Below, in pieces: positions 1-64,000 of a stretch of DNA of 64,000 nucleotides; positions within the stretch are counted from its first letter, which is position 1; every line of letters starts with the position of its first letter. The DNA is taken from NCBI GenBank assembly GCA_905221605.1, contig CAJNDS010002129.1:163501-227500 (forward strand). Direction: 5' to 3'. The DNA is from Symbiodinium natans (lineage: Eukaryota; Sar; Dinophyceae; Suessiales; Symbiodiniaceae). The position numbers were made by a program, and so were the translations under genes. Below the pieces are notes generated by a model that saw nothing but the letters and a program-made list of their open reading frames with translations, was not told the origin of the DNA and ran no database searches.

Positions 1-540
1 TTGTGGTTTTACCTTGCGAAGACATTTGTGGAACACGGAAAAGCGACGCCCCTCATGCACCTCCAAGCAGGGGCCTGGGGTCCAGCTTTCGGGCGGGCCT
101 TTCACTGAGAGTGCGGTTCAGGGAGAGGTCGTCTCACTGTGCCAATGGATGCAGTACCCCTTATACACCCCACGTATCATAGAATCACGTCTGCAAAAGG
201 ACCCGCAATGGACATAGTTTAGGCGTCAGGCCAAAACACAGCACGAAGAGGGGAGACGACAGAGCCGGACGACCCCAAAGATACGCACCCTCCCCACGTC
301 ACGACCACAACTCTCCAAGAAAAGGCAACGAACAACACGAACAACAGGGGGCGCTAAGAACCCGGGAGGGGGGGGGGGGGCTGATGGTTCTTTTTTCGTG
401 TTTTTTCTGGTTTTTTTTCGTGTTTTTTAGTCAGGGGGAGTCTTGTCCGAGGCTGCTGGCAAAGCTGAGAGCGGCGGAAGGCAACCTCGAGGGAGCTCTT
501 GAGGCAAGATTCGACCCCAATCAGTTGGGCTTTGGGGGGG

Positions 541-626
541 CCCCGAATATAGACCCCCAAAATAATAGGATTCCCTTATCGTAAGGACCCCAATAATCTA
601 CCCGTATTCTCGGAACCCCCAGATTG
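541..626 (+). mobile_element. Family-B short inverted-repeat element, copy 1
   Basis: The copy carries the family-B words in order: ATATAGACCCCC, AATAGGATTCCCTTAT, AAGGACCCCAATAA and TCGGAACCCCC. The same order recurs near 7593, 25254, 58243 and 60249, and reversed near 16905 and 32407. No coding capacity, so it is a MITE-like or introner-like element. This copy is diverged at its left end. Confidence 0.5.
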
Positions 627-1489
627 GCTTGGGGCTTTTAGGCTTCAGCTTCACGACTTGATCTAGGCTTCCAGGGATATTAGAGGTGGAGGGGCCTCAG
701 GCCATGACAACCTGACCAGCCATGAATGTTCGGCAGCATGTGCAGAGTGTTAGGCACTAGTTCCACTAGATTTGGAAGTCTTGGCTTTCGGGTACTCTAG
801 ATTGTCGTCACAGCCGGAGATCGAAAAGAAAAACGCACTTCGATAACGCGAGGTCCTTAGTAGTCACCTCGAGACGTGCTTGCGCCTCAAAAGCTGATTC
901 AAAAGGCAGGTCACGTGGATACCATGAGCATGACAGTATTCCAGTGAGGTGAGGAATGTGGCTGGGATTTGAGACGCACCCCAATCAGGTACCCCAAACA
1001 TCGCAAGCCCCCATTTGAAGGCTGGATTAGAGCGCCTTGCCGTCGTGCCACGTCCTCAGTACTTCGTGTGCCATGCCCCCGAAGCCCACAGGGTGAACAA
1101 CGTGCAAAATTCCTGCAGAAACCACCTTAGAAGCCACAAGCTGCGAAATGAGAGCAAAACTGCCTCCTTTCGGCGGAAGGCTCAGCTTATCCTGACATGA
1201 AGTCTTTGAAAGCACGCCACCACTGGGGATAAACAGATGGGGCCCAATGACGGGCCAGGCTCCATACGGCCCCCCATTCTGTGGTCATTGAATATTCCTG
1301 GTCAACATGCTGACCCCAGGCAACCAAGAGCGCCTTGCAGACCTGCCTTTACCAGAGCTCCCTTTAAGGTTACCTTTCCCTGTCCAAAGTAGGAGCTGAT
1401 TGAGCGGGAAGAGGCCTTTGGTTTTGCCTTGCCCTTTCCTTTGGGTTTGGGAGCGGGGGGCCCTTGGGTACCTCATGCCCTGTAGAGGA

Positions 1490-1655
1490 AGAAGGAAGAG
1501 GAAGAGGAAGAGGCAGAGGAAGAGGGAGAGGGAGAGGGAGAGGGAGAGGGAGAGGGAGAGGGAGAGGGAGAGGGAGAGGAAGAGGAAGAGGAAGAGGAAG
1601 AGGAAGAGGAAGAGGAAGAGAGAGACCGAGAGAGAGAGAGAGAGAGCCCCGACGT
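1490..1655. repeat. Polypurine GGAAGA/GGGAGA microsatellite
   Basis: About 165 bases of almost pure purine, first AGGAAG units, then AGGGAG units, then AGGAAG again and finally GAGAGA. It makes long Arg/Glu or Leu/Ser frames on both strands, which I treat as artefacts. Mirror-symmetric purine tracts like this can form triplex DNA, but nothing else here suggests a function. Confidence 0.9.
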
Positions 1656-3172
1656 GCTGCATGCTCCTTGGCAGCTCAGGGAGCTTCGGGTTGAAACGGA
1701 GCCACATACATCATGGTTTGTAAACGTGCTAGGAACCCCCTAAGGGTTATTCGGAACCTAATTTAATTGTTTGTTGCTGGCCTGCGCAGTACTTGTTCCC
1801 ATAACCTTGTTTGGTTCTGACAGCTGAGGCGGGAGTCGTGCAACCCGGAGAAGGAGGCTGATGCCCTTCACCAGGCTCTTCGGTGGGTTGTGCAGGGACT
1901 CAAAGGAGTGCTGAGTCTGAGTGAGGGGGTTTAGGGCGTAGGGGCATTGAGGTTTTAGAGAGCCCGGGTTCAAAAAGGGGCGTTGAGGGTTTGGGCTTTG
2001 GGTTCGTCATCTGAGCTTTATGAGTATGTGGATCGAGCCGGGCAGACTGCTGTATGTTGGGCCGGTGGTTGGATTCGAGTGGTTTGGAGAGGAAGCGGCT
2101 CATAAAAAGAACTTGTTTGGCGTGAGAATGGCGTCGTAAAACAGAAGCGAGACAGAGTTGGCGCCTTGCGGTTTAAGGGTAGGGATTGAGAACGTTGCGG
2201 CGTGACCGGTACCTTACGCAGAGCAAAGTGCGCGTCGAAGTGCTGGAGCCTGATTTGTGGGCTTAGCTGCTCTATCAAGCCTCAGCCTCTGGCGTGCGTC
2301 CCAGGTTTGTGCTTAGCGCGAGTACTGCTATGGTCCACCGGTCCACCTTGGGTGGTTCTGGAAGCTTCAGTCGATTCTGGCAGTCAGGCTTTTGTTAGAT
2401 TCCGTTTGTGTTGTTACACTAAAGTATGGTGCCTTTGCCGCTGCTTCTGGCTTCGAGCTGCTTCTCCCACCGGACCACCAGATACGCACGCAGAGCGCAT
2501 GGACTCCAAAGCAAATAAACTCGTGGTTCATGAATGCATAAGCTCATTGTGCGTAGTCTCATCTTTAGTTAGCTTCTCCTGTCATGCCGGCTGGCATCCC
2601 GTTCATGACTTCTGAGAACAGACTTGGCCGTGAGGAAAATGTTGCATCTCATCAGGTTTGGGCGCAACGTAGGAGCATAGCCCACTGAGCAACTCTCGAC
2701 GAGCTGAGATCAGCCGAAGCGCGGCATGCGATGCCGACAGCTGCTGGCATTCTGCGCTTGGGTAGCAGGAGGCAAAGTGAGCTGGGAACAGGATGCGGGA
2801 TAGGCTTCCGTTTCACGCTGTTTTTGCCTGAACATGTTGAGCGGGATGGATTAACAGCCAGGCTTGTTGCAGTGCCTGCAGGACAAAGCGCCTCCGCGAA
2901 GAAGGAGTCGCCCTTGGGGGTGAGTGCCGTTTGTGTCTAGGGCTGAACGGCTTCGGGCGACTACTGCGCGCAGATGTTTCAGGACGTTTTCCTTTTTGTG
3001 ACTGTTGGGTGGGACATGGACCTTGTGCAAAAGCTGAAGCTCTACAGACTACGGCATGAAGCACATTCCAACACTTATTATATTCAGCCACCCATGCTCG
3101 TTTGTCCTTCTTTCGTTGTGCCTTGTAGCGGGTCACGTGGGCCTGAAGGCCTGAAGCTCCACACCCCCACAG

Positions 3173-3318
3173 AGCGGCCCAGAAAAACCCGGAACCCTAC
3201 ATCCGGCAATATGAACCCATCGACGGCGAAACTCCCCAGGAGCTGGCCTTCGCAGAGGATGTCGTCGCCTCGGGCGGATGGCATAGCTGCGCGCTGCGGC
3301 CCTCAGGTGTTGTAGCGT
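3173..3318 (+). CDS. RCC1-like exon (blade motif VVASGGWHSCALRPSG)
   Basis: The frame gives QELAFAEDVVASGGWHSC followed by ALRPSGVVAC, a textbook RCC1 repeat core. An acceptor AG lies at 3171-3172. The frame stops at TAA shortly after the motif, so the exon must end before that; a GC donor at 3319 keeps the frame open. First confidently recognised blade of the plus-strand RCC1 gene. Exact start is uncertain because a second AG lies 10 bases downstream. Confidence 0.6.
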
Positions 3319-6300
3319 GCTCCTCGCTTTAAAATTGGAAAAAATGGTGTGGGTTCGGGTCCCTTTCTTGGCTTTGGATTGAACACCCCAAACAGTGCTT
3401 GCACTGTGGGCTTGTTGTGTTAAGAATCATTTAAGAACAAGCGGACAACATTGACTAACTTTGCCATGTGTTGCGCACGACGGGTTCCGCAGTCCGCGAA
3501 GCCTGCATGCATTTCGCTCCTTCCTCGGCCGGTATACGTGTTCTGCTCCACATCAAGCTCTTGCTCGATCGTGTGCCCTGCAGATCTCGCTCAACGTCTT
3601 GCACTCGAAAGTTACTGCAGTTGCTCAGCCCCTGTGAAAGTACCGGGTGCGCGACACGATGCTCAAGATGAGTCCTACAAACATGATTTAGGTAAAAAAA
3701 CCCTCAAGCCTCGTTGCCTTTTGGGAGCCATGCAGGTTGGGGCGCAGATGACCACGGACAGCCGCTTGGACAGCAAGAAGAGCAGCTACTTTTAATCCCT
3801 CAGGTTCGGCTTGTTTCTCGGTGGGAACTTGTCAAGTGCCCCTTGCAGCCAAGAAAGACCGAGCGAGCAGGGCACGACATGTCCAGCGGCGCAGATGGCT
3901 AAACCCGACACCCTAAAAGTCCTCAGCTCATGGTGGAACTTTAGGCGAGTGCGGGGCTGACGTCAAGTTTGCCTGTCGCTTATGACTTCCCACGTTTGCC
4001 GCAATGCAGCTGCATTTCGGCAACTCCTAAAACCTTAAAGCCTAACCCAAGATTCCGAGCCCCAGTTCCCAGGCCAGAAGTCTCAAACTCTTCGATCCTC
4101 TGGACCCATACGACAGCAGCTTGAGGCGTCCTCTACAACCGGCAACCCCTCCGAAGCACCCCTGCAGAATTCTTAACTAGGGTTAGTAAGTTGCGGGTTT
4201 ATGGCTCAAAAGGAAGGGTTTAGGGTTTGGGGCTTAGGCTGAGCCTTAATTAAGTCAAAAAGGGTTGAGGTTGTTATAGATGGTAGGCTGATGTAGCTTC
4301 CATGTCTCAAGCACCCGAGGTCGAGCCCACCGAAGGCCGGTGTAGCAGGGCGCATACCTTCAGCCTGTTTAGGGTTTAGGGTTGTTAGGGTTCTGGGTTT
4401 TGGGTTTTGGGTTGTTAGGATTCAGGGTTTAGGGCTTACGGAAGTTTATTGTTTGGGTGAGTAAGCCCTTAAGACCTGTTTGCTCGATGGCTACACTTGC
4501 GGGTCCCTGCCATGCCGACGTCATGGGCTTTCATTCGGTGATGCCAGCATTGTCATTGTGTGTCAAGAGGCCTGGGATGGACCTGCACCCCTCTTCCCTG
4601 TTCCCTAAGCCTGAAACCCTAAGCCCCCCTGTTCCCCTGTTCCCTAAACCCTAAACCCTAAACCCTAAACCCCCCTGTTCCTGATCCAGGGATATTTTGT
4701 GAGCCTGGCGGCCGGGAAAAGCCATAGCTGCTTGGCTCGCCATCTTGTTTTTGACAGGACCGACGATGGGAGGCCGTAGGAAGTTGATTCAGGGTTTAGG
4801 GTTCGCTACGGCGTGCCTTGAACCAGTTTGCGTACGCAAGCCAGAGGTGTTGAGCGATGCCTGCAAGGAACACGTGCATGGTCAGCTCTGTATCGAAAAG
4901 GCATGTCCCAACTAGCCCTACAAAATGCCTGAATACATCTGAATACCTTTTGCAAGCCATTTCGGGATGCAGCATGGAGCCACAAACGCCTCGACAAAGC
5001 CAGGGAAAGGTTCAATGGCCGAGCAAGTCGGAGTCCTAGCTGTTGACAGGCATTGCCAAGATATCGCGACAGATGAGGCTGTGGCATAAGACCTTCCGGG
5101 CTGCTCGAATGCTGGGGCAGCAACGCGTGCCGCATCCGCAAGCAGACTCCGTCTCCAGAATCTGGGGTTCCACTGCATCTGTGGCTGAAACCGTCCATGT
5201 TTTCAGCGGCTGTTGTACCTCCTGGGGCTCCTGATGCTTAAGCACAGAGAAAGCTTCATTTTTGCCAGTATTCAGCTGGATTGCGATCCTACTTGGTACC
5301 CGCTTTTGTGCAATCGTCAACCGCGTTTGCTGTACTTGATCCTAGAAAGATCCCCTGAAGAAGGTGCAGGCGCAGGATTTCAAAGGCGGGTTTGACTAGT
5401 CAACGGGAGGGCTTCAGCCGCTGCCATAAACCTACAAGGGTCGGAGGTGTCACCTTAATATACCTTACTGCCAGCCACCTAGATGCTAACCTATTTTAAG
5501 AGGATGTGTCCGCATTGCTGTTTTTGGTGAGTGTATGTGTGGTTCCTTATACACATTGGCGGGTGTAAACTTTCAAGTGCATTCGCACGTCACTTTTGGG
5601 GTGATGCCAAAAAAAAGACCCCTCCCATATCACATACCAACAGCTGTATCCGGCATCGCCTTGTTGACACCTCGAGCCCCGAAGGAAGTAGACCATTGTT
5701 TGGACGTTCAGTCTGAGTGGTAGCCGATTGGAAACGAATAAGGGACCATGAGATGTTAAGTTTCATTCAGAAACCCTTAACCCTAAACCAGGAGTCCCTA
5801 TCCCCTTTTTGAAGCCTCTCCCCCTTTTCCCCTAAACCCCTAAACCCCTAAACCCCCAAACCCCCAAACCCCCAAACCTGCAAACCCCCAAACCCTAAAC
5901 CCTAAACCCTAAACCCCAAACCAGGCATCACCAGGGGGACATCCCCGACCTGGAGTTCCGCCAAGTCGCCTGCGGTGCGGCACACACCTGTGCTTTGGAC
6001 TCCGCCCCTTGCCTGCTCTTTAGGGTTTAGGTTTAGGGTTTAGGGCTTAGGGTTTAGGGTTTAGGGAAATCAGTGGTAAATGGTTCAGAAACTGGAGGCC
6101 GTAGAACCTCCTGCTGTGTGAAAACCGCATGGCCTGAACATGTCCAGGCGTAACCTTCCAAAGCCTGCTGCAAAAGGGTTTTGGGTTTAGGGTTTAGGAT
6201 TTGGGTATACAGTTTAGGGAGACCCTTCTTGAACGACTTGTTGACTCTTTGTTGGTTTTATCTATAAGGGGCCATGGAAATGATCATATTCAACGGCATT

Positions 6301-9300
6301 TCAAGAAGGCTAATTACCGATGCCACTGTTTTGCGTTGGCCCAAGGGCTGTGGAATAAGCTGTGTCCGCCCAAGTTCGGAAATGCAAAATGTCACATGTG
6401 TAGCCATAGAGAGAAGCTAGAAATGTTCTTACTTCAGTATAGTAGAAGCTGAACCCGAAAAAGCCTAAAGCTTTTTTTTTAATGTCGCTCAGGGCGGTGA
6501 AGTCCACTGCTGGGGCAGCTCGTTCGCGGCTGGATGTGGGACTCGCATTCGAAGATTGTTGATGGCCATGTCTTGATTGCACAGTAAGTTTCGCACACTG
6601 TGTCTATGATTGCACACTTGCTGGCTGCTTCTAACCGGCTTGTGGTGCCGTCATTGACCATGCACTCCTCCGTGCACCCCTGAGGTTTCGAAACCAAGAT
6701 CGAAGCTCTGACACCCGAAATCCTAAGAAACCTTTAACGCACGAGCGCCGAACTCGCAGACTTTCCTGGGTTCCTTACATGACCCCGATGAACGACCCCT
6801 ATACTCTAGAAGTAACCCCTACACTATATACGGGACTATATACCCTACACGCCTTGAAACAACCAGGCAGCGATGAGCATCAGCGCAGCTCTGGGTCGCC
6901 ATCCGGTAGGTGGGTTTCAGAGTTTGACACCTGGGGGTGTTCAGGGCCTGGGAACTGCACCCTCGTTCACAGGCAGGACACCCCAGGAGAACTGAACCAA
7001 GAAAGGAAGGGGTTTAGGCTTCGAAAAGGGTTAAGCGCTTTTAGGGTTTGGAGGTTCGGGTCTACTACATTGAGAGTTTGGGGATGGGGTGTTCCCCCCT
7101 TATATTCACAGTCCTTAATGGGGATTATAGTTAGGGGGGGGGGGGGGGACTATACTCCCTATTAAGGACTGTTAGTCTTAAGGGTGGAACATCCCAGTTT
7201 TTGCACTCGGGGTATGAAGGCTTGCCAGTCCGTAGGCCTTGGCTGAATACGCGCCCTCCAAAACGCCTTAGGAGAACCCCTCAAGTACGGAAGTCCCTTA
7301 AGTGACTCTCTTTGCAATTCTAGACGCCAACAGAGCACTAACTGGCAGGACAACGAGTTGAGACTTTCCAATAAGTCCACCAAAGCCGCAAACCTTAAAC
7401 CTTACACCCGCAACCCAAGCAGGTCGCCGTGAGATGGGTCCAGCATGCACTCATGTTGGGAGGTCCGGGATAAACCCAAGCAGGTTCGTCGCCATTGCAG
7501 CCTCTGGTGGCCACTCCTGCGCCCTCAAAAAGAGCGGCCGTGCACTGTGCTGGGGCTTCAACGATGCTTGAGATGGCATATGAGAAATTATGGGGGACTT
7601 TACGAGAACAGGGGACCCCTAATATAGACCCCCACATAGTAGGATACCCTCATAAAAAGGACCCCAAGAAGGTACCCCCTACTTTTCGGAAACCCCCATG
7701 GCTCAAATCCAAGGTTCTCAAAGGTTCTCAAAGGCTTCCTCCAAGACGTTAGGGGCTCAGGCCACAAGAGAACATGCAGCTGCTGCGCACCTGTCTGAGG
7801 ACAACAACCAGACGGACGCAGCTTGACTTCGCAGTGCACGCCGCGTCACACCTTGCAGTGCTGGGGTGACATGGAGAAACTTTCCTTCATTCCCTGACTT
7901 GTAGGGTTTACGATTTAGGGTTTAGGGCTTCTTGATCTGCACTGTTCTGCGGCACGGCTTTCTACTGATTGAATGCTTCTTCGGCGTAGGAGTTTGCGCG
8001 TTACGAGGAGCATGTTTCCTGTCCTCGAAGTCTACCCAAGGTTCCCAAGAGCAAGTTCAAGCAGATCGCTCCAGGTGTCTCAGCGCAAGCTTTGCTCAGG
8101 GTTGCGGGCTACTGGACTCCCCGAGCATCCCCAAAACACAACATAGTGGACTCTAACCCAGCAAGCTCGCGGCCAGCGTATTGAGTTGATCGTACCTTTT
8201 GGGTTGCTTGAGTGTGTTTTGGCTCGGTTGCTTGCTATACCCTATATAATCCCTTAAAGGGTATTATAGGGCCCTAATTCCCTCATTCCCTGGTCACCAA
8301 CAGCAAGTATGGAGAATTTCAGTTGTCAATCGTCCCGAAATATCATCCTGCAATGTGGGAGCTTTGCTGCTCAGTGGGTGGCAAGACAAAACTGCGATAC
8401 CATTCACTGGAGGGGTGCAGCTCAGCTTCTACCTTATTGAAATCCTTCTACTTGGAGGTCTAGATGAAGGGTCCCCTTTTTTCCAAATCCCTAAAAGGCC
8501 CTAAAACCTGTGTACCGAACCCTTTTACCCTGGACCTCTGCAGGCTATCTCCACACCTGTGCGCTGACTCGGCAGGACGAGGTGCTTTGCTGGGGGCAGA
8601 AGCCGTCCGGCAGAACTCCAGGCTGTTATTATTTCAGCATGGTAAAGTATAGGGCTTTGGTTTCTGTGGGGCTTAGGGTGGTTTAGGATTTTTTGGGTTT
8701 GTTCTCTGGTTTTTCTTGGTGAGATATGGTGCGGCAGCCCAGGGCGTTGACATCATGATTTGGGGGTTTGTGACCGATGGGTCTGCGGCATCGCCTAAGG
8801 TTTGAGGTGTCGACAGGCTGCAAACCCGAACTTTCAGCAGGCCACACCAAGTGCTACAGCAACTGCCGATGGCACCGTACTGTAGCATCTGCAAAGCAGG
8901 AAATACGTGTTGCCCATCACATGCTTTCTGCGGCCTGTGCTCAGAAACCATGGCTTATGTTCCTTGACTCCAAGGCGAGGGGACAACAAGCCTCCTCCCG
9001 GACCGGGTTGATCCGTGATGCTAGGGTTTAGGGTTTAGGGTTTAGCACTTAGATGCTGGGCGTTCCTTACGGAAGGGTATTCGATTCGGGCATTGCGGTA
9101 GAGCTGCACCACAGGTCAGGAGCCTTGGAGAAGTTTTGCAGCGGTAGAGCTTCGTGCTGCACGGCAATTTCCCACCCTGCCAGCCCGCCCACAATGGCCT
9201 CTGAACTTCAAAGTGAGTCGTCGGGTCAAGGCGGATCACTTACAGGCCGACACCAGCCGAACATGCCAAGGGCAGTCCGGGAGGGTGGGGGGGAGAGGGA

Positions 9301-12300
9301 GTGGCACGCCACGGCTCAGCGCACCCGAGTTCCGTCACGTCTTTGAGTCGTATTCTGTTGGTTCTTGTGTGAGATGTGCTGGCGCCGGGGTGAGTCCTTC
9401 TTAAAAGGTAGAGGCTCTCCAGCACTTTCCCCGAAGCCCAGAACCCGAAAGCCAGCAGCCGTTGGACATGCAGGACGCTTCAAGCAAATCTCATCCCGCG
9501 GACCATTTTCCTGTGCTTTGGACCAGACAGGCTGGGCTGAGTAAGGTGGCTCATGTGTGTCCACGTCTATGTTGACATAATACGGTTCAGGTTTAGAACA
9601 TATAATTACTTGGTATTCTATCTTTTTAGACTTGGGGTTATAGTTGTATAAGTGCACCTCTGACGAGCTCCCCCAACCTTTTCCGGGAAGCAGGAAGCGT
9701 TTGGCGAATCCACCAACTTTAGGATTTGGAGTGTAGCATCTGTGCCTCCCATTTGCTTCAATACTACCCCGTATGAGACAAGCTAATACTACCATTGGTG
9801 AGTGTATATAGAGTTCCCTATGCTACATTATATAATTAAGGTTTGTTGGAGGCCTATTCTGGGGACAGGGTTTGAGCTTGGCATGAAATGAAACATACTC
9901 AGCCCCAATTCTTCGATCCTGAAAGCCCAGTCCCTTGCTTTGGTGGAAATGAAAGCTTTTCCGGGGCGACTGCCTCGACGGGGTAGTGCGAGTGCGAGGG
10001 CTGAACCCCTGAAACTGCGAACCGGAAGTTCCAAGACTGTCTTCTCCCGAAACGTCCTGTAGAGGTCGCGCCGTTTGCTGGCCTCAAGCTGAGCAGAGGA
10101 CTGGCCACCTGTCTTTTCATGAGGAATAGAGGGGGCAGCTCTGCACTGTGTAGATCCATGAAGCCCAAGCCTAGACCACACCTTGCGATCAAAGCAACGC
10201 CAAAATGAGCGCAGGGATGACCACTTTGTGCACATCTCCGTCGGTGGCTCACACTTCTGTGGAGCGCCAGGGCAGAAGCTAGTCGAGCTGAGGGGATGGA
10301 TATATATATATGTTTACAATTATATTTTACATTTATATTTTGTTGTTTATTATTCATTCATTTGTCAGTTTGTCATCACGAATGTTCTGTACTGTTGATT
10401 ACATGCAACATGTTATGGGGCACGGGCACAGGATGTAAGTTAGAAGGCTGCTGAAAGTCTTTGGGCTTCCGCGGTTTTTAGGCCCAGAGCTTGCTTGTAA
10501 TCATTTTGTGAAAATATTGCTTGCGGTACTGTGATCATGACCGTCGGTGAATTTAAACACTTTTTGGGCGCGTGGCAGGAACGTCGTCAATTTTAAGCAT
10601 GTTCTTGGGCTCGTCGAAGAACCTCGACATGGATGTCGACAAGTTTTTGATGCATCAAGTCGAAGTTGGCTGTTGACCTGATAAACCTTCAAAACAAGAG
10701 GCTGTGAGTTGGGCGTTTTGAAGCTTAGCATGGAGGGTTCCTGTATAATCATTAGGAAGCTCTGAGCTTCTAGTCTACATATATCTTGTTTGCATATCGT
10801 CTGTGAGAGGTCAGGTGCTGTCCATCCAGGGGGACAAACAGGGTTAAACATTGCGACCTTAAGCCCACAAATCCTGCCCACCCGACAGGTAATGCCTTTC
10901 TACCAGCCCGAATTGCCACACGCCCCGTGGGTTCTTGGCCATGCCGCGCGCAAGGTGCAGGAATCTGGGAACGCCAAGTGCCGAGGCAAAGATGACCAAG
11001 GCGGGCTTCTTCTTGTTGTTGTTCTTGCCGTTGGTGGCCGGGAAGGAGGGGGGGCGGGGGGGGCGGGGGTTGCAGTAGGGTGCTATTTGGACACACATTT
11101 GCTATCAGCAAGCCTGCTCTGCAAAAAAAGTCATCCAAACAAGCCTTCCGTAAACCTCCTTGACTACTGAGGTCAGTCATCCCCTCCTTCGGGATCGTTC
11201 AAGCTGCCCTCGTCCATGGAAAAGCTCCTTGGCATCAGGGTTTGGGGAGTGGGGAGCTTTGCTTTTGGGGTTTCCAGTCTCGTCATCTGACTTTGACCGG
11301 CAAGAGTGCCCTGATCGCAGCTACAAGTTTTGTATTTACACAATGATTTGGATGGCATTCTCTTTGAAGACTCTTGGTGCAGCATGCTGTCCGGTAATAA
11401 GACACAGAAAACTAGCTCAGACCTCGTTGCACTTCGATTTCAGCTTGTGGGCCTGGGAACCACAACACCGAGAGCAAGTCGTCTGTGCTGCATTTGGTGG
11501 CTCAACATGGACAGCTGTGGTCCTTGCGCACAGCTCTGGGGAAGCCTAGGGCCACATCAGCCACTTTGCAATGGCCGCCGAGTCCCAATCGATCCTGCTT
11601 CTTACATTTAGCCGGCATCCAGAAGAACTCTTTCGAGGGACGCGAGGCTGCTGAAAGTTACCGTGAAGAATTTGCTGTTCTAAGTCTGAAATCGTGAAAC
11701 TACAGAGGGTTTTGGGTTTCTGCGTAGGGGGTTCAGAACAGCCCTAGGATCATGGAAGCAGCGGAGCTGGCACCCTATCGTGATGCTCTGGCAGTGCGGG
11801 GATTCTCCGTGGTGCTCGATTGCGGCGCCAAGGTGCTAGTGCAGGCCGTACACTACCAGCCTTTGATGGAACACATACGCATGACTGGATGTCGCTTCAC
11901 ATGCAGGCATGTGTTCCTGGACCCCTCGCTGGAGGATGTAGTTTCGTCATTGGTGGCGAGCCTCCCCAAGAGGTTGAAGGTCAAAGCGCTAAGCTCCGAT
12001 ACAGTGCCCCTGAGCTTTGCGACAACATGCGCTGAGATGCCAGGTGCCGTGTCGATCCACAAGACCTTCATTGACGTTCAAGTGCCGAGCTCCCTCCTCT
12101 CAAGTGGTGAAAGTGGAGCTGTTACTGCATCTACCACAGAGGCCGATTTGAGGAAAGGGCGCAACCCGCGGATAACCAGCCGATCAGCCTGCGCAGCAAA
12201 GCATCATCAGCACGTGCGTAGGCTGCAGGAGAAGGCGGATGCGGATGTGGTCGCCACGGCCATCCTCGATGCCGTCCTTTGCTGTGGCCGTTTTGGCCTT

Positions 12301-13712
12301 GACCCCAGCTTCCGCATGCAGCGGAAGGAGCCAGTCACGACCCCGATGTTGTCTGAGTACTGGTCCAGGCCGGACAGCCTGGCCTTCACCATCGGTCTTG
12401 GTGCAGCTCTCCTTCGGGACCAAATCGCTTGCCAGCTGGTTGCCTTTGATGGAACGTTTCGCCTCCACCTGTTGGGGTGCAGGTGGCACGTGGAAGGAAC
12501 AATGGACTTTCAGAAGCTCCTGAAGCTCATGATCCACGTTTTGTCGGGCATTTGCCGAATTACCTGTCTCAAGGTAGGTTTGCTGGGGCCTGAGATGCTG
12601 GGCAGAGACCACATTGCCGAGGCCAGTTTCCGTAAGGCCATGGAGATGAGTGGATCGCAGCTGAAGATCCAGGTCAGCACCCGCCGGTACCATGACTCGC
12701 CCCCACCCGCGGCCAATCTGGCCTTGGTCCTGAACGGAGGAATAGACAGCAGCTTCGGAGCATGGGCCCCCACCCTGCAGTTGCTCCTTGAGCATCGGAC
12801 TCCTACGGCGTTCACAGGCTACGCGCCCTACGACAAACTAGGCTGCGAACGAGTCCTTCGCCTCATGAAGAGTGCCGTCCAGGTGCCCACGCTGAGCAAC
12901 CCATTTCGGTTCAATATGGGGACCCTTGCGTCTGATGCATTCGTGGTGTGTACCTGTGGTGTAGAAGATGGCCAGCCTGTACCATCAAGCAGCGAGCTGG
13001 AAGAGGTGCACAGGCTCGAGCGAATTGAGAAGCTCAAGGATCTTGAGCGACTGAACGCAGAAGATGGCAACAGTGATGCTGTCCAGAACCTGAAGTCACT
13101 GCGCCTTGATTTGGAACGTGGTCTGGAACTCATCCCGCCCGATGTTACGCATTCCGACATTGAACGGTGGGCCCTTGGCCAGTCCGAAGCGAGGTGGTAG
13201 ACCTCGTCTGCTGCAAAGGCAGGATTTTGACTCTTACAGCTTGATTGCTGTTAAGCTCGTTTTTGATTTGTGTGGCCGTACGCATTCCTGCGCCCGGGTT
13301 CAAGGGCTCATATGCTGCGCAGAGTGTGCAGCGCCTCACACAATTTCCAAGACCATGATTTGCTCCGGGAGAGGCATGTTGCAACTCGGACCGCGTGCAT
13401 TTTGGGTAGCACCGCGGTAGTAGAGACAGAGGTAGAAGCAGCTGTGGTTGTAATTTGATAGGAGTTGCTGGGTAGAAAACTATGAAAACAGGAGCAGGAC
13501 TAGTGATCGTGGTGGTGGCACAAGCGTGAATCATGGCGACCTCGCGGGATGGAATTCATATGCTGTACAGTCATGTCGGCTCCTGAAACCATTCGCATTT
13601 CTGCGTCCGGTTCCAGTGTGCAGACATTGCGCGGCCTCAACCAAAAAGCTGAAACATGGAGCCGCTTGGCACATGTGGTGCGCAGCCTGCGTCGGTCACA
13701 CCTTTCCCAAGC
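3173..13712 (+). CDS. RCC1-repeat (beta-propeller) gene, span of dispersed exons
   Basis: At least eleven short plus-strand segments across 10.5 kb encode the RCC1/RLD signature, an aromatic-Val-x-Ile/Ala-x-x-Gly-x-x-His-Ser/Thr-Cys-Ala-Leu motif, with CWG after it in several. RCC1 repeats form seven-bladed propellers that bind protein partners or small GTPases; many protist members are uncharacterised. Clean exons lie at 3173, 4690, 5925, 6493, 7484, 8544, 10215 and 11460. Others (7770, 8041, 8833, 13255, 13650) are degenerate. Introns carry telomeric tracts. It could be one gene, two genes, or a gene plus decaying duplicate blades; I cannot assign the first and last exons. Confidence 0.55.
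4690..4757 (+). CDS. RCC1-like exon (YFVSLAAGKSHSCLA)
   Basis: Starts directly after CTGATCCAG and reads G-Y-F-V-S-L-A-A-G-K-S-H-S-C-L-A-R, an RCC1 blade core. The intron upstream ends with a run of CCCTAAA heptamers (about 4638-4672) placed 18 bases before the acceptor. The 3' boundary is not clear; the frame continues to about 4757 before ordinary intron sequence. Confidence 0.55.
4806..5395 (-). pseudogene. Possible remnant of a non-LTR reverse transcriptase
   Basis: On the minus strand the region contains, in shifted frames, QLNTGKNEAFSVL followed about 60 codons later by a Leu/Arg-rich helix stretch (LNLSLALSRRLWLH). This order resembles the end of the palm and the thumb of LINE-type reverse transcriptases in protists, where a LN-x-x-KTE block precedes a LS-x-x-LW block. 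No YxDD box was found and at least one frameshift is needed. Chance resemblance is possible; the call is tentative. Confidence 0.25.
5775..5920. repeat. CCCTAAA-type interstitial telomeric tract
   Basis: C-rich strand heptamers, many degenerate to CCCCTAAA or CCCCAAA, ending four bases before the RCC1 exon at 5925. Together with the TTTAGGG tract at about 6020-6066 it brackets that exon. Confidence 0.85.
5925..6003 (+). CDS. RCC1-like exon (FRQVACGAAHTCALDS)
   Basis: The exon begins directly after CCCCAAACCAG, so the acceptor is the last unit of a CCCTAAA tract. It reads HHQGDIPDLEFRQVAC then GAAHTCALDS, a clean RCC1 blade. The best donor is GC at 6004, and within 20 bases the intron turns into TTTAGGG repeats. 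It is one of the best examples of an exon bracketed by telomeric tracts pointing outwards. Confidence 0.65.
6493..6545 (+). CDS. RCC1-like exon (GGEVHCWGSSFAAG)
   Basis: Follows CGCTCAG and reads G-G-E-V-H-C-W-G-S-S-F-A-A-G-C, the CWG turn that closes an RCC1 blade. It would complete a blade begun in an earlier exon. The end is uncertain. No telomeric tract lies directly before it; the nearest is TTTAGGG at about 6182. Confidence 0.5.
7084..7196. mobile_element. Family-A inverted-repeat element, copy 1
   Basis: Left arm GGTGTTCCCCCCTTATAT then CACAGTCCTTAATGGGGATTA; right arm mirrors it as CCCTATTAAGGACTGTTAG and GGTGGAACATCCCA. About 110 bases with long terminal inverted repeats around a G run, no coding capacity. 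Other copies are near 26208, 48844, 51427, 56849 and 58671. Confidence 0.75.
7484..7565 (+). CDS. RCC1-like exon (FVAIAASGGHSCALKKSG)
   Basis: Starts after CCCAAGCAG and encodes FVAIAASGGHSCALKKSG followed by RALCWGFND, a complete RCC1 blade unit and the cleanest in the window. The frame meets TGA immediately after, so the exon must end at the GC donor at 7566. Degenerate CCTTAAA units lie about 100 bases upstream. Confidence 0.7.
7593..7698 (+). mobile_element. Family-B short inverted-repeat element, copy 2
   Basis: Best-preserved long copy: TTTACGAGAACAGGGGACCC, then TAATATAGACCCCCACATAG, TAGGATACCCT, AAAAGGACCCCAAGAAGGTA and finally TTTTCGGAAACCCCC. Ends are related as inverted repeats (TTACGA-type against TTCGGAAA). 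Lies in the intron after the RCC1 exon at 7484. Confidence 0.65.
7770..7872 (+). pseudogene. Degenerate RCC1-like segment
   Basis: One frame gives a run like AAAAHLSEDNNQTD and another gives CTPRHTLQCWGD. Both resemble parts of an RCC1 blade but do not lie in the same frame, and a stop interrupts the first. Either two tiny exons or a decayed blade. Low confidence. Confidence 0.25.
8041..8115 (+). CDS. Degenerate RCC1-like exon (FKQIAPGVSAQALL)
   Basis: Reads VPKSKFKQIAPGVSAQALL then RVAGYW. The F-K-Q-I-x-x-G-V-S start fits an RCC1 blade, but the expected His-Ser-Cys-Ala-Leu is replaced by AQALL. It follows an AG (CCCAAG). Could be a divergent blade or a decaying copy. Confidence 0.35.
8544..8600 (+). 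CDS. RCC1-like exon (GYLHTCALTRQDEVLCWG)
   Basis: Starts after CCTCTGCAG and reads GYLHTCALTRQDEVLCWGQ, the second half of an RCC1 blade with the CWG turn intact. The exon end is ambiguous between several AG/GC positions after the CWG codons. Confidence 0.65.
8833..8880 (+). pseudogene. Frameshifted RCC1-like segment
   Basis: Contains SAGHTKC in one frame and ATADGTVL in the next, exactly the two halves of an RCC1 blade (SAGHTxCA..ADGTVLCW), separated by a one-base shift and followed by TAG where Cys-Trp-Gly is expected. It reads as a mutated blade rather than a working exon. Confidence 0.35.
9316..9795 (-). other. Unrecognised 159-codon open frame
   Basis: Longest minus-strand frame in this part that is not simple repeat. 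The middle is rich in Tyr, Pro and Lys; the C-terminal third is translated degenerate telomere-like DNA, so at most the first 100 codons could be real. No domain recognised, no convincing splice context. It may be chance. Confidence 0.2.
10215..10271 (+). CDS. RCC1-like exon (FVHISVGGSHFCG)
   Basis: Follows GCGCAG and reads DDHFVHISVGGSHFCGAPGQ, an RCC1 blade core in which the usual Ala-Leu after Cys is replaced by Gly-Ala-Pro. A GC donor is available at 10264. The next 120 bases are AT-rich intron. Confidence 0.5.
11460..11543 (+). CDS. RCC1-like exon (QVVCAAFGGSTWTAVVL)
   Basis: The frame gives EQVVCAAFGGSTWTAVVL then AHSSGEA and a stop. It keeps the spacing of an RCC1 blade, with Thr-Trp-Thr in place of His-Ser-Cys. 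A GC donor at 11544 avoids the stop. This blade lies about 200 bases upstream of the intronless ORF at 11752. Confidence 0.45.
11752..13200 (+). CDS. Intronless 482-aa protein with MSS51-like C-terminal domain
   Basis: Longest non-repetitive ORF in the window, with an ATG start and a TAG stop. The C-terminal half has the order typical of the MSS51-like domain found behind MYND zinc fingers: a strand block LHLLGCRW, then CLKVGLLGPEM, then LALVLNGG with W-A-P-T-L about eleven residues later, then P-T-A-F-T-G-Y and a final NPFRF-x(8)-D-x-F-V-V. Members are thought to act as protein-protein or translational regulators. No Cys-rich MYND finger is present in the N-terminal 150 residues, and a charged helix (about residues 415-460) follows the domain. 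Lack of introns among intron-rich neighbours suggests a retrocopy or recent insertion. Function unknown. Confidence 0.8.
   Translation: MEAAELAPYRDALAVRGFSVVLDCGAKVLVQAVHYQPLMEHIRMTGCRFTCRHVFLDPSLEDVVSSLVASLPKRLKVKALSSDTVPLSFATTCAEMPGAVSIHKTFIDVQVPSSLLSSGESGAVTASTTEADLRKGRNPRITSRSACAAKHHQHVRRLQEKADADVVATAILDAVLCCGRFGLDPSFRMQRKEPVTTPMLSEYWSRPDSLAFTIGLGAALLRDQIACQLVAFDGTFRLHLLGCRWHVEGTMDFQKLLKLMIHVLSGICRITCLKVGLLGPEMLGRDHIAEASFRKAMEMSGSQLKIQVSTRRYHDSPPPAANLALVLNGGIDSSFGAWAPTLQLLLEHRTPTAFTGYAPYDKLGCERVLRLMKSAVQVPTLSNPFRFNMGTLASDAFVVCTCGVEDGQPVPSSSELEEVHRLERIEKLKDLERLNAEDGNSDAVQNLKSLRLDLERGLELIPPDVTHSDIERWALGQSEARW
13255..13303 (+). CDS. Divergent RCC1-like exon (LVFDLCGRTHSCARVQG)
   Basis: After GTTAAG the frame reads LVFDLCGRTHSCARVQG, close to the RCC1 core (G-R-T-H-S-C-A). 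It lies downstream of the intronless ORF, so that ORF would be nested in an RCC1-gene intron. Boundaries are uncertain. Confidence 0.35.
13650..13712 (+). CDS. Divergent RCC1-like segment (CAACVGHTF)
   Basis: One frame reads WHMWCAACVGHTFPKLK, with V-x-A-A-x-V-G-H-T as in an RCC1 blade. No clear splice sites. May be the last blade or a decayed one. Confidence 0.25.
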
Positions 13713-14734
13713 TCAAAATGCCACACCCCAGGACTCCAGGGACCTTGCAAAAGACGTAGTCAGAAGGCCTGCAGGGGCAGTGTCTGTCTTTTCGCGGGCA
13801 CCTTAGGAAAACAGGCCCAAAGGTCGTCCAGGAGTTGCCTCTGAGGGGGGAGGGGGGGAAGGCGGGGAAGGGGCTAGTACCTAAAGCCCAACCCTAGGTA
13901 GCCAACAGCCCCAACCCCTGAATGAGCCTCATTCCCCAAGCGAGTCGAAAAGGGACATCTTGTTCCCCTCAAGATGTTTGCACATGCTTCCTGCCAAGGA
14001 AATTATTCAAGATACCAGTAGTAGCCCCAAGCCCTTGACAAATGGCTGTTCTGCGAGTGAGTTCTTTGCTGCTAGCCAAACACTCGACAGAGTTTAGAGT
14101 TTGTGGGGTATGGGGCTTTGTTTGGGGGTACTCACGTGTTGTGTGGGAGCATGGCTGTACAGCGTGTCGAGTTGCTGCAGTCCGTTCTTGAGCAAGGAAA
14201 ACTCATGGTCAAGCACCTTAAAAAAATCAGAGGGGTAGGGCTGGGGCTGTCGAAGCTGCCAAGGAAGAGGATGACGAGCACGGAGCTGTGACGCGGTTGG
14301 CAGCGGAAACAACCTCCGGCAGAACATGTCGGGGGCGACGTTAATGCTACGGAGAGGGCTTCCTATGTGGCGCTAAGCTGCTTGTCCCTCACGTGAAGGA
14401 TTTGTTCTCCCCGACGCTTCAGATCAAAAGAGAGTGCGTCGTCTGCGGCTTTTTGCCGGTGGGGGGGTTGGGGGGGGGGGAGGGGAGTGGTATACTCGTA
14501 CCACCTGCTGCTTGGCAGGTTGATTAAAGTTCCGGCAGTGCTGGGGCGTGTGGCAGCCTCGAATCTGGGCTTAAGCCCGACCCTTCCCACCCTATATTTA
14601 GGATACCCTCTACCCTGTGAAGCCCTGAGCTAGACGCAAACTCCGACAGGAAGGCGGCCTGCACTTCCAGTCAGGAAACCTGGCCAGGTTCTCGGAGGGG
14701 TTGAGCCGAAACCCTAGGACCCCAAACTTTGCCA

Positions 14735-15055
14735 GGGACACTCGGGGTTTAGGCACTCCAGGGACACTCTGGGGTTGGGCACCCTGCGGGTTGGGCGAGA
14801 GTAGACCGGGCGAGGGGAAGAGTTGAGTTTAAAACCTAACAGCCCCACACCGAGGGCCGGGTAATGATAGCTAAAGACTCGAGCAGTGTTCCTGGAGTGG
14901 CCAGTGTCCCTGAAGTGCCCAAACCCAGAGTGTCCCTGGAGTGCCCAGCCCCAGTGCCCAGCCCAGAGTGTCCCTGGAGTGCCCAACCCTAAAGTGTTCC
15001 TGGAGTGCCCAACCCAAAAGAGTGCCCCCTGGAGTGCCCAACCCCAAAGTATCTG
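14735..15055. repeat. Foldback minisatellite, unit about 26 bp
   Basis: Units of the form GTGTCCCTGGAGTGCCCAAC repeat several times at 14885-15055. Inverse-complement units (GGGACACTCTGGGGTTGGGC) occur at about 14735-14800. The arms are separated by roughly 85 bases, so the segment can fold back on itself. It creates Gly/Trp/Leu-rich minus-strand frames that are artefacts. Confidence 0.7.
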
Positions 15056-15403
15056 TACCCAGAGAGGGTGGGGATGTTCGAAGCAAATAATTCTGTCTTT
15101 TAAGTACAATTTTTGTTTCGGGTGGGAGTTCAAGCCAAAGGCCGCGAGGAAGCTTTCCAGGCCGGTACATGCTCCGGGAGGTTCCGAACCGAGGCTCCTC
15201 CCGGATGCAACGCCTTGGGCGTGGCGGCGCGGCCGGCTGCGACGATGAGACCTCGACCCCGACCCTAGGCCCTAGGATCCTTCTCCAACCCAAGCCCAAA
15301 CCGAAAAAAAACCGCCAACCCGAATCCTAGAAGAAAAACCGCCAACCCGAATCCTATAAACACCACCCTATGTCCGGAAACCACCTAAACCTCACTGGCT
15401 CAG

Positions 15404-15473
15404 GCCATGGCCGAGAAGTCGATCCAGGAGGCAAAGAGCGTAGCCAAGAAGGCCAGCATGTAGGAAGCAGGGG
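15404..15473 (+). CDS. Short exon ending MAEKSIQEAKSVAKKASM-stop
   Basis: Starts after GGCTCAG and reads A-M-A-E-K-S-I-Q-E-A-K-S-V-A-K-K-A-S-M then TAG. An Ala/Lys helix like this is a plausible C-terminal tail. TTTAGGG-type repeats begin just after it, as with other exons here. It may end the RCC1 gene or belong to another gene; the stop could also be bypassed by a donor just before it. Confidence 0.45.
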
Positions 15474-15731
15474 TTAGGGGTTAGGGCAGGGTTTAGCATT
15501 TAGGGTTTAGGGTTTAGGGATTCCGGGAACGCCCTCAGTCCGGCTGCAAAAAAGGGCTCAAGGGTGCATGGGTAGGCAGCCCGAGGTTTCAGGCCAAGTT
15601 CTGTGTGCAAAGGGCTTTAAGTGGATGCGTGACCTGGATTTCCGTCACTGATTACTGGTTTGTTGTCAGGGCGTTGGTTCCAGAGGTGTGTTCTGCGTCC
15701 TAAACCCGAAGCCCTCAACCCAATTCCCAGC

Positions 15732-16312
15732 ACTGTGCGCAGAAGTGCCTTGACCACTTGACCACTGCAAGGATCTCATCTAGCAGCATTCAAGGGCCAC
15801 CATCTACAGGCTTATGGTCTGAGTACCATGGTTCTGCGCAGATTTGGCTCAGAGATTCAAGGATAGCAGCGCACAAAATCCCTGAGCCAGGGCTCATGCA
15901 GACTCTTTTGCTGCACGCCTTGCTCTGCATGGTGTTCTCCTCCCCAGCGCGGGGAGACTCTCAAAATTCTTTCGGGTCGCCTGCAAGGACGCGAATGACA
16001 TCAATTCCTCTACCATGTCTCCTAGTTCATCTCAAGCCCTTCGTATCGAGATCGCCGTTATGCAAAGCCCTCGAACATCCTGCGACGTCTGTTCAGGCTT
16101 TGGGTTTAGAGTCATACTCATGCCAAGTCGGCGCACCACACCTGCTAGCCGCTTCGCGTACACAGCAATGGTTCCGAGTGCTGTCCTGCTTTCGTGCTTG
16201 TTCTTCCATGCGGCATAGCACCCTTTTGCCATCTCATGTCTTTATGACTGGATTCCGGTACCTCATTCTTGATCCACAAAACCCTTGCCAAACCCTAAAA
16301 CCGAAGTTCTGA
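15732..16312 (+). CDS. Long open exon, product unrecognised
   Basis: After CCCAATTCCCAG, preceded by degenerate CCCTAAA units, a frame stays open for about 190 codons to TGA at 16310-16312. It starts HCAQKCLDHLTTAR and is rich in Ser, Leu and Pro with several Cys. I see no known domain or clear membrane segment apart from a hydrophobic stretch near residues 55-65. The acceptor context and length make it better than chance. Confidence 0.35.
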
Positions 16313-16737
16313 TGCCCTGAGAGGAGCCCTTCACCGTGCCAGGGCCATGAGCATCTCAAGTTCGGCTTCAGGCTGCGATCCCTTTTTTGGGTGGCCCCCC
16401 CAACAAGCAAGAAAAGAAATCGCCTAATCCCTGCAACCAATGGAAACTCTGCCGCCCCAAACCCATAAACCTGAGGGTTTTGTAATTGGCCCTCAGGAAG
16501 GGCCGCATGAGCTTGCCTCGAAGGCGAAGGCCCTACAAGCTCGCACGCGCAAGCCAGATTCTTGGCAAGCAAGTGGCAAGGGTTGAGACAGGGCTTCGGG
16601 GCTTGGGGGCTTCGGCTTGGGGCTTAGAACGTTTGAGGGGTTTCCAAATTAAGCTTTGTTTGTGTTCAGAGGTTGAGGCTCAGGGGCCCTAAACCCTAAA
16701 CCCTAAACCCTGAGGGCTTCGGGTCTTGGAGGCATGC

Positions 16738-16809
16738 CCTGGAAGGACGGCCTTGAAGGTTGGTGCCACGGCCAGCAGCGCAGTTTTCACTGGATCTGAC
16801 ATGGTCCGG
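16738..16809 (-). CDS. Short exon, candidate (MSDPVKTALLAVAPTF)
   Basis: The minus frame reads RTMSDPVKTALLAVAPTFK then AVLP between an acceptor CAG and a GC donor. CCCTAAA units lie to its left (16689-16710) and TTTAGGG units to its right (16876-16896), the bracketing seen around other exons. The opposite strand is also open, so the strand is not certain. Its phase does not join directly to the signal-peptide exon at 17221. Confidence 0.35.
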
Positions 16810-16904
16810 CTGCACCTCCGCACTGCCCCTGCACCTCGGACGAGTAAAAATACTTGGGGTTTCCCAATCGGGTTTTTAGGGGTTTAGGGTTTAGGGTCAA
16901 TATG

Positions 16905-16958
16905 GGGTTTTCGAAATTAGGGGTACCTTATTGGGGTCCCCGCTATAAGGGCCCCCAT
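16905..16958 (-). mobile_element. Family-B element fragment, reversed
   Basis: Reads TTTTCGAAATTAGGGGTACC then TTATTGGGGTCCCCGCTATA on the plus strand, the reverse complement of the right half of family B. The other end is missing or diverged. Confidence 0.5.
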
Positions 16959-17220
16959 TTGGTTCAAGGGTAGTTAAAAAGTACGGTTAGAAGTAACCGT
17001 TGTGCCCTTGTTTAGGGTCCTTGTGACCCTTCTTGTAAACTACCCATAAGTAGGGACTCTGGAGCTTGATCGTTTGGAGTTTGAAGGTCTCGATTCCAGG
17101 GTTCGGGTGTCTAGGGAGGCGCGCGTTACACCACAAGGGGCGAAACTCCTGGCACTGCAAAAAGTAAGGCTCAAACATCCCCCTTGGGTGCAACCGAGAG
17201 CCTGACCAGGAGACATTACC

Positions 17221-17274
17221 TGCGCTCACGCATAGAGAGGCCGTCACAGCGAGGATCAGTCCAAACCGAATCAT
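17221..17274 (-). CDS. First exon of a secreted or membrane protein (signal peptide)
   Basis: The minus strand has ATG followed by MIRFGLILAVTASLCVSAG: a short positive n-region, a hydrophobic core and an Ala-x-Gly cleavage-like end. The exon is cut right there by a canonical donor GTAATG. Signal peptide plus donor at the cleavage region is a common first-exon layout. The mature protein must be encoded at lower coordinates; I could not identify it. Confidence 0.45.
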
Positions 17275-18050
17275 CACGGGATGAAGATCACACGGCAACA
17301 CACTTCTGTACCTGAAAACCCACATCCCAAGCCTACATCGCACAAATCCAGAAGCACACCAAGACGAAACCTGCGAGCCTCCTTAAGCGACCATCCTCAG
17401 TCTCGGCCACCTGGTGCAAGCTGGGCGTTGAGTGCAGACTGGCGCCCTTGCAGTACCGGCAGGCCAGTGGAAGGGCAGAGATGTCCCTAAACCCTAAAGG
17501 GAACCAACCCCAAACCCCATGCAGCACCGCCTCAACCCTCAGCTGTCGACTGTTTAGGGTCATAAGCCCTAAGAGCTTGCAACTTACATTGCGAACCCTA
17601 TTCTTGCGTTGGGACCAGAGGTCCACGCATCCCCCTCAACAGCAACTAAAGTCGAATTCTTAGGCTTAAGAGGGCTTTTCGTGAGGAATACAGGTCAGAA
17701 GGCTTTCAAGGGCCAAAACGTAGGCGAGAGGAGTTCCCTGTGGAGGTGGCCCATGGATGGCAACGACTCGGAGACCGACCAAATCTTCTGGGGCTCTTGT
17801 TCTGCAAAAAGGTTCTCGGGCTGAAGGTTTACTACTGCTTGCTTAAGAACCCCCCCCCGCAAAAAAAAACATAAGCGCAACATAGGGAGGGATGATTATC
17901 TCTCATTTTGGGGTGGCGGGGGGGGGGGGTTTCTTCAGCAAAAGTTTAGGATGATTTAGAAAGCTCAAGACCCAACCAACCTCCCTATAAGCCGTAAAAA
18001 ACATGGATTCCGGATGCAGGGCCGGAAGGGCTGGAATAAAAGCAAAGCAG

Positions 18051-18353
18051 CCCAGGCCTATGGCAGAGCCGGGCGAAGTTCTGCATCTACCCTCCAGAGC
18101 AGTTTGTGCTGGCCGTTGCAAAGTCGGGCGATGCCCGGCATGGCTTCTTGTTGCTCACCCGGTCAGGCGAGATAGGCGTATTCACCCCGAGAGACGGGCT
18201 CGTGACCACCCCTTTTCCTTGGAGGAAGCTCGATCCCACTCGATGGCACCGCCTCCTTGCCGTCGGCAATCGACAGAGCACGGCTTTCTTCTGCGACGAT
18301 CGGCACATCGGATCGGTGTCTGCAACACCAGGGCGGTGGCGCTGGCCTGCTAG
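18051..18353 (+). CDS. Exon with LamG/concanavalin-like fold signature
   Basis: After AGCAAAGCAG the frame stays open for about 100 codons to a GC donor following CTGCTAG. It reads FVLAVAKSGDARHGFLLL, then TRSGEIGVFTPRDG, then WHRLLAVGNRQSTAFFCDD followed by RHIGSV. The W-H-x-L-x-A-V ... F-x-x-D-x-x-x-I-G-S pattern is that of LamG/pentraxin-like jelly-roll domains, which usually bind glycans or act outside the cell. Other exons of the gene were not identified. Confidence 0.5.
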   Translation, partial: PRPMAEPGEVLHLPSRAVCAGRCKVGRCPAWLLVAHPVRRDRRIHPERRARDHPFSLEEARSHSMAPPPCRRQSTEHGFLLRRSAHRIGVCNTRAVALAC

Positions 18354-18467
18354 GCGGGAGGCGGTGAATATAAGCTTTCACAGGGATAGGGAGTCATCCA
18401 ACCACTCATGGCCAATCGCGACAGCCAGCAACCCGAAGCCTAAACCCGAAAACCCTAAACTGCCAGG

Positions 18468-18590
18468 TTTGGCGGCGACGCAGATGCGCGAAAACCTCAG
18501 GGAGCAGGGGAGTTGCGGGAGGTCGCGTTCTGTACCTGGCCCTCGAGAAGTGCCAAGCAGGAGCAATGCCGAAGTGCTGGGGAAAAAAGC
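18468..18590 (+). CDS. Candidate exon bracketed by telomeric tracts
   Basis: Begins after CCCTAAACTGCCAG and is followed by TTTAGGG units from about 18620. All three plus frames are nearly open; one reads GELREVAFCTW and another RVLYLALEKCQAGAMPKCWG. I cannot choose the frame or name the product. It could be the next exon of the LamG-like gene. Confidence 0.3.
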
Positions 18591-18659
18591 TTAAGCATGG
18601 TCAGAGAGACCTGGGGCAAAGGGTTTAGGGATGTTTAGGGTTGAGGGCCCGAAGTTCAT

Positions 18660-20180
18660 GTACATTATGAGAATTTCATATCAGTATATTTCCAGAGCCC
18701 TTCCTTTACTTTGTTCATATTGCCTGTCAGTGTATATTTGTGTAACGAGTTCATTATATACTTGCGTATCTTGTCATCAACAAAGGAACACCTAGATGGC
18801 GGATCCACAAAGCAGCATCCTGGTGAATTTGGGAGATCAATGGTTAACGCAGATGCCAAACAAAAACGATTCCCAAAACCATCCCGACATTATAAGACTA
18901 TTTTTCTTCCAATCCCTACGTAATTGTAGTATAACTACTAAAATAACCATTCCAGTCGACTAGCCCCTACATTCTGCTTCAGGTGTCGCTGAAAAGTCGT
19001 GTAAGATGTGGCCCCTAAAAGTGCTGTAGGCACTTCGAAAGCGTGGATGTTAGGCTTGATACCACATGATGATATGCATGTTCGTGCTCGAAGTTCAGGC
19101 GTTGATCCTAGACTGACGCAAGTTTAGCCTCGACTTTTACAAGCTCCGCACACCCCTGTTGTTCTTGCGCTAGACACATTCGTACCCAGATCTCATGAAT
19201 CAGATGCCTGGGGCCTTTGAGGTTGCCGCCCTTGTCCTCGCATCACTCCGCGACTTGTAGCCTCTGCTCTTTTCATCGACATTCTTGAACTCAGGACACC
19301 CTACCGTTGGTGTTATGACTACTACTGTAGTATTGTAACACCATTGAGTTCTGTTATGATGATTCCAGACTCTCAAGTGTTCAGTGAAAAGAGCCTGTAT
19401 TGTGGGCTGGCTCGCTTTGTCTTAATGCTATAGACGGGAAGAAAGAAAAATAACATGGAAGTATCAGCGGGAACAGAAGGCAAGGTAGAGCCCTCCAAAA
19501 CCTTCCGCCATAGAAGTCGTCCGGCTAAAAGACCTGACTGGGACAGGCGGGCAGCCTACAAACCCTTTCGGAGATCCTCGTCACGCGGTGCGCCCAGCTT
19601 GCCATTCGGGTTGCGGCTTTGGCTTTTGGGCAATGGGTGGCGCAAGAGATGACACACATGTCTGGAGCGTGGACGACTCCCTAAACCCTAAACCCGAAAC
19701 CCTAAACCCTAAACCCTGGCCACCAGCCTCGGGGAGGGGTGGGGGGCGGCTCCAACAGCTTCAGACTGGGTAGCAGAGGTCTGAGTCAAGTCTGCTGACT
19801 TATGATCAGCACAGAATACCCAAGAGGGGCATTCTGGGCTTATGCGCGACACTCGGCACATCCTGTCCTGAAGGCACCTGCTGTGCTTCCAGACGCCCGA
19901 AACCCAACCGCCCTCCTGTAAATCCTAATTCAACCCCAGAGCCTGCCCCACGGAAATTCCAGACCAAATCCCTGTGCCGTTTCTGGAACTCATTGGCTCG
20001 AAGGCTTTTTTAGACGGGGCTTGTGAGAGGCGCCAGAGAGGGTTTAGAGTTTCAATGTTGTTAGTTGCGAGCGCGCGAACGTTGTGTCGGGTGCAGTGTT
20101 AGAGTCAGAGAACTTCGGAGACCCAAAAGCATTGACAGCTTTAGCCCTAACTAAGCCCATGACTCCTAGTGGTTAACGGT
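18660..20180. other. Intergenic or intronic stretch
   Basis: AT-richer from 18660 to about 18960, then mixed sequence without recognised exons. CCCTAAA repeats at 19680-19716 are followed by a Ser/Gln-rich short frame that I cannot identify. No element of family A or B seen. Confidence 0.4.
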
Positions 20181-20256
20181 CTTGTTTTTTGCCTTCTGTA
20201 GATTCTTTAGAAGTCTAGGTCTTGTTAGACATTGCGAAGTTGAGGGTACCGTGACA

Positions 20257-20338
20257 ATGTGCTCTCGATCATTCGTGGTGCAGAAGCGGACTGCGAAATC
20301 TCTGCACCGCTATCAGCTGGGAGATGCCTTGGGAGCAG
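20257..20338 (+). CDS. CDPK exon 1: N-terminus and start of glycine-rich loop
   Basis: ATG at 20257 gives MCSRSFVVQKRTAKSLHRYQ then LGDALGAG. The SFVVQ-x(3)-K-x(6)-Y-x-L-G motif is the usual lead-in to alveolate CDPK kinase domains. The exon ends at GGGAGCAG with a GC donor; joined to exon 2 it gives G-A-G-C-F-G-T-V, a perfect GxGxFGxV loop. There is no Gly at position 2 for myristoylation. An upstream exon is possible because the frame is open before the ATG. Confidence 0.65.
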
Positions 20339-20868
20339 GCAGGAGATGCACTGTTCGGGTTTAAAGTTGTTCGGGTTTTGGGGCCTTTAGGGTTATTTTG
20401 GGGGGTTTTAGGGATTCTGAATCTGAAATTCGGGAGGGTACAGAAGGGAAGGGTGAGGAGATGCGGAGATCGACTCGAGTTGGGTGGGTCAGGGGGCATG
20501 GGGGGTGTGCATTCTGAATGCAGGACCCTAAACCCAGATCTCTTCTATCCTCACCCACCTATTCCAAAGTGCGGGCCGAAACCCAATCCCTGAGCCCCAT
20601 GCATGGAGATGGGTTTGGGGTCAGCTGCGCATGGATGGAACACAGCACGAAGGTTGGTGTGAACGAATGGCTGTCGGCCATATAGAACCCAAGGGCTCAA
20701 TTGAAGGTTTTCAGGCTCGGGATTCTGTCCTGCTGGGCAAGGGCAACTCTCAAGCCTTAAGGCCTGAAAGAGTATAATTTGTCGTATTCAAAATCGATTG
20801 TATAAGATGCGCACCATAGACTGTTAATATACATGTAAGTATACATATGGATAAGTACATTGCTTGTG

Positions 20869-20899
<31 letters not shown>

Positions 20900-23800
20900 T
20901 ATTTCTGTTCTTACATCAGATTTGGAACATTGTATAGCCTATACTATGCTCTCTCAACGTTCCCACGACTTCAGGCTGCTTCGGGACAGTGTCGAAGGCC
21001 ACCGACAAGATCTCGGGTGTCCGGCGTGCGTGGAAAACGCTTTCCAAAACGAAGCAAGGTCAGATGTCGAAGAAGGAGCTGACCTACTGAGGGTGCTGTA
21101 GGGTTTGGGGTTCACGTCGACCCTTATTCCTACCCACCAAATAAGTGTGGGGAGACCTGAGACAGTTCTCGAAGGCTTCTGACTCCTCGCTAGCTCCAGG
21201 GGCTTAGAGGGCCACGGATTGGTTCAGGATGAGCAGTGAAGCGGAAGATTCGCATTTACAAAGCTGTGTTTATTCCGATGCTCACACATGGCATCAGCCC
21301 GCGCAGAAGCAAATCTTCAGAATCGAGGCCTTCAGGTGACTGTCCCTTTGCGAGATGTAGGGGATCAAGGCCACATTCTACACACAGCAACGATCACCAA
21401 CAACTCAGGAGTGAAAGCACTTGCAAAAACAACCGCCACTCACGCGCATCCTGCACAGGAAGCAGCCACTGAAACTGCAACAGTCTTTTGGCTGTTTGGG
21501 CTCAGGCTCGCAACCTTTGGATCTGGAGTTCGGGCCCGGTGAAACCTTGGAAGTTGGCAAGTTTATAAGGACAAGCCAGCCAGGAACCAGAATCTGTGCC
21601 TTGAAACGAGAGTGGGAGTGATCTAGATTGCAGGCCCTTTTCGGTATCCAAACTCGAATTGTGGACAAGTATGCTCTCAGAAAGACACAAAAACGGTCTA
21701 CCCCATTCCAAGTGTTGAGGTGCCATTTTTGCATTCTCAGGACTCTGGGATACTTTGGGTTTTGGGTCTTGTGTTTTGGGTTTTGGGTATTGGTTGGGGG
21801 GCGGACTCGACAAGCTGTGCTCAGTCCAGGAGGCAGCCACCATGTCAAGTCTAGACCATCCGAGTATTTGCCGCTGAGCTGCTTTAGCCGGAGGTTCACA
21901 AGGCATTTCAAGACCAACTCCTTGAGCTGTATACCGCATACCCTGAAGAGCCCGCAAGTGGCTTGGGCATCACCGCTCCTAAAGTCAGTTTAGGGTTTAG
22001 GGTTTAGGGTTTAGGGTTTAGGGTTTAGGGTTTAGGGTTTAGGGTATCCGACCAAGAGTGCCATGAGGGTGCATAAAATCTTTCATCTGCCCTCTGGCCT
22101 TCCAGCTCGGGGGCCCCTGCAGCTTTAGAGCTTCTTGGGGTTAGGAGCTTCGGGGTGCGAACTTGTAGAAGCTAGGATAGACCCTGAATGCCATATGAAA
22201 AGTCATGAAGCCCAAGGGATTTCTTAGAAAGTGCAACCTAGACTTGTGAAGCTTGGGTGACCAACCTGCGAATTACAAGAGGAGTTCCGGAAGGTTGCGG
22301 GCAGGCCTTTTTCCTTGTTTGGGGCGTTGCACCTTTGCAAGCGTAAAGATGTTTCATTGTTGATGGGGAATGAAAAAACTCGATGCTTGGTGTGGTGAGG
22401 CTGTGTCAGCCTGTGGGAATCAGAGTTTGTGTTTTTGGTTCCATGCCGAGTAGGACTGCCTTCATGTCAGTCTTCGAAGCCCAAGAACTGTTCACTAGCA
22501 ATTGCCCGACAAGCCTTCAATGCTTATCTTAAATCTTCAGGGGTATAAGGAGGGACCCCTAGAAGGTACCCTTAATCTTATTCCCCGATATGATCCTTAT
22601 ATATACCTGAAATACTCCCTATGTACCTAAGTAGCCCCTAAATTATGAGGGTCCCTCCTTTAGTCCTCCGTATCTTTGCCAGGCCTTGCATACGGGATGT
22701 TTGGGGATTGCAAAATCGAGGCCGACTCTATGATGTCATCGAGGACAAGGAGAACATGTACTTCGTTTTGGAGCCTGCTGGCTGCTCCCAAGGGTTTAGG
22801 GTTTAGGGTTTAGGGTTTAGGGTTTAGGGTTTAGGGTTTAGGGTTTAGGGCAAGATCTTGGAGGGTTGCCCCAGAACCCGGACTTTTCCCCCAAAGAACT
22901 CAGAGAAGCACAGGTTAGGGGGGGCCCCTTCCTTACAAAGCTAGGGACTGGGTCGGCAACCTTTAACCTTCTTGGTTTATTATATAGAATCCTACTATAT
23001 GTCTATATATATATATATATGTATGTAAGGTTAACCTTTTTTTGGGCTAGGGTATTCAGGCCTAAGAAAGCGAGGAGGCCCCGACCCTTCTGAGGTTTTT
23101 TTTGCTGAAGGCTCTCCACCTGGAACCTGAACCCCTCGAATTCCGAAAGCCAGATCCGAAGACCAGCCAACTTCTCGATTTTGACTCCACACTTTAGCAG
23201 CACCCTTCGATTCCATCGCAGGGTTCGTTTAAGGAAAGTGTCCCCCCCCCCCCAAAAAAAAGTTGTCAAAATGTAGAAGAACCTCCCTCCAAGCCCTGAA
23301 GCCATCTACAATTCGAGCTATTTCTGCTACTACGACTACCACTATTACCATTTGTATTACTTTTGCTCTAGACCCTAAACCCCTTGCCCTAGTTGTGAGA
23401 GTCGAAAACCCTCAGCCCGAAACCTGAACCCTCCATTACTGTTACTTTTTACCTTTCCTACCAAGACCGGGCGTTGCTACTACTCTAAACCCGAAACCTC
23501 TGAACCCTAAACCCTAACCCTAAACCCTAAAGCGTAAACCCTAAACCCTAAACCCCTAAACCCCTAAACTACTACTGCTTTTGCTACTAAGACCTGGCCA
23601 AGGCTTTGTTCCGGAGGCGATCTGCAGAAACGTCTCGAGGATTGCACCGAGCAGTTCTTGCCGGAGTCCACGGCAGCGCCGCTGGGACAGCCTTCGGCTG
23701 GGGTTTGTTTAGGGTTTAGGGTTTAGGGTTTAGGGTTCAGGGTTTAGGGTTCAGGGTTCAGGGTTCAGGGTTCAGGGTTCAGGGTTCAGGGTTCAGGGTT

Positions 23801-26800
23801 CAGGGTTTAGGGTTTAGGGTTTAGTTGCAGACACGACGACGTCCATCCTGCGTGCGCCTTGAGCATTCTCCGCTTGGAGGTTCATCGGCACTGATATGTA
23901 GGGGTATACCTACCCCCAATAAGGTTAGTTTCCCACACTTTTTCACCCTACTTATAAAAGCCATGAACATCCATTCAGGGCCTTGTCAGAATCATGAAAG
24001 GCTGGTGATGAAGCAGCTTTTCTCTGCCATGAACTACCTGCACCAGCCGCCCATCCTCAGGGATGCCTTTGGAGTGCGGCCTTGTTTTAGGGTTTAGGGT
24101 TTAGGGTTTGAAAGTGGAGTGCGCGTGTGCGAGTGGCACTTGACTTCTTGAATGCAGAGAGTTCGTCCCAGGCAGGCAGTGCAGCAGTCCTAGCCGTAAA
24201 AAGGGTTTAGGGTTTAGGGTTTGGGGCCAAGAGGATTTGATGTCGTCTTTGCAGTGTGGTCAGGCTACGCATAGTCGCAGTCTGTTAACTCTTGCTGGGC
24301 CTTGTCGGAGATCATGCGAGTATGCAGTTGCCCGGATTTGCGCAAGATTAAATGGGCTACAGAAGATGGCATGGCAAAGCACGCACCCTTCTGTTATGGG
24401 GAGCTATCGGCTAAGAGAGCCCAACCGGGACCTGCGCACTTCTTGTTTCCCCAGGCCCGAAGGCCCCAAATCCCCCAAGCCTTCACCTCATCTTCAACCC
24501 TGGAGAGTCCTGGAGCCTAGATGAGCCAAGACAGCTCGTTATGTCTCAGTAGAATTCCAACCTACCTCAAATTCCAACATTTCATGCTTCAGGCTCGGGA
24601 TCACGCATGGCGACTTCGCAGCGCGAAATGTCTTAATCAAGGAAGACAAGCCTTTGGATCAAAGCCTCCTGACCCAAAAGGGGCATGGGAAACGAGGAGC
24701 AGGACCGGTTTGTGTTATTCAGAACCCGGGTTTTTGTTGACTCAGGGGGGGTCTGCAAGTGTGGCCAGCCTCTGACAGCGTCGTTTGCGTCCATTGTCTT
24801 GGTTGAAGGTTTAGGTTCCAGGGTCAGGGCCAGGATTTGGGAGGGATTCCAGGGTGTCGAGGCGATGGGTTTAGGGCCTGTTGAGTGCAAGGCTTTCTCG
24901 GCTTGGGCGTGCTTCGATTGTTCCTGCATGAAGGCAGAAGCAGAACCTTCCCCCCCCCCCCATCTTCGGGCTTTTGGGTATGCAGTTTGGGACGCTCCAC
25001 TCATGAGAGCCATGAAGCGCTTTTGAACCATGGTTGGTTGAAAGCTTAAAGAGTTTAGGGTTGAATCGTGCTGGCTTTTCTGCTGGCTTTAAAGCCTTAT
25101 AAACCTCTCAGAGACCCCCCCAGACTGAGGGGGAGCCTGAGAGTTGTGAAGGGATCCTGCGAGCAGCGCCGCGCCAAGGCATGGTCAAGGTTGCAGATTT
25201 CGGGAGCGCCCGCAACTATGACATGCCCCTTGCCTGCGAAGACTTCTGGGAGGTTACGAAAACCGGGGACCCCCCTATACTCTCCCAAATAGTAGGATTC
25301 CCTTATAATGAGGACCCCAATAAGGTACCCCTAATTTCGGAAACCCCGTTATGGAGTGTGCAGTCGGATGCTGTGGTGGGATGGGCTCGTTTCGGGACGA
25401 AGGGCGGTAAAGCTAGCATGAAGTAAAGGCCGGCCCAATCACCACAATGCATGCTAGCTCTGGGCATAGGTTTGACCCCCCCTCAAGGTCACTTCTCATG
25501 ATTGAGGCTTGAGGGCTTTGAGGCTTCAGGTTTAGAGCAGCCCCGACACTTGCACGCACTTTGACGCCTACTCGCAGCCATGACTTCAAGCCGGTAGGGG
25601 TTTAGGGTTTGAGGTTGCATGGCCCCAGCTGATGTGGTGCAGAGTTTGGGTTCAAAAAGGGTTGGCTTAGGGTTTAAGGTTTGGTTTGGGTTCAAAAAGG
25701 GTTGGTTTAGGGTTTAAGGTTGAGGGTCTAGGGTTTAGAGCGAGTCGAGTTTGAGTTAATGGAGCTCAGGCAGTTCCAAACCCAACGGCAATGGCTTTTG
25801 TCGGGGCTTTAGGCTCCTCCAAAATGGGAGAGTACGAGAGGAACCCTTGAGAGAGACACCCAAATAGTAGGACCCCCGACGGAACAAGGACTCTGCTAAG
25901 GTATCCCTAACGTCGGAAAACCGCAAAAGGTGTGGTGAATTTCTGTTCTTCTTTGGAAGGAGCAGCGCATGAAGTTTGTTAGTTGTTTGGCCGAAGACTT
26001 CCAAAGTTCGTACTGAGGCAGTTGTTGCGGCACGAAGAGGGTTTGGGGTTTAGGGTTTATGGTCTAGAGTTTAGGTTCTTAAGGCTTGCCTGGATTGTGA
26101 ATCATGTGGCCTACAGGGCCAAGCTTACCAATCGATAACTAGAGTCAAAAAAATTGGATCCTAAGCCCCGTTTAGGGTTGAGGTTTTGGGGTTTAGGGGT
26201 CGACCCTGGGATGCTCCCTCTTATACTCGCAGCTCCTGAATAGGGATCATCAGAGAGGGCACTAGAATCCCTATTAAGGACGTTAGTTTAAGGTGGGGAC
26301 CCCTAGACCTCCCCATTAAAAAACAAAAAAAAACCGAGGACGCAAGATGCCGGGCCCCACAAGAGCGATATTTGGGGCCTGGGGCCGCCTGGCAACGCGA
26401 GACCTCCCGGGGTGGAGAGAAATTGCCCTAAGATGAGCTATTGCTTACTATTCTAACCATGGGGGGGGGGTAGGAATATATGTGTATATATATATGTGTA
26501 TATATATATATATGCATAAAAGCGTGGTTGGGTTTTAAGGGTTGGGAGGGGCCCTGGCCCCCCCTGACCCCCCCTCCCCCTCCCGCCCCGCTGGCCCTTC
26601 TGGCCCCCCCGGGGTATACGATAGGGGAAGGTCGCAGAACATCCCAGGAGTTATGTATGACTAGTCATGGCGTTTTGCCTCTACGCCGAATGAAGGCTCA
26701 TACCTGGATGGCATTTGGGGGACTTCAAAGGGCACAAACCCACATGCTTGGTAGGAATCTGAGACCTGCGGAGAACATCGTTGCCCAACTGAAAGTTCTT

Positions 26801-29800
26801 TTGGCGGGTGGTAAGGATCGGAGTTTGGAGGGTTGAGAGTGCTCAAGACCGGCCCCAGAGCTTCTCAGCACACAAGAAGTGCCCTCCCACAGCGTCCCTT
26901 TCTGCACAGGAAATTTAGGGCATGAGTGCGTCGTCAACAGGGTTTTTGCTTCTCAGGATGTGCTTGGAGCTTCATGGGCACTTGTAAGTAGGGTTGTGAG
27001 TACCCGAATTAAATAAGGTTATAGCACAACCATGGTTACCATACCTATAATGCCCACGAACCTCCCGAGCAGGGGTTCCGGTAGAGAGATGCCCTCTCCG
27101 ACCTGCCCAGGCGCCTCATGCGCGGCCTCGTTTGCGACATTAGCCGCGTGTTAGGCAAGTCCACGATCGCAAGCGTATCTTGGCTGAGTTGGAGCAGTTC
27201 GTTCAGTGGCTCAAAGAGTTTCCCCCACAAATACCCTAAACCCTAAACCCACCAAAACCCCCTAAACCCTAACCCTAAGCCCTCATTCTCCGACAACCCC
27301 CGAAGCTGGGTCCTTGATCGAGGCCACGGGGCAATCCGTGCCCCGGAAGCCCATGGACGACACTGCCTCTCGGATTGTTGCTGAAGGCCGTTGAGGGTCC
27401 GAGGGTTCAAGGATTTCAGATTTGATTTAGACACCCATGGCATGGATAACCCTAGACCCTAAACCCTAAACCCTACACAGCATTCCCTCTTCAGTTGCCC
27501 TGTGGAGCATTGCAGACGGGTGGCAAAAAAAACCTAAGCCCTAAACCCTAAACCCCACTGTGCCTCCTTCACAATCTGTCTCGGGAGGCCTGCAGCCTCC
27601 CTTTCACCGACGCTAAAGCCAAAACCCCCACGAAACACACCTGAAAAGCCCCTTACTTGCCACACGCGCGTTCGTGCACAGTGGGATTTTGTACGCCTCT
27701 TTGAGCCGGAGCGTGAATGAAAGCGAGATCAGAGTTTGTAGAGAGTCTACGAGAGACACCCGTTTATATTTGTAGTATACTTTGTATTCGATTTCGCATT
27801 GATGTCAATTATGAAATTCTATTTGTTATATAAGCGGCCCTTGCTGTTAGACGTCTTCAGCCATTTTTTGGTTTAGGCCGAAAATGCCGTAAACCCTGAG
27901 CCCGGAACCCATATCCTGCACCTGAAGCCCTGAAACCATGTCAGTTTATCTCAAAAAGAAGTTCTCTTTATGGGTCCCGACATTGTACGGCAGTGAGTAC
28001 ACTTTACACCTTTTTGGGATACTACAATCCCCAATAGAACTGAAAGTGTACACTTTTGGGGGGCTTATGAACTCAGCAACTAAGCAAGAAGGACCCCAAA
28101 ATTTGATTCAGTCCTTGTTAATGGCTTACGTTGTTTCGGCGCCGCTGATGACATGTGGACGCGGGGCTTGTGCGGACATGGTTTGGCGCTGGTCTCTGCT
28201 GTTGCCGTCAGTCGAAGGTGGGGCTCACATCTTAGAACCCCGGGAAGCATGTTCAGCACATGTCTGAAAGGCGCGCCCGAGCTTTGCCCTACTTACTGGC
28301 ACAGGGCCCGTCTCACATCACCTCTCCGCGTGTGGAGCTTGTGGAAGGAGATGCCGTCTTTGGGAACACCTTTTATGGCTCTGAGGTGTATCTTGTTCAG
28401 ATGCTCAGGGGCTTTTCAAAGTTGAGCATTCTGGAAGGCATCGAGGTGTATGTTCTGGATCACTGCTCGGCGCAAGCGTACCTTTGGCTGAAGAGTGCGG
28501 ATGGTGGCAAGCTCACAGACAAGCGCCACGCACGTTTTGCAGTCGCATCCCTTTATTGAGCCCAATCCTCGCTTGGGCGGAGAAGATGGTGCCAGTGAGC
28601 TCGGAAAAGATGTTTATCAGCTCACTTGACAGTCCCCGTGCTGTCCCTCGAGCCTTCCCTCATCCAGCTATCGTCGAACCTTAATTTAGAGGACTACCAT
28701 AAACCCTAGACCCTAAACCCTAAAGCCCCCCCGGTGCTTAGGGGTCAGGGTTTCGGGTTTAGGGTTTTCGGGCTTCAAGGTTTAGTCTTAAGCCTCGAAG
28801 GTCCCTCAATGTTCGTTCCCACACGAATTCTTGCTTTGTTCTGAAGCAGCCCGAAATCCAGGCTTGGATAGGGCACTCGCCCGAGTCACGCTGCCTTTGT
28901 GGGCGCATCCTTCGTCGCGATCCTGTCGCAAGGCCGTGCATTGGGAATGGGAATGAGGGCAAAAAGGGTACTTTAGGACCTTGTTAGGCCGATTCGTGCA
29001 AAGGAAGAGGGTTCCAACTCCCAATCTGAAAGCTGTGCAGCTATCCTGGCTTAAGGACAGTTGCGAGGCTTTGGGGCTTTATCATTGTGTAATGGCCAGC
29101 TACTGGGCTGCTGCTATCAGAGCCATAACAATTCCTCAAACTGCGTGTCAACACACTAAGGGGTTAGCAGGGGTGGGTAGATGTTGCCGCGCCGCGTGCG
29201 CACAGCGGTGCACACGGTGGGGACCATGCTTGTTTTCAATGCCTATTCGCGTTTTGGAGTAAGATCGGGCTCTCGCCTAGGCACAGGCGTGCCCGCTTGT
29301 CGTCTTCGCAACTGTCATGGTTTTTTTTCCTTTCTGCGTTCTCCAAATGCGAAAACCGCCGTCACTTTTGGGCGTCCGTGTTCACCAAGTCGTGGCTTTC
29401 GGGGTGTCTGTGTTCGCAAAATGAGAAAATGTCGTCACTTTTGGACGTCTGGGCCCCACACGGTCGATCACCATGTGGGGGCTGCGCTGGCATAGTAAGT
29501 ATGTGCTGAACACGTGAAGATCGGCGATGACCCCTTAGGCTAACAGCCCGTAAATAGGGATATTTAGGGACTATAATAGGCGGTACTAGAATCCCTACTA
29601 AGGACTCCCTAATGTTGTATCCTGATTAGTGTGCCCCCCCGGAGTTGTGAAAAAAAATCCAATAGTTATTCAGGGGGGTCTATTTGAGGAGGTCCCTCGG
29701 AATTGTGAAAAAAATTCGGGCGATGCAAAATTTCGGCGAGGCTGGTGTCTACAAATCGTTTCTGAACTGAGCCTGAGAGACCAAAGATCAAAGGTGTAAA

Positions 29801-32800
29801 GCCTGAACCTTGAGGCCTGAGGTTGTCGGGCCCTGAAATCTTCAATCTCCAGGCCAGCCCCAAAACTAAGATTTCCTTATTAAATTCGTTTGTACCGAGG
29901 CCGGGCAATCAAATTTCAAAGGGGGTAGTCCAGTAGCTGCCCGAATGCCGTATAATACAAAAAGTTTGCTCCCCCGGAATTATAATTTTTTTTGCGGGCT
30001 GGCTTGGTTGGGATAGATGGATCCCCTTTAAACTCATGTAAACTCATCCCTTTTAAAATCATGTGGAGCCCTTTTGACATCATATCATCCCTTTTAGATT
30101 CACATCAACTCATCCCTCATAAAATCATATGGATCCCTTTTAAATTCATACGAGCTCATCCCTTTTTAAAATCATATGGATCCCGTTTTAAATTCATACG
30201 AGCTCATCCATTTTAAAATCATATGGATCCCTTTTTGAATTCATATAAACTCATCCCTTTTAAAATCATATAAAGCCAGACCCCCCCCCCCCCCAAATTC
30301 CCCCCCCCCCACACTAAAGAGCGGAGTCCATTTGTTGGGGGAGAGGGGGGGGGCGGGGGCACACTAATCAGCAGACAACATTAAACTGACTCTAAACCCT
30401 AAACCCAAAAGGGGGGCTCCCCTGACTTTCAACTGAGCAGCGTTTTCCACAAGCAAGGCCACGCAGAGACGGAACATTGAAAGTCGGCCGCGTAGCATTT
30501 TGCCTGCAGGGCGTAGGTCTGCGTAGGGTCCGCGTAGGCAAGTCTACGCAGTAGGTCCGCGTAGGTCCGCGTAGGTTGTTGGTTTAATTTATATATATAT
30601 ATATAACTGTAACTATATGGTTTTATCACTAAATGTATATATATATATATTGATTCAGAATATTTTCATATTTCTGTTTATATTTATATTCATGACAAAA
30701 TGTATCTATATGTATATCGAAATATCCCTATGTATAACTGCATACATAAGTAGGAATTCCGCGTAGGCGCGGCGTAGGCTCCGCGTAGCCCGCACGTAGT
30801 CGTAGGTGTCGTTTTCAACGTCGTAGCCCATCCGTCAACATCACAATTCGGGCAGGCTTGGGCAGAAAGTTTGGTTGAGTAATCCGAATGTGCCAGTGGC
30901 TACAATATAGCAAGTCAAATAATGCGTTTGCGCTTTGTCCGAGTGCCTGCCGCATAGGTCCGCGTAGGCACGCGTCAACAACATACTCCGCGCGTAGGCC
31001 GCGCGGCTACTAAACATGAGTTCACGCGTAGGCCCGCGTAGGATGTCAATGCCATGAGAAGAGCCCACACAATGAAAGAACAAAATGCTCAACTGGCAGC
31101 TGCAGCCTCGGCGAGGTGGACAGCGGAAGAGGCTCTGGGCCATCCGTGGCTGGAGGCCTCGAGGATGCAGCCGAAGGAGAGCGCAAGGGGGGGGGGGGGG
31201 GGGGGGGGGGGAGGGTTTAGGGTTTAGGGTTTAGGGTTTAGGGTTTAGGGTTTAGGGTTTAGGGTTTAGGGTTGGTTTTGTGGATGTTTGGGGGAAAAGG
31301 GCGAAAGGACCTGAGCCCTGAATCCCCTCAGGCTCAGGGGTCATCTTTTGGAAGGACTGGTGTGCACTTAAGCAGCATATGTGGAGACTCCTATGTAAAC
31401 GCAGGACGTCACTAAAGGGCATAGACCCCTCTTGGCAAATGCCAAAAGCAGGAAGCGGCCGTGCCGGATAACCTTCTGCAGCGTCTTCAGTGGCTTTGAC
31501 TGCCCAGATGGGTCTGGGATACTGGGATGCCTTGCATGTCCCTTCATGTTTGACGCAGGGTTTCGGTTGCCTATGCCCAGCGACAAGCAAGAGATCGGAA
31601 GCAACAAGCAAAAAGAACTTCAAGCTTTGTGGCTATACTCCTTGTTGAGGACTGTTAGTTCAAAGGGGGGGAACTACATTACTATAACGTAACTATAATG
31701 GGGGTATTCAAAATAAGGGGGTAGGGGGGGTTTTAATATTAGGGGGAGGGGATTACATGTTCACCCCATTTGTTGAAGCTGCAGGGCTTTCGCGGATGCC
31801 AGCTGCCTCGAGCGAGTTGCGCTGCAAGCGATTGCTGAGCGCCACGGCAAGCATTTGTAAGGGTTTAGGGTTTAGGATTTACAGGGGTAGCTGTCGGGTC
31901 ATCAAAACTTTACATCGCTTCCGGTATCGCTCTTCTTCCTGTGCGCTGTCGTGGGCTCGGGCGTTTGTGTCAGTCTTCGGCAGTTTGGCCATGGCACAGG
32001 TCAGATATTTGTGTAGATCTTGTCTCTGGCAGCTTTCTGCCAGCATCCCCGAGCTCCCCCTTGCCAACAAATGGCTTCGTATTGTTTAAGGTTGCTAGCG
32101 CTGATGGACTCGCAAGCAGCATTAGGGTTTAGGGTTCAGCGTTTAGGTTTTAGGGTTTAGGGTTTAGGGTGCGTGCATTGGCGGTAGCAATGGTCGTGAC
32201 TTCAACCCAAGTATATTGCTGACTTGGATGTTTCCCGAAATAGGAGTAGCCCTATAGACCGCACTAAAGCCATCCTACAGTAATTACCAAACGGGATACC
32301 AACCCCCCCGAATTCATTGCACCCATGTAGCCGCAATCAGGCAGAGAGGAGGCAACGAGAATTTGTTCGTCACATTGGACGCGCACATCGGCTGCATTCC
32401 TACATGGGGGGTTTCCGAAAACAGGGGGTACCCCTTTTGGGGGTTCCTATTATTAGGATAAGTATATTTGGGGGTATATTAGGAGTTCCCATATTTTGGG
32501 AAATGGCAACATGATATTCTACAAAGGAGGCTCCAGGTTGGTTGCAAAGTGCCAATCAGCCGACGATTGGCCCAGAATTTCAGATTCCGAAGCCCTAGGC
32601 CCTAGAACGCCAACGGCACAAGCTCTCAGCCCTAACCCGTGCAAACGGAATGAGGCCCCAAGGCCGAAATCCCGAAGGGTGAACGGCACGCACAATATGT
32701 GACCATAAAAAGTAGAGGACGGCGTGTCCGCTTCAGTTTTTTGTCGCTCCTTACCCACTAACCTCGACGATGCCAGACTGGAGATTCCTAGCCAAGAAGG

Positions 32801-34968
32801 CCAACGACCTCTCAGGATGCTCAGAGTATATCCCACCAAGCTGTCAAGGATTCAGGGTTCTGACAGAACCCCCAAACCCCCAAAAACCCGAAACCCCCAA
32901 ACCCCCCAAAACCCCTAAAACGCGGATGCAGAAGGCAGGCTGAAGGTTGCCGGGTTGGGCCTCAGCAAGGCCCGGCTCTTCCCCATCAGCCCCCAAGCCA
33001 CATCTTGCTTGGCCCATCTAACCCTAAACCCTGAACCCTGAACCCTGAACCCTAAACCCTAAACCCTAAACCGTAACCCTAAACCCTAAGGGATTGTGAC
33101 GGCCTCATCACGCCAGCCGACCTTCAGCCTCTTGGTGCTCACAGGCTGTGCTATCGTCTTCCTAGGAAGTATGTCTTCTGAACCCGAAACCTTGCTCCTT
33201 CCAGGGGCTTTGGAGTTCAGGGAGGAGTCAGGGCTTTGTTGGATTAAACCCTAAACCCTAAACCCTCACAGCCCCTAAGCCGATGGATTCGGCGGCTGGG
33301 CTTAGGGTTTGGGATTCTTTTAGTTGCAGCCTACTGCTTGGGCATTTCTTTGGGGATGTTAAGCCGTAATTCTTCCTTCTAAGGGCAATATAGGGGTTCT
33401 TTTTCCAATTTTTTTGTGGGGGCTGGGGGGGGTTCTTAAGCAAATAGTAGTTTAGGGTTTAGGGTTCACATCGTTTTTCCTTACTGCCTCTCAATGAACA
33501 GACAGACCGCCGAAGATATAGTGAGCCTGCGAACCGCCTTTTGCCTTCATCTTTCATGTACTTGGCTCTTTTAGCAGAATCCAGGGGCCGACCGATGTAA
33601 CGGGTAACTACTGGAGACATGTCTTTTGCATCTTATTGTTCTTGGCATGCACAAGCTCAATTGCTGTAAAAAATCACATTTGCGGTCTTTTCCTGGATCA
33701 CCAAGCTGACTGCCGTGAAATTCATCATTTAAAAACTCGCCTTCGTATATAGGGTTCATTGAAGAGAGCGCATAGATCAAGGGCGAATGGTAAAAAAAAG
33801 AAAGTGCATCCCGGGGAACTCATATTGAATCCTTTCAAGAACTACAAGGTAGAAGAGCTACAGCATGCGAGATCTGCCATGTCATCATATATTTGTATTA
33901 TAGGGAGCACGACATGATACTACGTCCCTAAACACCAGATAAAGGATGGTAAGCCTCAAGACTTCCGAGTGGACAAGACAGCGATTCTTCTCACGACAAG
34001 AGAACCATGCAAACGAAGACCAGGTGCTCGTTGGAGCAAGCCTTCGGGACAACGGCCGAGATGCCGAATTTGCGGGCGCTTCTTCTCGAGGCATGGTTGG
34101 GGCTCCCCATTTACCTGAACCCTGAGCCCTTAGCCCTAATCCCCTAGCCGGCATGAATCGCCTGTTGGACAAGAGCGCTTTGCGCCCTAAGATTTTACCC
34201 CGCTGCTTGAGGCTCAAAGGGCTTCGGGACCGAGACCGCCCCCTCCCCCCCTTATAATCCCTGTAAAGGAGCTATCAGTATTAAAAGGTGGATCCGGATG
34301 GCGTCGGCGCTCTGGAGCTGTCAACCTTCAAGGGCGCGATGCTGCAGGCCTGTTGATCCTGATGATGATGATGGTGATGATGATGATGATGGTGCTAATG
34401 GTGATGATGATGATGATGGTGAGTACATATATACATATATATGTATGTATATAGTGAGTTTACTTCTTGAAACTTCTATTCATATGTAGATTGTGTTTGT
34501 TTATATTTAGGTATATCTGCATCATGTTCACATTGGTGTGTTTTTTTGTATTATATTGTGTTGTAGCATATTATAATTATATTGCATATACATATACATA
34601 TACGTGTATATATATATATGTATAATGTCAAAAGTATATATGGACAGCACTTGGACCTGACAAAGATTTAGGGCTGCAGGCGGTTGAGCTTTGGTCTGGC
34701 TGTCGATGCTGAACGCGATAAAAGGGTGACAATAAAGTACAAGATACTATAATATATTATAATACAATATACTATGATAAGATATACTGTAATATACTGT
34801 AATATGCTATGATATACTAATATGAACCCTTTTGCCAGTTGCCCGAAGCTGGTCTTGCAGTAGAACTCTGCCAGTGCTTCTTTGTACTACCGGGGGTATT
34901 GGCTAAGCGACCGGTGCCCGAACCTCTTCAGTGTAGACCTCGACACGAGGCATCACACACACACACAC

Positions 34969-35031
<63 letters not shown>

Positions 35032-36365
35032 TGCATGCACATGCATGCATGCACGCATGCACGCATCAGTCATTGATTTTCAAGTGCACCTCCTGGTGTG
35101 GATGTCTCATTCGCGACACGGTAAAAGCTGGCCAGTGAGGGGCCCAAGCCTCACAGGGGCAATAGCTCATGGCTCTGCCTCCCGAACCCCTTAGCTGAGC
35201 CTGGGCTGAGACTGAACTGAGCCATTCCGATTATATTTCTACATTACTATGTTCTTATAGTGTTTCTTAATTATGTTGTTTTGATTGTGTTTCGATATTA
35301 TGATCCTAGTATATGTTTCTGCATATGATGTATTCTCTTACCATTACATTCTTCTTCTGTTATATTTGTTGGGATAGTATACTGTTAGTAATTCTTATCC
35401 CATTTTTTTCTATTTCATTATGCTAGCGGCTAGAATGTGAGGCACCGGTAGCTTAGCCCACGAAGAGGCCACCGGCTTGGATAAGCGAGTAATTCAAGCT
35501 GGCTTCCGCGTGGTCGACCGGGAGACTCGTCTGCAGCCCGAAGGTTCGCGTTTAGGGTTTAGGGTTTAGGGTTGAGGGTTTAGGGTTTAGGGTTTAGTTA
35601 GGGTACCTTTTTCCCCTCTTCGGGCAAGGTTCCCTTCTTAAACCACCATTGCGCGAAGAAGCCAAAGAAAGAACCCGATCAAGCAGACTTCTCCTGGGCT
35701 CAAACCCTGAAGGTATGTAGGGTTTATCGCTTTCAGGTAGAGAACATTAAGCTGTTTTGGGTTTAGGCCGCAATCCTTAACCCTAAACCCAGGACATGGA
35801 TGGCAAGATCACGGTGGGGGACCTTCGACGGATTCTTCCCGAACTCGACGAGGCCGAGGTTACCCGGAGACCTTTATTATAGAAGATATAGAAGATTGAG
35901 TTCAGGGTTTAGGGTCTAGGATCTAGGGGTAGGGTAGAATGGGTCAAGCTTGTTTGGCTTTGTGCACAATGCGCGTCAGGCTCTAGGCTGAAGGTCAGCG
36001 GAAAAGCAATTTCTAAGGCTGTAACCATGGTGGAAGGCTTCGACTTTGACTCAGATGGCGGCTTGAACTGCGACGAGTTCTCCGACATGGTTTCTACTTA
36101 CTTCGAGCGGCAAACCGCGAAAGATACTTGGTCAAAGGTGACTCTCAAGCGGAAGACGCCCGAGATGAGGCGCTTCAAACTTTTCTCCATGGGCGTCAAG
36201 AACCTTCGCACTGTAGAGGATGATGACGATGCGCACTCGAGTTGTGTTGCGTCCAGTATCTTTACAGCGAGCCACACATTGGGGGACAGCCGTTTGGCGG
36301 ATTCCAGCAGCAGCAGCGAGAGTAGCGGCGGTGACGAGGCTCCTCCGCACCGCGGACTCCAATAG
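20257..36365 (+). CDS. Calcium-dependent protein kinase-like gene (CDPK), whole span
   Basis: Serine/threonine-type kinase domain followed by EF-hands, spread over at least 14 plus-strand exons. CDPKs sense Ca2+ directly and phosphorylate targets; they are typical of plants and alveolates. Found in order: G-loop GAGCFGTV, lysine in RRAWKTLSK, hinge ENMYFVLE, catalytic loop HGDFAARN, DFG, subdomain XI TAEEALGHPWL, a junction helix, and EF-hand pieces at 33091, 34288, 35499, 35659/35793 and 36018. The alpha-C exon and the APE region were not found. Adjacent exons join in phase where I could test. Introns contain TTTAGGG/CCCTAAA tracts and family A/B elements. Non-RD, tyrosine-kinase-like catalytic loop is unusual. 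Confidence 0.75.
20865..20900. repeat. (TA)n microsatellite followed by T run
   Basis: Alternating TA for about 23 bases followed by a T run, inside the first CDPK intron. Confidence 0.9.
20975..21058 (+). CDS. CDPK exon 2: G-loop end and ATP-binding lysine
   Basis: Starts after GACTTCAG and reads CFGTVSKATDKISGVRRAWK then TLSKTKQ. The Lys in R-A-W-K is the ATP-anchoring lysine of subdomain II. A GT donor after AAGCAAG closes the exon; the frame could run 24 bases further before a stop. Confidence 0.75.
21237..21300 (+). pseudogene. Possible reverse-transcriptase scrap
   Basis: Reads KRKIRIYKAVFIPMLTHGI, similar to the conserved K-x-R-I/L-Y-K-A-V-x-x-P-x-L-x-x-G block at the end of non-LTR reverse transcriptases. 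Only this block is visible, so it is at best a truncated fragment inside a CDPK intron. Confidence 0.35.
21894..21983 (+). CDS. Candidate exon before a TTTAGGG tract
   Basis: Lies between an AG (CCGGAG) and a donor GTCAGTTTAGGG. The open frame reads VHKAFQDQLLELYTAYPEEP then ASGLGITAPK. It sits between CDPK exons 2 and 3, where the alpha-C helix exon is expected, but it does not look like alpha-C. It may be a lineage-specific insert or part of a different gene. Confidence 0.3.
21989..22047 (+). repeat. (TTTAGGG)n interstitial telomeric tract
   Basis: Eight near-perfect heptamers immediately after the candidate exon ending at 21983. Confidence 0.95.
22721..22792 (+). CDS. CDPK exon 3: beta-5/hinge
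   Basis: Reads RLYDVIEDKENMYFVLEPAG then CSQ. The L-Y-D-V-I-E-D-x-x-x-M-Y-F-V-L-E block is kinase subdomains IV-V. The exon may begin earlier, at 22681, after CTTTGCCAG. It is followed at once by GGTTTAGGG repeats, so the donor is formed by the telomeric unit; joining to exon 4 in frame needs either a GG-AG or a shifted GT boundary. Confidence 0.7.
22793..22852 (+). repeat. (TTTAGGG)n tract starting at a splice donor
   Basis: Eight perfect heptamers beginning directly at the last base of the hinge-encoding exon. Confidence 0.95.
23483..23573 (-). repeat. (CCCTAAA)n tract before CDPK exon 4
   Basis: Degenerate and perfect CCCTAAA units ending about 43 bases before the acceptor of the exon at 23617. 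With the TTTAGGG tract at 22793 it forms the two ends of one intron in inverted orientation. Confidence 0.9.
23617..23702 (+). CDS. CDPK exon 4: subdomain V-VI linker
   Basis: Starts after TTCCGGAG and reads GDLQKRLEDCTEQFLPESTA then APLGQPSAG. The G-D-L-x-x-R-L motif follows the hinge in Ser/Thr kinases. The phase fits exon 3. The donor is again next to the start of a telomeric tract (GGGTTTGTTTAGGG). Confidence 0.65.
23703..23824 (+). repeat. TTTAGGG/TTCAGGG interstitial tract
   Basis: About 120 bases of heptamers. The middle third is homogenised to TTCAGGG, flanked by canonical TTTAGGG units. A block of one variant suggests local expansion after insertion. Confidence 0.95.
23979..24045 (+). 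CDS. CDPK exon 5: subdomain VIa helix
   Basis: After CCATTCAG the frame reads PCQNHERLVMKQLFSAMNYL then HQ, the alpha-E helix that ends L-x-Y-L-H in kinases. Splicing CACCA (GC donor) to exon 6 gives Y-L-H-Q-L-G-I-T-H-G-D without a frame break. Confidence 0.7.
24593..24663 (+). CDS. CDPK exon 6: catalytic loop HGDFAARN
   Basis: Starts after CATGCTTCAG and reads LGITHGDFAARNVLIKEDKP then LDQ. The catalytic Asp and Asn of the H-x-D-x(4)-N loop are kept, but the Arg before Asp is Gly (a non-RD kinase) and the usual Lys-Pro-Glu is Ala-Ala-Arg as in tyrosine kinases. A GC donor at 24664 joins to exon 7 in phase (DQ-S-MVKVADFG). Confidence 0.75.
25179..25252 (+). CDS. CDPK exon 7: DFG motif
   Basis: Starts after CGCCAAG and reads MVKVADFGSARNYDMPLACE then DFWE. 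The Mg-binding DFG is intact. The donor GTTACGAAAACC is the first base run of a family-B element, so this intron starts exactly with the element. Confidence 0.8.
25253..25347 (+). mobile_element. Family-B element, copy 3, forming an intron start
   Basis: Begins GTTACGAAAACCGGGGACCC at the donor of the DFG exon and carries CCCAAATAGTAGGATTCCC, TTATAATGAGGACCCCAATA and AAGGTACCCCTAATTTCGGA before ending AAACCCCG. This is the clearest candidate for an intron-generating (introner-like) insertion, although the intron now extends well beyond it. Confidence 0.65.
25838..25924 (+). mobile_element. Family-B element, diverged copy
   Basis: Retains ACACCCAAATAGTAGGACCC and TAAGGTATCCCTAACGTCGG in the right order and spacing, otherwise diverged. 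Confidence 0.45.
26208..26303. mobile_element. Family-A inverted-repeat element, copy 2
   Basis: Left arm GGGATGCTCCCTCTTATACT, then CCTGAATAGGGATCAT; right arm AGAATCCCTATTAAGGACG and TTAAGGTGGGGACCCC. Arms are diverged relative to copies at 56849 and 58671. Confidence 0.6.
27306..27386 (+). CDS. Candidate exon bracketed by telomeric tracts
   Basis: CCCTAAA units at 27236-27280 lie to the left and GAGGGTTC-type units to the right. The plus frame reads GSLIEATGQSVPRKPMDDTA then SRIVAE, with a GC donor. It falls within the CDPK span between the DFG and subdomain XI exons, but no kinase motif is seen. The function is unknown. Confidence 0.35.
28150..28210 (+). other. Possible kinase subdomain IX fragment
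   Basis: One frame reads FGAADDMWTRGLCGHGLAL. A-D-D-M-W-x-x-G-L resembles the D-x-W-S/T-x-G helix that follows APE in kinases, and the position in the CDPK span fits. No supporting splice sites and no APE nearby, so it is only a suggestion. Confidence 0.25.
28251..28559 (+). CDS. Open exon, product unrecognised
   Basis: After CATGTTCAG the frame stays open for about 100 codons. It contains VELVEGDAVFGNTFYGSEVY and later LEGIEVYVLDHCSAQAYLWL then KSADGGKLTDKRHARFAVAS. The last part loosely resembles the RNase H region of copia-like elements (D-x-x-S-A ... L-x-D-K-R-x-A-x-x-x-A), but I am not confident. It lies inside the CDPK span and might be a transposon remnant or a lineage-specific insert. 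Confidence 0.35.
   Translation, partial: VQHMSERRARALPYLLAQGPSHITSPRVELVEGDAVFGNTFYGSEVYLVQMLRGFSKLSILEGIEVYVLDHCSAQAYLWLKSADGGKLTDKRHARFAVASLY
29531..29622. mobile_element. Family-A element, diverged copy
   Basis: Keeps TAACAGCCCGTAAATAGGGA, GGGACTATAATAGG and AGAATCCCTACTAAGGACT in family-A order. The outer GGGATGTTCCCCC ends are weak. Confidence 0.45.
30010..30285. repeat. AT-rich tandem repeat, unit about 50 bp
   Basis: Five to six copies of a unit of the form ATCCCTTTTAAATTCATACG, AGCTCATCCCTTTTTAAAAT, CATATGG. Units differ by small substitutions. No coding meaning. Confidence 0.85.
30490..31045. repeat. Cluster of the decamer TCCGCGTAGG
   Basis: More than a dozen copies of CGCGTAGG-type words, most as GTCCGCGTAGG, occur in two sub-clusters (about 30495-30580 and 30755-31045) separated by AT-rich DNA. 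Some are in direct tandem. On the minus strand they encode Tyr-Ala-Asp repeats, which I consider incidental. Confidence 0.7.
31106..31187 (+). CDS. CDPK exon: subdomain XI (TAEEALGHPWL)
   Basis: Reads SARWTAEEALGHPWLEASRM then QPKESA. The R-x-T-A-x-E-A-L-x-H-P-W-L motif closes the kinase C-lobe. The exon runs into a 25-base G run followed by TTTAGGG repeats. Confidence 0.75.
31187..31273 (+). repeat. G25 run followed by (TTTAGGG)n
   Basis: A pure G run of 25 bases leads directly into about eight perfect TTTAGGG units, right at the 3' edge of the subdomain XI exon. Confidence 0.95.
31785..31846 (+). CDS. CDPK exon: junction (autoinhibitory) helix
   Basis: Starts after GAAGCTGCAG and reads AFADASCLERVALQAIAERH, the F-x-x-x-S-x-L-x-R-x-A-L-x-x-I-A pattern at the start of the CDPK activation domain. 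A GC donor at 31847 avoids the TAA that follows. TTTAGGG units start at 31861. Confidence 0.6.
32407..32500 (-). mobile_element. Family-B element, reversed copy
   Basis: Plus strand reads GGTTTCCGAAAACAGGGGGT, then TTTTGGGGGTTCCTATTATT and ATATTTGGGGGTATATTAGG, the reverse complement of family B. Confidence 0.6.
33019..33090 (-). repeat. (CCCTAAA)n tract ending in a splice acceptor
   Basis: CCCTAAA/CCCTGAA units whose last member, CCCTAAG, supplies the AG directly before the EF-hand exon at 33091. Confidence 0.95.
33091..33144 (+). CDS. CDPK exon: EF-hand loop piece (DCDGLITPADL)
   Basis: Begins right after ACCCTAAG and reads D-C-D-G-L-I-T-P-A-D-L-Q-P-L. It supplies loop positions 3-12 of an EF-hand (D, D, G, I and D at 12). 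Position 1 must come from an upstream exon that I did not find. The end could be at a GT (33135) or a GC (33145) donor. Confidence 0.65.
34288..34347 (+). CDS. CDPK exon: divergent EF-hand (DPDGVGALELSTF)
   Basis: After TTAAAAG the frame reads VDPDGVGALELSTFKGAMLQ. Gly at loop position 6 and a hydrophobic residue at 8 fit, but position 12 is Thr instead of Glu or Asp, so Ca2+ binding is doubtful. A GC donor at 34348 closes it before an in-frame TGA. Confidence 0.55.
34350..34425. repeat. (GAT)n microsatellite
   Basis: GATGATGAT-type repeats interrupted by GGT and GCTAAT, directly downstream of the EF-hand exon. Confidence 0.9.
34955..35065. repeat. (CA)n microsatellite ending in ATGCATGC units
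   Basis: About 70 bases of CA repeats passing into GCACATGCATGC words. Confidence 0.95.
35499..35543 (+). CDS. CDPK exon: degenerate EF-hand start (FRVVDRETRLQPE)
   Basis: Between AATTCAAG and donor GTTCGCGTTTAGGG. Reads GFRVVDRETRLQPE, matching the A-F-R-V-F-D-x-D-x-x-G-x-I start of an EF-hand with weak ligand positions. Confidence 0.4.
35659..35712 (+). CDS. CDPK exon: EF-hand entering helix
   Basis: Between GCGCGAAG and canonical donor GTATGT. Reads KPKKEPDQADFSWAQTLK in phase 0, and joins exactly to the next exon to give T-L-K-D-M-D-G-K-I-T. Short and without a strong motif of its own, but phase and position support it. Confidence 0.4.
35793..35858 (+). CDS. CDPK exon: EF-hand (DMDGKITVGDL)
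   Basis: Acceptor is CCCTAAACCCAG, the end of a telomeric C-strand tract. Reads DMDGKITVGDLRRILPELDE then AE. Ends in phase 0 at a GT donor and joins to the last EF-hand exon as D-E-A-E-A-V-T-M-V-E-G-F-D. Confidence 0.75.
36018..36365 (+). CDS. CDPK exon: last EF-hand and Ser-rich tail
   Basis: After TTCTAAG the frame reads AVTMVEGFDFDSDGGLNCDE then FSDMV. The loop D-F-D-S-D-G-G-L-N-C-D-E is a complete, canonical EF-hand. A basic segment, an acidic DDDD and a Ser-rich stretch follow to TAG. TTTAGGG units begin 26 bases after the stop. A GC lies at the stop codon, so a further exon (for example near 36505) cannot be excluded. Confidence 0.75.
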   Translation, partial: AVTMVEGFDFDSDGGLNCDEFSDMVSTYFERQTAKDTWSKVTLKRKTPEMRRFKLFSMGVKNLRTVEDDDDAHSSCVASSIFTASHTLGDSRLADSSSSSESSGGDEAPPHRGLQ

Positions 36366-36504
36366 CAACCTTTTTCCTTCCTTTTTCCAGGGGTTTAGGG
36401 TTTAGGGTGTAGGGCTTAGGGTTGAGGGTTTAGGGTAAGATCGACAAACTGCGCAAGCCTTAAAAGCAATCCCCTAAACCCTCAACCCTGAACAATCTTG
36501 CTCT

Positions 36505-36593
36505 GGGGAGCCAGGCAAACCGCGGCGCCGTCGCCGCCGACGGCGCCGAGCAAAAGGCTCAACAAGCCATCCCCCAAGGCCAAGGCAAGGCGT
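36505..36593 (+). CDS. Candidate Pro/Ala/Lys-rich exon bracketed by telomeric tracts
   Basis: CCCTAAA/CCCTCAA units at 36472-36495 to the left, donor-like GTTCAGGGTTTAGGG to the right, acceptor GGGAGCCAG. One frame reads QTAAPSPPTAPSKRLNKPSP, an unstructured basic tail. It may be an extra 3' exon of the kinase gene. Confidence 0.3.
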
Positions 36594-37003
36594 TCAGGGT
36601 TTAGGGTTTAGGGATTTTTCCAAGAAGGTTTAGGGATTTGAGGCCTTGTAGTATAGGAGTCGAAATAAATCACTTCAAAACTGCTGTTTTCTTCTCAAGG
36701 CCAGTATAGTTTTGTTTAATGCAAGCAACCCACGCAGTTGCGTTCCAAATGGGCGCAGGGCTTCAGATTTGGGAGTGGGTTGGGACAGGAAGAACTTTGA
36801 TTGCTACGCAAACCCTGAAAAGAAGCGTGAGATATCCCTAAACCCTAAACCCTAAACCCTAAACCGATCTGCTGTGACTGGCCCTATATCGTCGGCCCAG
36901 TGTAGGCTTCCAAGGCCCGGAGCTCAACAATTCAAAGGCTTTTTGTTGGCATCCTGGGCATCCTTTCTCAGAGAGTAACACAGGCCCGTTGAGATTTAGA
37001 AAT

Positions 37004-37019
<16 letters not shown>

Positions 37020-37051
<32 letters not shown>

Positions 37052-37135
37052 TTTTTTTGGGGGGGGGGGGGGGGTTTAGGTTTTTGATGGTTTTGGTGTT
37101 TATGTCGGGCTTTGGGGGGGGGGGGGGGGGGGGGT

Positions 37136-37189
<54 letters not shown>

Positions 37190-37227
37190 GGGGTTTGGGG
37201 TTTGGGGTTTGGGGTTTGGGGTTTGGG
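37020..37227. repeat. TA, T25, G runs (G16, G21, G52) and GGGGTTT repeats
   Basis: A TA repeat passes into a T run (37034-37058), a G run (37059-37074), TTTAGG-like DNA, then G21-T-G52 and finally (GGGTTTG)n. The long Gly/Pro frames it creates are artefacts. Confidence 0.95.
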
Positions 37228-37999
37228 CCAGGATCCGAGTTAAGCCTCCATGTCGAAGGTAAACTCATACCCAGACCAATACGGGACAGTGTACATAATC
37301 ACCGGCTTTATCCCCTTGCAACACCTTTGCAGCGAAAATATGTTGAGTTCCAAAGAAGCCGCTCTGATTACCCAAGCGCCGTCCATTCCGCTTGTTACTT
37401 CCGCTTTCTGTCCGTGTTGCTTCATTCTATTTTTTGAAGCTGGTAAAGAAAATGCAGGTTAGCAGGAAGTAGACGCTTTCCTACCAAAACAAGGAGCCTA
37501 TCCACTTTTCATAGTGCAGCAACAAGTACGAGCAGAAAAAGGATTTCTTCGTAAGATGAGAAGTTTCAGCATAAACACACAGATTCTCTTGGCAAAATAT
37601 AGAGAAAATTAGTAGAACGGTAGAGGAACTGGAGGTTTCCCCATTAGAATGTGGAGGGATGTGGAGGGAACCAACTAAGACATCCAAAACGAATCAGCAG
37701 TTCCCCAGACAAATGAACACCCGTTGGCGCCCTTGCGGCTGAGCGTCCTTACTATGCTCAAGAGCATGTAGGGAAGCTCCTTCTCAGAGGTTTAGGGTTT
37801 AGGATTTAGGGTTCAGGGGCTTGGTAAGGGCCAAGCAATTGAAGACAGCCAGGTTCCGGCAAGACCCCCGGGGGCTGCGGAGTCACGGCCCGTTCCGGGC
37901 CGGAAGCAACAGACCGAGTCTGCAGCTCCTTGTCTGGCAGTTGTTCAGAAACTTGAGTGAGCTCCGGCTGCCCTAAACCTTAAACCCCTCAGCCCCCAG

Positions 38000-38038
38000 G
38001 GTTTAGGGTTTAGGGTTTAGGGCCCCTAAACCCTGCAG
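38000..38038. repeat. Head-to-head telomeric junction
   Basis: GGGTTTAGGG units run directly into CCCCTAAACCCTGCAG, so G-strand and C-strand repeats face each other. The C-strand side supplies the acceptor of the exon at 38039. Confidence 0.85.
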
Positions 38039-38304
38039 GGCTGAAGTTCGAGGGTGTCAGGATTGCGAGTGCGGCTGGGAGTTCGTTCTTCGCGCGTCTA
38101 TTCCCTAATGAAAGGGTTACCCTTATTATCATATGGCTACTCACGGCTGTTGGGCTACCACGGAAGGCATTGACCGGCTCAGCGATGGGTTTGCTGATGT
38201 TCTGTTGGGACGGACCAGACCTCAACGACTCAGGTGCAGAGTTCGGCTCCGCGGTACTGGGTTTGTGGTTGCTGCTTCCAGCTGCGTATGATGTTCTAAC
38301 TCAG
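38039..38304 (+). CDS. Exon of an unrecognised membrane protein
   Basis: Between CCCTGCAG and donor GTGCCC a frame is open for 88 codons. It contains RIASAAGSSFFARLFP, then VTLIIIWLLTAVGLP (a membrane segment), LTGSAMGLLMFCW, an acidic loop DGPDLNDSGAEF and SAVLGLWLLLPAAYDVLTQ (a second membrane segment). No family recognised. Neighbouring exons of this plus-strand gene were not found; a diverged family-B-like element follows in the intron. Confidence 0.5.
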
Positions 38305-39009
38305 GTGCCCTCACACATAATTTTGGTCCAAGGCGTAAGGATATGGGGCATTTCCCAGAGTAGGGATACCCCAACATACTTCTGTCGCAATTACAGGAAC
38401 CCCCAAAAAAAGTTCACCCCGAAAATTTCCGGAGTCCCTCCAGGGTCTAAAACCCTAAACCTTAAACCGCAAAGCCTCTAAGCTTGTGGAAGGCCTCAAC
38501 CCCGAAAAATGCTCGGAACCTAAACCCTAAGCCCCGTGGAGCATTGCTAGACGGGTGGCAAAAAAAACCCTAAACCCTAAACCCTAAACTCAGGGCCTAG
38601 GCCGCCCCCCTACAGAGGGGGGGCGGCGCTTAAGCCCGTCGACCTGTATGGCGAAAGTCGACCCAGGTCGCTTGCCGGCCTCAGGAGGTCGGTAGCACCC
38701 ACGAGTACCGCTTCGGGGGGGGGTACCCCAAGGCCCCCAATGCACCAGGACGTCCCCTCACCTCAGCCTCTCCAGGAACCAGGGCCCCTGGAGGCCCTCA
38801 GAGGTTTTTGCGTGGCCTCTGACAGGCTTTTTTGGCAAGAGGGCGAAAGGGGTCGGGGGATAGGGGAAAGGGGCCTTCAGGGGGGCCAGGGGGAAAATGG
38901 GCCAAAAACGTCAACAAAGCCCCCTCTCACCCCCTCATTTCCCCCCTTACCCGCCCTGACCCCCCCTTTTGTGGCTTCGGCCTCTGGCCCGGCTGGACCC
39001 CTGCTGGCC

Positions 39010-39480
39010 CGTTTTCTAAAAAAAAACGGGGTCAACATAGCCTCCAAGACCCTCTCAGAAGAGCAAAGGCAAAAACCCTCTAAGAGTTGCCAACATTAGC
39101 CTCCTATGTTGACCCCGTTTAGAGGGTCTTGGAGGCTATGTTGGTCTCTCTTACAGGGTCTTGGAGGTTATTTGGAGGCTTTGTTGGTGCCCTTATTAGA
39201 GAGACGTTGGCCTGTAGCTGGAGGGTCTTGGAGGCTATGCTGGTCTCTAGTTAGAGGGTCTTGAAGGCTATGTTGGCCCATCTTGGGGGGGTCTTGGAGG
39301 CTATGTTGGTCCCTTTTGAAGGGTCTTGGAGGCTATGTTGGCCCCTCTTAGGGGGCTTGGAGGCTACGTTGGCCCCTTTTAGAGGGCCCTTGAGGCTATG
39401 TTGGTCCCTCTTAGAGGGTCTTGGAGGCTATGTTGGCCACTCTTGGAGGGTTTTTGCCTTTGCTCTTCTGAAAGGGTCTT
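39010..39480. repeat. Foldback minisatellite (GAGGGTCTTGGAGGCTATGT)
   Basis: Around nine to ten units of 32-35 bp built on GGGTCTTGGAGGCTATGTTG at 39100-39440. The outer left arm (39028-39098) is the reverse complement of the outer right arm (about 39405-39480), including AGAAGAGCAAAGGCAAAAAC against TTTTTGCCTTTGCTCTTCT. A tandem array inside an inverted repeat. Confidence 0.8.
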
Positions 39481-39638
39481 GTTCTTGTTCTTCTTGTTGT
39501 TGTTGTGGGGGGAAAACACCCCAGCCTAGTGCTGCAGTGTCCCCCAACAGCATTTTGCTGTGAGTGCCTTGCACCGTTTTGCTGTGTGATTGGTGTATCC
39601 AATTTCGCAGCTTTTCTTGTCCAATCTAGGATTGCGTA

Positions 39639-39905
39639 ATGTGGGAGCTTGTAAACGATCGGCCGGGCATGTTTGTGCCTGAGCGTGGCGGCAGAGGCTC
39701 GGGCGCGATCCCCATTTGTTTCCACTGTGGTGCCCGTTTCGAGAAGCGCCGAGATTTGCTAGCCCATGAAAAGGAGAGTCATGCGAATCAGTTCGCGTGT
39801 GGCAGTTGCGGCAAACACTTTGCCGGTAGCTGCCAACCTCGACAGCACGCAGTCTCCTGCCAGCACTCCTTGCCCAACGTCTTCAAGCTACCCAATGAGC
39901 AGTGA
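39639..39905 (+). CDS. Small C2H2/C2HC zinc-finger protein or exon
   Basis: ATG preceded by an in-frame TAG; 88 codons. The first finger is C-x2-C-x12-H-x4-H with Phe and Leu in the usual core places (ICFHCGARFEKRRDLLAHEK). The second is C-x2-C-x12-H-x3-C (ACGSCGKHFAGSC...H-A-V-S-C). Such fingers bind DNA or RNA and are common in transposon-encoded and regulatory proteins. The stop could end a complete small protein, or an intron may start before it and join to the Pro/Ala-rich frame downstream. Confidence 0.6.
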   Translation: MWELVNDRPGMFVPERGGRGSGAIPICFHCGARFEKRRDLLAHEKESHANQFACGSCGKHFAGSCQPRQHAVSCQHSLPNVFKLPNEQ

Positions 39906-40059
39906 GCTGCCTTTTGTGGTGTGAACGCCTTTAGTGCGTGTCACATCTTGCTCGACTAGTTTGCTAGACTTTGCTAGTCCGGCAGCCGTCATCGTGCTTC
40001 GAGCTTTGAGCAAAAGCTCTGCACTGTTTCGTTCTGCCTTTGCATTTGTTGCGTTGGTA

Positions 40060-40311
40060 GGGCATGAAGTGCAGGTTTTGGCTCGAGCTCTGGGTCCGAT
40101 GACGGAACCACCGGCGGCCCCGAAAGCGGGGATGCTTCCCCCTCCAGCAACTCCAAAATCTCCAGCTGCTCCGGAAGCTCCGAAGTCTGTGGCTCCTGCT
40201 CCGCCAGAAACTCCGAAATCAGGGGCCCCTCCTCCACCTCCATCAACTGATGATGAAGCCGCCCGACTTGCCCAAGAGCTACTTGACAAACAACCTTTGC
40301 AGCTACAGTGA
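40060..40311 (+). CDS. Pro/Ala-rich coding frame
   Basis: Part of a 125-codon frame that begins at 39934. The convincing part reads EPPAAPKAGMLPPPATPKSP, continues with PAAPEAPKSVAPAPPETPKS and ends DDEAARLAQELLDKQPLQLQ before TGA. Period-like PEAPKS/PETPKS repeats suggest a disordered linker with a terminal helix. Probably a downstream exon or separate ORF of the zinc-finger locus. Confidence 0.4.
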   Translation, partial: GHEVQVLARALGPMTEPPAAPKAGMLPPPATPKSPAAPEAPKSVAPAPPETPKSGAPPPPPSTDDEAARLAQELLDKQPLQLQ

Positions 40312-40632
40312 TCCATGTGGGACGCCACAAGATGGACACTATGGGAGACGGCCATCCGGTACGACCCAACTGCAGATTGGTGCGTGTTTGCTGGACGCAG
40401 CGAAACACAGTAGGACGACGGGGAGCCGACCTTCTCACCACTGTATGCTAAATTAGTATCACTAGCTAGCCTTTCCGCTATCAGATCCTAAGTCCTGTAC
40501 AGTCTCACCCTTTCAGTCTTAAATTCAGTTTCACCTCTCCTAACCATTAGCTCCAAACCAATTTTCGGTGCTCAGACGGTGCAAATCGCCCGCAATGAGC
40601 AGAGCCCGCTCGCTCAGCGTTCAATAATTGTA

Positions 40633-40633
<1 letters not shown>

Positions 40634-40663
<30 letters not shown>

Positions 40664-40785
40664 CTGTTGTTGCTGTTGTTGCTGTTGTTGCTGTTGTTGC
40701 TGTTGTTGCTGTTGTTGCTGTTGTTGCTGTTGTTGCTGTTGTTGCTGTTGTTGCTGTTGCTGTTGTTGTTGTTGTTTTCCGGCAG
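40634..40785. repeat. (GTTGTTGCT)n microsatellite
   Basis: About 150 bases of GTT and GCT trinucleotides in a regular nine-base period. All frames are open as poly-Leu, poly-Val/Ala or Cys; treated as non-coding. Confidence 0.95.
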
Positions 40786-40795
40786 GAAGGCACGG

Positions 40796-40858
40796 ACGAG
40801 GAATCGGCCCTATTTTGGGCCAGCCTCCTGGACGACCTGGAGGTGGGGGAAGTAGTGA
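40796..40858 (+). CDS. Candidate exon (EGTDEESALFWASLLDDLEV)
   Basis: Lies between TTTTCCGGCAG and a donor GTAGTG, just after the GTT microsatellite. Encodes EGTDEESALFWASLLDDLEV then GE, an acidic amphipathic helix. Not recognised. Confidence 0.35.
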
Positions 40859-41009
40859 TAAGGCAGGTTAAGTTGAAGAGGGTGTGTGCTTCGGCGAGCC
40901 CGTTTGGTGCTGTTATCTTTTGCTTTCAGGATGCGCCGAGTCCAGGGACGTTATTGGCTTAGTTTTTTGTTCTTGCTGTGAGTTGTATTGAGGTCTGCGA
41001 CTTGTTTCT

Positions 41010-41414
41010 TTGGTGAAATTTGCTGTAAGGTTGTCTTTGCAAGTTGTGTCGTGTTGCTCTGCTGAGGCGACGCGGTTTGACGCCATGATCGCCGGCCAAA
41101 AAGCGTCGATTTTTGTCAGGGACTTGATTTCTTCATTTGGGTTAATGGTTGTAGAGAGTTGGTGGACTCGATTCTTTTGGGTCGACGACGACGACGCCGA
41201 GGAGGAAGTGGATTGCCAGTTCTGCCAGGTGGGATTGGCGGTAACAGGATGGGTTTGCTTGCATGTGGATTTGGTTCAGGCCGACGAGAGTCCGAAGAAG
41301 CGGGGCAGGTCGTCGATTTCTGTTTTGCTTCTGGCTTTTGATGATTCTTGCCGTTGTCGGTTGTTGCACTGCCTTTTCACCTGGGAGGACCGTCACCAGG
41401 AAAGTGCCGTATGA
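41010..41414 (+). CDS. Open frame with acidic stretch, unrecognised
   Basis: 134 codons. The middle reads EATRFDAMIAGQKASIFVRD and then VDDDDAEEEVDCQFCQVG. A C-x-x-C follows the acidic run, but no partner cysteines are visible. A different frame of the same region is also open. May be a real exon of the repeat-free block. Confidence 0.3.
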   Translation: MVKFAVRLSLQVVSCCSAEATRFDAMIAGQKASIFVRDLISSFGLMVVESWWTRFFWVDDDDAEEEVDCQFCQVGLAVTGWVCLHVDLVQADESPKKRGRSSISVLLLAFDDSCRCRLLHCLFTWEDRHQESAV

Positions 41415-41438
41415 CAAGAGCAGACTGCCCTGCGGCAT

Positions 41439-41711
41439 GTGTGCGCGCTGCCGTTTGCAGCGGGTACGAGGTTGGGGTTGGTGGGCGGGTTTCATTCGTG
41501 TGCGTTTTACATCCCGACAGGCCAGCCGCAGCGGTCGTCGTGCTGTAATTCACCCATGCAAAGAATTCGGCCAATGGTCCTTTTGCGTAACGCACAGCTG
41601 GCGGGGGCCAGGGCGAGGGCCAAGTTTTTTCAAAACCTCCCAAGGAGGCGCAGAGATGAGGAGGAGGACGATGACCATCACGACCCGGATGCAAGGGGCT
41701 CCGGGGAGTGA
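41439..41711 (+). CDS. Open frame with basic-acidic C-terminal tail
   Basis: The end reads LLRNAQLAGARARAKFFQNL then PRRRRDEEEDDDHHDPDARG and a stop, followed at once by AATAAA. A basic-acidic tail right before a polyadenylation-like hexamer suggests a true 3' end. Product unknown. Confidence 0.35.
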   Translation: MCALPFAAGTRLGLVGGFHSCAFYIPTGQPQRSSCCNSPMQRIRPMVLLRNAQLAGARARAKFFQNLPRRRRDEEEDDDHHDPDARGSGE

Positions 41712-41904
41712 ATAAATTGTTGTTCGTGTTTTTTTCTATCTACATAACACATGGTCGCTTCTTACATAACATAAATACACTATCTATGTACGTCCTCCTT
41801 CGTTTCACACCTTTACGTAGGGCTGCCTTTAGTGGCACCGTTTAAGAGTGCGTCGGCGCTATCTTGATATCCTTTTATATAGACATGTATGCATTCACGT
41901 ATGC

Positions 41905-41990
41905 AGAAATATATATATATATATGTATATGTATATGTATATACATATACATATACTTTTACATATACATATACATGTACATATACTTTT
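41905..41990. repeat. TA/CATATA microsatellite
   Basis: TATATA passing into GTATAT and CATATACAT words over about 85 bases. Confidence 0.9.
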
Positions 41991-42269
41991 ATTTTTCTAT
42001 CTCTATGAGCGCCTTTTTTGTGAACCATTTGTAGTGTTCACTTGCACTGTCTGCGTGCATCTTTAACGAAGAAGGTTTTTTTAATGAAGTTCTTCCGAGG
42101 TAAGCAGCTCTATTCCCAAAGTATTATGTTACATTGATTAGGAGCTTTCTGGTATGTTCTTCTGTTGTTTTTTTCGCATGAGGCTTGGATGTTGTTTTAT
42201 TTTTAGTTTTTCCACGTTGGTTAGGGTTTGCTTGCCTCGGAAGAACTTCTGGCGGGGCGCGGCCTTTTG

Positions 42270-42337
42270 AAGGAGTTCACGAATTTTGCGCAGGTGTAAT
42301 TGCAAAAGTAAACTCATACTTAATTCGTGAACTCCTT
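42270..42337. repeat. Stem-loop 1, perfect 16-bp arms
   Basis: AAGGAGTTCACGAATT at 42270-42285 is exactly complementary to AATTCGTGAACTCCTT at 42322-42337, with a 36-base loop. Confidence 0.9.
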
Positions 42338-42347
42338 ATTAGGTAAG

Positions 42348-42411
42348 CCGAGGGGGGAGTTACACGGGCGGGACTTCGTCCCCGGATGCCGCAGTGTAAC
42401 TCCTCCCTCGG
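42348..42411. repeat. Stem-loop 2, 18-bp arms with inner hairpin
   Basis: CCGAGGGGGGAGTTACAC at 42348-42365 pairs with GTGTAACTCCTCCCTCGG at 42394-42411 (one mismatch). The loop contains its own small hairpin GGGAC-TTC-GTCCC at 42370-42382. Begins only ten bases after stem-loop 1. Confidence 0.9.
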
Positions 42412-42864
42412 AGGGTTCCGTTTTCTTGACCATGCCAAATTTCCTTTGCGTGTTTGTATGTGTCGATGGAGCAGCATGGTGTTAGTTTAGTCGGTTTCAT
42501 TATTTGAACTTGGGAAGAGGGGTCAAAGGAAATTTGTGCATTTGAGACTGCACTTTCACGGGCCTAGCTCCCTTGCTCCTCGTTTATATATCCTTCTAGT
42601 TGTGCTACTTGGATCCGTCTTTATGACTAAAGGTATTTGCCTACGGGCGCAACATAGGTTTTGAAGACACGAGCAAGGGGGTCGCTGACTTCTGTGGGTC
42701 TGGCCTTTAAATTAGCCCCCCTGGGCTGTAGTGTGTTTAATTGTTTTTTTAAGGCTGCTTCCTTTAGCGCCGTTTTGCAATTTTATAAGGCTGCCGTCTG
42801 AGCGCAAATTCTCGCACGCATGATAAAAAAAGGTGGGAGCGTCGGGCGAGCGTGATTGGTTTCT

Positions 42865-43129
42865 GTTGTGTGTGTGTGTGGTGTGTGTCTGTCTGTGTGT
42901 CTGTGTGTGTGTGTGTCTGTGTGTGTGTGTGTCTGTGTGTGTGTGTGTCTGTGTGTGTGTGTCTGTGTGCGTGTCTGTGTGTGTGTGTGTCTGTGTGTGT
43001 GTGTGTGTCTGTGTGTGTGTGTGTGTGTGTGTCTGTGTGTGCGTGTCTGTGTGTGTCTGTGTGTGTCTGTGTGTGTGTCTCTGTGTGTGTGTGTGTCTGT
43101 GTGTGTGTGTGTCTGTGTGTGTGTGTGTC

Positions 43130-43162
<33 letters not shown>

Positions 43163-43214
43163 CTGTGTCTGTGTGTGTCTGTGTCTGTGTGTGTCTGTGT
43201 GTGTGTGTGTGTGT

Positions 43215-43246
<32 letters not shown>

Positions 43247-44162
43247 CTGTGTGTGTGTGTGTGTGTGTCTGTGTGTGTCTGTGTGTGTCTCTGTGTGTGT
43301 GTGTGTGTGTGTGTGTGTCTGTGTGTGTGTGTGTGTGTGTGTGTCTGTGTGTGTCTGTGTGTCTCTGTGTGTCTTCTGTGTGTCTCTGTGTGTCTTCTGT
43401 GTGTCTTCTGTGTGTCTTCTGTGTGTCTCTGTGTGTCTCTGTGTGTCTCTGTGTGTCTCTGTGTGTCTCTGTGTGTCTCTGTGTGTCTCTGTGTTGTCTC
43501 TGTGTGTCTCTGTGTGTCTCTGTGTGTCTCTGTGGTCTATGTGTGCTCTGTGTGTTCGTTGTCTCTGTGGTCTCTGTGTGTCTCTGGTGTCTCTGGTGTG
43601 TCTCTGGGGTCTCGGTGTGTCTCTGTGGTCTTGTGGGTCCTGTGTGTCTCTGTGTGTCATCTGTGTTGTCTTGTGTGTCTCTGTGTTGTCTCTGTGTGGG
43701 TCTGTGTGTCTCTGTGTGTCTCTGTGGTCTCTGTGTGTCTCTGTGTGTCTCTGTGGGTCTCGTGTGTCCTGTTGTTGTCTCTGTGTGTCTCTGTGGTGTC
43801 TCTGATGGCTTGTGTGTCTCTGTGGTCTCTGTGTGTCTCTGGTGTTCTCGTGTGTCTCTGGGGGTCTCTGGGTGTTTCTCGTGTGTCTCTGTGTGTCTCT
43901 GTGTGTCTCTGTGTTGGTCTCTGTGGTCTCTGTGTGTCTCTGTGTGTCTCTGTGTGTCTCTGTGTGTCTTATGTGTGTCTCTGTGTGTATGTGTGTGTCT
44001 CTGTGTGTCTCTGTGTGTCTCTGTGTGTCTCTGTGTGTCTCTGTGTGTCTCTGTGTGTCTCTGTGTGTCTCTGTGTGTCTCGGTGTGTCTCTGTGTGTCT
44101 CTGTGTGTCTCTGTGTGTCTCTGTGTGTCTCTGTGTGTCTCTGTGTGTGTGTGTGTGTGTGT
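42865..44162. repeat. 1.3-kb TG/TCTG/TCTCTG microsatellite
   Basis: Changes from (TG)n with TC breaks, through TGTGTCTTC units, to a disordered middle (43490-43910) and then a highly regular decamer CTCTGTGTGT at 43940-44150. Long Cys/Val and Thr/His frames on both strands are artefacts. Confidence 0.98.
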
Positions 44163-44454
44163 GAAATAGGTGTAAGAAATCTATCTATCTATCTTTAATG
44201 TACACGTATCGCAGCGATGCAATAAATAAACCATATAGTATGAAACAAAAGCATGCAGGCCGAAAGCAACAAGAATAGAAAACAAAAACAGAATGAAGCA
44301 ACAACATACAGACCATGCGAAACACAGAAAGCCCAACACCAAGGAGCCGAGAGCAAAACACTTATTTGGCTCTTTTCCTACTCCCCTTTTTAAAGGTGGT
44401 TTAGAAGGTTTCTCTTTGACTCCCTCCAGCCCTAAATCACCAAGCCCAAGCTCA

Positions 44455-44543
44455 AAAAGCCCCCAAGTGTGTGCGGCCTCGTCGTACACGTAGACCTTGA
44501 AGGGTGGCGGCGGGGCCTCCGGATTTTCCCGAAGGGTTCGCGC
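44455..44543 (-). CDS. Minus-strand exon (FKVYVYDEAAHTWGLFELG)
   Basis: After CCTGGCAAG on the minus strand the frame reads ARTLRENPEAPPPP then FKVYVYDEAAHTWGLFELG. The frame stays open to a stop at 44181 and would add a very hydrophobic segment, so this could be the terminal exon; alternatively a donor ends it near 44455. TTTAGGG-type repeats lie on the acceptor side. Last recognised exon of the minus-strand locus. Confidence 0.5.
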
Positions 44544-44629
44544 CTTGCCAGGGGGTCGTCCACAGGTTTTGGGGGTTTGGGGGGTCAGGGTTTAGGGCTT
44601 AGGGGGCTTTAAAGGGCCCCCAAAAGCAC

Positions 44630-44695
44630 CTCCAGCTCTCGGTAAGCCCGAAGGATCTGCTTTCTGAGGAGGAAGACCTGGCGGAGTTTGACAGG
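44630..44695 (-). CDS. Minus-strand exon (KLRQVFLLRKQILRAYRELE)
   Basis: Between CCTCTGAAG and donor GTGCTT. Encodes PVKLRQVFLLRKQILRAYRE then LE, a charged amphipathic helix. It may extend upstream, since the frame is open towards 44950. Confidence 0.45.
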
Positions 44696-45539
44696 CTTCA
44701 GAGGGGGCACCCCCAGGTTGTGTGCATTGCAGCTGGAGGAAGGTGGCTGCGAGGGCCTGCTGATCGTTGAAGGACCAGTTGCCCCCATTGATAAGGCCTG
44801 CAACCAGGTGGGGCAAGTGATATCTTGCACAGTGGGCTGCTTCTGCAATGGAGCCGCCAACCCAATGGCCCCACACACCACTGTTCGCAGACACTCGTGA
44901 TCACAGCGATGCCAACAGCAGCATGCAAGGCTGTACAAGATGTGAAACAAGATCGATGCATGCTCCGCCGCTAAGCCGCCACAGCAAACCTTGGCGACAG
45001 CACACCGAAAGTGGGTGCATCCTCTTCGCTACCAGGTTTCTCATCTGAACGCCCACTGGTGTCTCGTGAGCATGGAGGACGGCACAAGGATGCACTGCAC
45101 TCGAAGCCCAAACCCACAAGTCTCAGAGCATTTTGCACGGTGTGCTAAGGCATGTTCATCCCAGCTCATTCCTAGTCCTGCTCAGACCCTGAACACTGAA
45201 ACTCTAAACCTCTCATCCCAACACACGAATACCGAAGTAAAGCAACTATGCACTACAACATGGTGCAGCATACGGTGCTTATGTTGCATTGTTGTAATTT
45301 TGTCATAGTATGCGTTTGTACGCTAAATTCTGTCTGAGCTGTACTTGGGTACCCGGGCACCCTATGTAAGCTCCGAATTCCACCAGTATGTGGAGAAACC
45401 TCCACCCCGAACCCTAAAACCCCAAAACCCTAACACCCCAAACCTTGAAAGCCCGAAAGCCCTGAAAAAAACCCAAAACCCCAAAAAACCTAGACCTTCA
45501 GCCGGCCCGAAAACCCTAAAACCCTAAAGCCCTTAGAAG

Positions 45540-45640
45540 CCAGAAGCCCTAAACCCTAAACCCTAAACCCTGAACCCTAAACCCTAAACCCTAAACCCTA
45601 AACTGGCCCTAAACCCTAAACCCTAAACCCTAAACCCGAA
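45540..45640 (-). repeat. (CCCTAAA)n tract left of exon 45650
   Basis: About twelve CCCTAAA units in two runs. On the coding minus strand this is TTTAGGG downstream of the exon donor. Confidence 0.95.
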
Positions 45641-45649
45641 ACCCCCTAC

Positions 45650-45737
45650 TTGCAGCTTCGGGGAGCTCGGAGAGGGAGGCAGCGCGAAGGGCGCGGAGAG
45701 CTTCGCGGACCGAGGCGTCGACTGGCGCCTTCTTGGC
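45650..45737 (-). CDS. Minus-strand exon (AKKAPVDASVREALRALRAA)
   Basis: Acceptor CTCCCCAG, donor GTAGGGGGTTTCGGGTTTAGGG. Reads AKKAPVDASVREALRALRAA then SLSELPEAA, an Ala/Leu/Arg helix. Telomeric tracts flank both sides in the outward orientation. Confidence 0.6.
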
Positions 45738-45765
45738 CTGGGGAGCTGAGGGGTTTAGGAGAGTG

Positions 45766-46030
45766 TTTTTTTTTTTTTTTTGGGGGGGGGGGGGGTTAGG
45801 GTTTAGGGTTTAGGGTTTAGGGTTTAGGGTTTAGGGTTTAGGGTTTAGGGTTTAGGGTCTAGGGTTTAGGGTTTAGGGTTTAGGGTTTAGGGTTTAGGGT
45901 TTAGGGTTTGGAGTTTGGGGTTTGGGGTTTGGGGTTTGGGGTTTGGGGTTTAGGGTTTAGGGTTTAGGGTTTAGCCGGTTAGGGCTTAGGGCTTCAGGGG
46001 GCTTAGGGTTCAGGGTTTAGGTTTAGGGTG
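45766..46030 (+). repeat. T16-G14 leader and long (TTTAGGG)n tract
   Basis: A T run (45766-45781) and a G run (45782-45795) lead into about 24 TTTAGGG units, then GGGGTTT variants and TTTAGGG again. Confidence 0.98.
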
Positions 46031-46654
46031 CCCTTTGGGCCCCAGGGGCCCAGGGAGCTCCTTGCGAGCCAAGGGTCCCCCCGCAAATCCGGGAGAGGGC
46101 CGGAGCCAGGGACCTGAGAGGAGAGAAGTTACACAAGTTCCAGGGTCCCAAGCATGGGCCCTTAGTTTGGGTCCATTGTTATAGAGGGTTTAGGGTTTAG
46201 GGCTTAGGGTTAAGGCCTTTTCTTTTGTTAAGGTGGGGGCGTGGTGGGGTCCTTTTTAATGGCGATTTGAGCTATAAAAGGCACCCTGGAGCCTACTATG
46301 GAAGCCTAAGTCCTATGTGAGTTGATCTAAAGGACAAAAGCCGCGATCTAGAAAAGCCCCCCCCCCAGCTGTGGGAAGGGGTCTTGGGGTCCCAGAGGCT
46401 ACACGGATCTAGGGCGTAGTAGGATGAGCTGAGAGGTCTTTACATCGTGTGGCACTGGAACATCTTGCCGTTCTTTCAATCTGAGCTCGCGGTTTCCCAG
46501 GTTTTCCAGAGCCCATCACAATTTGGGTTCTGGGTCTAGGGCGTAGGGCTGACAGCTTTGTATAGCTGCAGGGCAGTTTCGGGGGTTGAACCCTCAACCC
46601 TGCAACCCCTAAACCTTTATCCAGGAACCCTGGACCCTCTACCCTACTCCAAAG

Positions 46655-46743
46655 CTGGCGCGTCGGGGCTTCCGTGCCGACGTTGGAATGTCTGGGTGCC
46701 CCGGCGGGTGATGGCAATGGGCTCGAAAGTTCCGGCCCTGCCA
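46655..46743 (-). CDS. Candidate minus-strand exon
   Basis: After TCCTTGGCAG the minus frame reads AGTFEPIAITRRGTQTFQRR then HGSPDAPA. Degenerate CCCTAAA units lie to the left. The opposite strand is less open. No domain recognised. Confidence 0.3.
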
Positions 46744-47004
46744 AGGAAACCGGTCGAAGCTAACCAGGGATTTGGGAACCCTGAACTTCAAGCCGTAAAC
46801 CTGTGCACCCTTAAACCCTGCAACCCCCCAAAGGCCTAAACGGGCCTAAACCCCAAGCTCCGGAAATTACAGTGTTTGCATTGGCAGCCTCAGAATAGAT
46901 AGAGGACAGGTGCATCAACAAAGCAAAGCACACCGTGGAGATGTCGACCCGAACATCGACTGAAGGACGTTGGGCTCAGGGTTTACGCTTCTCTTTTTGT
47001 TGAA

Positions 47005-47093
<89 letters not shown>
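47005..47093 (+). repeat. G89 homopolymer
   Basis: Eighty-nine consecutive G residues at 47005-47093, ended by AGG. Such a run could fold into G-quadruplexes and is also hard to sequence, so its exact length is uncertain. Confidence 0.9.
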
Positions 47094-47094
<1 letters not shown>

Positions 47095-47219
47095 GGTTCG
47101 GGCCCCTAGCCTTAAACCCACAAAATCCCTACATTCGATTTTAACCCGCACTTCCTTTTTAAACTTTGGCCTAAGCTGGAGTGTGGTCCCATGCCCTTGT
47201 TCATAGGGATCCGAAGTAT

Positions 47220-47276
47220 GGGCCTTTACTCTATATCTATTTCTTTCTCTATATCTATATATCCATATATATATAT

Positions 47277-47307
<31 letters not shown>

Positions 47308-47370
47308 TATATATATGCATATATGGGGGGCTTACTATATGAATACAGATACATACATATACATATACAT

Positions 47371-47403
<33 letters not shown>

Positions 47404-47405
47404 GA
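47220..47405. repeat. TATATC/TATA/CATATA microsatellite
   Basis: Mixed TA-rich simple repeats over about 185 bases, interrupted by a short G-rich segment. Confidence 0.9.
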
Positions 47406-47576
47406 GTGTATCGAAGGTTATATTGCAAGTGGAACCGTAGATCTGGGATGTTCGGCCTGGACAGAGTTCCTGAAGCGGCCTAGGAGACATGAAGCTCCGA
47501 CTACGAATGTCATGGCAAAGCCTGGGGTTGAGGGTCTTGAGGGTTTCGAGTTTAGGGGTCTAGGGGTCTAGGGGTC

Positions 47577-47698
47577 TAGGGGTTAGGGTTTAGGGTTTAG
47601 GGTTTAGGGTTTAGGGTTTAGGGTTTAGGGTTTAGGGTTTAGGGTTTAGGGTTTAGGGTTTAGGGTTTAGGGTTTACGGTTTAGGGTTTAGGGGTCTA
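47577..47698 (+). repeat. (TTTAGGG)n tract
   Basis: Around sixteen units, with GGGGTCTA variants at both ends. It lies on the left side of the exon at 47725, opposite to the usual orientation. Confidence 0.95.
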
Positions 47699-47724
47699 GG
47701 ATTTTGGGGGTTTGGGGCTTCTGC

Positions 47725-47953
47725 CTGCCACCAGCGGCGGCAAATGTCCTGAGCGGTTTGCCAGGAAAGCCTGCAGCAAGTCTCGAGGCAGATAGTGTTC
47801 ACAAAGCCTTTGCAATGACTAAGTATGTGGTAGAATCTGGTGACGATACCCAAAGATTCAGAACTGCTTTGTAGCCAAGCGCGCAAAGGGGGCCCCGGAC
47901 TTGCATGATCCGGAGACTGCAGGGTGTCGGAGGGGGACCCATGACCCCGAGCA
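47725..47953 (-). CDS. Minus-strand exon, product unrecognised
   Basis: Acceptor GGCTACTCAG, GC donor after GGTGGCAG. The frame of about 76 codons includes SSESLGIVTRFYHILSHC and GFVNTICLETCCRLSW then QTAQDICRRWWQ. Rich in Cys and Trp; no family recognised. TTTAGGG units lie on its right (47982) as expected, but also on its left. Confidence 0.4.
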
Positions 47954-48227
47954 CTGAGTAGCCAGCTCACACAACTTAACGCCGTTTAGGGTTTAGGGTT
48001 ATGGTTGAGGGTTCAGGGTTTAGGCTTAGGGTGTGAACCGGACCTGAATTCCAGGATCTTCGTGAGCCCTGCAAGCTGAAAAAAAAAGCCTCGAGCCCAA
48101 CCCGAGACTATAACCCTACATTCCCCTCGCAAAACCCACGGCTTTCTAGAAAACGCAAACTGTAACGGACAAAAACAACCGAAAAAATCTACATGTGATC
48201 CTCAGCCGCCCCGGGCCCCGTCAATAC

Positions 48228-48346
48228 GAACGAAGTACACGGGCCAGTGAACCAAAGAACTATTTGGCCCGTGCACGCAGTAAACTCACTACTTCTATTC
48301 CCGCGAGAATAAGAGAATTAAGTAAACTCGCGGGTGTACTTCGTTC
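48228..48346. repeat. Cloverleaf-like nested inverted repeat
   Basis: Outer arms GAACGAAGTACAC (48228-48240) and GTGTACTTCGTTC (48334-48346) are perfectly complementary. Inside are two further hairpins: CACGGGCCA (48238-48246) with TGGCCCGTG (48265-48273), and CCCGCGAG (48300-48307) with CTCGCGGG (48327-48334). AT-rich DNA follows to about 48520. Confidence 0.9.
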
Positions 48347-48843
48347 TCACATTTCAATTGAATTCGTGCGCCATGCAAATAAAATTAAATGGCAAATTAT
48401 TAGTGTGAATGTAGCGTGAATACATGAACTGCGTTAATTTAATTCACTTCATTCACGTAATAATTTAATGGGAGATTCTGTGAGGTTATTTAGTTCTCTT
48501 CACTTTAATAATATTGTGCTCATGCACGAAAGCCTGGAAGGCCGTGGAGGAAGGTGCCTGCGCAGGGCGCGGTGCTTGTTTGAGGGTTTAGGGTTTAGGG
48601 TTCAGGGTTTAGGGTTTAGGGTTTGAGGGTTCAGGGTTTAGTGTTTCAGGTTCTCAAGGTTCAGGGTTTCAAGTACAGGGGCAGACTCATGGTACCTGGT
48701 TGAAGCGCACTTCTGCCCCCCTGAAACCACTTGGGGGCAGGAATACGTGCACTGGGCCACGCTGGGGCACCCCTGCTGGCCTTCTCGCCAGGATCCTTCG
48801 TGGCCTTTGCCCTCAGTCGTTCCGTCATGCTGCCGGGTATACG

Positions 48844-48930
48844 TTGGGATGTTCCTCAATAGGGAGTATAAGGAATAATCGGAGGTACTATAGCCCGTTG
48901 AGGACTGTTAGAATCTGCTAGAGGGGACAA
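48844..48930. mobile_element. Family-A element, partial
   Basis: Starts GTTGGGATGTTCCTCAATAG and includes GAGGACTGTTAGAATC near its right end. The middle and outermost right end are diverged. Confidence 0.45.
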
Positions 48931-50332
48931 AGCTTCAAACTAGAATCAAGGGTGCGGGGGGGAAGCACCTCCTGCGCGGCGGTCCTACGCGTATTCCCCT
49001 ACGAAGGGCTGGGCTCGACCATGCCCCATCATGTTGACCTGCCCTCAAGCACGCCGTAAGGTCCTTGTTCCTTTTGAGGGAGGGAGGGAGGGAGGGGACT
49101 AAACCCTCACCCCCGCGACCCCCGCACCCCAACCACTCTCTGGGACGGTTACGCTGGGCTCGCGACCTGCGGCGGGGCTGCCGCGGTGGCTCCGGGGCGT
49201 CCTCCGAATTGAAAGAGCTCAAAGGCAAGAAAACCCTGACAGCACGGAAGGCTTTCCTGAGAGTGCGTCACCAATATACAAGCGTAGAACCATGACCGAG
49301 TTTGTGGCCTGCATTTTGTGCAGGGGCTGTTGCGTCTGTTGTGGGGTTTAAACTGTCGGGGCACGCCAAGCCCACTTGCTGACTGCAAGTGCTTGAGCGG
49401 CTGACTTCATACGCATGCACTGGCATGGCACCGGGAGAAGCATCTCAAGTAACCAGGAATCGGGGAAGGGCAGCCCTGGAGGCAAGCAGAACTACAACAT
49501 TGTAAGCCAGCGCCTCTCATGCACGTCTGTCTTCTGAGCATATTTGTCAAAAATGTAGTTGGTTTGGTGTGCTCATCGTGCATCCGGTCGGAATGATTTT
49601 GGGTAGAAGCCTTGACACTGGTCTCGACCAGGTGACGCGTGAGGAGCCGTACACAAAGTCACATGACTCGGTGACTCAACTTGCCTGCATCTTTCAACCA
49701 TTCGGACATCTCCTCCAGGACTTGGTCGAAGTCCGAGGTATAAGTTATTCTCAATCACACTCGCAGCTGAGGGTTTCGCGGTAGGTGGCCTGGCATGTCA
49801 AATCGAGGGTTGGAACTAGAATGGAGACGCCAACAAGTCCTGCACGAGGGGCTTTAAGCAATTCCACGACCATTGGGCCCGTGGGGCCATGGCCCATAGG
49901 AGGGGAGGGAGCCACATCATAGCCCATTGGGCCATAGATGCTCTGGACCTTGGCTGGGTCATGGGCCTTTGGCCCATGCAGCCATGGCCCGGGACTAGGC
50001 ATGCAGGACTTGGGAGTGGGAGTCGGTGGTGGGTGTAGGTTTAGGGTTTGAGTGCAGTTGCGCCTTACTGGAGGAAAATTCCCAAAGAAGCAAAGCACAG
50101 TTTCCTTACCCAGCGGTAGGTTGCGCTGTAAGTCCAGGCGGAGCTGGAAATTCAGGGGTGCTCCTGCACAACCTGCACCCTGAAGATGCCGCGGTACAAG
50201 GCAATGACACACTGCACCCTAAGACCCTGAAACCTAAACCCTAAACCCTGCATGACCGATTGCATAAACCCGAAACCCTAACCCTAAACCCTAAACCCTA
50301 AGCCCTAAACCCTGAAACCTAAACACTTGAAG

Positions 50333-50433
50333 GAGCCTCGCAACAAGGTGGGATGACCGGAGGAAGCCCAGCCCCGGTCCTCGCCAAGTCCAGTGAGGAA
50401 GAGACCCGACGGCTTCTCCTGGCTCAGATCTTG
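50333..50433. CDS. Exon candidate bracketed by telomeric tracts, strand unclear
   Basis: CCCTAAA tract to the left (50234-50320), TTTAGGG tract to the right (50453-50533). Plus strand (AG before, GTTTCAG after) reads GGMTGGSPAPVLAKSSEEET then RRLLLAQIL, which looks natural. The minus strand is also open: DLSQEKPSGLFLTGLGEDRG. Neighbouring exons are on the minus strand, so the plus frame would need its own gene. Confidence 0.4.
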
Positions 50434-50452
50434 GGTTTCAGAGATTTAGGGG

Positions 50453-50533
50453 TTTAGGGTTTAGGGTTTAGGGTTTAGGGTTTAGGGTTTAGGGTTTAGG
50501 GTTTAGGGTTTAGGGTTTAGGGTTTAGGGTTTA
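50453..50533 (+). repeat. (TTTAGGG)n tract
   Basis: Eleven to twelve near-perfect heptamers. Confidence 0.98.
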
Positions 50534-50664
50534 GGGGTCAGATCTTGGATTGCAGAGATTTAGGGTTGACAGAGTTCAGCGCCGCTAGCGTGGAGGCTCG
50601 TGAGACACAAAGCTGGATGCCCAATTAGGGTTTAGGGTTTTAAAGGCTTACAGGCTTAAGGGTT

Positions 50665-50738
50665 AAGGGTTTAGGGTTTAGGGTTTAGGGTTTAGGGTTT
50701 AGGGTTTAGGGTTTAGGGTTTAGGGTTTAGGGTTTAGA
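50665..50738 (+). repeat. (TTTAGGG)n tract
   Basis: Ten near-perfect heptamers, about 130 bases after the previous tract. Confidence 0.98.
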
Positions 50739-50759
50739 AGGCGAGTCCGTGATCAGTCG

Positions 50760-51420
50760 CTGGGTCCCCTGTGTTCCAGCCCTCCACCCTGAGCCCTGAA
50801 GCCCTAAACCCTCTAACCGCCACAAAGCCCTTACACCCCCAAAACCCTCTCACCCTGACACCACCCTGAAACCCTAAACCCCTTAAGCCCAAAAACACAA
50901 ACCCCTAAACCTTCAAAGTTTGCCCCTCGAACACCTTTTAAGCCCTGAAAAGTCCTTCAACCTCTCGAGTCACCCCGAAAAATGACCCCTTAAGCCCTCG
51001 AAATGCCCTTAAAAAGCCTAAAAAAGATCAAAAATCGAAAGCCGTCTAAAAACCCTGACCAAAACCTCAAACACAAAGAACAATAAAATCAAAAAAATGA
51101 AAACAAAAATAAAAAACTTAAACCCAGGCAGCGCGTGCCTTGGGAGATGGGCTTGCACCCGGGCTCAAGCCGGACCTGAGAGCCGCGCCACCCGTCCCCC
51201 CCCCCCTAAACCCTGAACCCTAAGCCCTGAAGCCTAAACCCTCACTTTTTCGGGGGTAAGCTTGGATCTTCGTGAGCTTTTCTGCTTAGGGTAAGAAGAT
51301 CTGATGAGAGTAAGGTTTAGGGTTTGGGCTTTGGGGCTTACGGTTCAAACAACATAGGATTGCATGGCGCGAGGCTACGAAAGATCGAGGGGGCTGACAG
51401 TAAGGAGGGCTTCATGTTGC
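50760..51420. other. Stretch of degenerate telomere-like and A-rich DNA
   Basis: Mostly CCCTAAA-derived words decayed to CCCTGAAA, CCCTTAAA and AAAACCC, then A-rich DNA near 51060-51120. One possible minus exon at about 51128-51190 (Ala/Ser/Pro-rich) cannot be confirmed. Confidence 0.5.
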
Positions 51421-51426
51421 ATTGCA

Positions 51427-51530
51427 GTTGGGATATTCGCCTTCAGACTACTAACAGTCCTTAATATTGTTGTAGGGGGCAAAATACTCCCGACTAAGGA
51501 CTGTTAGAACAAGGGGGAACATCCCAAGTT
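51427..51530. mobile_element. Family-A inverted-repeat element, copy 3
   Basis: Ends TTGGGATATTCGCC and GGGGGAACATCCCAA, inner repeats CTAACAGTCCTTAATAT and GACTAAGGACTGTTAG. Inverted-repeat arms are clear. Confidence 0.75.
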
Positions 51531-51707
51531 GCCGGGTTTGAAGGAGGGTCCGGTGCCACCACGGGGGTTCAACAAGCTCGGGTGGTGAGAAGTGCTCCCA
51601 GATGCAACATCTGCTTCAACACCTAAACCCTGAACCCAGAACCTTAAACCCTCAACTTCCCTAAGCCCCAATTCCTAGAAACGCCAAACCCTAAAATCTG
51701 CGAGGAC

Positions 51708-51813
51708 CCCCGAATCCCGGCTCTTGAACGAAGAAAGCTCAGGCCGCGGCTGCTCTTCTTCCTGCTGCCGCATCTGCTTCATGAGCAGTGCCAGCTTCTC
51801 CTCACAGGGCTTG
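51708..51813 (-). CDS. Minus-strand exon, Gln/Glu-rich helix
   Basis: Acceptor CGCACGAG, donor GTCCTCGCAG. Reads KPCEEKLALLMKQMRQQEEE then QPRPELSSFKSRDSG, a coiled-coil-like helix followed by a polar tail. Telomeric tracts flank it in the outward orientation. Confidence 0.6.
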
Positions 51814-52074
51814 CTCGTGCGTGAGGGAGTGCCGATTTGGGAGTCTAGGGTTTTAAAGGGTTGAGGGGCTCGGGGTTAGGGGCTTAGGGTTTAGGGCGTT
51901 GAGGGTTTAAGGTTTAGGGCTTCCCCTTAAGCCCTTAGATTTAAGACCCTCTCAGCCCGATGATTTTAAGCGCACGGCTCCCTCTAAACCCTAGACCCTA
52001 GACCCTAGACCCTAGACCCTAGACCCTAAACCCCAAACCCTAAACCCTAAACCCTAAACCCCAACCCTTAAAGC

Positions 52075-52151
52075 CCCTCCTTGGTGGCAGCATCCTGGGG
52101 TTCCTTCATAAAGGACGTGGGCTCGGCCACGGGCTGCTCGAACCTCTCAGG
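52075..52151 (-). CDS. Minus-strand exon (PERFEQPVAEPTSFMKEPQD)
   Basis: Acceptor CCTGCGAG preceded by CCCTAAACCCGAAC; donor probably GC before AAGGGTTGGGGTTTAGGG. Encodes PERFEQPVAEPTSFMKEPQD then AATK, an acidic polar segment. Confidence 0.5.
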
Positions 52152-52308
52152 CTCGCAGGAAGGTGGGCCCAGTTCGGGTTTAGGGTTTAGGGTTTAGGGT
52201 TTGGGGTTTAGGGTTTAGGGTTTTGGGTTTAGGGTTTAGGGATTAGGTCTGCTTATGGTTAGAAAGAACGCTCAGCATTGCGGGGTTTGCGCGGAAACTC
52301 GACGAGGC

Positions 52309-52384
52309 CTGTTTTCTATGGTCTGCTTGCGCTCCCGGAAGATCTGATCCAGCTCCTCCTCCGTGAGGTCGTCACTCAGGATGC
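52309..52384 (-). CDS. Minus-strand exon (LSDDLTEEELDQIFRERKQT)
   Basis: Acceptor CCCTATACTCAG directly follows CCCTAAA units; GC donor after GAAAACAG. Reads ILSDDLTEEELDQIFRERKQ then TIEN, an acidic-basic helix reminiscent of an EF-hand lead-in or IQ-like region but without a loop. Confidence 0.6.
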
Positions 52385-52385
52385 C

Positions 52386-52478
52386 TGAGTATAGGGTTTA
52401 GGGTTTAGGGTTTGGGGTTTAGGGTTTAGGGTTTAGGGTTTAGGGTTTAGGGTTGAACCCTAAACCCCAAACCCTAAA
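52386..52478. repeat. Head-to-head telomeric junction
   Basis: TTTAGGG units from 52393 to about 52454 meet CCCTAAACCCCAAACCC at 52457-52478 through GTTGAA, an inverted G-strand/C-strand junction as at fused telomeres. Confidence 0.9.
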
Positions 52479-52479
52479 C

Positions 52480-52548
52480 TCGGGAGCCCTCGCTGTATGA
52501 AAGTAGTACGAAGACGTGGAGCACAGGGCCAGCAATGACTTGACACGG
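52480..52548 (-). CDS. Candidate minus-strand exon
   Basis: Between CCGGGCAG and a donor next to CCGAGTTTAGGG. The frame reads MPCQVIAGPVLHVFVLLSYS then EGSR. Lies between C-strand units on its left and degenerate G-strand words on its right. Not recognised. Confidence 0.3.
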
Positions 52549-52739
52549 CATGCTGCCCGGAAAGAAGCTCGGGGTTCAAGGTCTAGGGACAAGGGTTCAG
52601 CGCTCAATGGCCCATGTTTGCCAAGAAATTCGCATGCTCCTTCAAGGGAAGCCGCCTTGGCCCCCCCCCAACCCTGCAGCCCCTACGCTGCTGAGCTGAA
52701 AACCATAAGGGAAAAAAGCGTCTAAAGCCCCAAAACCCT

Positions 52740-52875
52740 GAACCCTAGACCCTAGACCCTAGACCCTAAACCCTAAACCCTAAACCCTAAACCCTAAACC
52801 CTAAACCCTAAACCCTAAACCCCAAACCCTAAACCCTAAACCCTAAACCCTAAACCCTAAACCCTAAACCCCAAC
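52740..52875 (-). repeat. (CCCTAAA)n tract with CCCTAGA block
   Basis: Starts as CCCTAGA units, then about seventeen CCCTAAA units. The mirror tract at 52987-53120 starts TTTAGGG and ends as TCTAGGG units, so both tracts change to the A-to-G variant at the end away from the exon between them. Confidence 0.97.
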
Positions 52876-52908
52876 CTCAAACCCTAAACCGCCACATCCC
52901 CCCCCAAC

Positions 52909-52961
52909 CCTGCAGCCCGAGACGAACAAAACAATTGCTGCCAGTCCGCCATCGGAGATGC
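52909..52961 (-). CDS. LRR-like exon (ISDGGLAAIVLFVSGC)
   Basis: Acceptor GCTGCCCAG, donor GTTGGGG. Reads ISDGGLAAIVLFVSGCR, similar to RI/Cys-type leucine-rich repeats (I-x-D-x-G-L-x-A-L). Bracketed by CCCTAAA on the left and TTTAGGG on the right. Confidence 0.45.
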
Positions 52962-52986
52962 CTGGGCAGCTTGAGGGTTTTGGCAT

Positions 52987-53120
52987 TGGGTTTAGGGTTT
53001 AGGGTTTAGGGTTTAGGGTTTAGGGTTTAGGGTTTAGGGTTTAGGGTTTAGGGTTTAGGGTCTAGGGTCCAGGGTCTAGGGTCTAGGGTCTAGGGTCTAG
53101 GGTCTAGGGTCTAGGGTTCA
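52987..53120 (+). repeat. (TTTAGGG)n tract with TCTAGGG block
   Basis: About ten TTTAGGG units followed by about eight TCTAGGG/TCCAGGG units. Mirror image of the tract at 52740. Confidence 0.97.
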
Positions 53121-53376
53121 GGGTTCAGGGGTTGGGGTCTCGGGTCTAGAGTTTAAGGCTTATAGAGATTGGTAGTTTACATTGTTGTTTGGGGATGCTT
53201 GTGGTTGATTTGGAGCTGTCTTCTTGGTTGCTCTTGGTGAGCATCTTGCTCTGCGATGTGCCTGTGCTTTCATCTGGATGCCCGCTGCACTCTACAATGT
53301 TACCCCTAAAACCCTAAACCCTAAACCCTAAACCCTAAACCCTAAACCTTAATACACAGAAAACAGAGACACACGC

Positions 53377-53444
53377 CTGAAGCGATATCCTCCGCAGTGC
53401 AAGCAAGATGCCCATGTGCTCTGCTGCGGGCACCGCCGCAGTGG
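53377..53444 (-). CDS. LRR-like exon (MGILLALRRISLQ)
   Basis: Acceptor CCCCTGCAG, GC donor after CGCTTCAG. Reads TAAVPAAEHMGILLALRRIS then LQ. L-x-A-L-R-x-I-x-L fits an LRR strand. CCCTAAA units lie to the left. Confidence 0.4.
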
Positions 53445-54003
53445 CTGCAGGGGCGGACATAGCTCGTGCCTGGGATTGAAAGTGGCTGAACATCGCGGCC
53501 ACTCGTTTATGCGTAGTACCGAAATTGCCGGTGAAGCAAGCTCGGCACGTCTGCACCTTACCGCATTCCAAAAGCCTGGGCTCCCGGACGTTCACAGACA
53601 TTGCGCCTGGACAGCGAGATCCGGTTCCCAGTGCTCTTACCCCTAAACCTTTCAAGTATAGTGGAGCTACTACCTCATACAACAGTTACCTACTCAACCA
53701 CTATACTTAAGCGGTTCTTGAGGCTCGTTTAAGAATCCTCAATGGATCTTGATTCACACGGAAAGTCAACAGCTCTGCCCGACCAGCCTGGCCAATGAAC
53801 CACCAGGGCATTGGCATCCTCATCGAGGAGGCCCAGTTGAGACCTTGAAGCGCCACTACTGCGCTCAAAAACCCATCCTCGTTGCGTGTGCGAACGGAAA
53901 AAAGAGGGGGGGAAAGGGGGTAAACACAAACAATGCTTCTTACGGGGACCCGCCACAAAGGAACGGGCCCTCATTCAGAACATCACCTCGCCCCCGCCCT
54001 CCC

Positions 54004-54330
<327 letters not shown>

Positions 54331-54689
54331 CACACATACGGCGTTACACAGTTGGGCTCAAGGCATGCTCCTTGGGCGGCTGAACACGCCGTGGGTGCGG
54401 ACATCCCTCACTTTCTTCATCTTCCGGCCTCTGCAGGTACCGGGGTCCGGGTCGTGTCACGAGGCGTGGGCTTTGTCATCCCCCGGCTCCGGTGCAGATG
54501 AGAGCGGGACTGTCCATCTTCAGCTTCATGCCCGGAATCTTCTCGGCCTCCGGGCAGACACTGCAGACACGGCCTATACAACAGTCAGACGTCGGAGACT
54601 CAGCGCCTTGGCAAAGCAACCATTGCCCTTCATGTAGAAGGGCTTGATGTCCTGTTTGGCCGGCGTCTGAGTTGTTGCAGGGTTGGGAC

Positions 54690-54760
54690 GGTTAGGATCC
54701 AGGGCTCCTCGCAAACGATGGCAACGCTCGGAACGGAAGGAATCGTTGCGTTCCCTCTCG
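54690..54760 (-). other. Possible LRR fragment (LTVPTLQQLRR)
   Basis: A minus frame reads EEPWILTVPTLQQLRRRPN. V-P-T-L-Q-x-L could be an LRR strand in the expected place between other LRR exons, but splice sites are unclear. Confidence 0.25.
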
Positions 54761-55043
54761 TGCATGGGTTGTCGGTGAGGCGGAGAACTCTCCTCAGTTT
54801 ACACGGCGGCTCCCAGAGTGTCACAGGGCAGTGACTGGGGGCCACACAGGCTCTGAAAGAGTTGGATGACAGGCAGGCTGGACACACCTCAGCTGCATGC
54901 CAGCTTGCAACCCGGGACGGCTGTGCGACCGTTTACGTACCGAGCTTTGAGGCCACATGCATGAAAGCACACGCCCTGATCAAGGGGCACCAGGGACGCT
55001 CCCACTGGCCCCCCACACCCCAAACCACCGCATGATCGCAAAC

Positions 55044-55121
55044 CCTTTCTCAGGCCGGGGCCTGTGATCTCATTTGAAGACAGATCCAGCCTTGGAAGCT
55101 GCGGGCACGTGACGAAACCCC
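55044..55121 (-). CDS. LRR exon (LPRLDLSSNEITGPGL)
   Basis: Acceptor GATCATGGCAG shortly after CCCTAAACCC; donor GTTTGCG. Reads GFVTCPQLPRLDLSSNEITG then PGLRK, a textbook leucine-rich repeat (L-x-x-L-D-L-S-x-N-x-I). One LRR in one exon. Confidence 0.75.
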
Positions 55122-55511
55122 CTGCCATGATCTCGGGTTTAGGGTTTAGTGAGTCAGGGTTTGGGGTTGGACGGACTGATGAAGCCTGTCGGTTCGTTGT
55201 GAATAAGCGACTCATACCTGCTGCATGAATCTTCAAGGACTGAATTTTGTCAAGGACACTTTGGACCTGGCTGCTCATGAAGTCTTACTGGTCAAGCCAC
55301 TCTTGAGTGGTGACATGTCGCAAATCAGCCTGTACCATGATCTAGGGTTTGGGATTTAGGGAGCGAGGATGCGCAGCTCTGTCATTCCTGTCCCTACTGT
55401 CACTACTGTCACGGCGACTACTGCCGCTACACTACTGATAGCTTCTACTACTATTAGTACTATTCCACCGTATCACTGCAAGTTTTAGGTCACGCAGAGG
55501 TACCCCTGTGC

Positions 55512-55604
55512 CTGAGGCACGGGCTCCTGAAGGTAGGGGAAGTAGCAGAGCGTCGTCCCGCTGGCGGTGTCCGGCGCATCGTCCTGCGCGATGCCGAATT
55601 GTAG
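55512..55604 (-). CDS. Minus-strand exon (QFGIAQDDAPDTASGTTLCY)
   Basis: Acceptor CCCTAAACCCTAAGCAG, GC donor after GTGCCTCAG. Frame 0 reads LQFGIAQDDAPDTASGTTLC then YFPYLQEPVPQ and joins in phase to the LRR exon at 56202. Other frames are also open, so the frame is chosen by phase. Confidence 0.5.
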
Positions 55605-56142
55605 CTGCTTAGGGTTTAGGGTTTAGGGTTTAGGGGTTAGGGTTTAGGGTTAGGGTTTAGGGTTAAGGGTTTAAGGTCAAGGTGTAAGGGCCGGGTTTAG
55701 GAGTCGGGAGAGTCAGCAAGTGGGGGCTTTGCTGCATGAGGGTCCCCTAGTAGACTGTTCCAAGTTCCAAATGAACTGAGCCACCCCAAGCAAAACCAAA
55801 ACAAGAATGAGTACACACTAATGGTGTTGGTGCCCAGAATAGTCCTGCGTATTATTGTCACTATGACACTATGAGTCACTATGACGAATCTAGTCTGATG
55901 AAATAGCAATCATACTTCGAGAATTCATATGCAACCCTGCAAGCCAAAGGGGCCCTCGAAAGAAGCCCCAAGGTCGCCAAAAATCTCTTGTTGTGGCTTT
56001 TTGGTGGCACGGCTTCTTGAAGCTGAGACTTAAATGGGAGCCTCCAGGCCAGGACCGGAAAAAACTCGTCGTATGTTTCGGGTCCCTTTGGGCCGTTGGG
56101 CTCCCGGATTCTCAGGCCACAAGCTGCCCTTACGTGCATTGT

Positions 56143-56201
56143 TACCCTAAACCCTAAACCCTAAACCCTAAACCCTAAACCCTAAACCCTAAACCCTAAA
56201 C
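56143..56201 (-). repeat. (CCCTAAA)n tract adjoining an LRR exon
   Basis: Eight perfect units. On the coding strand the LRR exon runs directly into GTTTAGGGTTTAGGG, so the first repeat is the donor. Confidence 0.98.
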
Positions 56202-56290
56202 CGCCAGCTCCTTCAAGCGCTTGACGCGGTTCGACATCAAGGACAGCTTGCGCAAATGCGGGACGGCGTCCAGCGACCGCCTCGGCCGAG
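56202..56290 (-). CDS. LRR exon (VPHLRKLSLMSNRVKRLKEL)
   Basis: Acceptor GTCTGCCAG. Reads RSLDAVPHLRKLSLMSNRVK then RLKELA: L-R-K-L-S-L-x-S-N-x-V is an LRR consensus. The donor is GTTTAGGG of the telomeric tract. Confidence 0.75.
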
Positions 56291-56478
56291 CTGGCAGACA
56301 CAACAGCAGAACATAATAATATCACAAAGCAATGATAACAACAATAACAATAATACAGTAATAATAACAATAGCAATAACAATAATCATACCAATCATCA
56401 TCATCATCATCATAAAATAGAAAAACACTAAAACAATACAACCATATCATGGTAGAACAAGCCCCCCGGTACCAAAAC

Positions 56479-56559
56479 CCTGCAGCCGTGGTACCACTGC
56501 ATGAATTGCACAAGATCGTTCGAGTCGAGGATGAGCTCCTCCAGTGCCTTTAGCACGAT
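56479..56559 (-). CDS. LRR exon (LEELILDSNDLVQFMQW)
   Basis: Acceptor CACGGGCAG, donor GTTTTGG after GGCTGCAGG. Reads IVLKALEELILDSNDLVQFM then QWYHGCR. L-E-E-L-I-L-D-S-N-D-L is an LRR core. The intron to its left (56300-56470) is AT-rich without telomeric units. Confidence 0.75.
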
Positions 56560-56848
56560 CTGCCCGTGCCCACAAGAGGAGGAAGAAATACAAATAATGT
56601 CATCATATATGAAAAAATATAGTAGTATGATTTTATAAAGCATCTCTACGTCTCCAACTCAGGGTATGGGGGTTGATCTCAATCATGAGCCTTAGCGGTT
56701 TAGTTTGGTACAAACGAAGGCCCGTGATTTAGATCAACCATACGGATGCCATTCTGAGGGCAATGGTCACTGCCAGCATTTCTTGCCAGTGCCCGTCTTA
56801 AGTTGGCCTTCTCAAATGGGATCCCGACTCATCCAAGTAATGCAAACC

Positions 56849-56949
56849 TTGGGATGCTCCCCCTTATACTAACAGTCCTTACTGGGGATTATAGTAGGGC
56901 CTACGATAGTCCCTATTAAGGACTGCTAGTATAAGGGTGAACATCCCAA
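56849..56949. mobile_element. Family-A inverted-repeat element, copy 4 (best preserved)
   Basis: CTTGGGATGCTCCCCCTTAT, ACTAACAGTCCTTACTGGGG and ATTATAGTAGG form the left arm; the right arm CCCTATTAAGGACTGCTAGT and ATAAGGGTGAACATCCCAA is its inverse. About 100 bases, a near-perfect foldback. Confidence 0.85.
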
Positions 56950-56987
56950 AAGTAAACCCCTCGAAAAACACCAAAGCTGTCTTCGAC

Positions 56988-57069
56988 CTGCAGGCCCACG
57001 AGCTCCGCTTCTGGTGGCAGGGAGGAGATGCAGTTTGAGGCCAAGTTGAGCCACACCAAGCTCGGCAGC
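56988..57069 (-). CDS. LRR exon (LPSLVWLNLASNCISSLP)
   Basis: Acceptor CCCTAATCCGGAG at the end of a C-strand telomeric run; donor GTCGAAG. Reads LPSLVWLNLASNCISSLPPE then AELVGLQ, a textbook LRR. Confidence 0.8.
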
Positions 57070-57562
57070 CTCCGGATTAGGGTTTAGGGCTTAGGGCTTA
57101 GGGTTTAGGGTTTAGGGTTTAGGGTTTAGGCTTTGTGGGGATGTGGGGGAGTTCCGCACATTAGGGTGCCTAGGCTGGAGGGCTGTGAGGGATTCCAGGG
57201 ATGAAGGGATGAGTGCGTTTGAGCATTGAGGATTGGGGGCTTGAGGGGCGAGGGGGAGGTTGCAACTGCTGCAAGGTTAGGTTTGAAGACCAGCATTCTC
57301 AAAAGTGGCCTGGTCTCCTTCTCCGAGGTTTAGGGCTCGGTGTGTCGGCGCATGTTATGGAAGGTGGGTGTATATTTTCAGATTGGTGGTTGAATAGTGA
57401 TTGGACACCTAAAGCTCAGAAACCCTGAAACTCTGTTTTCTGTGGTTGCGAGCCGGAGACGAAAAGGCTGGCAAAAGCCAGAAGGGCCTGCTGAAACTTG
57501 CCCGCGGTTCCAAGTTGAAGGTTTAGGAGAGCCAACCATGCAGCCGCAGCTCACCCCCCCAC

Positions 57563-57644
57563 CTGGCTAGCTGGCCGAGAACGTCGCCATGCAAGCCGTT
57601 GAAAGACAGGTCCAGGACCTGCATTGCACATCTGCCAGAAAGCG
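57563..57644 (-). CDS. LRR exon (MQVLDLSFNGLHGDVLGQLA)
   Basis: Acceptor CGCTCGCAG, donor GTGGGGG. Reads LSGRCAMQVLDLSFNGLHGD then VLGQLA: L-D-L-S-F-N-x-L-x-G is an LRR core of the plant-like G-D type. Confidence 0.75.
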
Positions 57645-57759
57645 CTGCGAGCGGCGAGCGGCTGGATCGGCGAGATGCTACACTGTCGTCTGCCAAAGTG
57701 CCCTAAATCCTCAGATAGACCGTGATAGACCCTAAAACCTGAGCCGTAAGCCTAAACCA

Positions 57760-57890
57760 TGGACTCTAAACAAAGGCCTCCAAGCTCTGGAGAATCCCAG
57801 CTCCCACCTGGGCTTCGTAGCAAGGCGACAGGAGGTCTCTTGATTTTGGGGGCTCGGATCGAAGTTGCGGGTCTTTCTTCGGGCCCGGTT
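57760..57890 (-). other. Possible exon between telomeric tracts
   Basis: C-strand words to the left (57719-57760), TTTAGGG tract to the right (57896). Several minus frames are open; one ends VGAGILQSLEAF, LRR-like. Frame and boundaries undecided. Confidence 0.25.
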
Positions 57891-58242
57891 TCGGGTTTAG
57901 GGTTTAGGGTTTAGGGTTTAGGGTTTAGGGTTTAGGGTTGAGGATTTAGAACCCAAGAAGAGGCCAAAGGGTACCACTCTGATACCAAGAACTGTAAGGA
58001 GAATCATTTAGCAATATCGAAATGGTGCCCTCACGCCTCTTCCGCCTGTGAAAAGCACCTTCTCTTGCTTCCGGAAACCTCAGCGCTAAGCCGTAAACTG
58101 AAGACCCGAAACCTAATCCCAATTGGGGAACACATCGCTCCGAAACCCCAAAAACCCTAAAACCATCTTGAAAAGATGCTAAAGACCCTTTAAAAGCCCC
58201 ATTTCATAAGCCAAAGCCCTCAAACCCACCCCCCAAATTGGG

Positions 58243-58318
58243 GCTTACGAAAACAAGCGACCCCTAATATAGACCCCCCAAATAGTAGGATCCCCAATAA
58301 GGTACCCCTAACATCGCG
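58243..58318 (+). mobile_element. Family-B element, copy 5
   Basis: GCTTACGAAAACAAGCGACC, then CCTAATATAGACCCCCCAAA, TAGTAGGATCCCCAATAAGG and TACCCCTAACATCG. The right end is diverged. A second partial right end (ACCCCAATGGGTACC, ATTTCGGAAACCCCC) follows at 58422-58460. Confidence 0.6.
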
Positions 58319-58476
58319 GGCCCTAAACCCTAGTAACCCTAACCCCCCTATGTATATATATATACACACACACATATTTATTTATTTATTTATGTATTCA
58401 GATATTTATATATATTCTCAGGACCCCAATGGGTACCCCGAATTTCGGAAACCCCCAAATCTCCGGATCCAGGCAC

Positions 58477-58562
58477 CTGGAGGGAGCTGATGGAGTTGCA
58501 GGCGAGGTTGAGTGTGCCCAAGCGCGGGAGCCGCGTGATCTGTTCGAGGAGGTGCTCATAGC
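58477..58562 (-). CDS. LRR exon (LPRLGTLNLACNSISSLQ)
   Basis: Acceptor CCCTAAAACCCCCAG, directly the end of a telomeric C-strand run; donor GTGCCTGG. Reads YEHLLEQITRLPRLGTLNLA then CNSISSLQ, a textbook LRR. Confidence 0.8.
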
Positions 58563-58567
58563 CTGGG

Positions 58568-58670
58568 GGTTTTAGGGTTTTAGGGTTTTAGGGTTTAGGG
58601 TTTAGGGTTTAGGGTTTAGGGTTTAGGGTTTAGGGTTTAGGGTTTAGGGTTTAGGGTTTAGGGTTTAGGG
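58568..58670 (+). repeat. (TTTTAGGG)n then (TTTAGGG)n tract
   Basis: Three octamer units next to the exon followed by about eleven perfect heptamers, running straight into a family-A element at 58671. Confidence 0.98.
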
Positions 58671-58765
58671 TTGGGATGTTCCCCTTATACTACAGTCCTT
58701 GATGGGATTGTAAGAGGGGGCACTACAATATCTTTTGAAAACTGTAGTAAGGGGGAACATCCCAA
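58671..58765. mobile_element. Family-A inverted-repeat element, copy 5
   Basis: TTGGGATGTTCCCCTTATAC, TACAGTCCTTGATGGGATTG; right end AACTGTAGTAAGGGGGAACA then TCCCAA. Abuts a telomeric tract. Confidence 0.8.
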
Positions 58766-59795
58766 GTTTAGGGCATCAATGGTATTTTCGGGCTTCAGGT
58801 GCTTCAGGGTGTAGAATTGAGGGCTCCGGGTTTAGGAGCTGAAACGTAGCCATTCTGTTGGTTTCGGGATTGGGTATTCGGGCTCATGGTTCATCATGGT
58901 TCTCATGCGGCCTTCACCCAACTAACATGAACAGGCAACTGAATAAAGCTCTGTAACCCGAAGCCCCAAACTGGTGGGTATATTTACAAGCCATATCTGG
59001 CTGTGCGCTGTGCGTTCTCCCCCCCCCCCCTGGCCAATGGTATCCCCGCCCAGCCCCGGTTGTGGGTTGGTTTTAGGGTTTAGGGTTTGGGTTTGGGAGG
59101 TAGGGCTTAGGGTTTAGAGTTTAGAGGGTTTAGGGGAGAGAGCGTACACTATGTAATGTTGCACCCGCTTTAGTGAATGGGGGCACTATTATGCGATGTT
59201 CCGGAAATCCTATACAGGACCCCCCATTGTTTAGGGTGGTCCTCAATTATGCGATGTTCGCCGGCCGGGGTTGAAGGGCGGGGGGCCGGGGAGCCAAAAA
59301 CTAAAAAAAGTTTTGAATAAGAAACTCCAGATTTTTTGGTGTCCAGCCTTATTTAAAATTCCTTTTAAAATTTCATTACGAAACAGGCCCCCAAACAATT
59401 TTCCAAGGAAGTAGCCCACGAGCTGCCCTGATTCGCTTTAGCAAGTTGTTTCGGTGGTCCGCATTTATGCGGAGCCCCGGCGACCGTGGAGCTACAAAGC
59501 CTGGAAAGCCTAGACCCTCAAGCTTCAAGGCTTCCCCTCAACCTTCGACCCCTAGCCGCCCTACCCCCAGCCCCGTCCCAGCCCCAGCCCACAGTATTCA
59601 GGATCCCCGAAAACCCCAAAATTGTTTGGGGGCGAAAACGAGTCCAACATTACTATGTGTGGGGGTGGGGGGCTCTCCTAGGGGGGCGGCCTGGCAACCA
59701 TGTAAACAACCAGCAAAGGACATTAAAAATCACAAACAGTCACTCAGCGAAACTGGATCCCCTCAGCTCGCGAACCTAATTCTTGGGGCCTAGAC

Positions 59796-59850
59796 CCAGC
59801 TGGTTGTCGCTGAGGTCCACCCGGTCCAGGTTGTTGAAGAAGGAGAGGTC
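59796..59850 (-). CDS. LRR exon (LSFFNNLDRVDLSDNQLG)
   Basis: Acceptor CACGCAAG preceded by CCCTGAACCCCGAAC; donor GTCTAGG. Reads DLSFFNNLDRVDLSDNQLG, a textbook LRR. Confidence 0.8.
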
Positions 59851-60081
59851 CTTGCGTGTTCGGGGTTCAGGGCTTTGGGCTCAGAGTTTGGAGTTGAGGG
59901 TTCAGTACTGTCACCTCCATGAACCTTTGACATCCCAGCAAGGGTCCAAAGTCCGGGGGAGGGGGGGGAGGGCGGGCGGGAGTGAAGAGCGGGGATGGGG
60001 GGTGGCGTAGAGAGGTAGAGAGGGTTCAGGGCTCAACCCTGAAGAACTGGGGAGGTTGGCTTGGGGCTTTGCGCTCGTGGC

Positions 60082-60132
60082 CTCCTCTGCTATGTCCACG
60101 ATTTGCAGAGATGAGAGGTTCACCGTGATCAC
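60082..60132 (-). CDS. LRR-like exon (VITVNLSSLQIVDIAEE)
   Basis: Acceptor GAAACTGAG, GC donor after GAGGAG. Reads VITVNLSSLQIVDIAEE, with L-x-x-L-x-I-V-D-I as a possible LRR strand. Confidence 0.45.
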
Positions 60133-60248
60133 CTCAGTTTCATGAGGGTGGCTCTTTATGTGGTCTCTTTTGGCTGTGAATTAGAGACTGGCCCACCCCC
60201 AGAACAGGCTCTAGGGTTCTCTTCAACCCGAAGCCCACTGTAGTCGGG

Positions 60249-60348
60249 GGTTTACGAAGATAACGTACGCACGCCAAAGTAGTAGGATCCCCTTGTCATA
60301 GGGGCCCCAATAAGGTACCCCCCCCCCCCCCCCTAGTTTCGGAAACCC
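60249..60348 (+). mobile_element. Family-B element, copy 7
   Basis: TTTACGAAGATAACGTACG, CAAAGTAGTAGGATCCCC, GGGGCCCCAATAAGGTACC then a C run and TAGTTTCGGAAACCCC. Confidence 0.6.
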
Positions 60349-60390
60349 CTAAACCCTAAACCCTAAACCCTAAACCCTAAACCCTGAACC

Positions 60391-60501
60391 CTCCTTCGGC
60401 TTAAGAACTTGCAAGGTCTGGCTGTTGCAGCCCGGATGCGGTGAGGTGATGGAGTCAGGCAATCATAGTATTCCGCAGACATGACATTCTGAATTCTCAG
60501 G
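60391..60501 (-). CDS. LRR-like exon fully bracketed by telomeric tracts
   Basis: Acceptor CCCTAAACTTGCCAG, donor GTTCAGGGTTTAGGG. Reads LRIQNVMSAEYYDCLTPSPH then RIRAATARPCKFLSR. The start fits an LRR strand; the rest is not typical. The exon itself is the only non-telomeric DNA between 60355 and 60635. Confidence 0.5.
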
Positions 60502-60508
60502 CTGGCAA

Positions 60509-60635
60509 GTTTAGGGTTTAGGGTTTAGGGTTTAGGGTTTAGGGTTTAGGGTTTCGGGTTTAGGGTTTAGGGTTTAGGGTTTTCGGGTTTCGGGTTTAGG
60601 GTTTAGGGTTTAGGGTTTAGGGTTTAGGGTTTAGG
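60509..60635 (+). repeat. (TTTAGGG)n tract with TTTCGGG variants
   Basis: About seventeen units. Two internal TTTCGGG/TTTTCGGG variants. Confidence 0.98.
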
Positions 60636-60867
60636 CCCGCCCTCAACTCCAAACCCACAAGACCTCTCAGCGAGCATAGGGTTTTGGGTTCAGGGGTGTG
60701 GGAGGGCTTGGCCAGCCTGTCTTTTCGCACGACGGGCCTTTCATCGAGCAGCAGCTCGTTTAAAAATGAAAGGAGAGGCTGCTGTTTGCAATGCATGCTG
60801 CGCTTTCACAATTTCGCACACAGGTCTGTCCAGCAGTGCACTTCCAGTGAAAGTTTTTGGGCTTGAT

Positions 60868-60896
60868 TGCTCCCGCACGTTTACTAGCCGCAGTCT
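60868..60896 (-). other. Possible LRR-like mini exon (LQRLRLVNV)
   Basis: After GGGCCTGCAG a minus frame reads RLRLVNVREQ. The preceding Leu-Gln could come from the upstream exon to form L-Q-R-L-R-L-V-N-V, an LRR strand. Very short; boundaries unclear. Confidence 0.3.
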
Positions 60897-61042
60897 CTGC
60901 AGGCCCTTTTCAGCCTACTATTGGAATCACTCGAATGACTGACATGGGGCTTCAACTGCTCTCAACGTCAAAAACGGCCTTCGATGGAAAACCTTGCCAG
61001 CTCTTAGAGCGACACGGTCGTCGAGCTTGTGGTAATGTCTGC

Positions 61043-61323
61043 CTTCTCATTATCGAGGGCCTCCACGATGTTGATATCGCTGCTTGTCACCTGCGTATCT
61101 GCTCCGGTGCTGGGATCCGCCTGCGCATGGCAATTTTGGAGCTGAACTGCCAGATCGCAGGCGCGTGCCATGTGGCCGGTGTAGGAGATCATGCTGAAAC
61201 ACAGACTGAACCACTGCACCAGCATTTGCCCTGCTGTGGTGACAGACATGAAGATGGAAAAGCCCGTGAAGCAAGCGCCGAAGATCGCTTCCACCCGCTG
61301 CTCTTCCTTAACGCGCCGTAGAT
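61043..61323 (-). CDS. Exon with membrane helix, follows the ankyrin-TM exons
   Basis: Acceptor AG at 61324-61325. Reads DLRRVKEEQRVEAIFGACFT, then GFSIFMSVTTAGQMLVQWFS and LCFSMISYTG, then a polar segment ending NIVEALDNEK with a GC donor. A basic linker, one or two membrane-spanning stretches and a polar tail. Phase can be matched to the exon at 61444 through a GT donor (A-G-L-N-L-R-R). Confidence 0.6.
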
Positions 61324-61443
61324 CTCAGTACATACAGGCCCTAAGCGGCTACTGTCAGCGGCTAAGGTTTCGGTCCTCTTCGGGCTTTTATCAGGTTTGG
61401 GCTTGAGGGCTTAGGGCTTGGGGGTTTACGCATGGCGCTTGAC

Positions 61444-61564
61444 TAAGGCCGGCTGCCTCAATGAAGTCGAGCAGGTCCTGGCGCACGATGCCGCGCTTCA
61501 CGCTGGAACGAATGGCCTGCGGCACCAAATCCCAAGCATACATGTGCACATCGACGTTCCTACC
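61444..61564 (-). CDS. Exon (VDVHMYAWDLVPQAIRSSVK)
   Basis: Acceptor CGCATCCAG. Reads GRNVDVHMYAWDLVPQAIRS then SVKRGIVRQDLLDFIEAAG. Joins in phase 0 to the ankyrin-TM exon (L-L-Q then G-R-N) when a GC donor is used there. Amphipathic, likely cytosolic linker. Confidence 0.6.
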
Positions 61565-62439
61565 CTGGATGCGAAGAACATGTAAGATGGGTCAAACAGT
61601 AATGGAGTGTCGAGAAAGCTGTTTCTTAAAACAAAATAACGTTTCAAAGCGCAGGGTAGGGCTAGCGGCGCTAGCGCGTGTCCTCGAAATTCTGGTCGCG
61701 AACGACGACCCTCTCGTCGTGACACTGGCACGCGGGCCAGCCCGAAATTCTTGGCAGAAACGACGACCCTCCCGGTGCTCGCATCGTGTCCTGACGCTGG
61801 CGCGTGGGGCGTCCTCGCAATTCCAGGCACGAATGACGACCCCTTCGGTCTTCCCGGCGTGTCCTGGCACGCGCTCGCGGGCGGGCCGCGCGCGGGGCAT
61901 CCTCGCTGCTGTGGGAGATGATGTCTGGGATGGGCGACGGGATGATGTCTCAGATGAACCATGTCGTCGTATCGTCTTCCAACAAACGTTTCACTTGAAG
62001 GTCTCACAAGGTCTTAAACTTAAGCGCGGCTCCAAAGCGCTTTCGGTACAACCATTCTGTAGTTCAGAGTTTTGCATGACCCCTGTCGCAAGGACGACAC
62101 AGCTGTCTTCAGGGTTACTGTGGGCCGGGTTCTTCCTGGCACCCTCGACCTCACCTCTGGTACCCTAGCCTCTTGAAGCCTAAGGCAAGGCTTTCGGGGT
62201 TTAAGGCACGGCGTGGAACGTTGGGGTGCATGCGAAAGTTGAGATGTCTTACAATGTCTTACAACAATTTACATGAGCATCCAAAGCGGCATCGCATGTC
62301 AGATCAGCCCAATACCGACACAGTGTCAGTCGATTCTCCATCCTCGAACGCCGGCTCAACATACTGTAGTGGCCATTGGTCAAAACCCTGGTTGCCCCGT
62401 TACCTGGTACAAACCCTGGTCACGGAAATACACCCACAC

Positions 62440-62535
62440 ACACACACACACACACATCACGTGCACACACACACACAGACAGAGACATACATCACATACA
62501 TCACACACGCACATACATCACACACACACAGACAA
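62440..62535. repeat. (CA)n microsatellite
   Basis: CA repeats with CATACATCAC and CAGACAGAGA breaks, in the intron just downstream of the ankyrin-TM exon on the minus strand. Confidence 0.95.
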
Positions 62536-62549
62536 CATTCGTGGAAGGC

Positions 62550-64000
62550 CTGCAAGAGGTGCCACGGCTTAAGGAAGCATATTTGACGGATCATGCTCCG
62601 CGAGGCCACGAAAGTCATGAGGCTTGCAAAGAGGTATTGCCGCTTGGAGGCGAAGATGAGGACCGTATTGGTATCCAAGCCGACGTCGACCAAAATCCAG
62701 GCGACGGTAAGATACAGGGTACAAGCTCGCACTGGCTTGATCGCTGAGTGCACCTCACGAAACTGCGCCGGCTCACTTTTGAGCAGCTCCGACACAGCGC
62801 GCGCTGTCTCCTCACGAGATGGCATGCCGCTGCGACAGCTCTCACCTTTCCACCCCATCAAACGATGGCAAACAGCCCAAGCGATTGCACCAACCAGATA
62901 CGCTGCTCGAGTTGCGGCAAGAGTCATACCAGTCGGCACGATCACATTGTCGAAGAGCTCTTGTGCGGTGACGGGGCCAAGCCAAAAAAGGAATTGGTCA
63001 TTCTGCAAGCTCATTGAAGTGTCTTCCCACAAGCTTCCGTATCTTTCAGATCCCCATTCATCCAGAGATGGGTTAAATAGCAGGGATGAGGGAAAGGAAT
63101 GCAACGTTCCATATCCTACAGACATCACCCAAGACCTCATAGTAAACACCAGAACCACCAGTAAGAGCCGCACAAAGGCGGCCACGTGACTTGCCAGGCC
63201 ACTCGATGCGATTGCCAGCGAGGGATATCTTAGCAGCGCCCATCCGTGGAATGCTGCTGCTGGCACAAAGTAGAAGAGCGCCACAAGTGGCAGCCACACC
63301 AACCAGTGCATCACCAAAAACCCGGTTCCAAATAACCAAACGGCTGTGTTGACTTCCAAGAAGTGGACGAGTCTACGCAGCGGCAAGAACCCCAGGTACG
63401 CCCGGCCCACTAGAAGCTTCGCGCCCTCCTGGAAAGGATCGACAACATCCCCATCCGGAGCTCGTCTGCAGAGCTTGGCCACGAGCTGCTCAAAGCACAC
63501 GAAAACAGCGGCTGCAACGACTGAGAACGCGGGGATCGCCCAGTTCCGCCAGTCTGCAAACAGATGGGCCTCGGTCGTCCCTTCGACAGCGGTCTTGAAG
63601 AAGCTCTTCGCCTCCTCATCCGCAAGCACATCCAGCAACGAGGCTCCGAAGGGGTCACGAAAGCCCACGTCACCCCCACAGCGGAGCCAAAGCTCCAGCT
63701 GGTCCTTCTTGAGCTCGCGCCTCCACGGGCACTCGAGGTTCACAGCTGCCTCCCTCCATGCAGCGTAACGAGGGTCCTCGACCGAGCAGCCCAGATAGAG
63801 CACGAAGGAACAATGCAAGGGATCGGTGCGGGGATCGTAGCCGCCAGGCAGCTCCAGCAAAAACACGGCGGCTTCGAAGGAGCCAATGGCGGCTGCCAAC
63901 TGAAGAGGCGTCCAGCCCAAGCTTTGGTCCCTGATCCTGATGGCTTCGGGCCAGTGCTCCAGAAGTACTTGCAAGGTTCTCAACTGACCTGCAGCAGCCG
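62550..64000 (-). CDS. Ankyrin/multi-pass membrane protein, large exon, cut by window edge
   Basis: About 480 codons open on the minus strand from the right edge to a GC donor at CTCTTGCAG. Near the start LGWTPLQLAAAIGSFEAAVF and LLE form an ankyrin repeat. Several hydrophobic segments follow: WAIPAFSVVAAAVFVCFEQL, TGFLVMHWLVWLPLVALFYF, FVRLLLVVLVFTM and TLYLTVAWILVDVGL. Ankyrin repeats before several membrane segments recall TRP-like channels, but I see no pore or TRP-box motif, so the family is open. Continues beyond the window. The LRR exons downstream may belong to the same gene or to a neighbour. Confidence 0.7.

Follow-up and report, generated by a model that had tools for sequence, protein, structure and literature searches.

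Telomere-type arrays around exons

Symbiodinium natans is a free-living relative of coral symbionts, and the 64,000-nt stretch of its DNA analysed here (the window) raises the question of why the exons of ordinary genes should stand between telomere-type arrays that point away from them. The window holds 246 TTTAGGG and 138 CCCTAAA heptamers; the first-pass annotation had read their arrangement as an outward capping of exons, CCCTAAA on the left and TTTAGGG on the right, left behind by fused telomere-capped fragments or by elements with telomere-like inverted repeats.

Five genes were exon-mapped by spliced protein alignment (LRR, RCC1, PABPC4, Man1a1 and the unnamed P0064), giving a set of 129 exons from an assembly of 759 Mb; three of the five were aligned with S. 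natans' own proteins, identity being complete in every exon. Alignment blocks with fewer than 5 residues or below 70% identity were left out before counting (4 of 33 for LRR, 9 of 27 for RCC1), and the aligner was set to G[TCA]...AG introns, so that the splice-site types in the alignments follow that setting. The mapped genes are ordinary and colinear with exon lengths of 12–253 nt, the mean exon length of S. natans being 106 bp. The features of the window are as follows.

3240..11212, plus strand: RCC1 (CCR3-like) gene, 18 exons retained from 27 aligned blocks
4641..4673, minus strand: CCCTAAA array, 16 nt upstream of the RCC1-gene exon at 4690
4690..4726, plus strand: RCC1-gene exon, aligned part (GYFVSLAAGKSHSC...), spliced alignment to P0004
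5886..5922, minus strand: CCCTAAA array, its end 2 nt from exon 5925
5925..6003, plus strand: RCC1-gene exon, protein alignment and Pfam
6018..6067, plus strand: TTTAGGG array, 14 nt past the aligned exon 5925..6003
23485..23556, minus strand: CCCTAAA array, left of first-pass candidate exon 23617
23706..23758, plus strand: TTTAGGG array, right of candidate exon 23617
35775..35790, minus strand: CCCTAAA array, adjoining the EF-hand-like stretch 35793 on the left
35900..35920, plus strand: TTTAGGG array, downstream of the EF-hand-like stretch 35793
45544..45644, minus strand: CCCTAAA array, 6 nt left of the last LRR-gene exon
45651..60132, minus strand: LRR gene, 29 exons retained from 33 aligned blocks; P0052 has LRR domains
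45651..45737, minus strand: last LRR-gene exon, spliced alignment to MMETSP protein P0052
45792..45911, plus strand: TTTAGGG array, right of LRR-gene exon 45651..45737
52309..52384, minus strand: LRR-gene exon, an exception with an inward TTTAGGG array on the left
52733..52874, minus strand: CCCTAAA array, left of the 12-nt microexon
52950..52961, minus strand: 12-nt microexon, 3 aligned residues, left out of counts
52986..53068, plus strand: TTTAGGG array, right of the microexon
56988..57069, minus strand: LRR-gene exon, outward array on the right only, 4 nt away
58477..58562, minus strand: LRR-gene exon, outward array on the right only, 21 nt away
58584..58673, plus strand: TTTAGGG array, right of exon 58477
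60344..60392, minus strand: CCCTAAA array, left of first-pass candidate exon 60391
60508..60636, plus strand: TTTAGGG array, right of candidate exon 60391

Protein alignment bears out the exons at 5925, 45650, 47725, 52309, 56988 and 58477, while the candidates placed at 51708 and 52909 become the aligned exon 51754-51800 and the 12-nt exon 52950-52961, respectively. Spliced protein alignments gave no confirmation of exons 23617 and 60391, and the bounds of these and of 35793 were drawn by hand. By eye the 35793 stretch resembles an EF-hand, and a neighbouring frame has an EF-hand match under the Pfam cut-off. Pfam searches of the three plus-strand frames returned RCC1 repeats in 4600-9000 of the window, plus a DNA_pol_A_exoN match at E 0.19, and no match in 23000-28000; the minus strand of locus L013 likewise had no Pfam match. 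A plus-strand peptide at L013:4130-4223, considered as a PABPC4 exon, proved wrong, as the PABPC4 exon there lies on the opposite strand. In the window Rfam gave no match at gathering scores, and the spliced-leader motif, in the letters we presume for it and with up to one mismatch allowed, is absent.

Orientation at exon edges and across the genome

When the closest array within 150 bp of each exon edge is counted, it points outward at 86 of the 115 edges that have one, against a circular-shift null with a mean outward fraction of 0.509 (sd 0.052, maximum 0.675 among 1000). This comparison with shuffled positions, which the first-pass annotation had proposed and which was run here on the protein-aligned exons of five genes, thus gives a clear outward excess, and exons in stretches obtained after the pattern had been noticed agree (24 of 35 edges, p 0.041). 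The tendency holds for mapped genes of both strands, as had been claimed, and by gene it stands at 18/23 edges for LRR, 7/9 for RCC1, 27/35 for PABPC4 and 22/27 for P0064; Man1a1 is nearly without bias (12/21), which counts against an effect of splice sites. The outward orientation is therefore a strong tendency and no rule. Among the ten exons originally named as examples, arrays within 150 bp are outward on both sides at 5925, 23617, 35793, 45650, 51708, 52909 and 60391; 56988 and 58477 fall short as two-sided examples, and 52309, with TTTAGGG on its left, joins 47725, which had already been listed as an exception.

The spacing between arrays displays the same order. Gaps of 60–200 bp running from CCCTAAA to TTTAGGG number 13 in the window against 6.7 when shuffled (3 of 2000 orientation shuffles reach 13) and 28 in loci L010-L018 against 12.7 (0 of 2000 reach 28). 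Gaps in the opposite order and short gaps from CCCTAAA to TTTAGGG are depleted in L010-L018 (12/2000 and 9/2000 shuffles), these depletions not being significant in the window (282/2000 and 535/2000). Genome-wide, 107,320 placements have the outward order at 85–115 bp spacing against 41,057 inward, and at 15–45 bp the relation is reversed (3,488 outward, 8,523 inward). A three-unit pattern matches 1,185,204 and 1,184,385 times on the two strands against 41 and 33 for the backward-read control; perfect telomere-type arrays cover at least 16.6 Mb, or 2.2% of the genome, and a scan of viral contigs for the outward pattern gave 0 matches. In the stretches examined the arrays are concentrated in introns, with 206 in 65.8 kb of mapped introns; the flanks of two gene ends (2.5 kb and 3.0 kb) are free of arrays, as are the initial 3.2 kb at another. 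Against this, other flanks do carry arrays: two of them have 5 over 6.8 kb and 6 over 2.0 kb, and a third has 8 over its last 1.9 kb.

Polarity along introns

Read in the sense orientation, arrays within 150 nt of a donor comprise 46 TTTAGGG and 16 CCCTAAA (T and C arrays below), and those within 150 nt of an acceptor 55 CCCTAAA and 12 TTTAGGG, so the description of introns as reading TTTAGGG...CCCTAAA is borne out as a tendency. Deeper in the introns, 150 nt or more from either end, the arrays are unbiased (first half, T 20 and C 17; second half, T 21 and C 19), a lack of bias possibly blurred by unmodelled exons, which counts against the role of splice sites; the mapped introns of four genes examined hold 18 internal CCCTAAA...TTTAGGG gaps of 45–200 bp. 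At the 3' end, positions -45 to -11 are filled to at least 80% by a C array in 16 of 121 introns and by a T array in 1, so that the branch and pyrimidine region there is itself telomere-type sequence, and in 5 of 43 cases no more than 4 nt separate the C array from the intron end.

The two ends are loosely associated. Donor T and acceptor C occur together in 22 of 124 introns, and 39 of the 61 with either have just one of the two; taken over all introns, the association has an odds ratio of 3.7 (p 0.002), but it is not significant inside three intron-length classes (p 1.0, 0.35 and 0.09), being strongest, yet not significant, in introns of at least 700 nt (12/15 vs 4/10, p 0.09). Longer introns have arrays more often (median 575.5 vs 211.5 nt, p 2e-9), array presence rising from 1 of 12 introns below 120 nt to 25 of 25 of at least 700 nt. 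Neighbouring T-to-C arrays within introns number 42, 8 with gaps under 20 b and the other 34 at 36–584 b. Introns with donor-side T arrays have fewer GT donors (4/40 vs 21/84, p 0.058), a hint in favour of a splice-site effect that got weaker with more data.

Ends that lack arrays lean the same way, though more weakly. Array-free acceptor ends (n=34) have 81 CCC and 23 GGG triplets (by ends 17 vs 6, p 0.035); array-free donor ends (n=38) have 95 GGG and 52 CCC, a leaning that is not significant by ends (18 vs 11, p 0.27), and 49 intron middles divide 19 vs 19, with 84 CCC and 57 GGG triplets. That C arrays are copies of a branch-site consensus is unsupported, as no branch-site motif of the CTAA or CTRAY kind is enriched ahead of the acceptor in 27 introns free of arrays (CTRAY 0.9 per kb vs 3.2 shuffled).

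Growth of the arrays

In the counted set of arrays of at least four units, 816 of 1056 units are TTTAGGG, a count that took in only units ending in GGG with at most one mismatch from TTTAGGG. Adjacent units carry the same variant 76 times; shuffling the units gives 6.1 if done across all arrays and 47.5 if done inside arrays. This clustering points to expansion by tandem duplication. Duplicated copies also differ: in a duplicated stretch of L017, directly behind an exon-like segment common to both, TTTAGGG follows in one copy and CCCTAAA in the other, the latter with TTTAGGG about 100 b farther, and array lengths differ strongly between the copies. L017 and the CDPK gene are without a gene model, since a second composite protein search gave two proteins only. 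Being internal arrays of the telomere unit as given for dinoflagellates (PMC11453091, partial text), the arrays class as interstitial telomeric sequence.

Origin of the orientation

The reading preferred here, at a probability of roughly 0.47, is that these are intronic heptamer microsatellites kept in whichever orientation is tolerated, or used, by the splice site close by. Telomere-type heptamers would arise and expand inside introns through local tandem duplication, and the orientation that survives would depend on the closest splice site: on the donor side the strand with G triplets (TTTAGGG in sense) may be retained, and on the acceptor side the G-free, pyrimidine-rich CCCTAAA strand, since there the array would itself form a portion of the 3' splice region. 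Immediately ahead of an acceptor, TTTAGGG would present many false TTTAG|G acceptors and would mostly be removed. The capped look of exons would then follow from the two different splice sites, acceptor and donor, that flank an internal exon. Such a filter against false AG near the 3' end is rejected as the sole cause because the donor side is biased as well, and avoidance of false acceptors alone leaves its T excess unexplained. Selection on splicing may cause the polarity, and the arrays may help rather than being merely tolerated; the reading gives no reason why the unit is the exact telomere heptamer. A splice code of S. natans, in which TTTAGGG arrays define donors and CCCTAAA arrays acceptors for numerous introns with weak sites of their own (GC, GA, GT), is a tentative proposal that we would sooner doubt; if true, the repeat of chromosome ends would have become a splicing signal used throughout the genome.

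It is unlikely that, as with introners, a DNA transposon with telomere-like terminal inverted repeats made the introns and its interiors later decayed. Arrays do lie a few to tens of nt from both splice sites, the two ends are associated overall, and inverted-repeat introners have been reported from Symbiodinium microadriaticum (PMC9860276, partial text). However, the one interior tested (L012:6800-7330, 531 b, from an intron with donor-side T and acceptor-side C) matches only itself in the genome outside its array, the end association is not significant inside the length classes, and the longer an intron, the more often it has arrays. When the window and ten loci were masked and compared all against all, MITE-like pieces of about 100 bp and local duplications came up, and a non-systematic look at the result showed no family spanning whole introns. 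The element suggested by the first-pass annotation, for which one would expect interiors that recur and ends that come in pairs, is thus unsupported as stated.

Complementary arrays at the two ends could also form a stem uniting weak splice sites, pairing being the selected trait; this is rather improbable, as most introns with a donor T or acceptor C array have one array only. It draws on the complementarity of the arrays by sequence, their frequency in long introns, the association peaking, without significance, in the longest class, and the hairpin by which Amoebophrya introners are described as linking exon boundaries (PMC7789003, partial text).

Healing by telomerase, in which gene breaks received TTTAGGG on both 3' ends and were rejoined as exon-TTTAGGG...CCCTAAA-exon, would produce exactly the polarity seen, with the dinoflagellate telomere repeat as its unit (PMC11453091, partial text); some T-to-C pairs are nearly contiguous (the 8 of 42 with gaps <20 b), and telomere-repeat insertion at breaks is described for mammals (PMC7215372, partial text). 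Nevertheless, over one million three-unit matches per strand call for very many events, the breaks would need to fall close to splice sites, and variant units cluster as under tandem duplication, making it quite improbable. Fused telomere-capped chromosome fragments, as originally suggested, are unsupported as stated and rejected as a main cause, for ordinary colinear genes with exons 12–253 nt long would then need a break in the majority of their introns; it is more likely that splicing set the orientation. Finally, that chance, assembly or gene models simulate the feature is scarcely credible: exon ends do rest on alignments and deposited protein models, of which P0064 seems short of exons, but gene-model-free pattern counts give the same order and spacing and the backward-read control is almost empty.

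The abundance of the arrays and their orientation by splice site in the stretches examined open three questions to testing: by what means dinoflagellates recognise degenerate-donor introns, how they came to have so many introns, and whether RNA processing can capture telomere-type repeats. The CCCTAAA...TTTAGGG gap is also a practical exon finder, as at L011:4992-5147, where a gap with no annotated exon matches part of a related protein.

Comparison with known systems

No report of splice-site-oriented telomere arrays was found in the literature searched; Roy et al. 2023 (Curr Biol), known through the review PMC11453091 (partial text), may bear on it. Mammalian short interstitial telomeric sequences are likewise internal arrays of telomere type and short, some of them arranged head to head (PMC7215372, partial text), whereas those of S. 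natans are far more numerous (142 loci in the horse, same partial source), intron-concentrated in the stretches examined, and splice-site-oriented. Plant telo boxes are also telomere-unit motifs in genes, but they are described as short and placed in the 5' region (PMC3022908), while the S. natans arrays lie near intron ends throughout genes. Introners with terminal inverted repeats, among them those of Symbiodinium microadriaticum of the same genus, share inverted repeats at both intron ends (PMC9860276, partial text); S. natans differs in having no repeated interior in the one intron tested, unreliably paired ends, and tandem arrays in place of fixed ends. Amoebophrya, a dinoflagellate lineage with inverted-repeat intron ends as well, has introner elements with inverted repeats of 8–20 nt, mostly non-canonical splice sites and direct repeats (PMC7789003, partial text), in contrast to the G[TCA]...AG introns, as set in the aligner, that carry telomere-type arrays in S. 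natans.

Exon edges in five mapped genes

Gene models were made with a purpose-written spliced aligner that imposed a G[TCA] donor and an AG acceptor; for S. natans, a table in PMC10666404 gives donors as GC 58%, GT 23.6% and GA 18.4%, acceptors as 97.1% AGG, a mean exon of 106 b and a mean intron of 486 b. GC content is 52.0% in the window and 51.79% in the CCMP2548 genome (PMC8045281). The following features were located in the window:

3240-11212: RCC1 gene, by spliced alignment of P0004, which is CCR3 of Symbiodinium sp. CCMP2592
11752-13197: 482-codon open frame matching the MSS51 C-terminal domain, intronless as read
39104-39451: 32/63/95-bp minisatellite
42862-44163: TG-rich repeat stretch, 1.3 kb
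45651-60132, minus strand: LRR gene, by spliced alignment of P0052, an MMETSP transcript protein
47005-47093: run of 89 G

The LRR and RCC1 exon ends are approximate because P0052 and P0004 come from another organism. Three S. natans proteins were also aligned, with exons found in loci from contigs C1779, C49 and C264, to which adjoining stretches were added before the final alignment; every exon was identical to its protein in Man1a1 (725/725 residues, 31 exons), the unnamed P0064 (575/575, 30 exons) and PABPC4 (320/370, 21 exons).

An array was defined as a chain of 14-mers, each differing from two units by no more than one mismatch. The first-pass annotation had described most recognisable exons as capped by arrays in which TTTAGGG reads outward. 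The 129 exons of the five genes showed an excess of this orientation: of 115 edges with an array no farther than 150 b away, 86 had the nearest one pointing outward, against a circular-shift null of 0.509 (sd 0.052, maximum 0.675 in 1000 shifts). The later-added stretches alone gave 24/35 edges (p 0.041), and in an earlier set of 92 exons 348 of 437 heptamers within 150 b were outward, with a null maximum of 0.706. Capping is a strong tendency; Man1a1 by itself had 12/21 edges outward, and genes therefore differ in this respect.

In the gene regions mapped first, a mapped exon lay in 14 of the 27 outward gaps that measured 45-200 b between arrays, in 1/9 inward gaps, in 5/13 between two TTTAGGG arrays and in 1/7 between two CCCTAAA arrays. 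One of the 13 other outward gaps holds a 12-nt exon (52950-52961) removed by the exon filter, and another (L011:4992-5147) matches residues 20-55 of P0065, a protein related to P0064 (50% over 36, E 0.033). Capping is no proof of an exon, because the other eleven gaps stay unexplained. P0065 residues 1-20 match L011:5733-5792 (E 1.4e-4), inside an intron of the P0064 model; with P0065 matches in one P0064 intron, the deposited S. natans protein P0064 may join genes or miss exons.

Array order and spacing

Spacing was also analyzed without gene models in ten 10-kb loci, among which longer contigs are over-represented because the other ten of 20 random placements ran past contig ends. Five loci held 8-45 arrays, two held 1-2 and three held none; two contained 2.6 and 5.0 kb of N. 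One locus without telomere-type arrays (C1006:31569-41568) matches itself throughout at many offsets and is satellite-like.

Gaps from CCCTAAA to the next TTTAGGG (n=36) fell within 75-200 b in 28 cases and never below 50 b, whereas those of the other three orders were broad. When orientations were permuted over fixed positions (2000 shuffles), loci L010-L018 showed 28 outward gaps of 60-200 b against 12.7 shuffled (reached in 0/2000), 6 inward gaps against 12.8 (12/2000 as low) and no outward gaps below 45 b against 4.8 (9/2000). The window gave 13 outward gaps of 60-200 b against 6.7 (3/2000), with no significant deficit of inward or short outward gaps in these shuffles.

Across the assembly, two-unit patterns at 85-115 b gave 107,320 outward versus 41,057 inward placements, and at 15-45 b 3,488 versus 8,523, where a single site can yield multiple placements and units may also lie in the spacer; both orders are scarcer at the shorter distance, outward by 31-fold and inward by 4.8-fold. 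A hand count of sites on contig C1, among the matches listed, found 57 outward in 0.53 Mb and 37 inward in 0.68 Mb at 85-115 b, and 14 outward over the entire 3.4 Mb and 34 inward in 2.95 Mb at 15-45 b, the matches listed for this last count thinning toward their end. Outward arrays therefore often lie about one exon apart and rarely nearer. In C1:1-235650 the matches listed include no forward-strand three-unit TTTAGGG; they are dense beyond it.

Arrays within introns

Arrays number 206 across 65.8 kb of intron sequence in the five genes, a density of 3.13 per kb, and they occupy 16.8% of its bases. No arrays occur in the 2.5 kb before Man1a1 or the 3.0 kb past the end of P0064. The flank before P0064 has 3.2 kb without arrays, but 8 in its last 1.9 kb; 5 lie in the 6.8 kb that follow Man1a1, and another 6 in the 2.0 kb past the mapped part of PABPC4, a stretch that may still be transcribed. 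Longer introns are likelier to hold arrays, which were present in 1/12 below 120 nt, 19/41 of 120-350 nt, 31/46 of 350-700 nt and 25/25 of at least 700 nt.

In sense orientation (121 introns), TTTAGGG outnumbered CCCTAAA 46 to 16 among arrays lying less than 150 nt from the donor, and CCCTAAA outnumbered TTTAGGG 55 to 12 among those equally near the acceptor. Arrays 150 nt or more away from each end numbered 20 TTTAGGG to 17 CCCTAAA in the first half of the intron and 21 to 19 in the second. Coverage peaked about 40-110 nt from splice sites (84 introns). Positions -45 to -11 were at least 80% filled by CCCTAAA in 16 of the 121 introns and by TTTAGGG in one; +11 to +45 were filled by TTTAGGG in 10 and by CCCTAAA in one. 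Array-free intron ends lean the same way, significantly at the acceptor only. A set of 27 array-free introns is enriched in pyrimidine runs (59 per kb versus 34 shuffled), with no enrichment of a CTRAY-like branch motif. GT donors occurred in 4/40 introns with a donor-side TTTAGGG array versus 21/84 without (p 0.058); since the first 87 introns, under a slightly different definition, gave 1/29 versus 15/58, this hint weakened as introns were added.

Two dispersed repeat families were also noted. A MITE-like inverted-repeat family of about 100 bp (window 56846-56950, 51428-51528 and 26203-26293; L017:2646-2734 and 6635-6735), with ends TTGGGATGTTCCCCC and GGGGGAACATCCCAA in L017, sits in introns wherever a gene model exists. 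The second, of about 90 bp, lies at window 536-620, 7600-7697, 25239-25347 and 58245-58295 and at L013:6093-6190.

Origin of the arrays

Microsatellites polarized by splicing would account for most of these facts, a cause to which we assign a probability of about 0.47. It is unlikely that the introns are introners, derived from inserted elements: the single intron interior searched in the genome was unique outside its array, which would also tell against the inverted-repeat elements suggested in the first-pass annotation. Healing of breaks by telomerase is less probable still, as its elegant prediction of the polarity leaves the clustering of variant units unaccounted for. TTTAGGG makes up 816 of 1056 counted units (128 arrays of at least 4 units), and identical variants are adjacent 76 times, against 6.1 when shuffled over all arrays (maximum 16) and 47.5 when shuffled within arrays (maximum 57), a pattern in the units that is a sign of tandem duplication. 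Pairing between the two intron ends may operate in long introns.

A duplicated stretch in L017 has two copies with common flanking sequence. Right after a shared exon-like segment, read without a gene model, one copy carries TTTAGGG and the other CCCTAAA, followed in the latter by TTTAGGG about 100 b further on; a TTTAGGG array of about 250 b in one copy has little at the same place in the other.

Relation to published work

No description of telomere-type arrays in dinoflagellate introns was found in the portions covered of the literature on dinoflagellate introners, telomeric repeats and intron gain, and the text of the S. natans genome paper (PMC8045281) has no word starting with "telomer". 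Priority for such arrays cannot be claimed, as Roy et al. 2023, which lies outside this coverage, treats introners in dinoflagellates.
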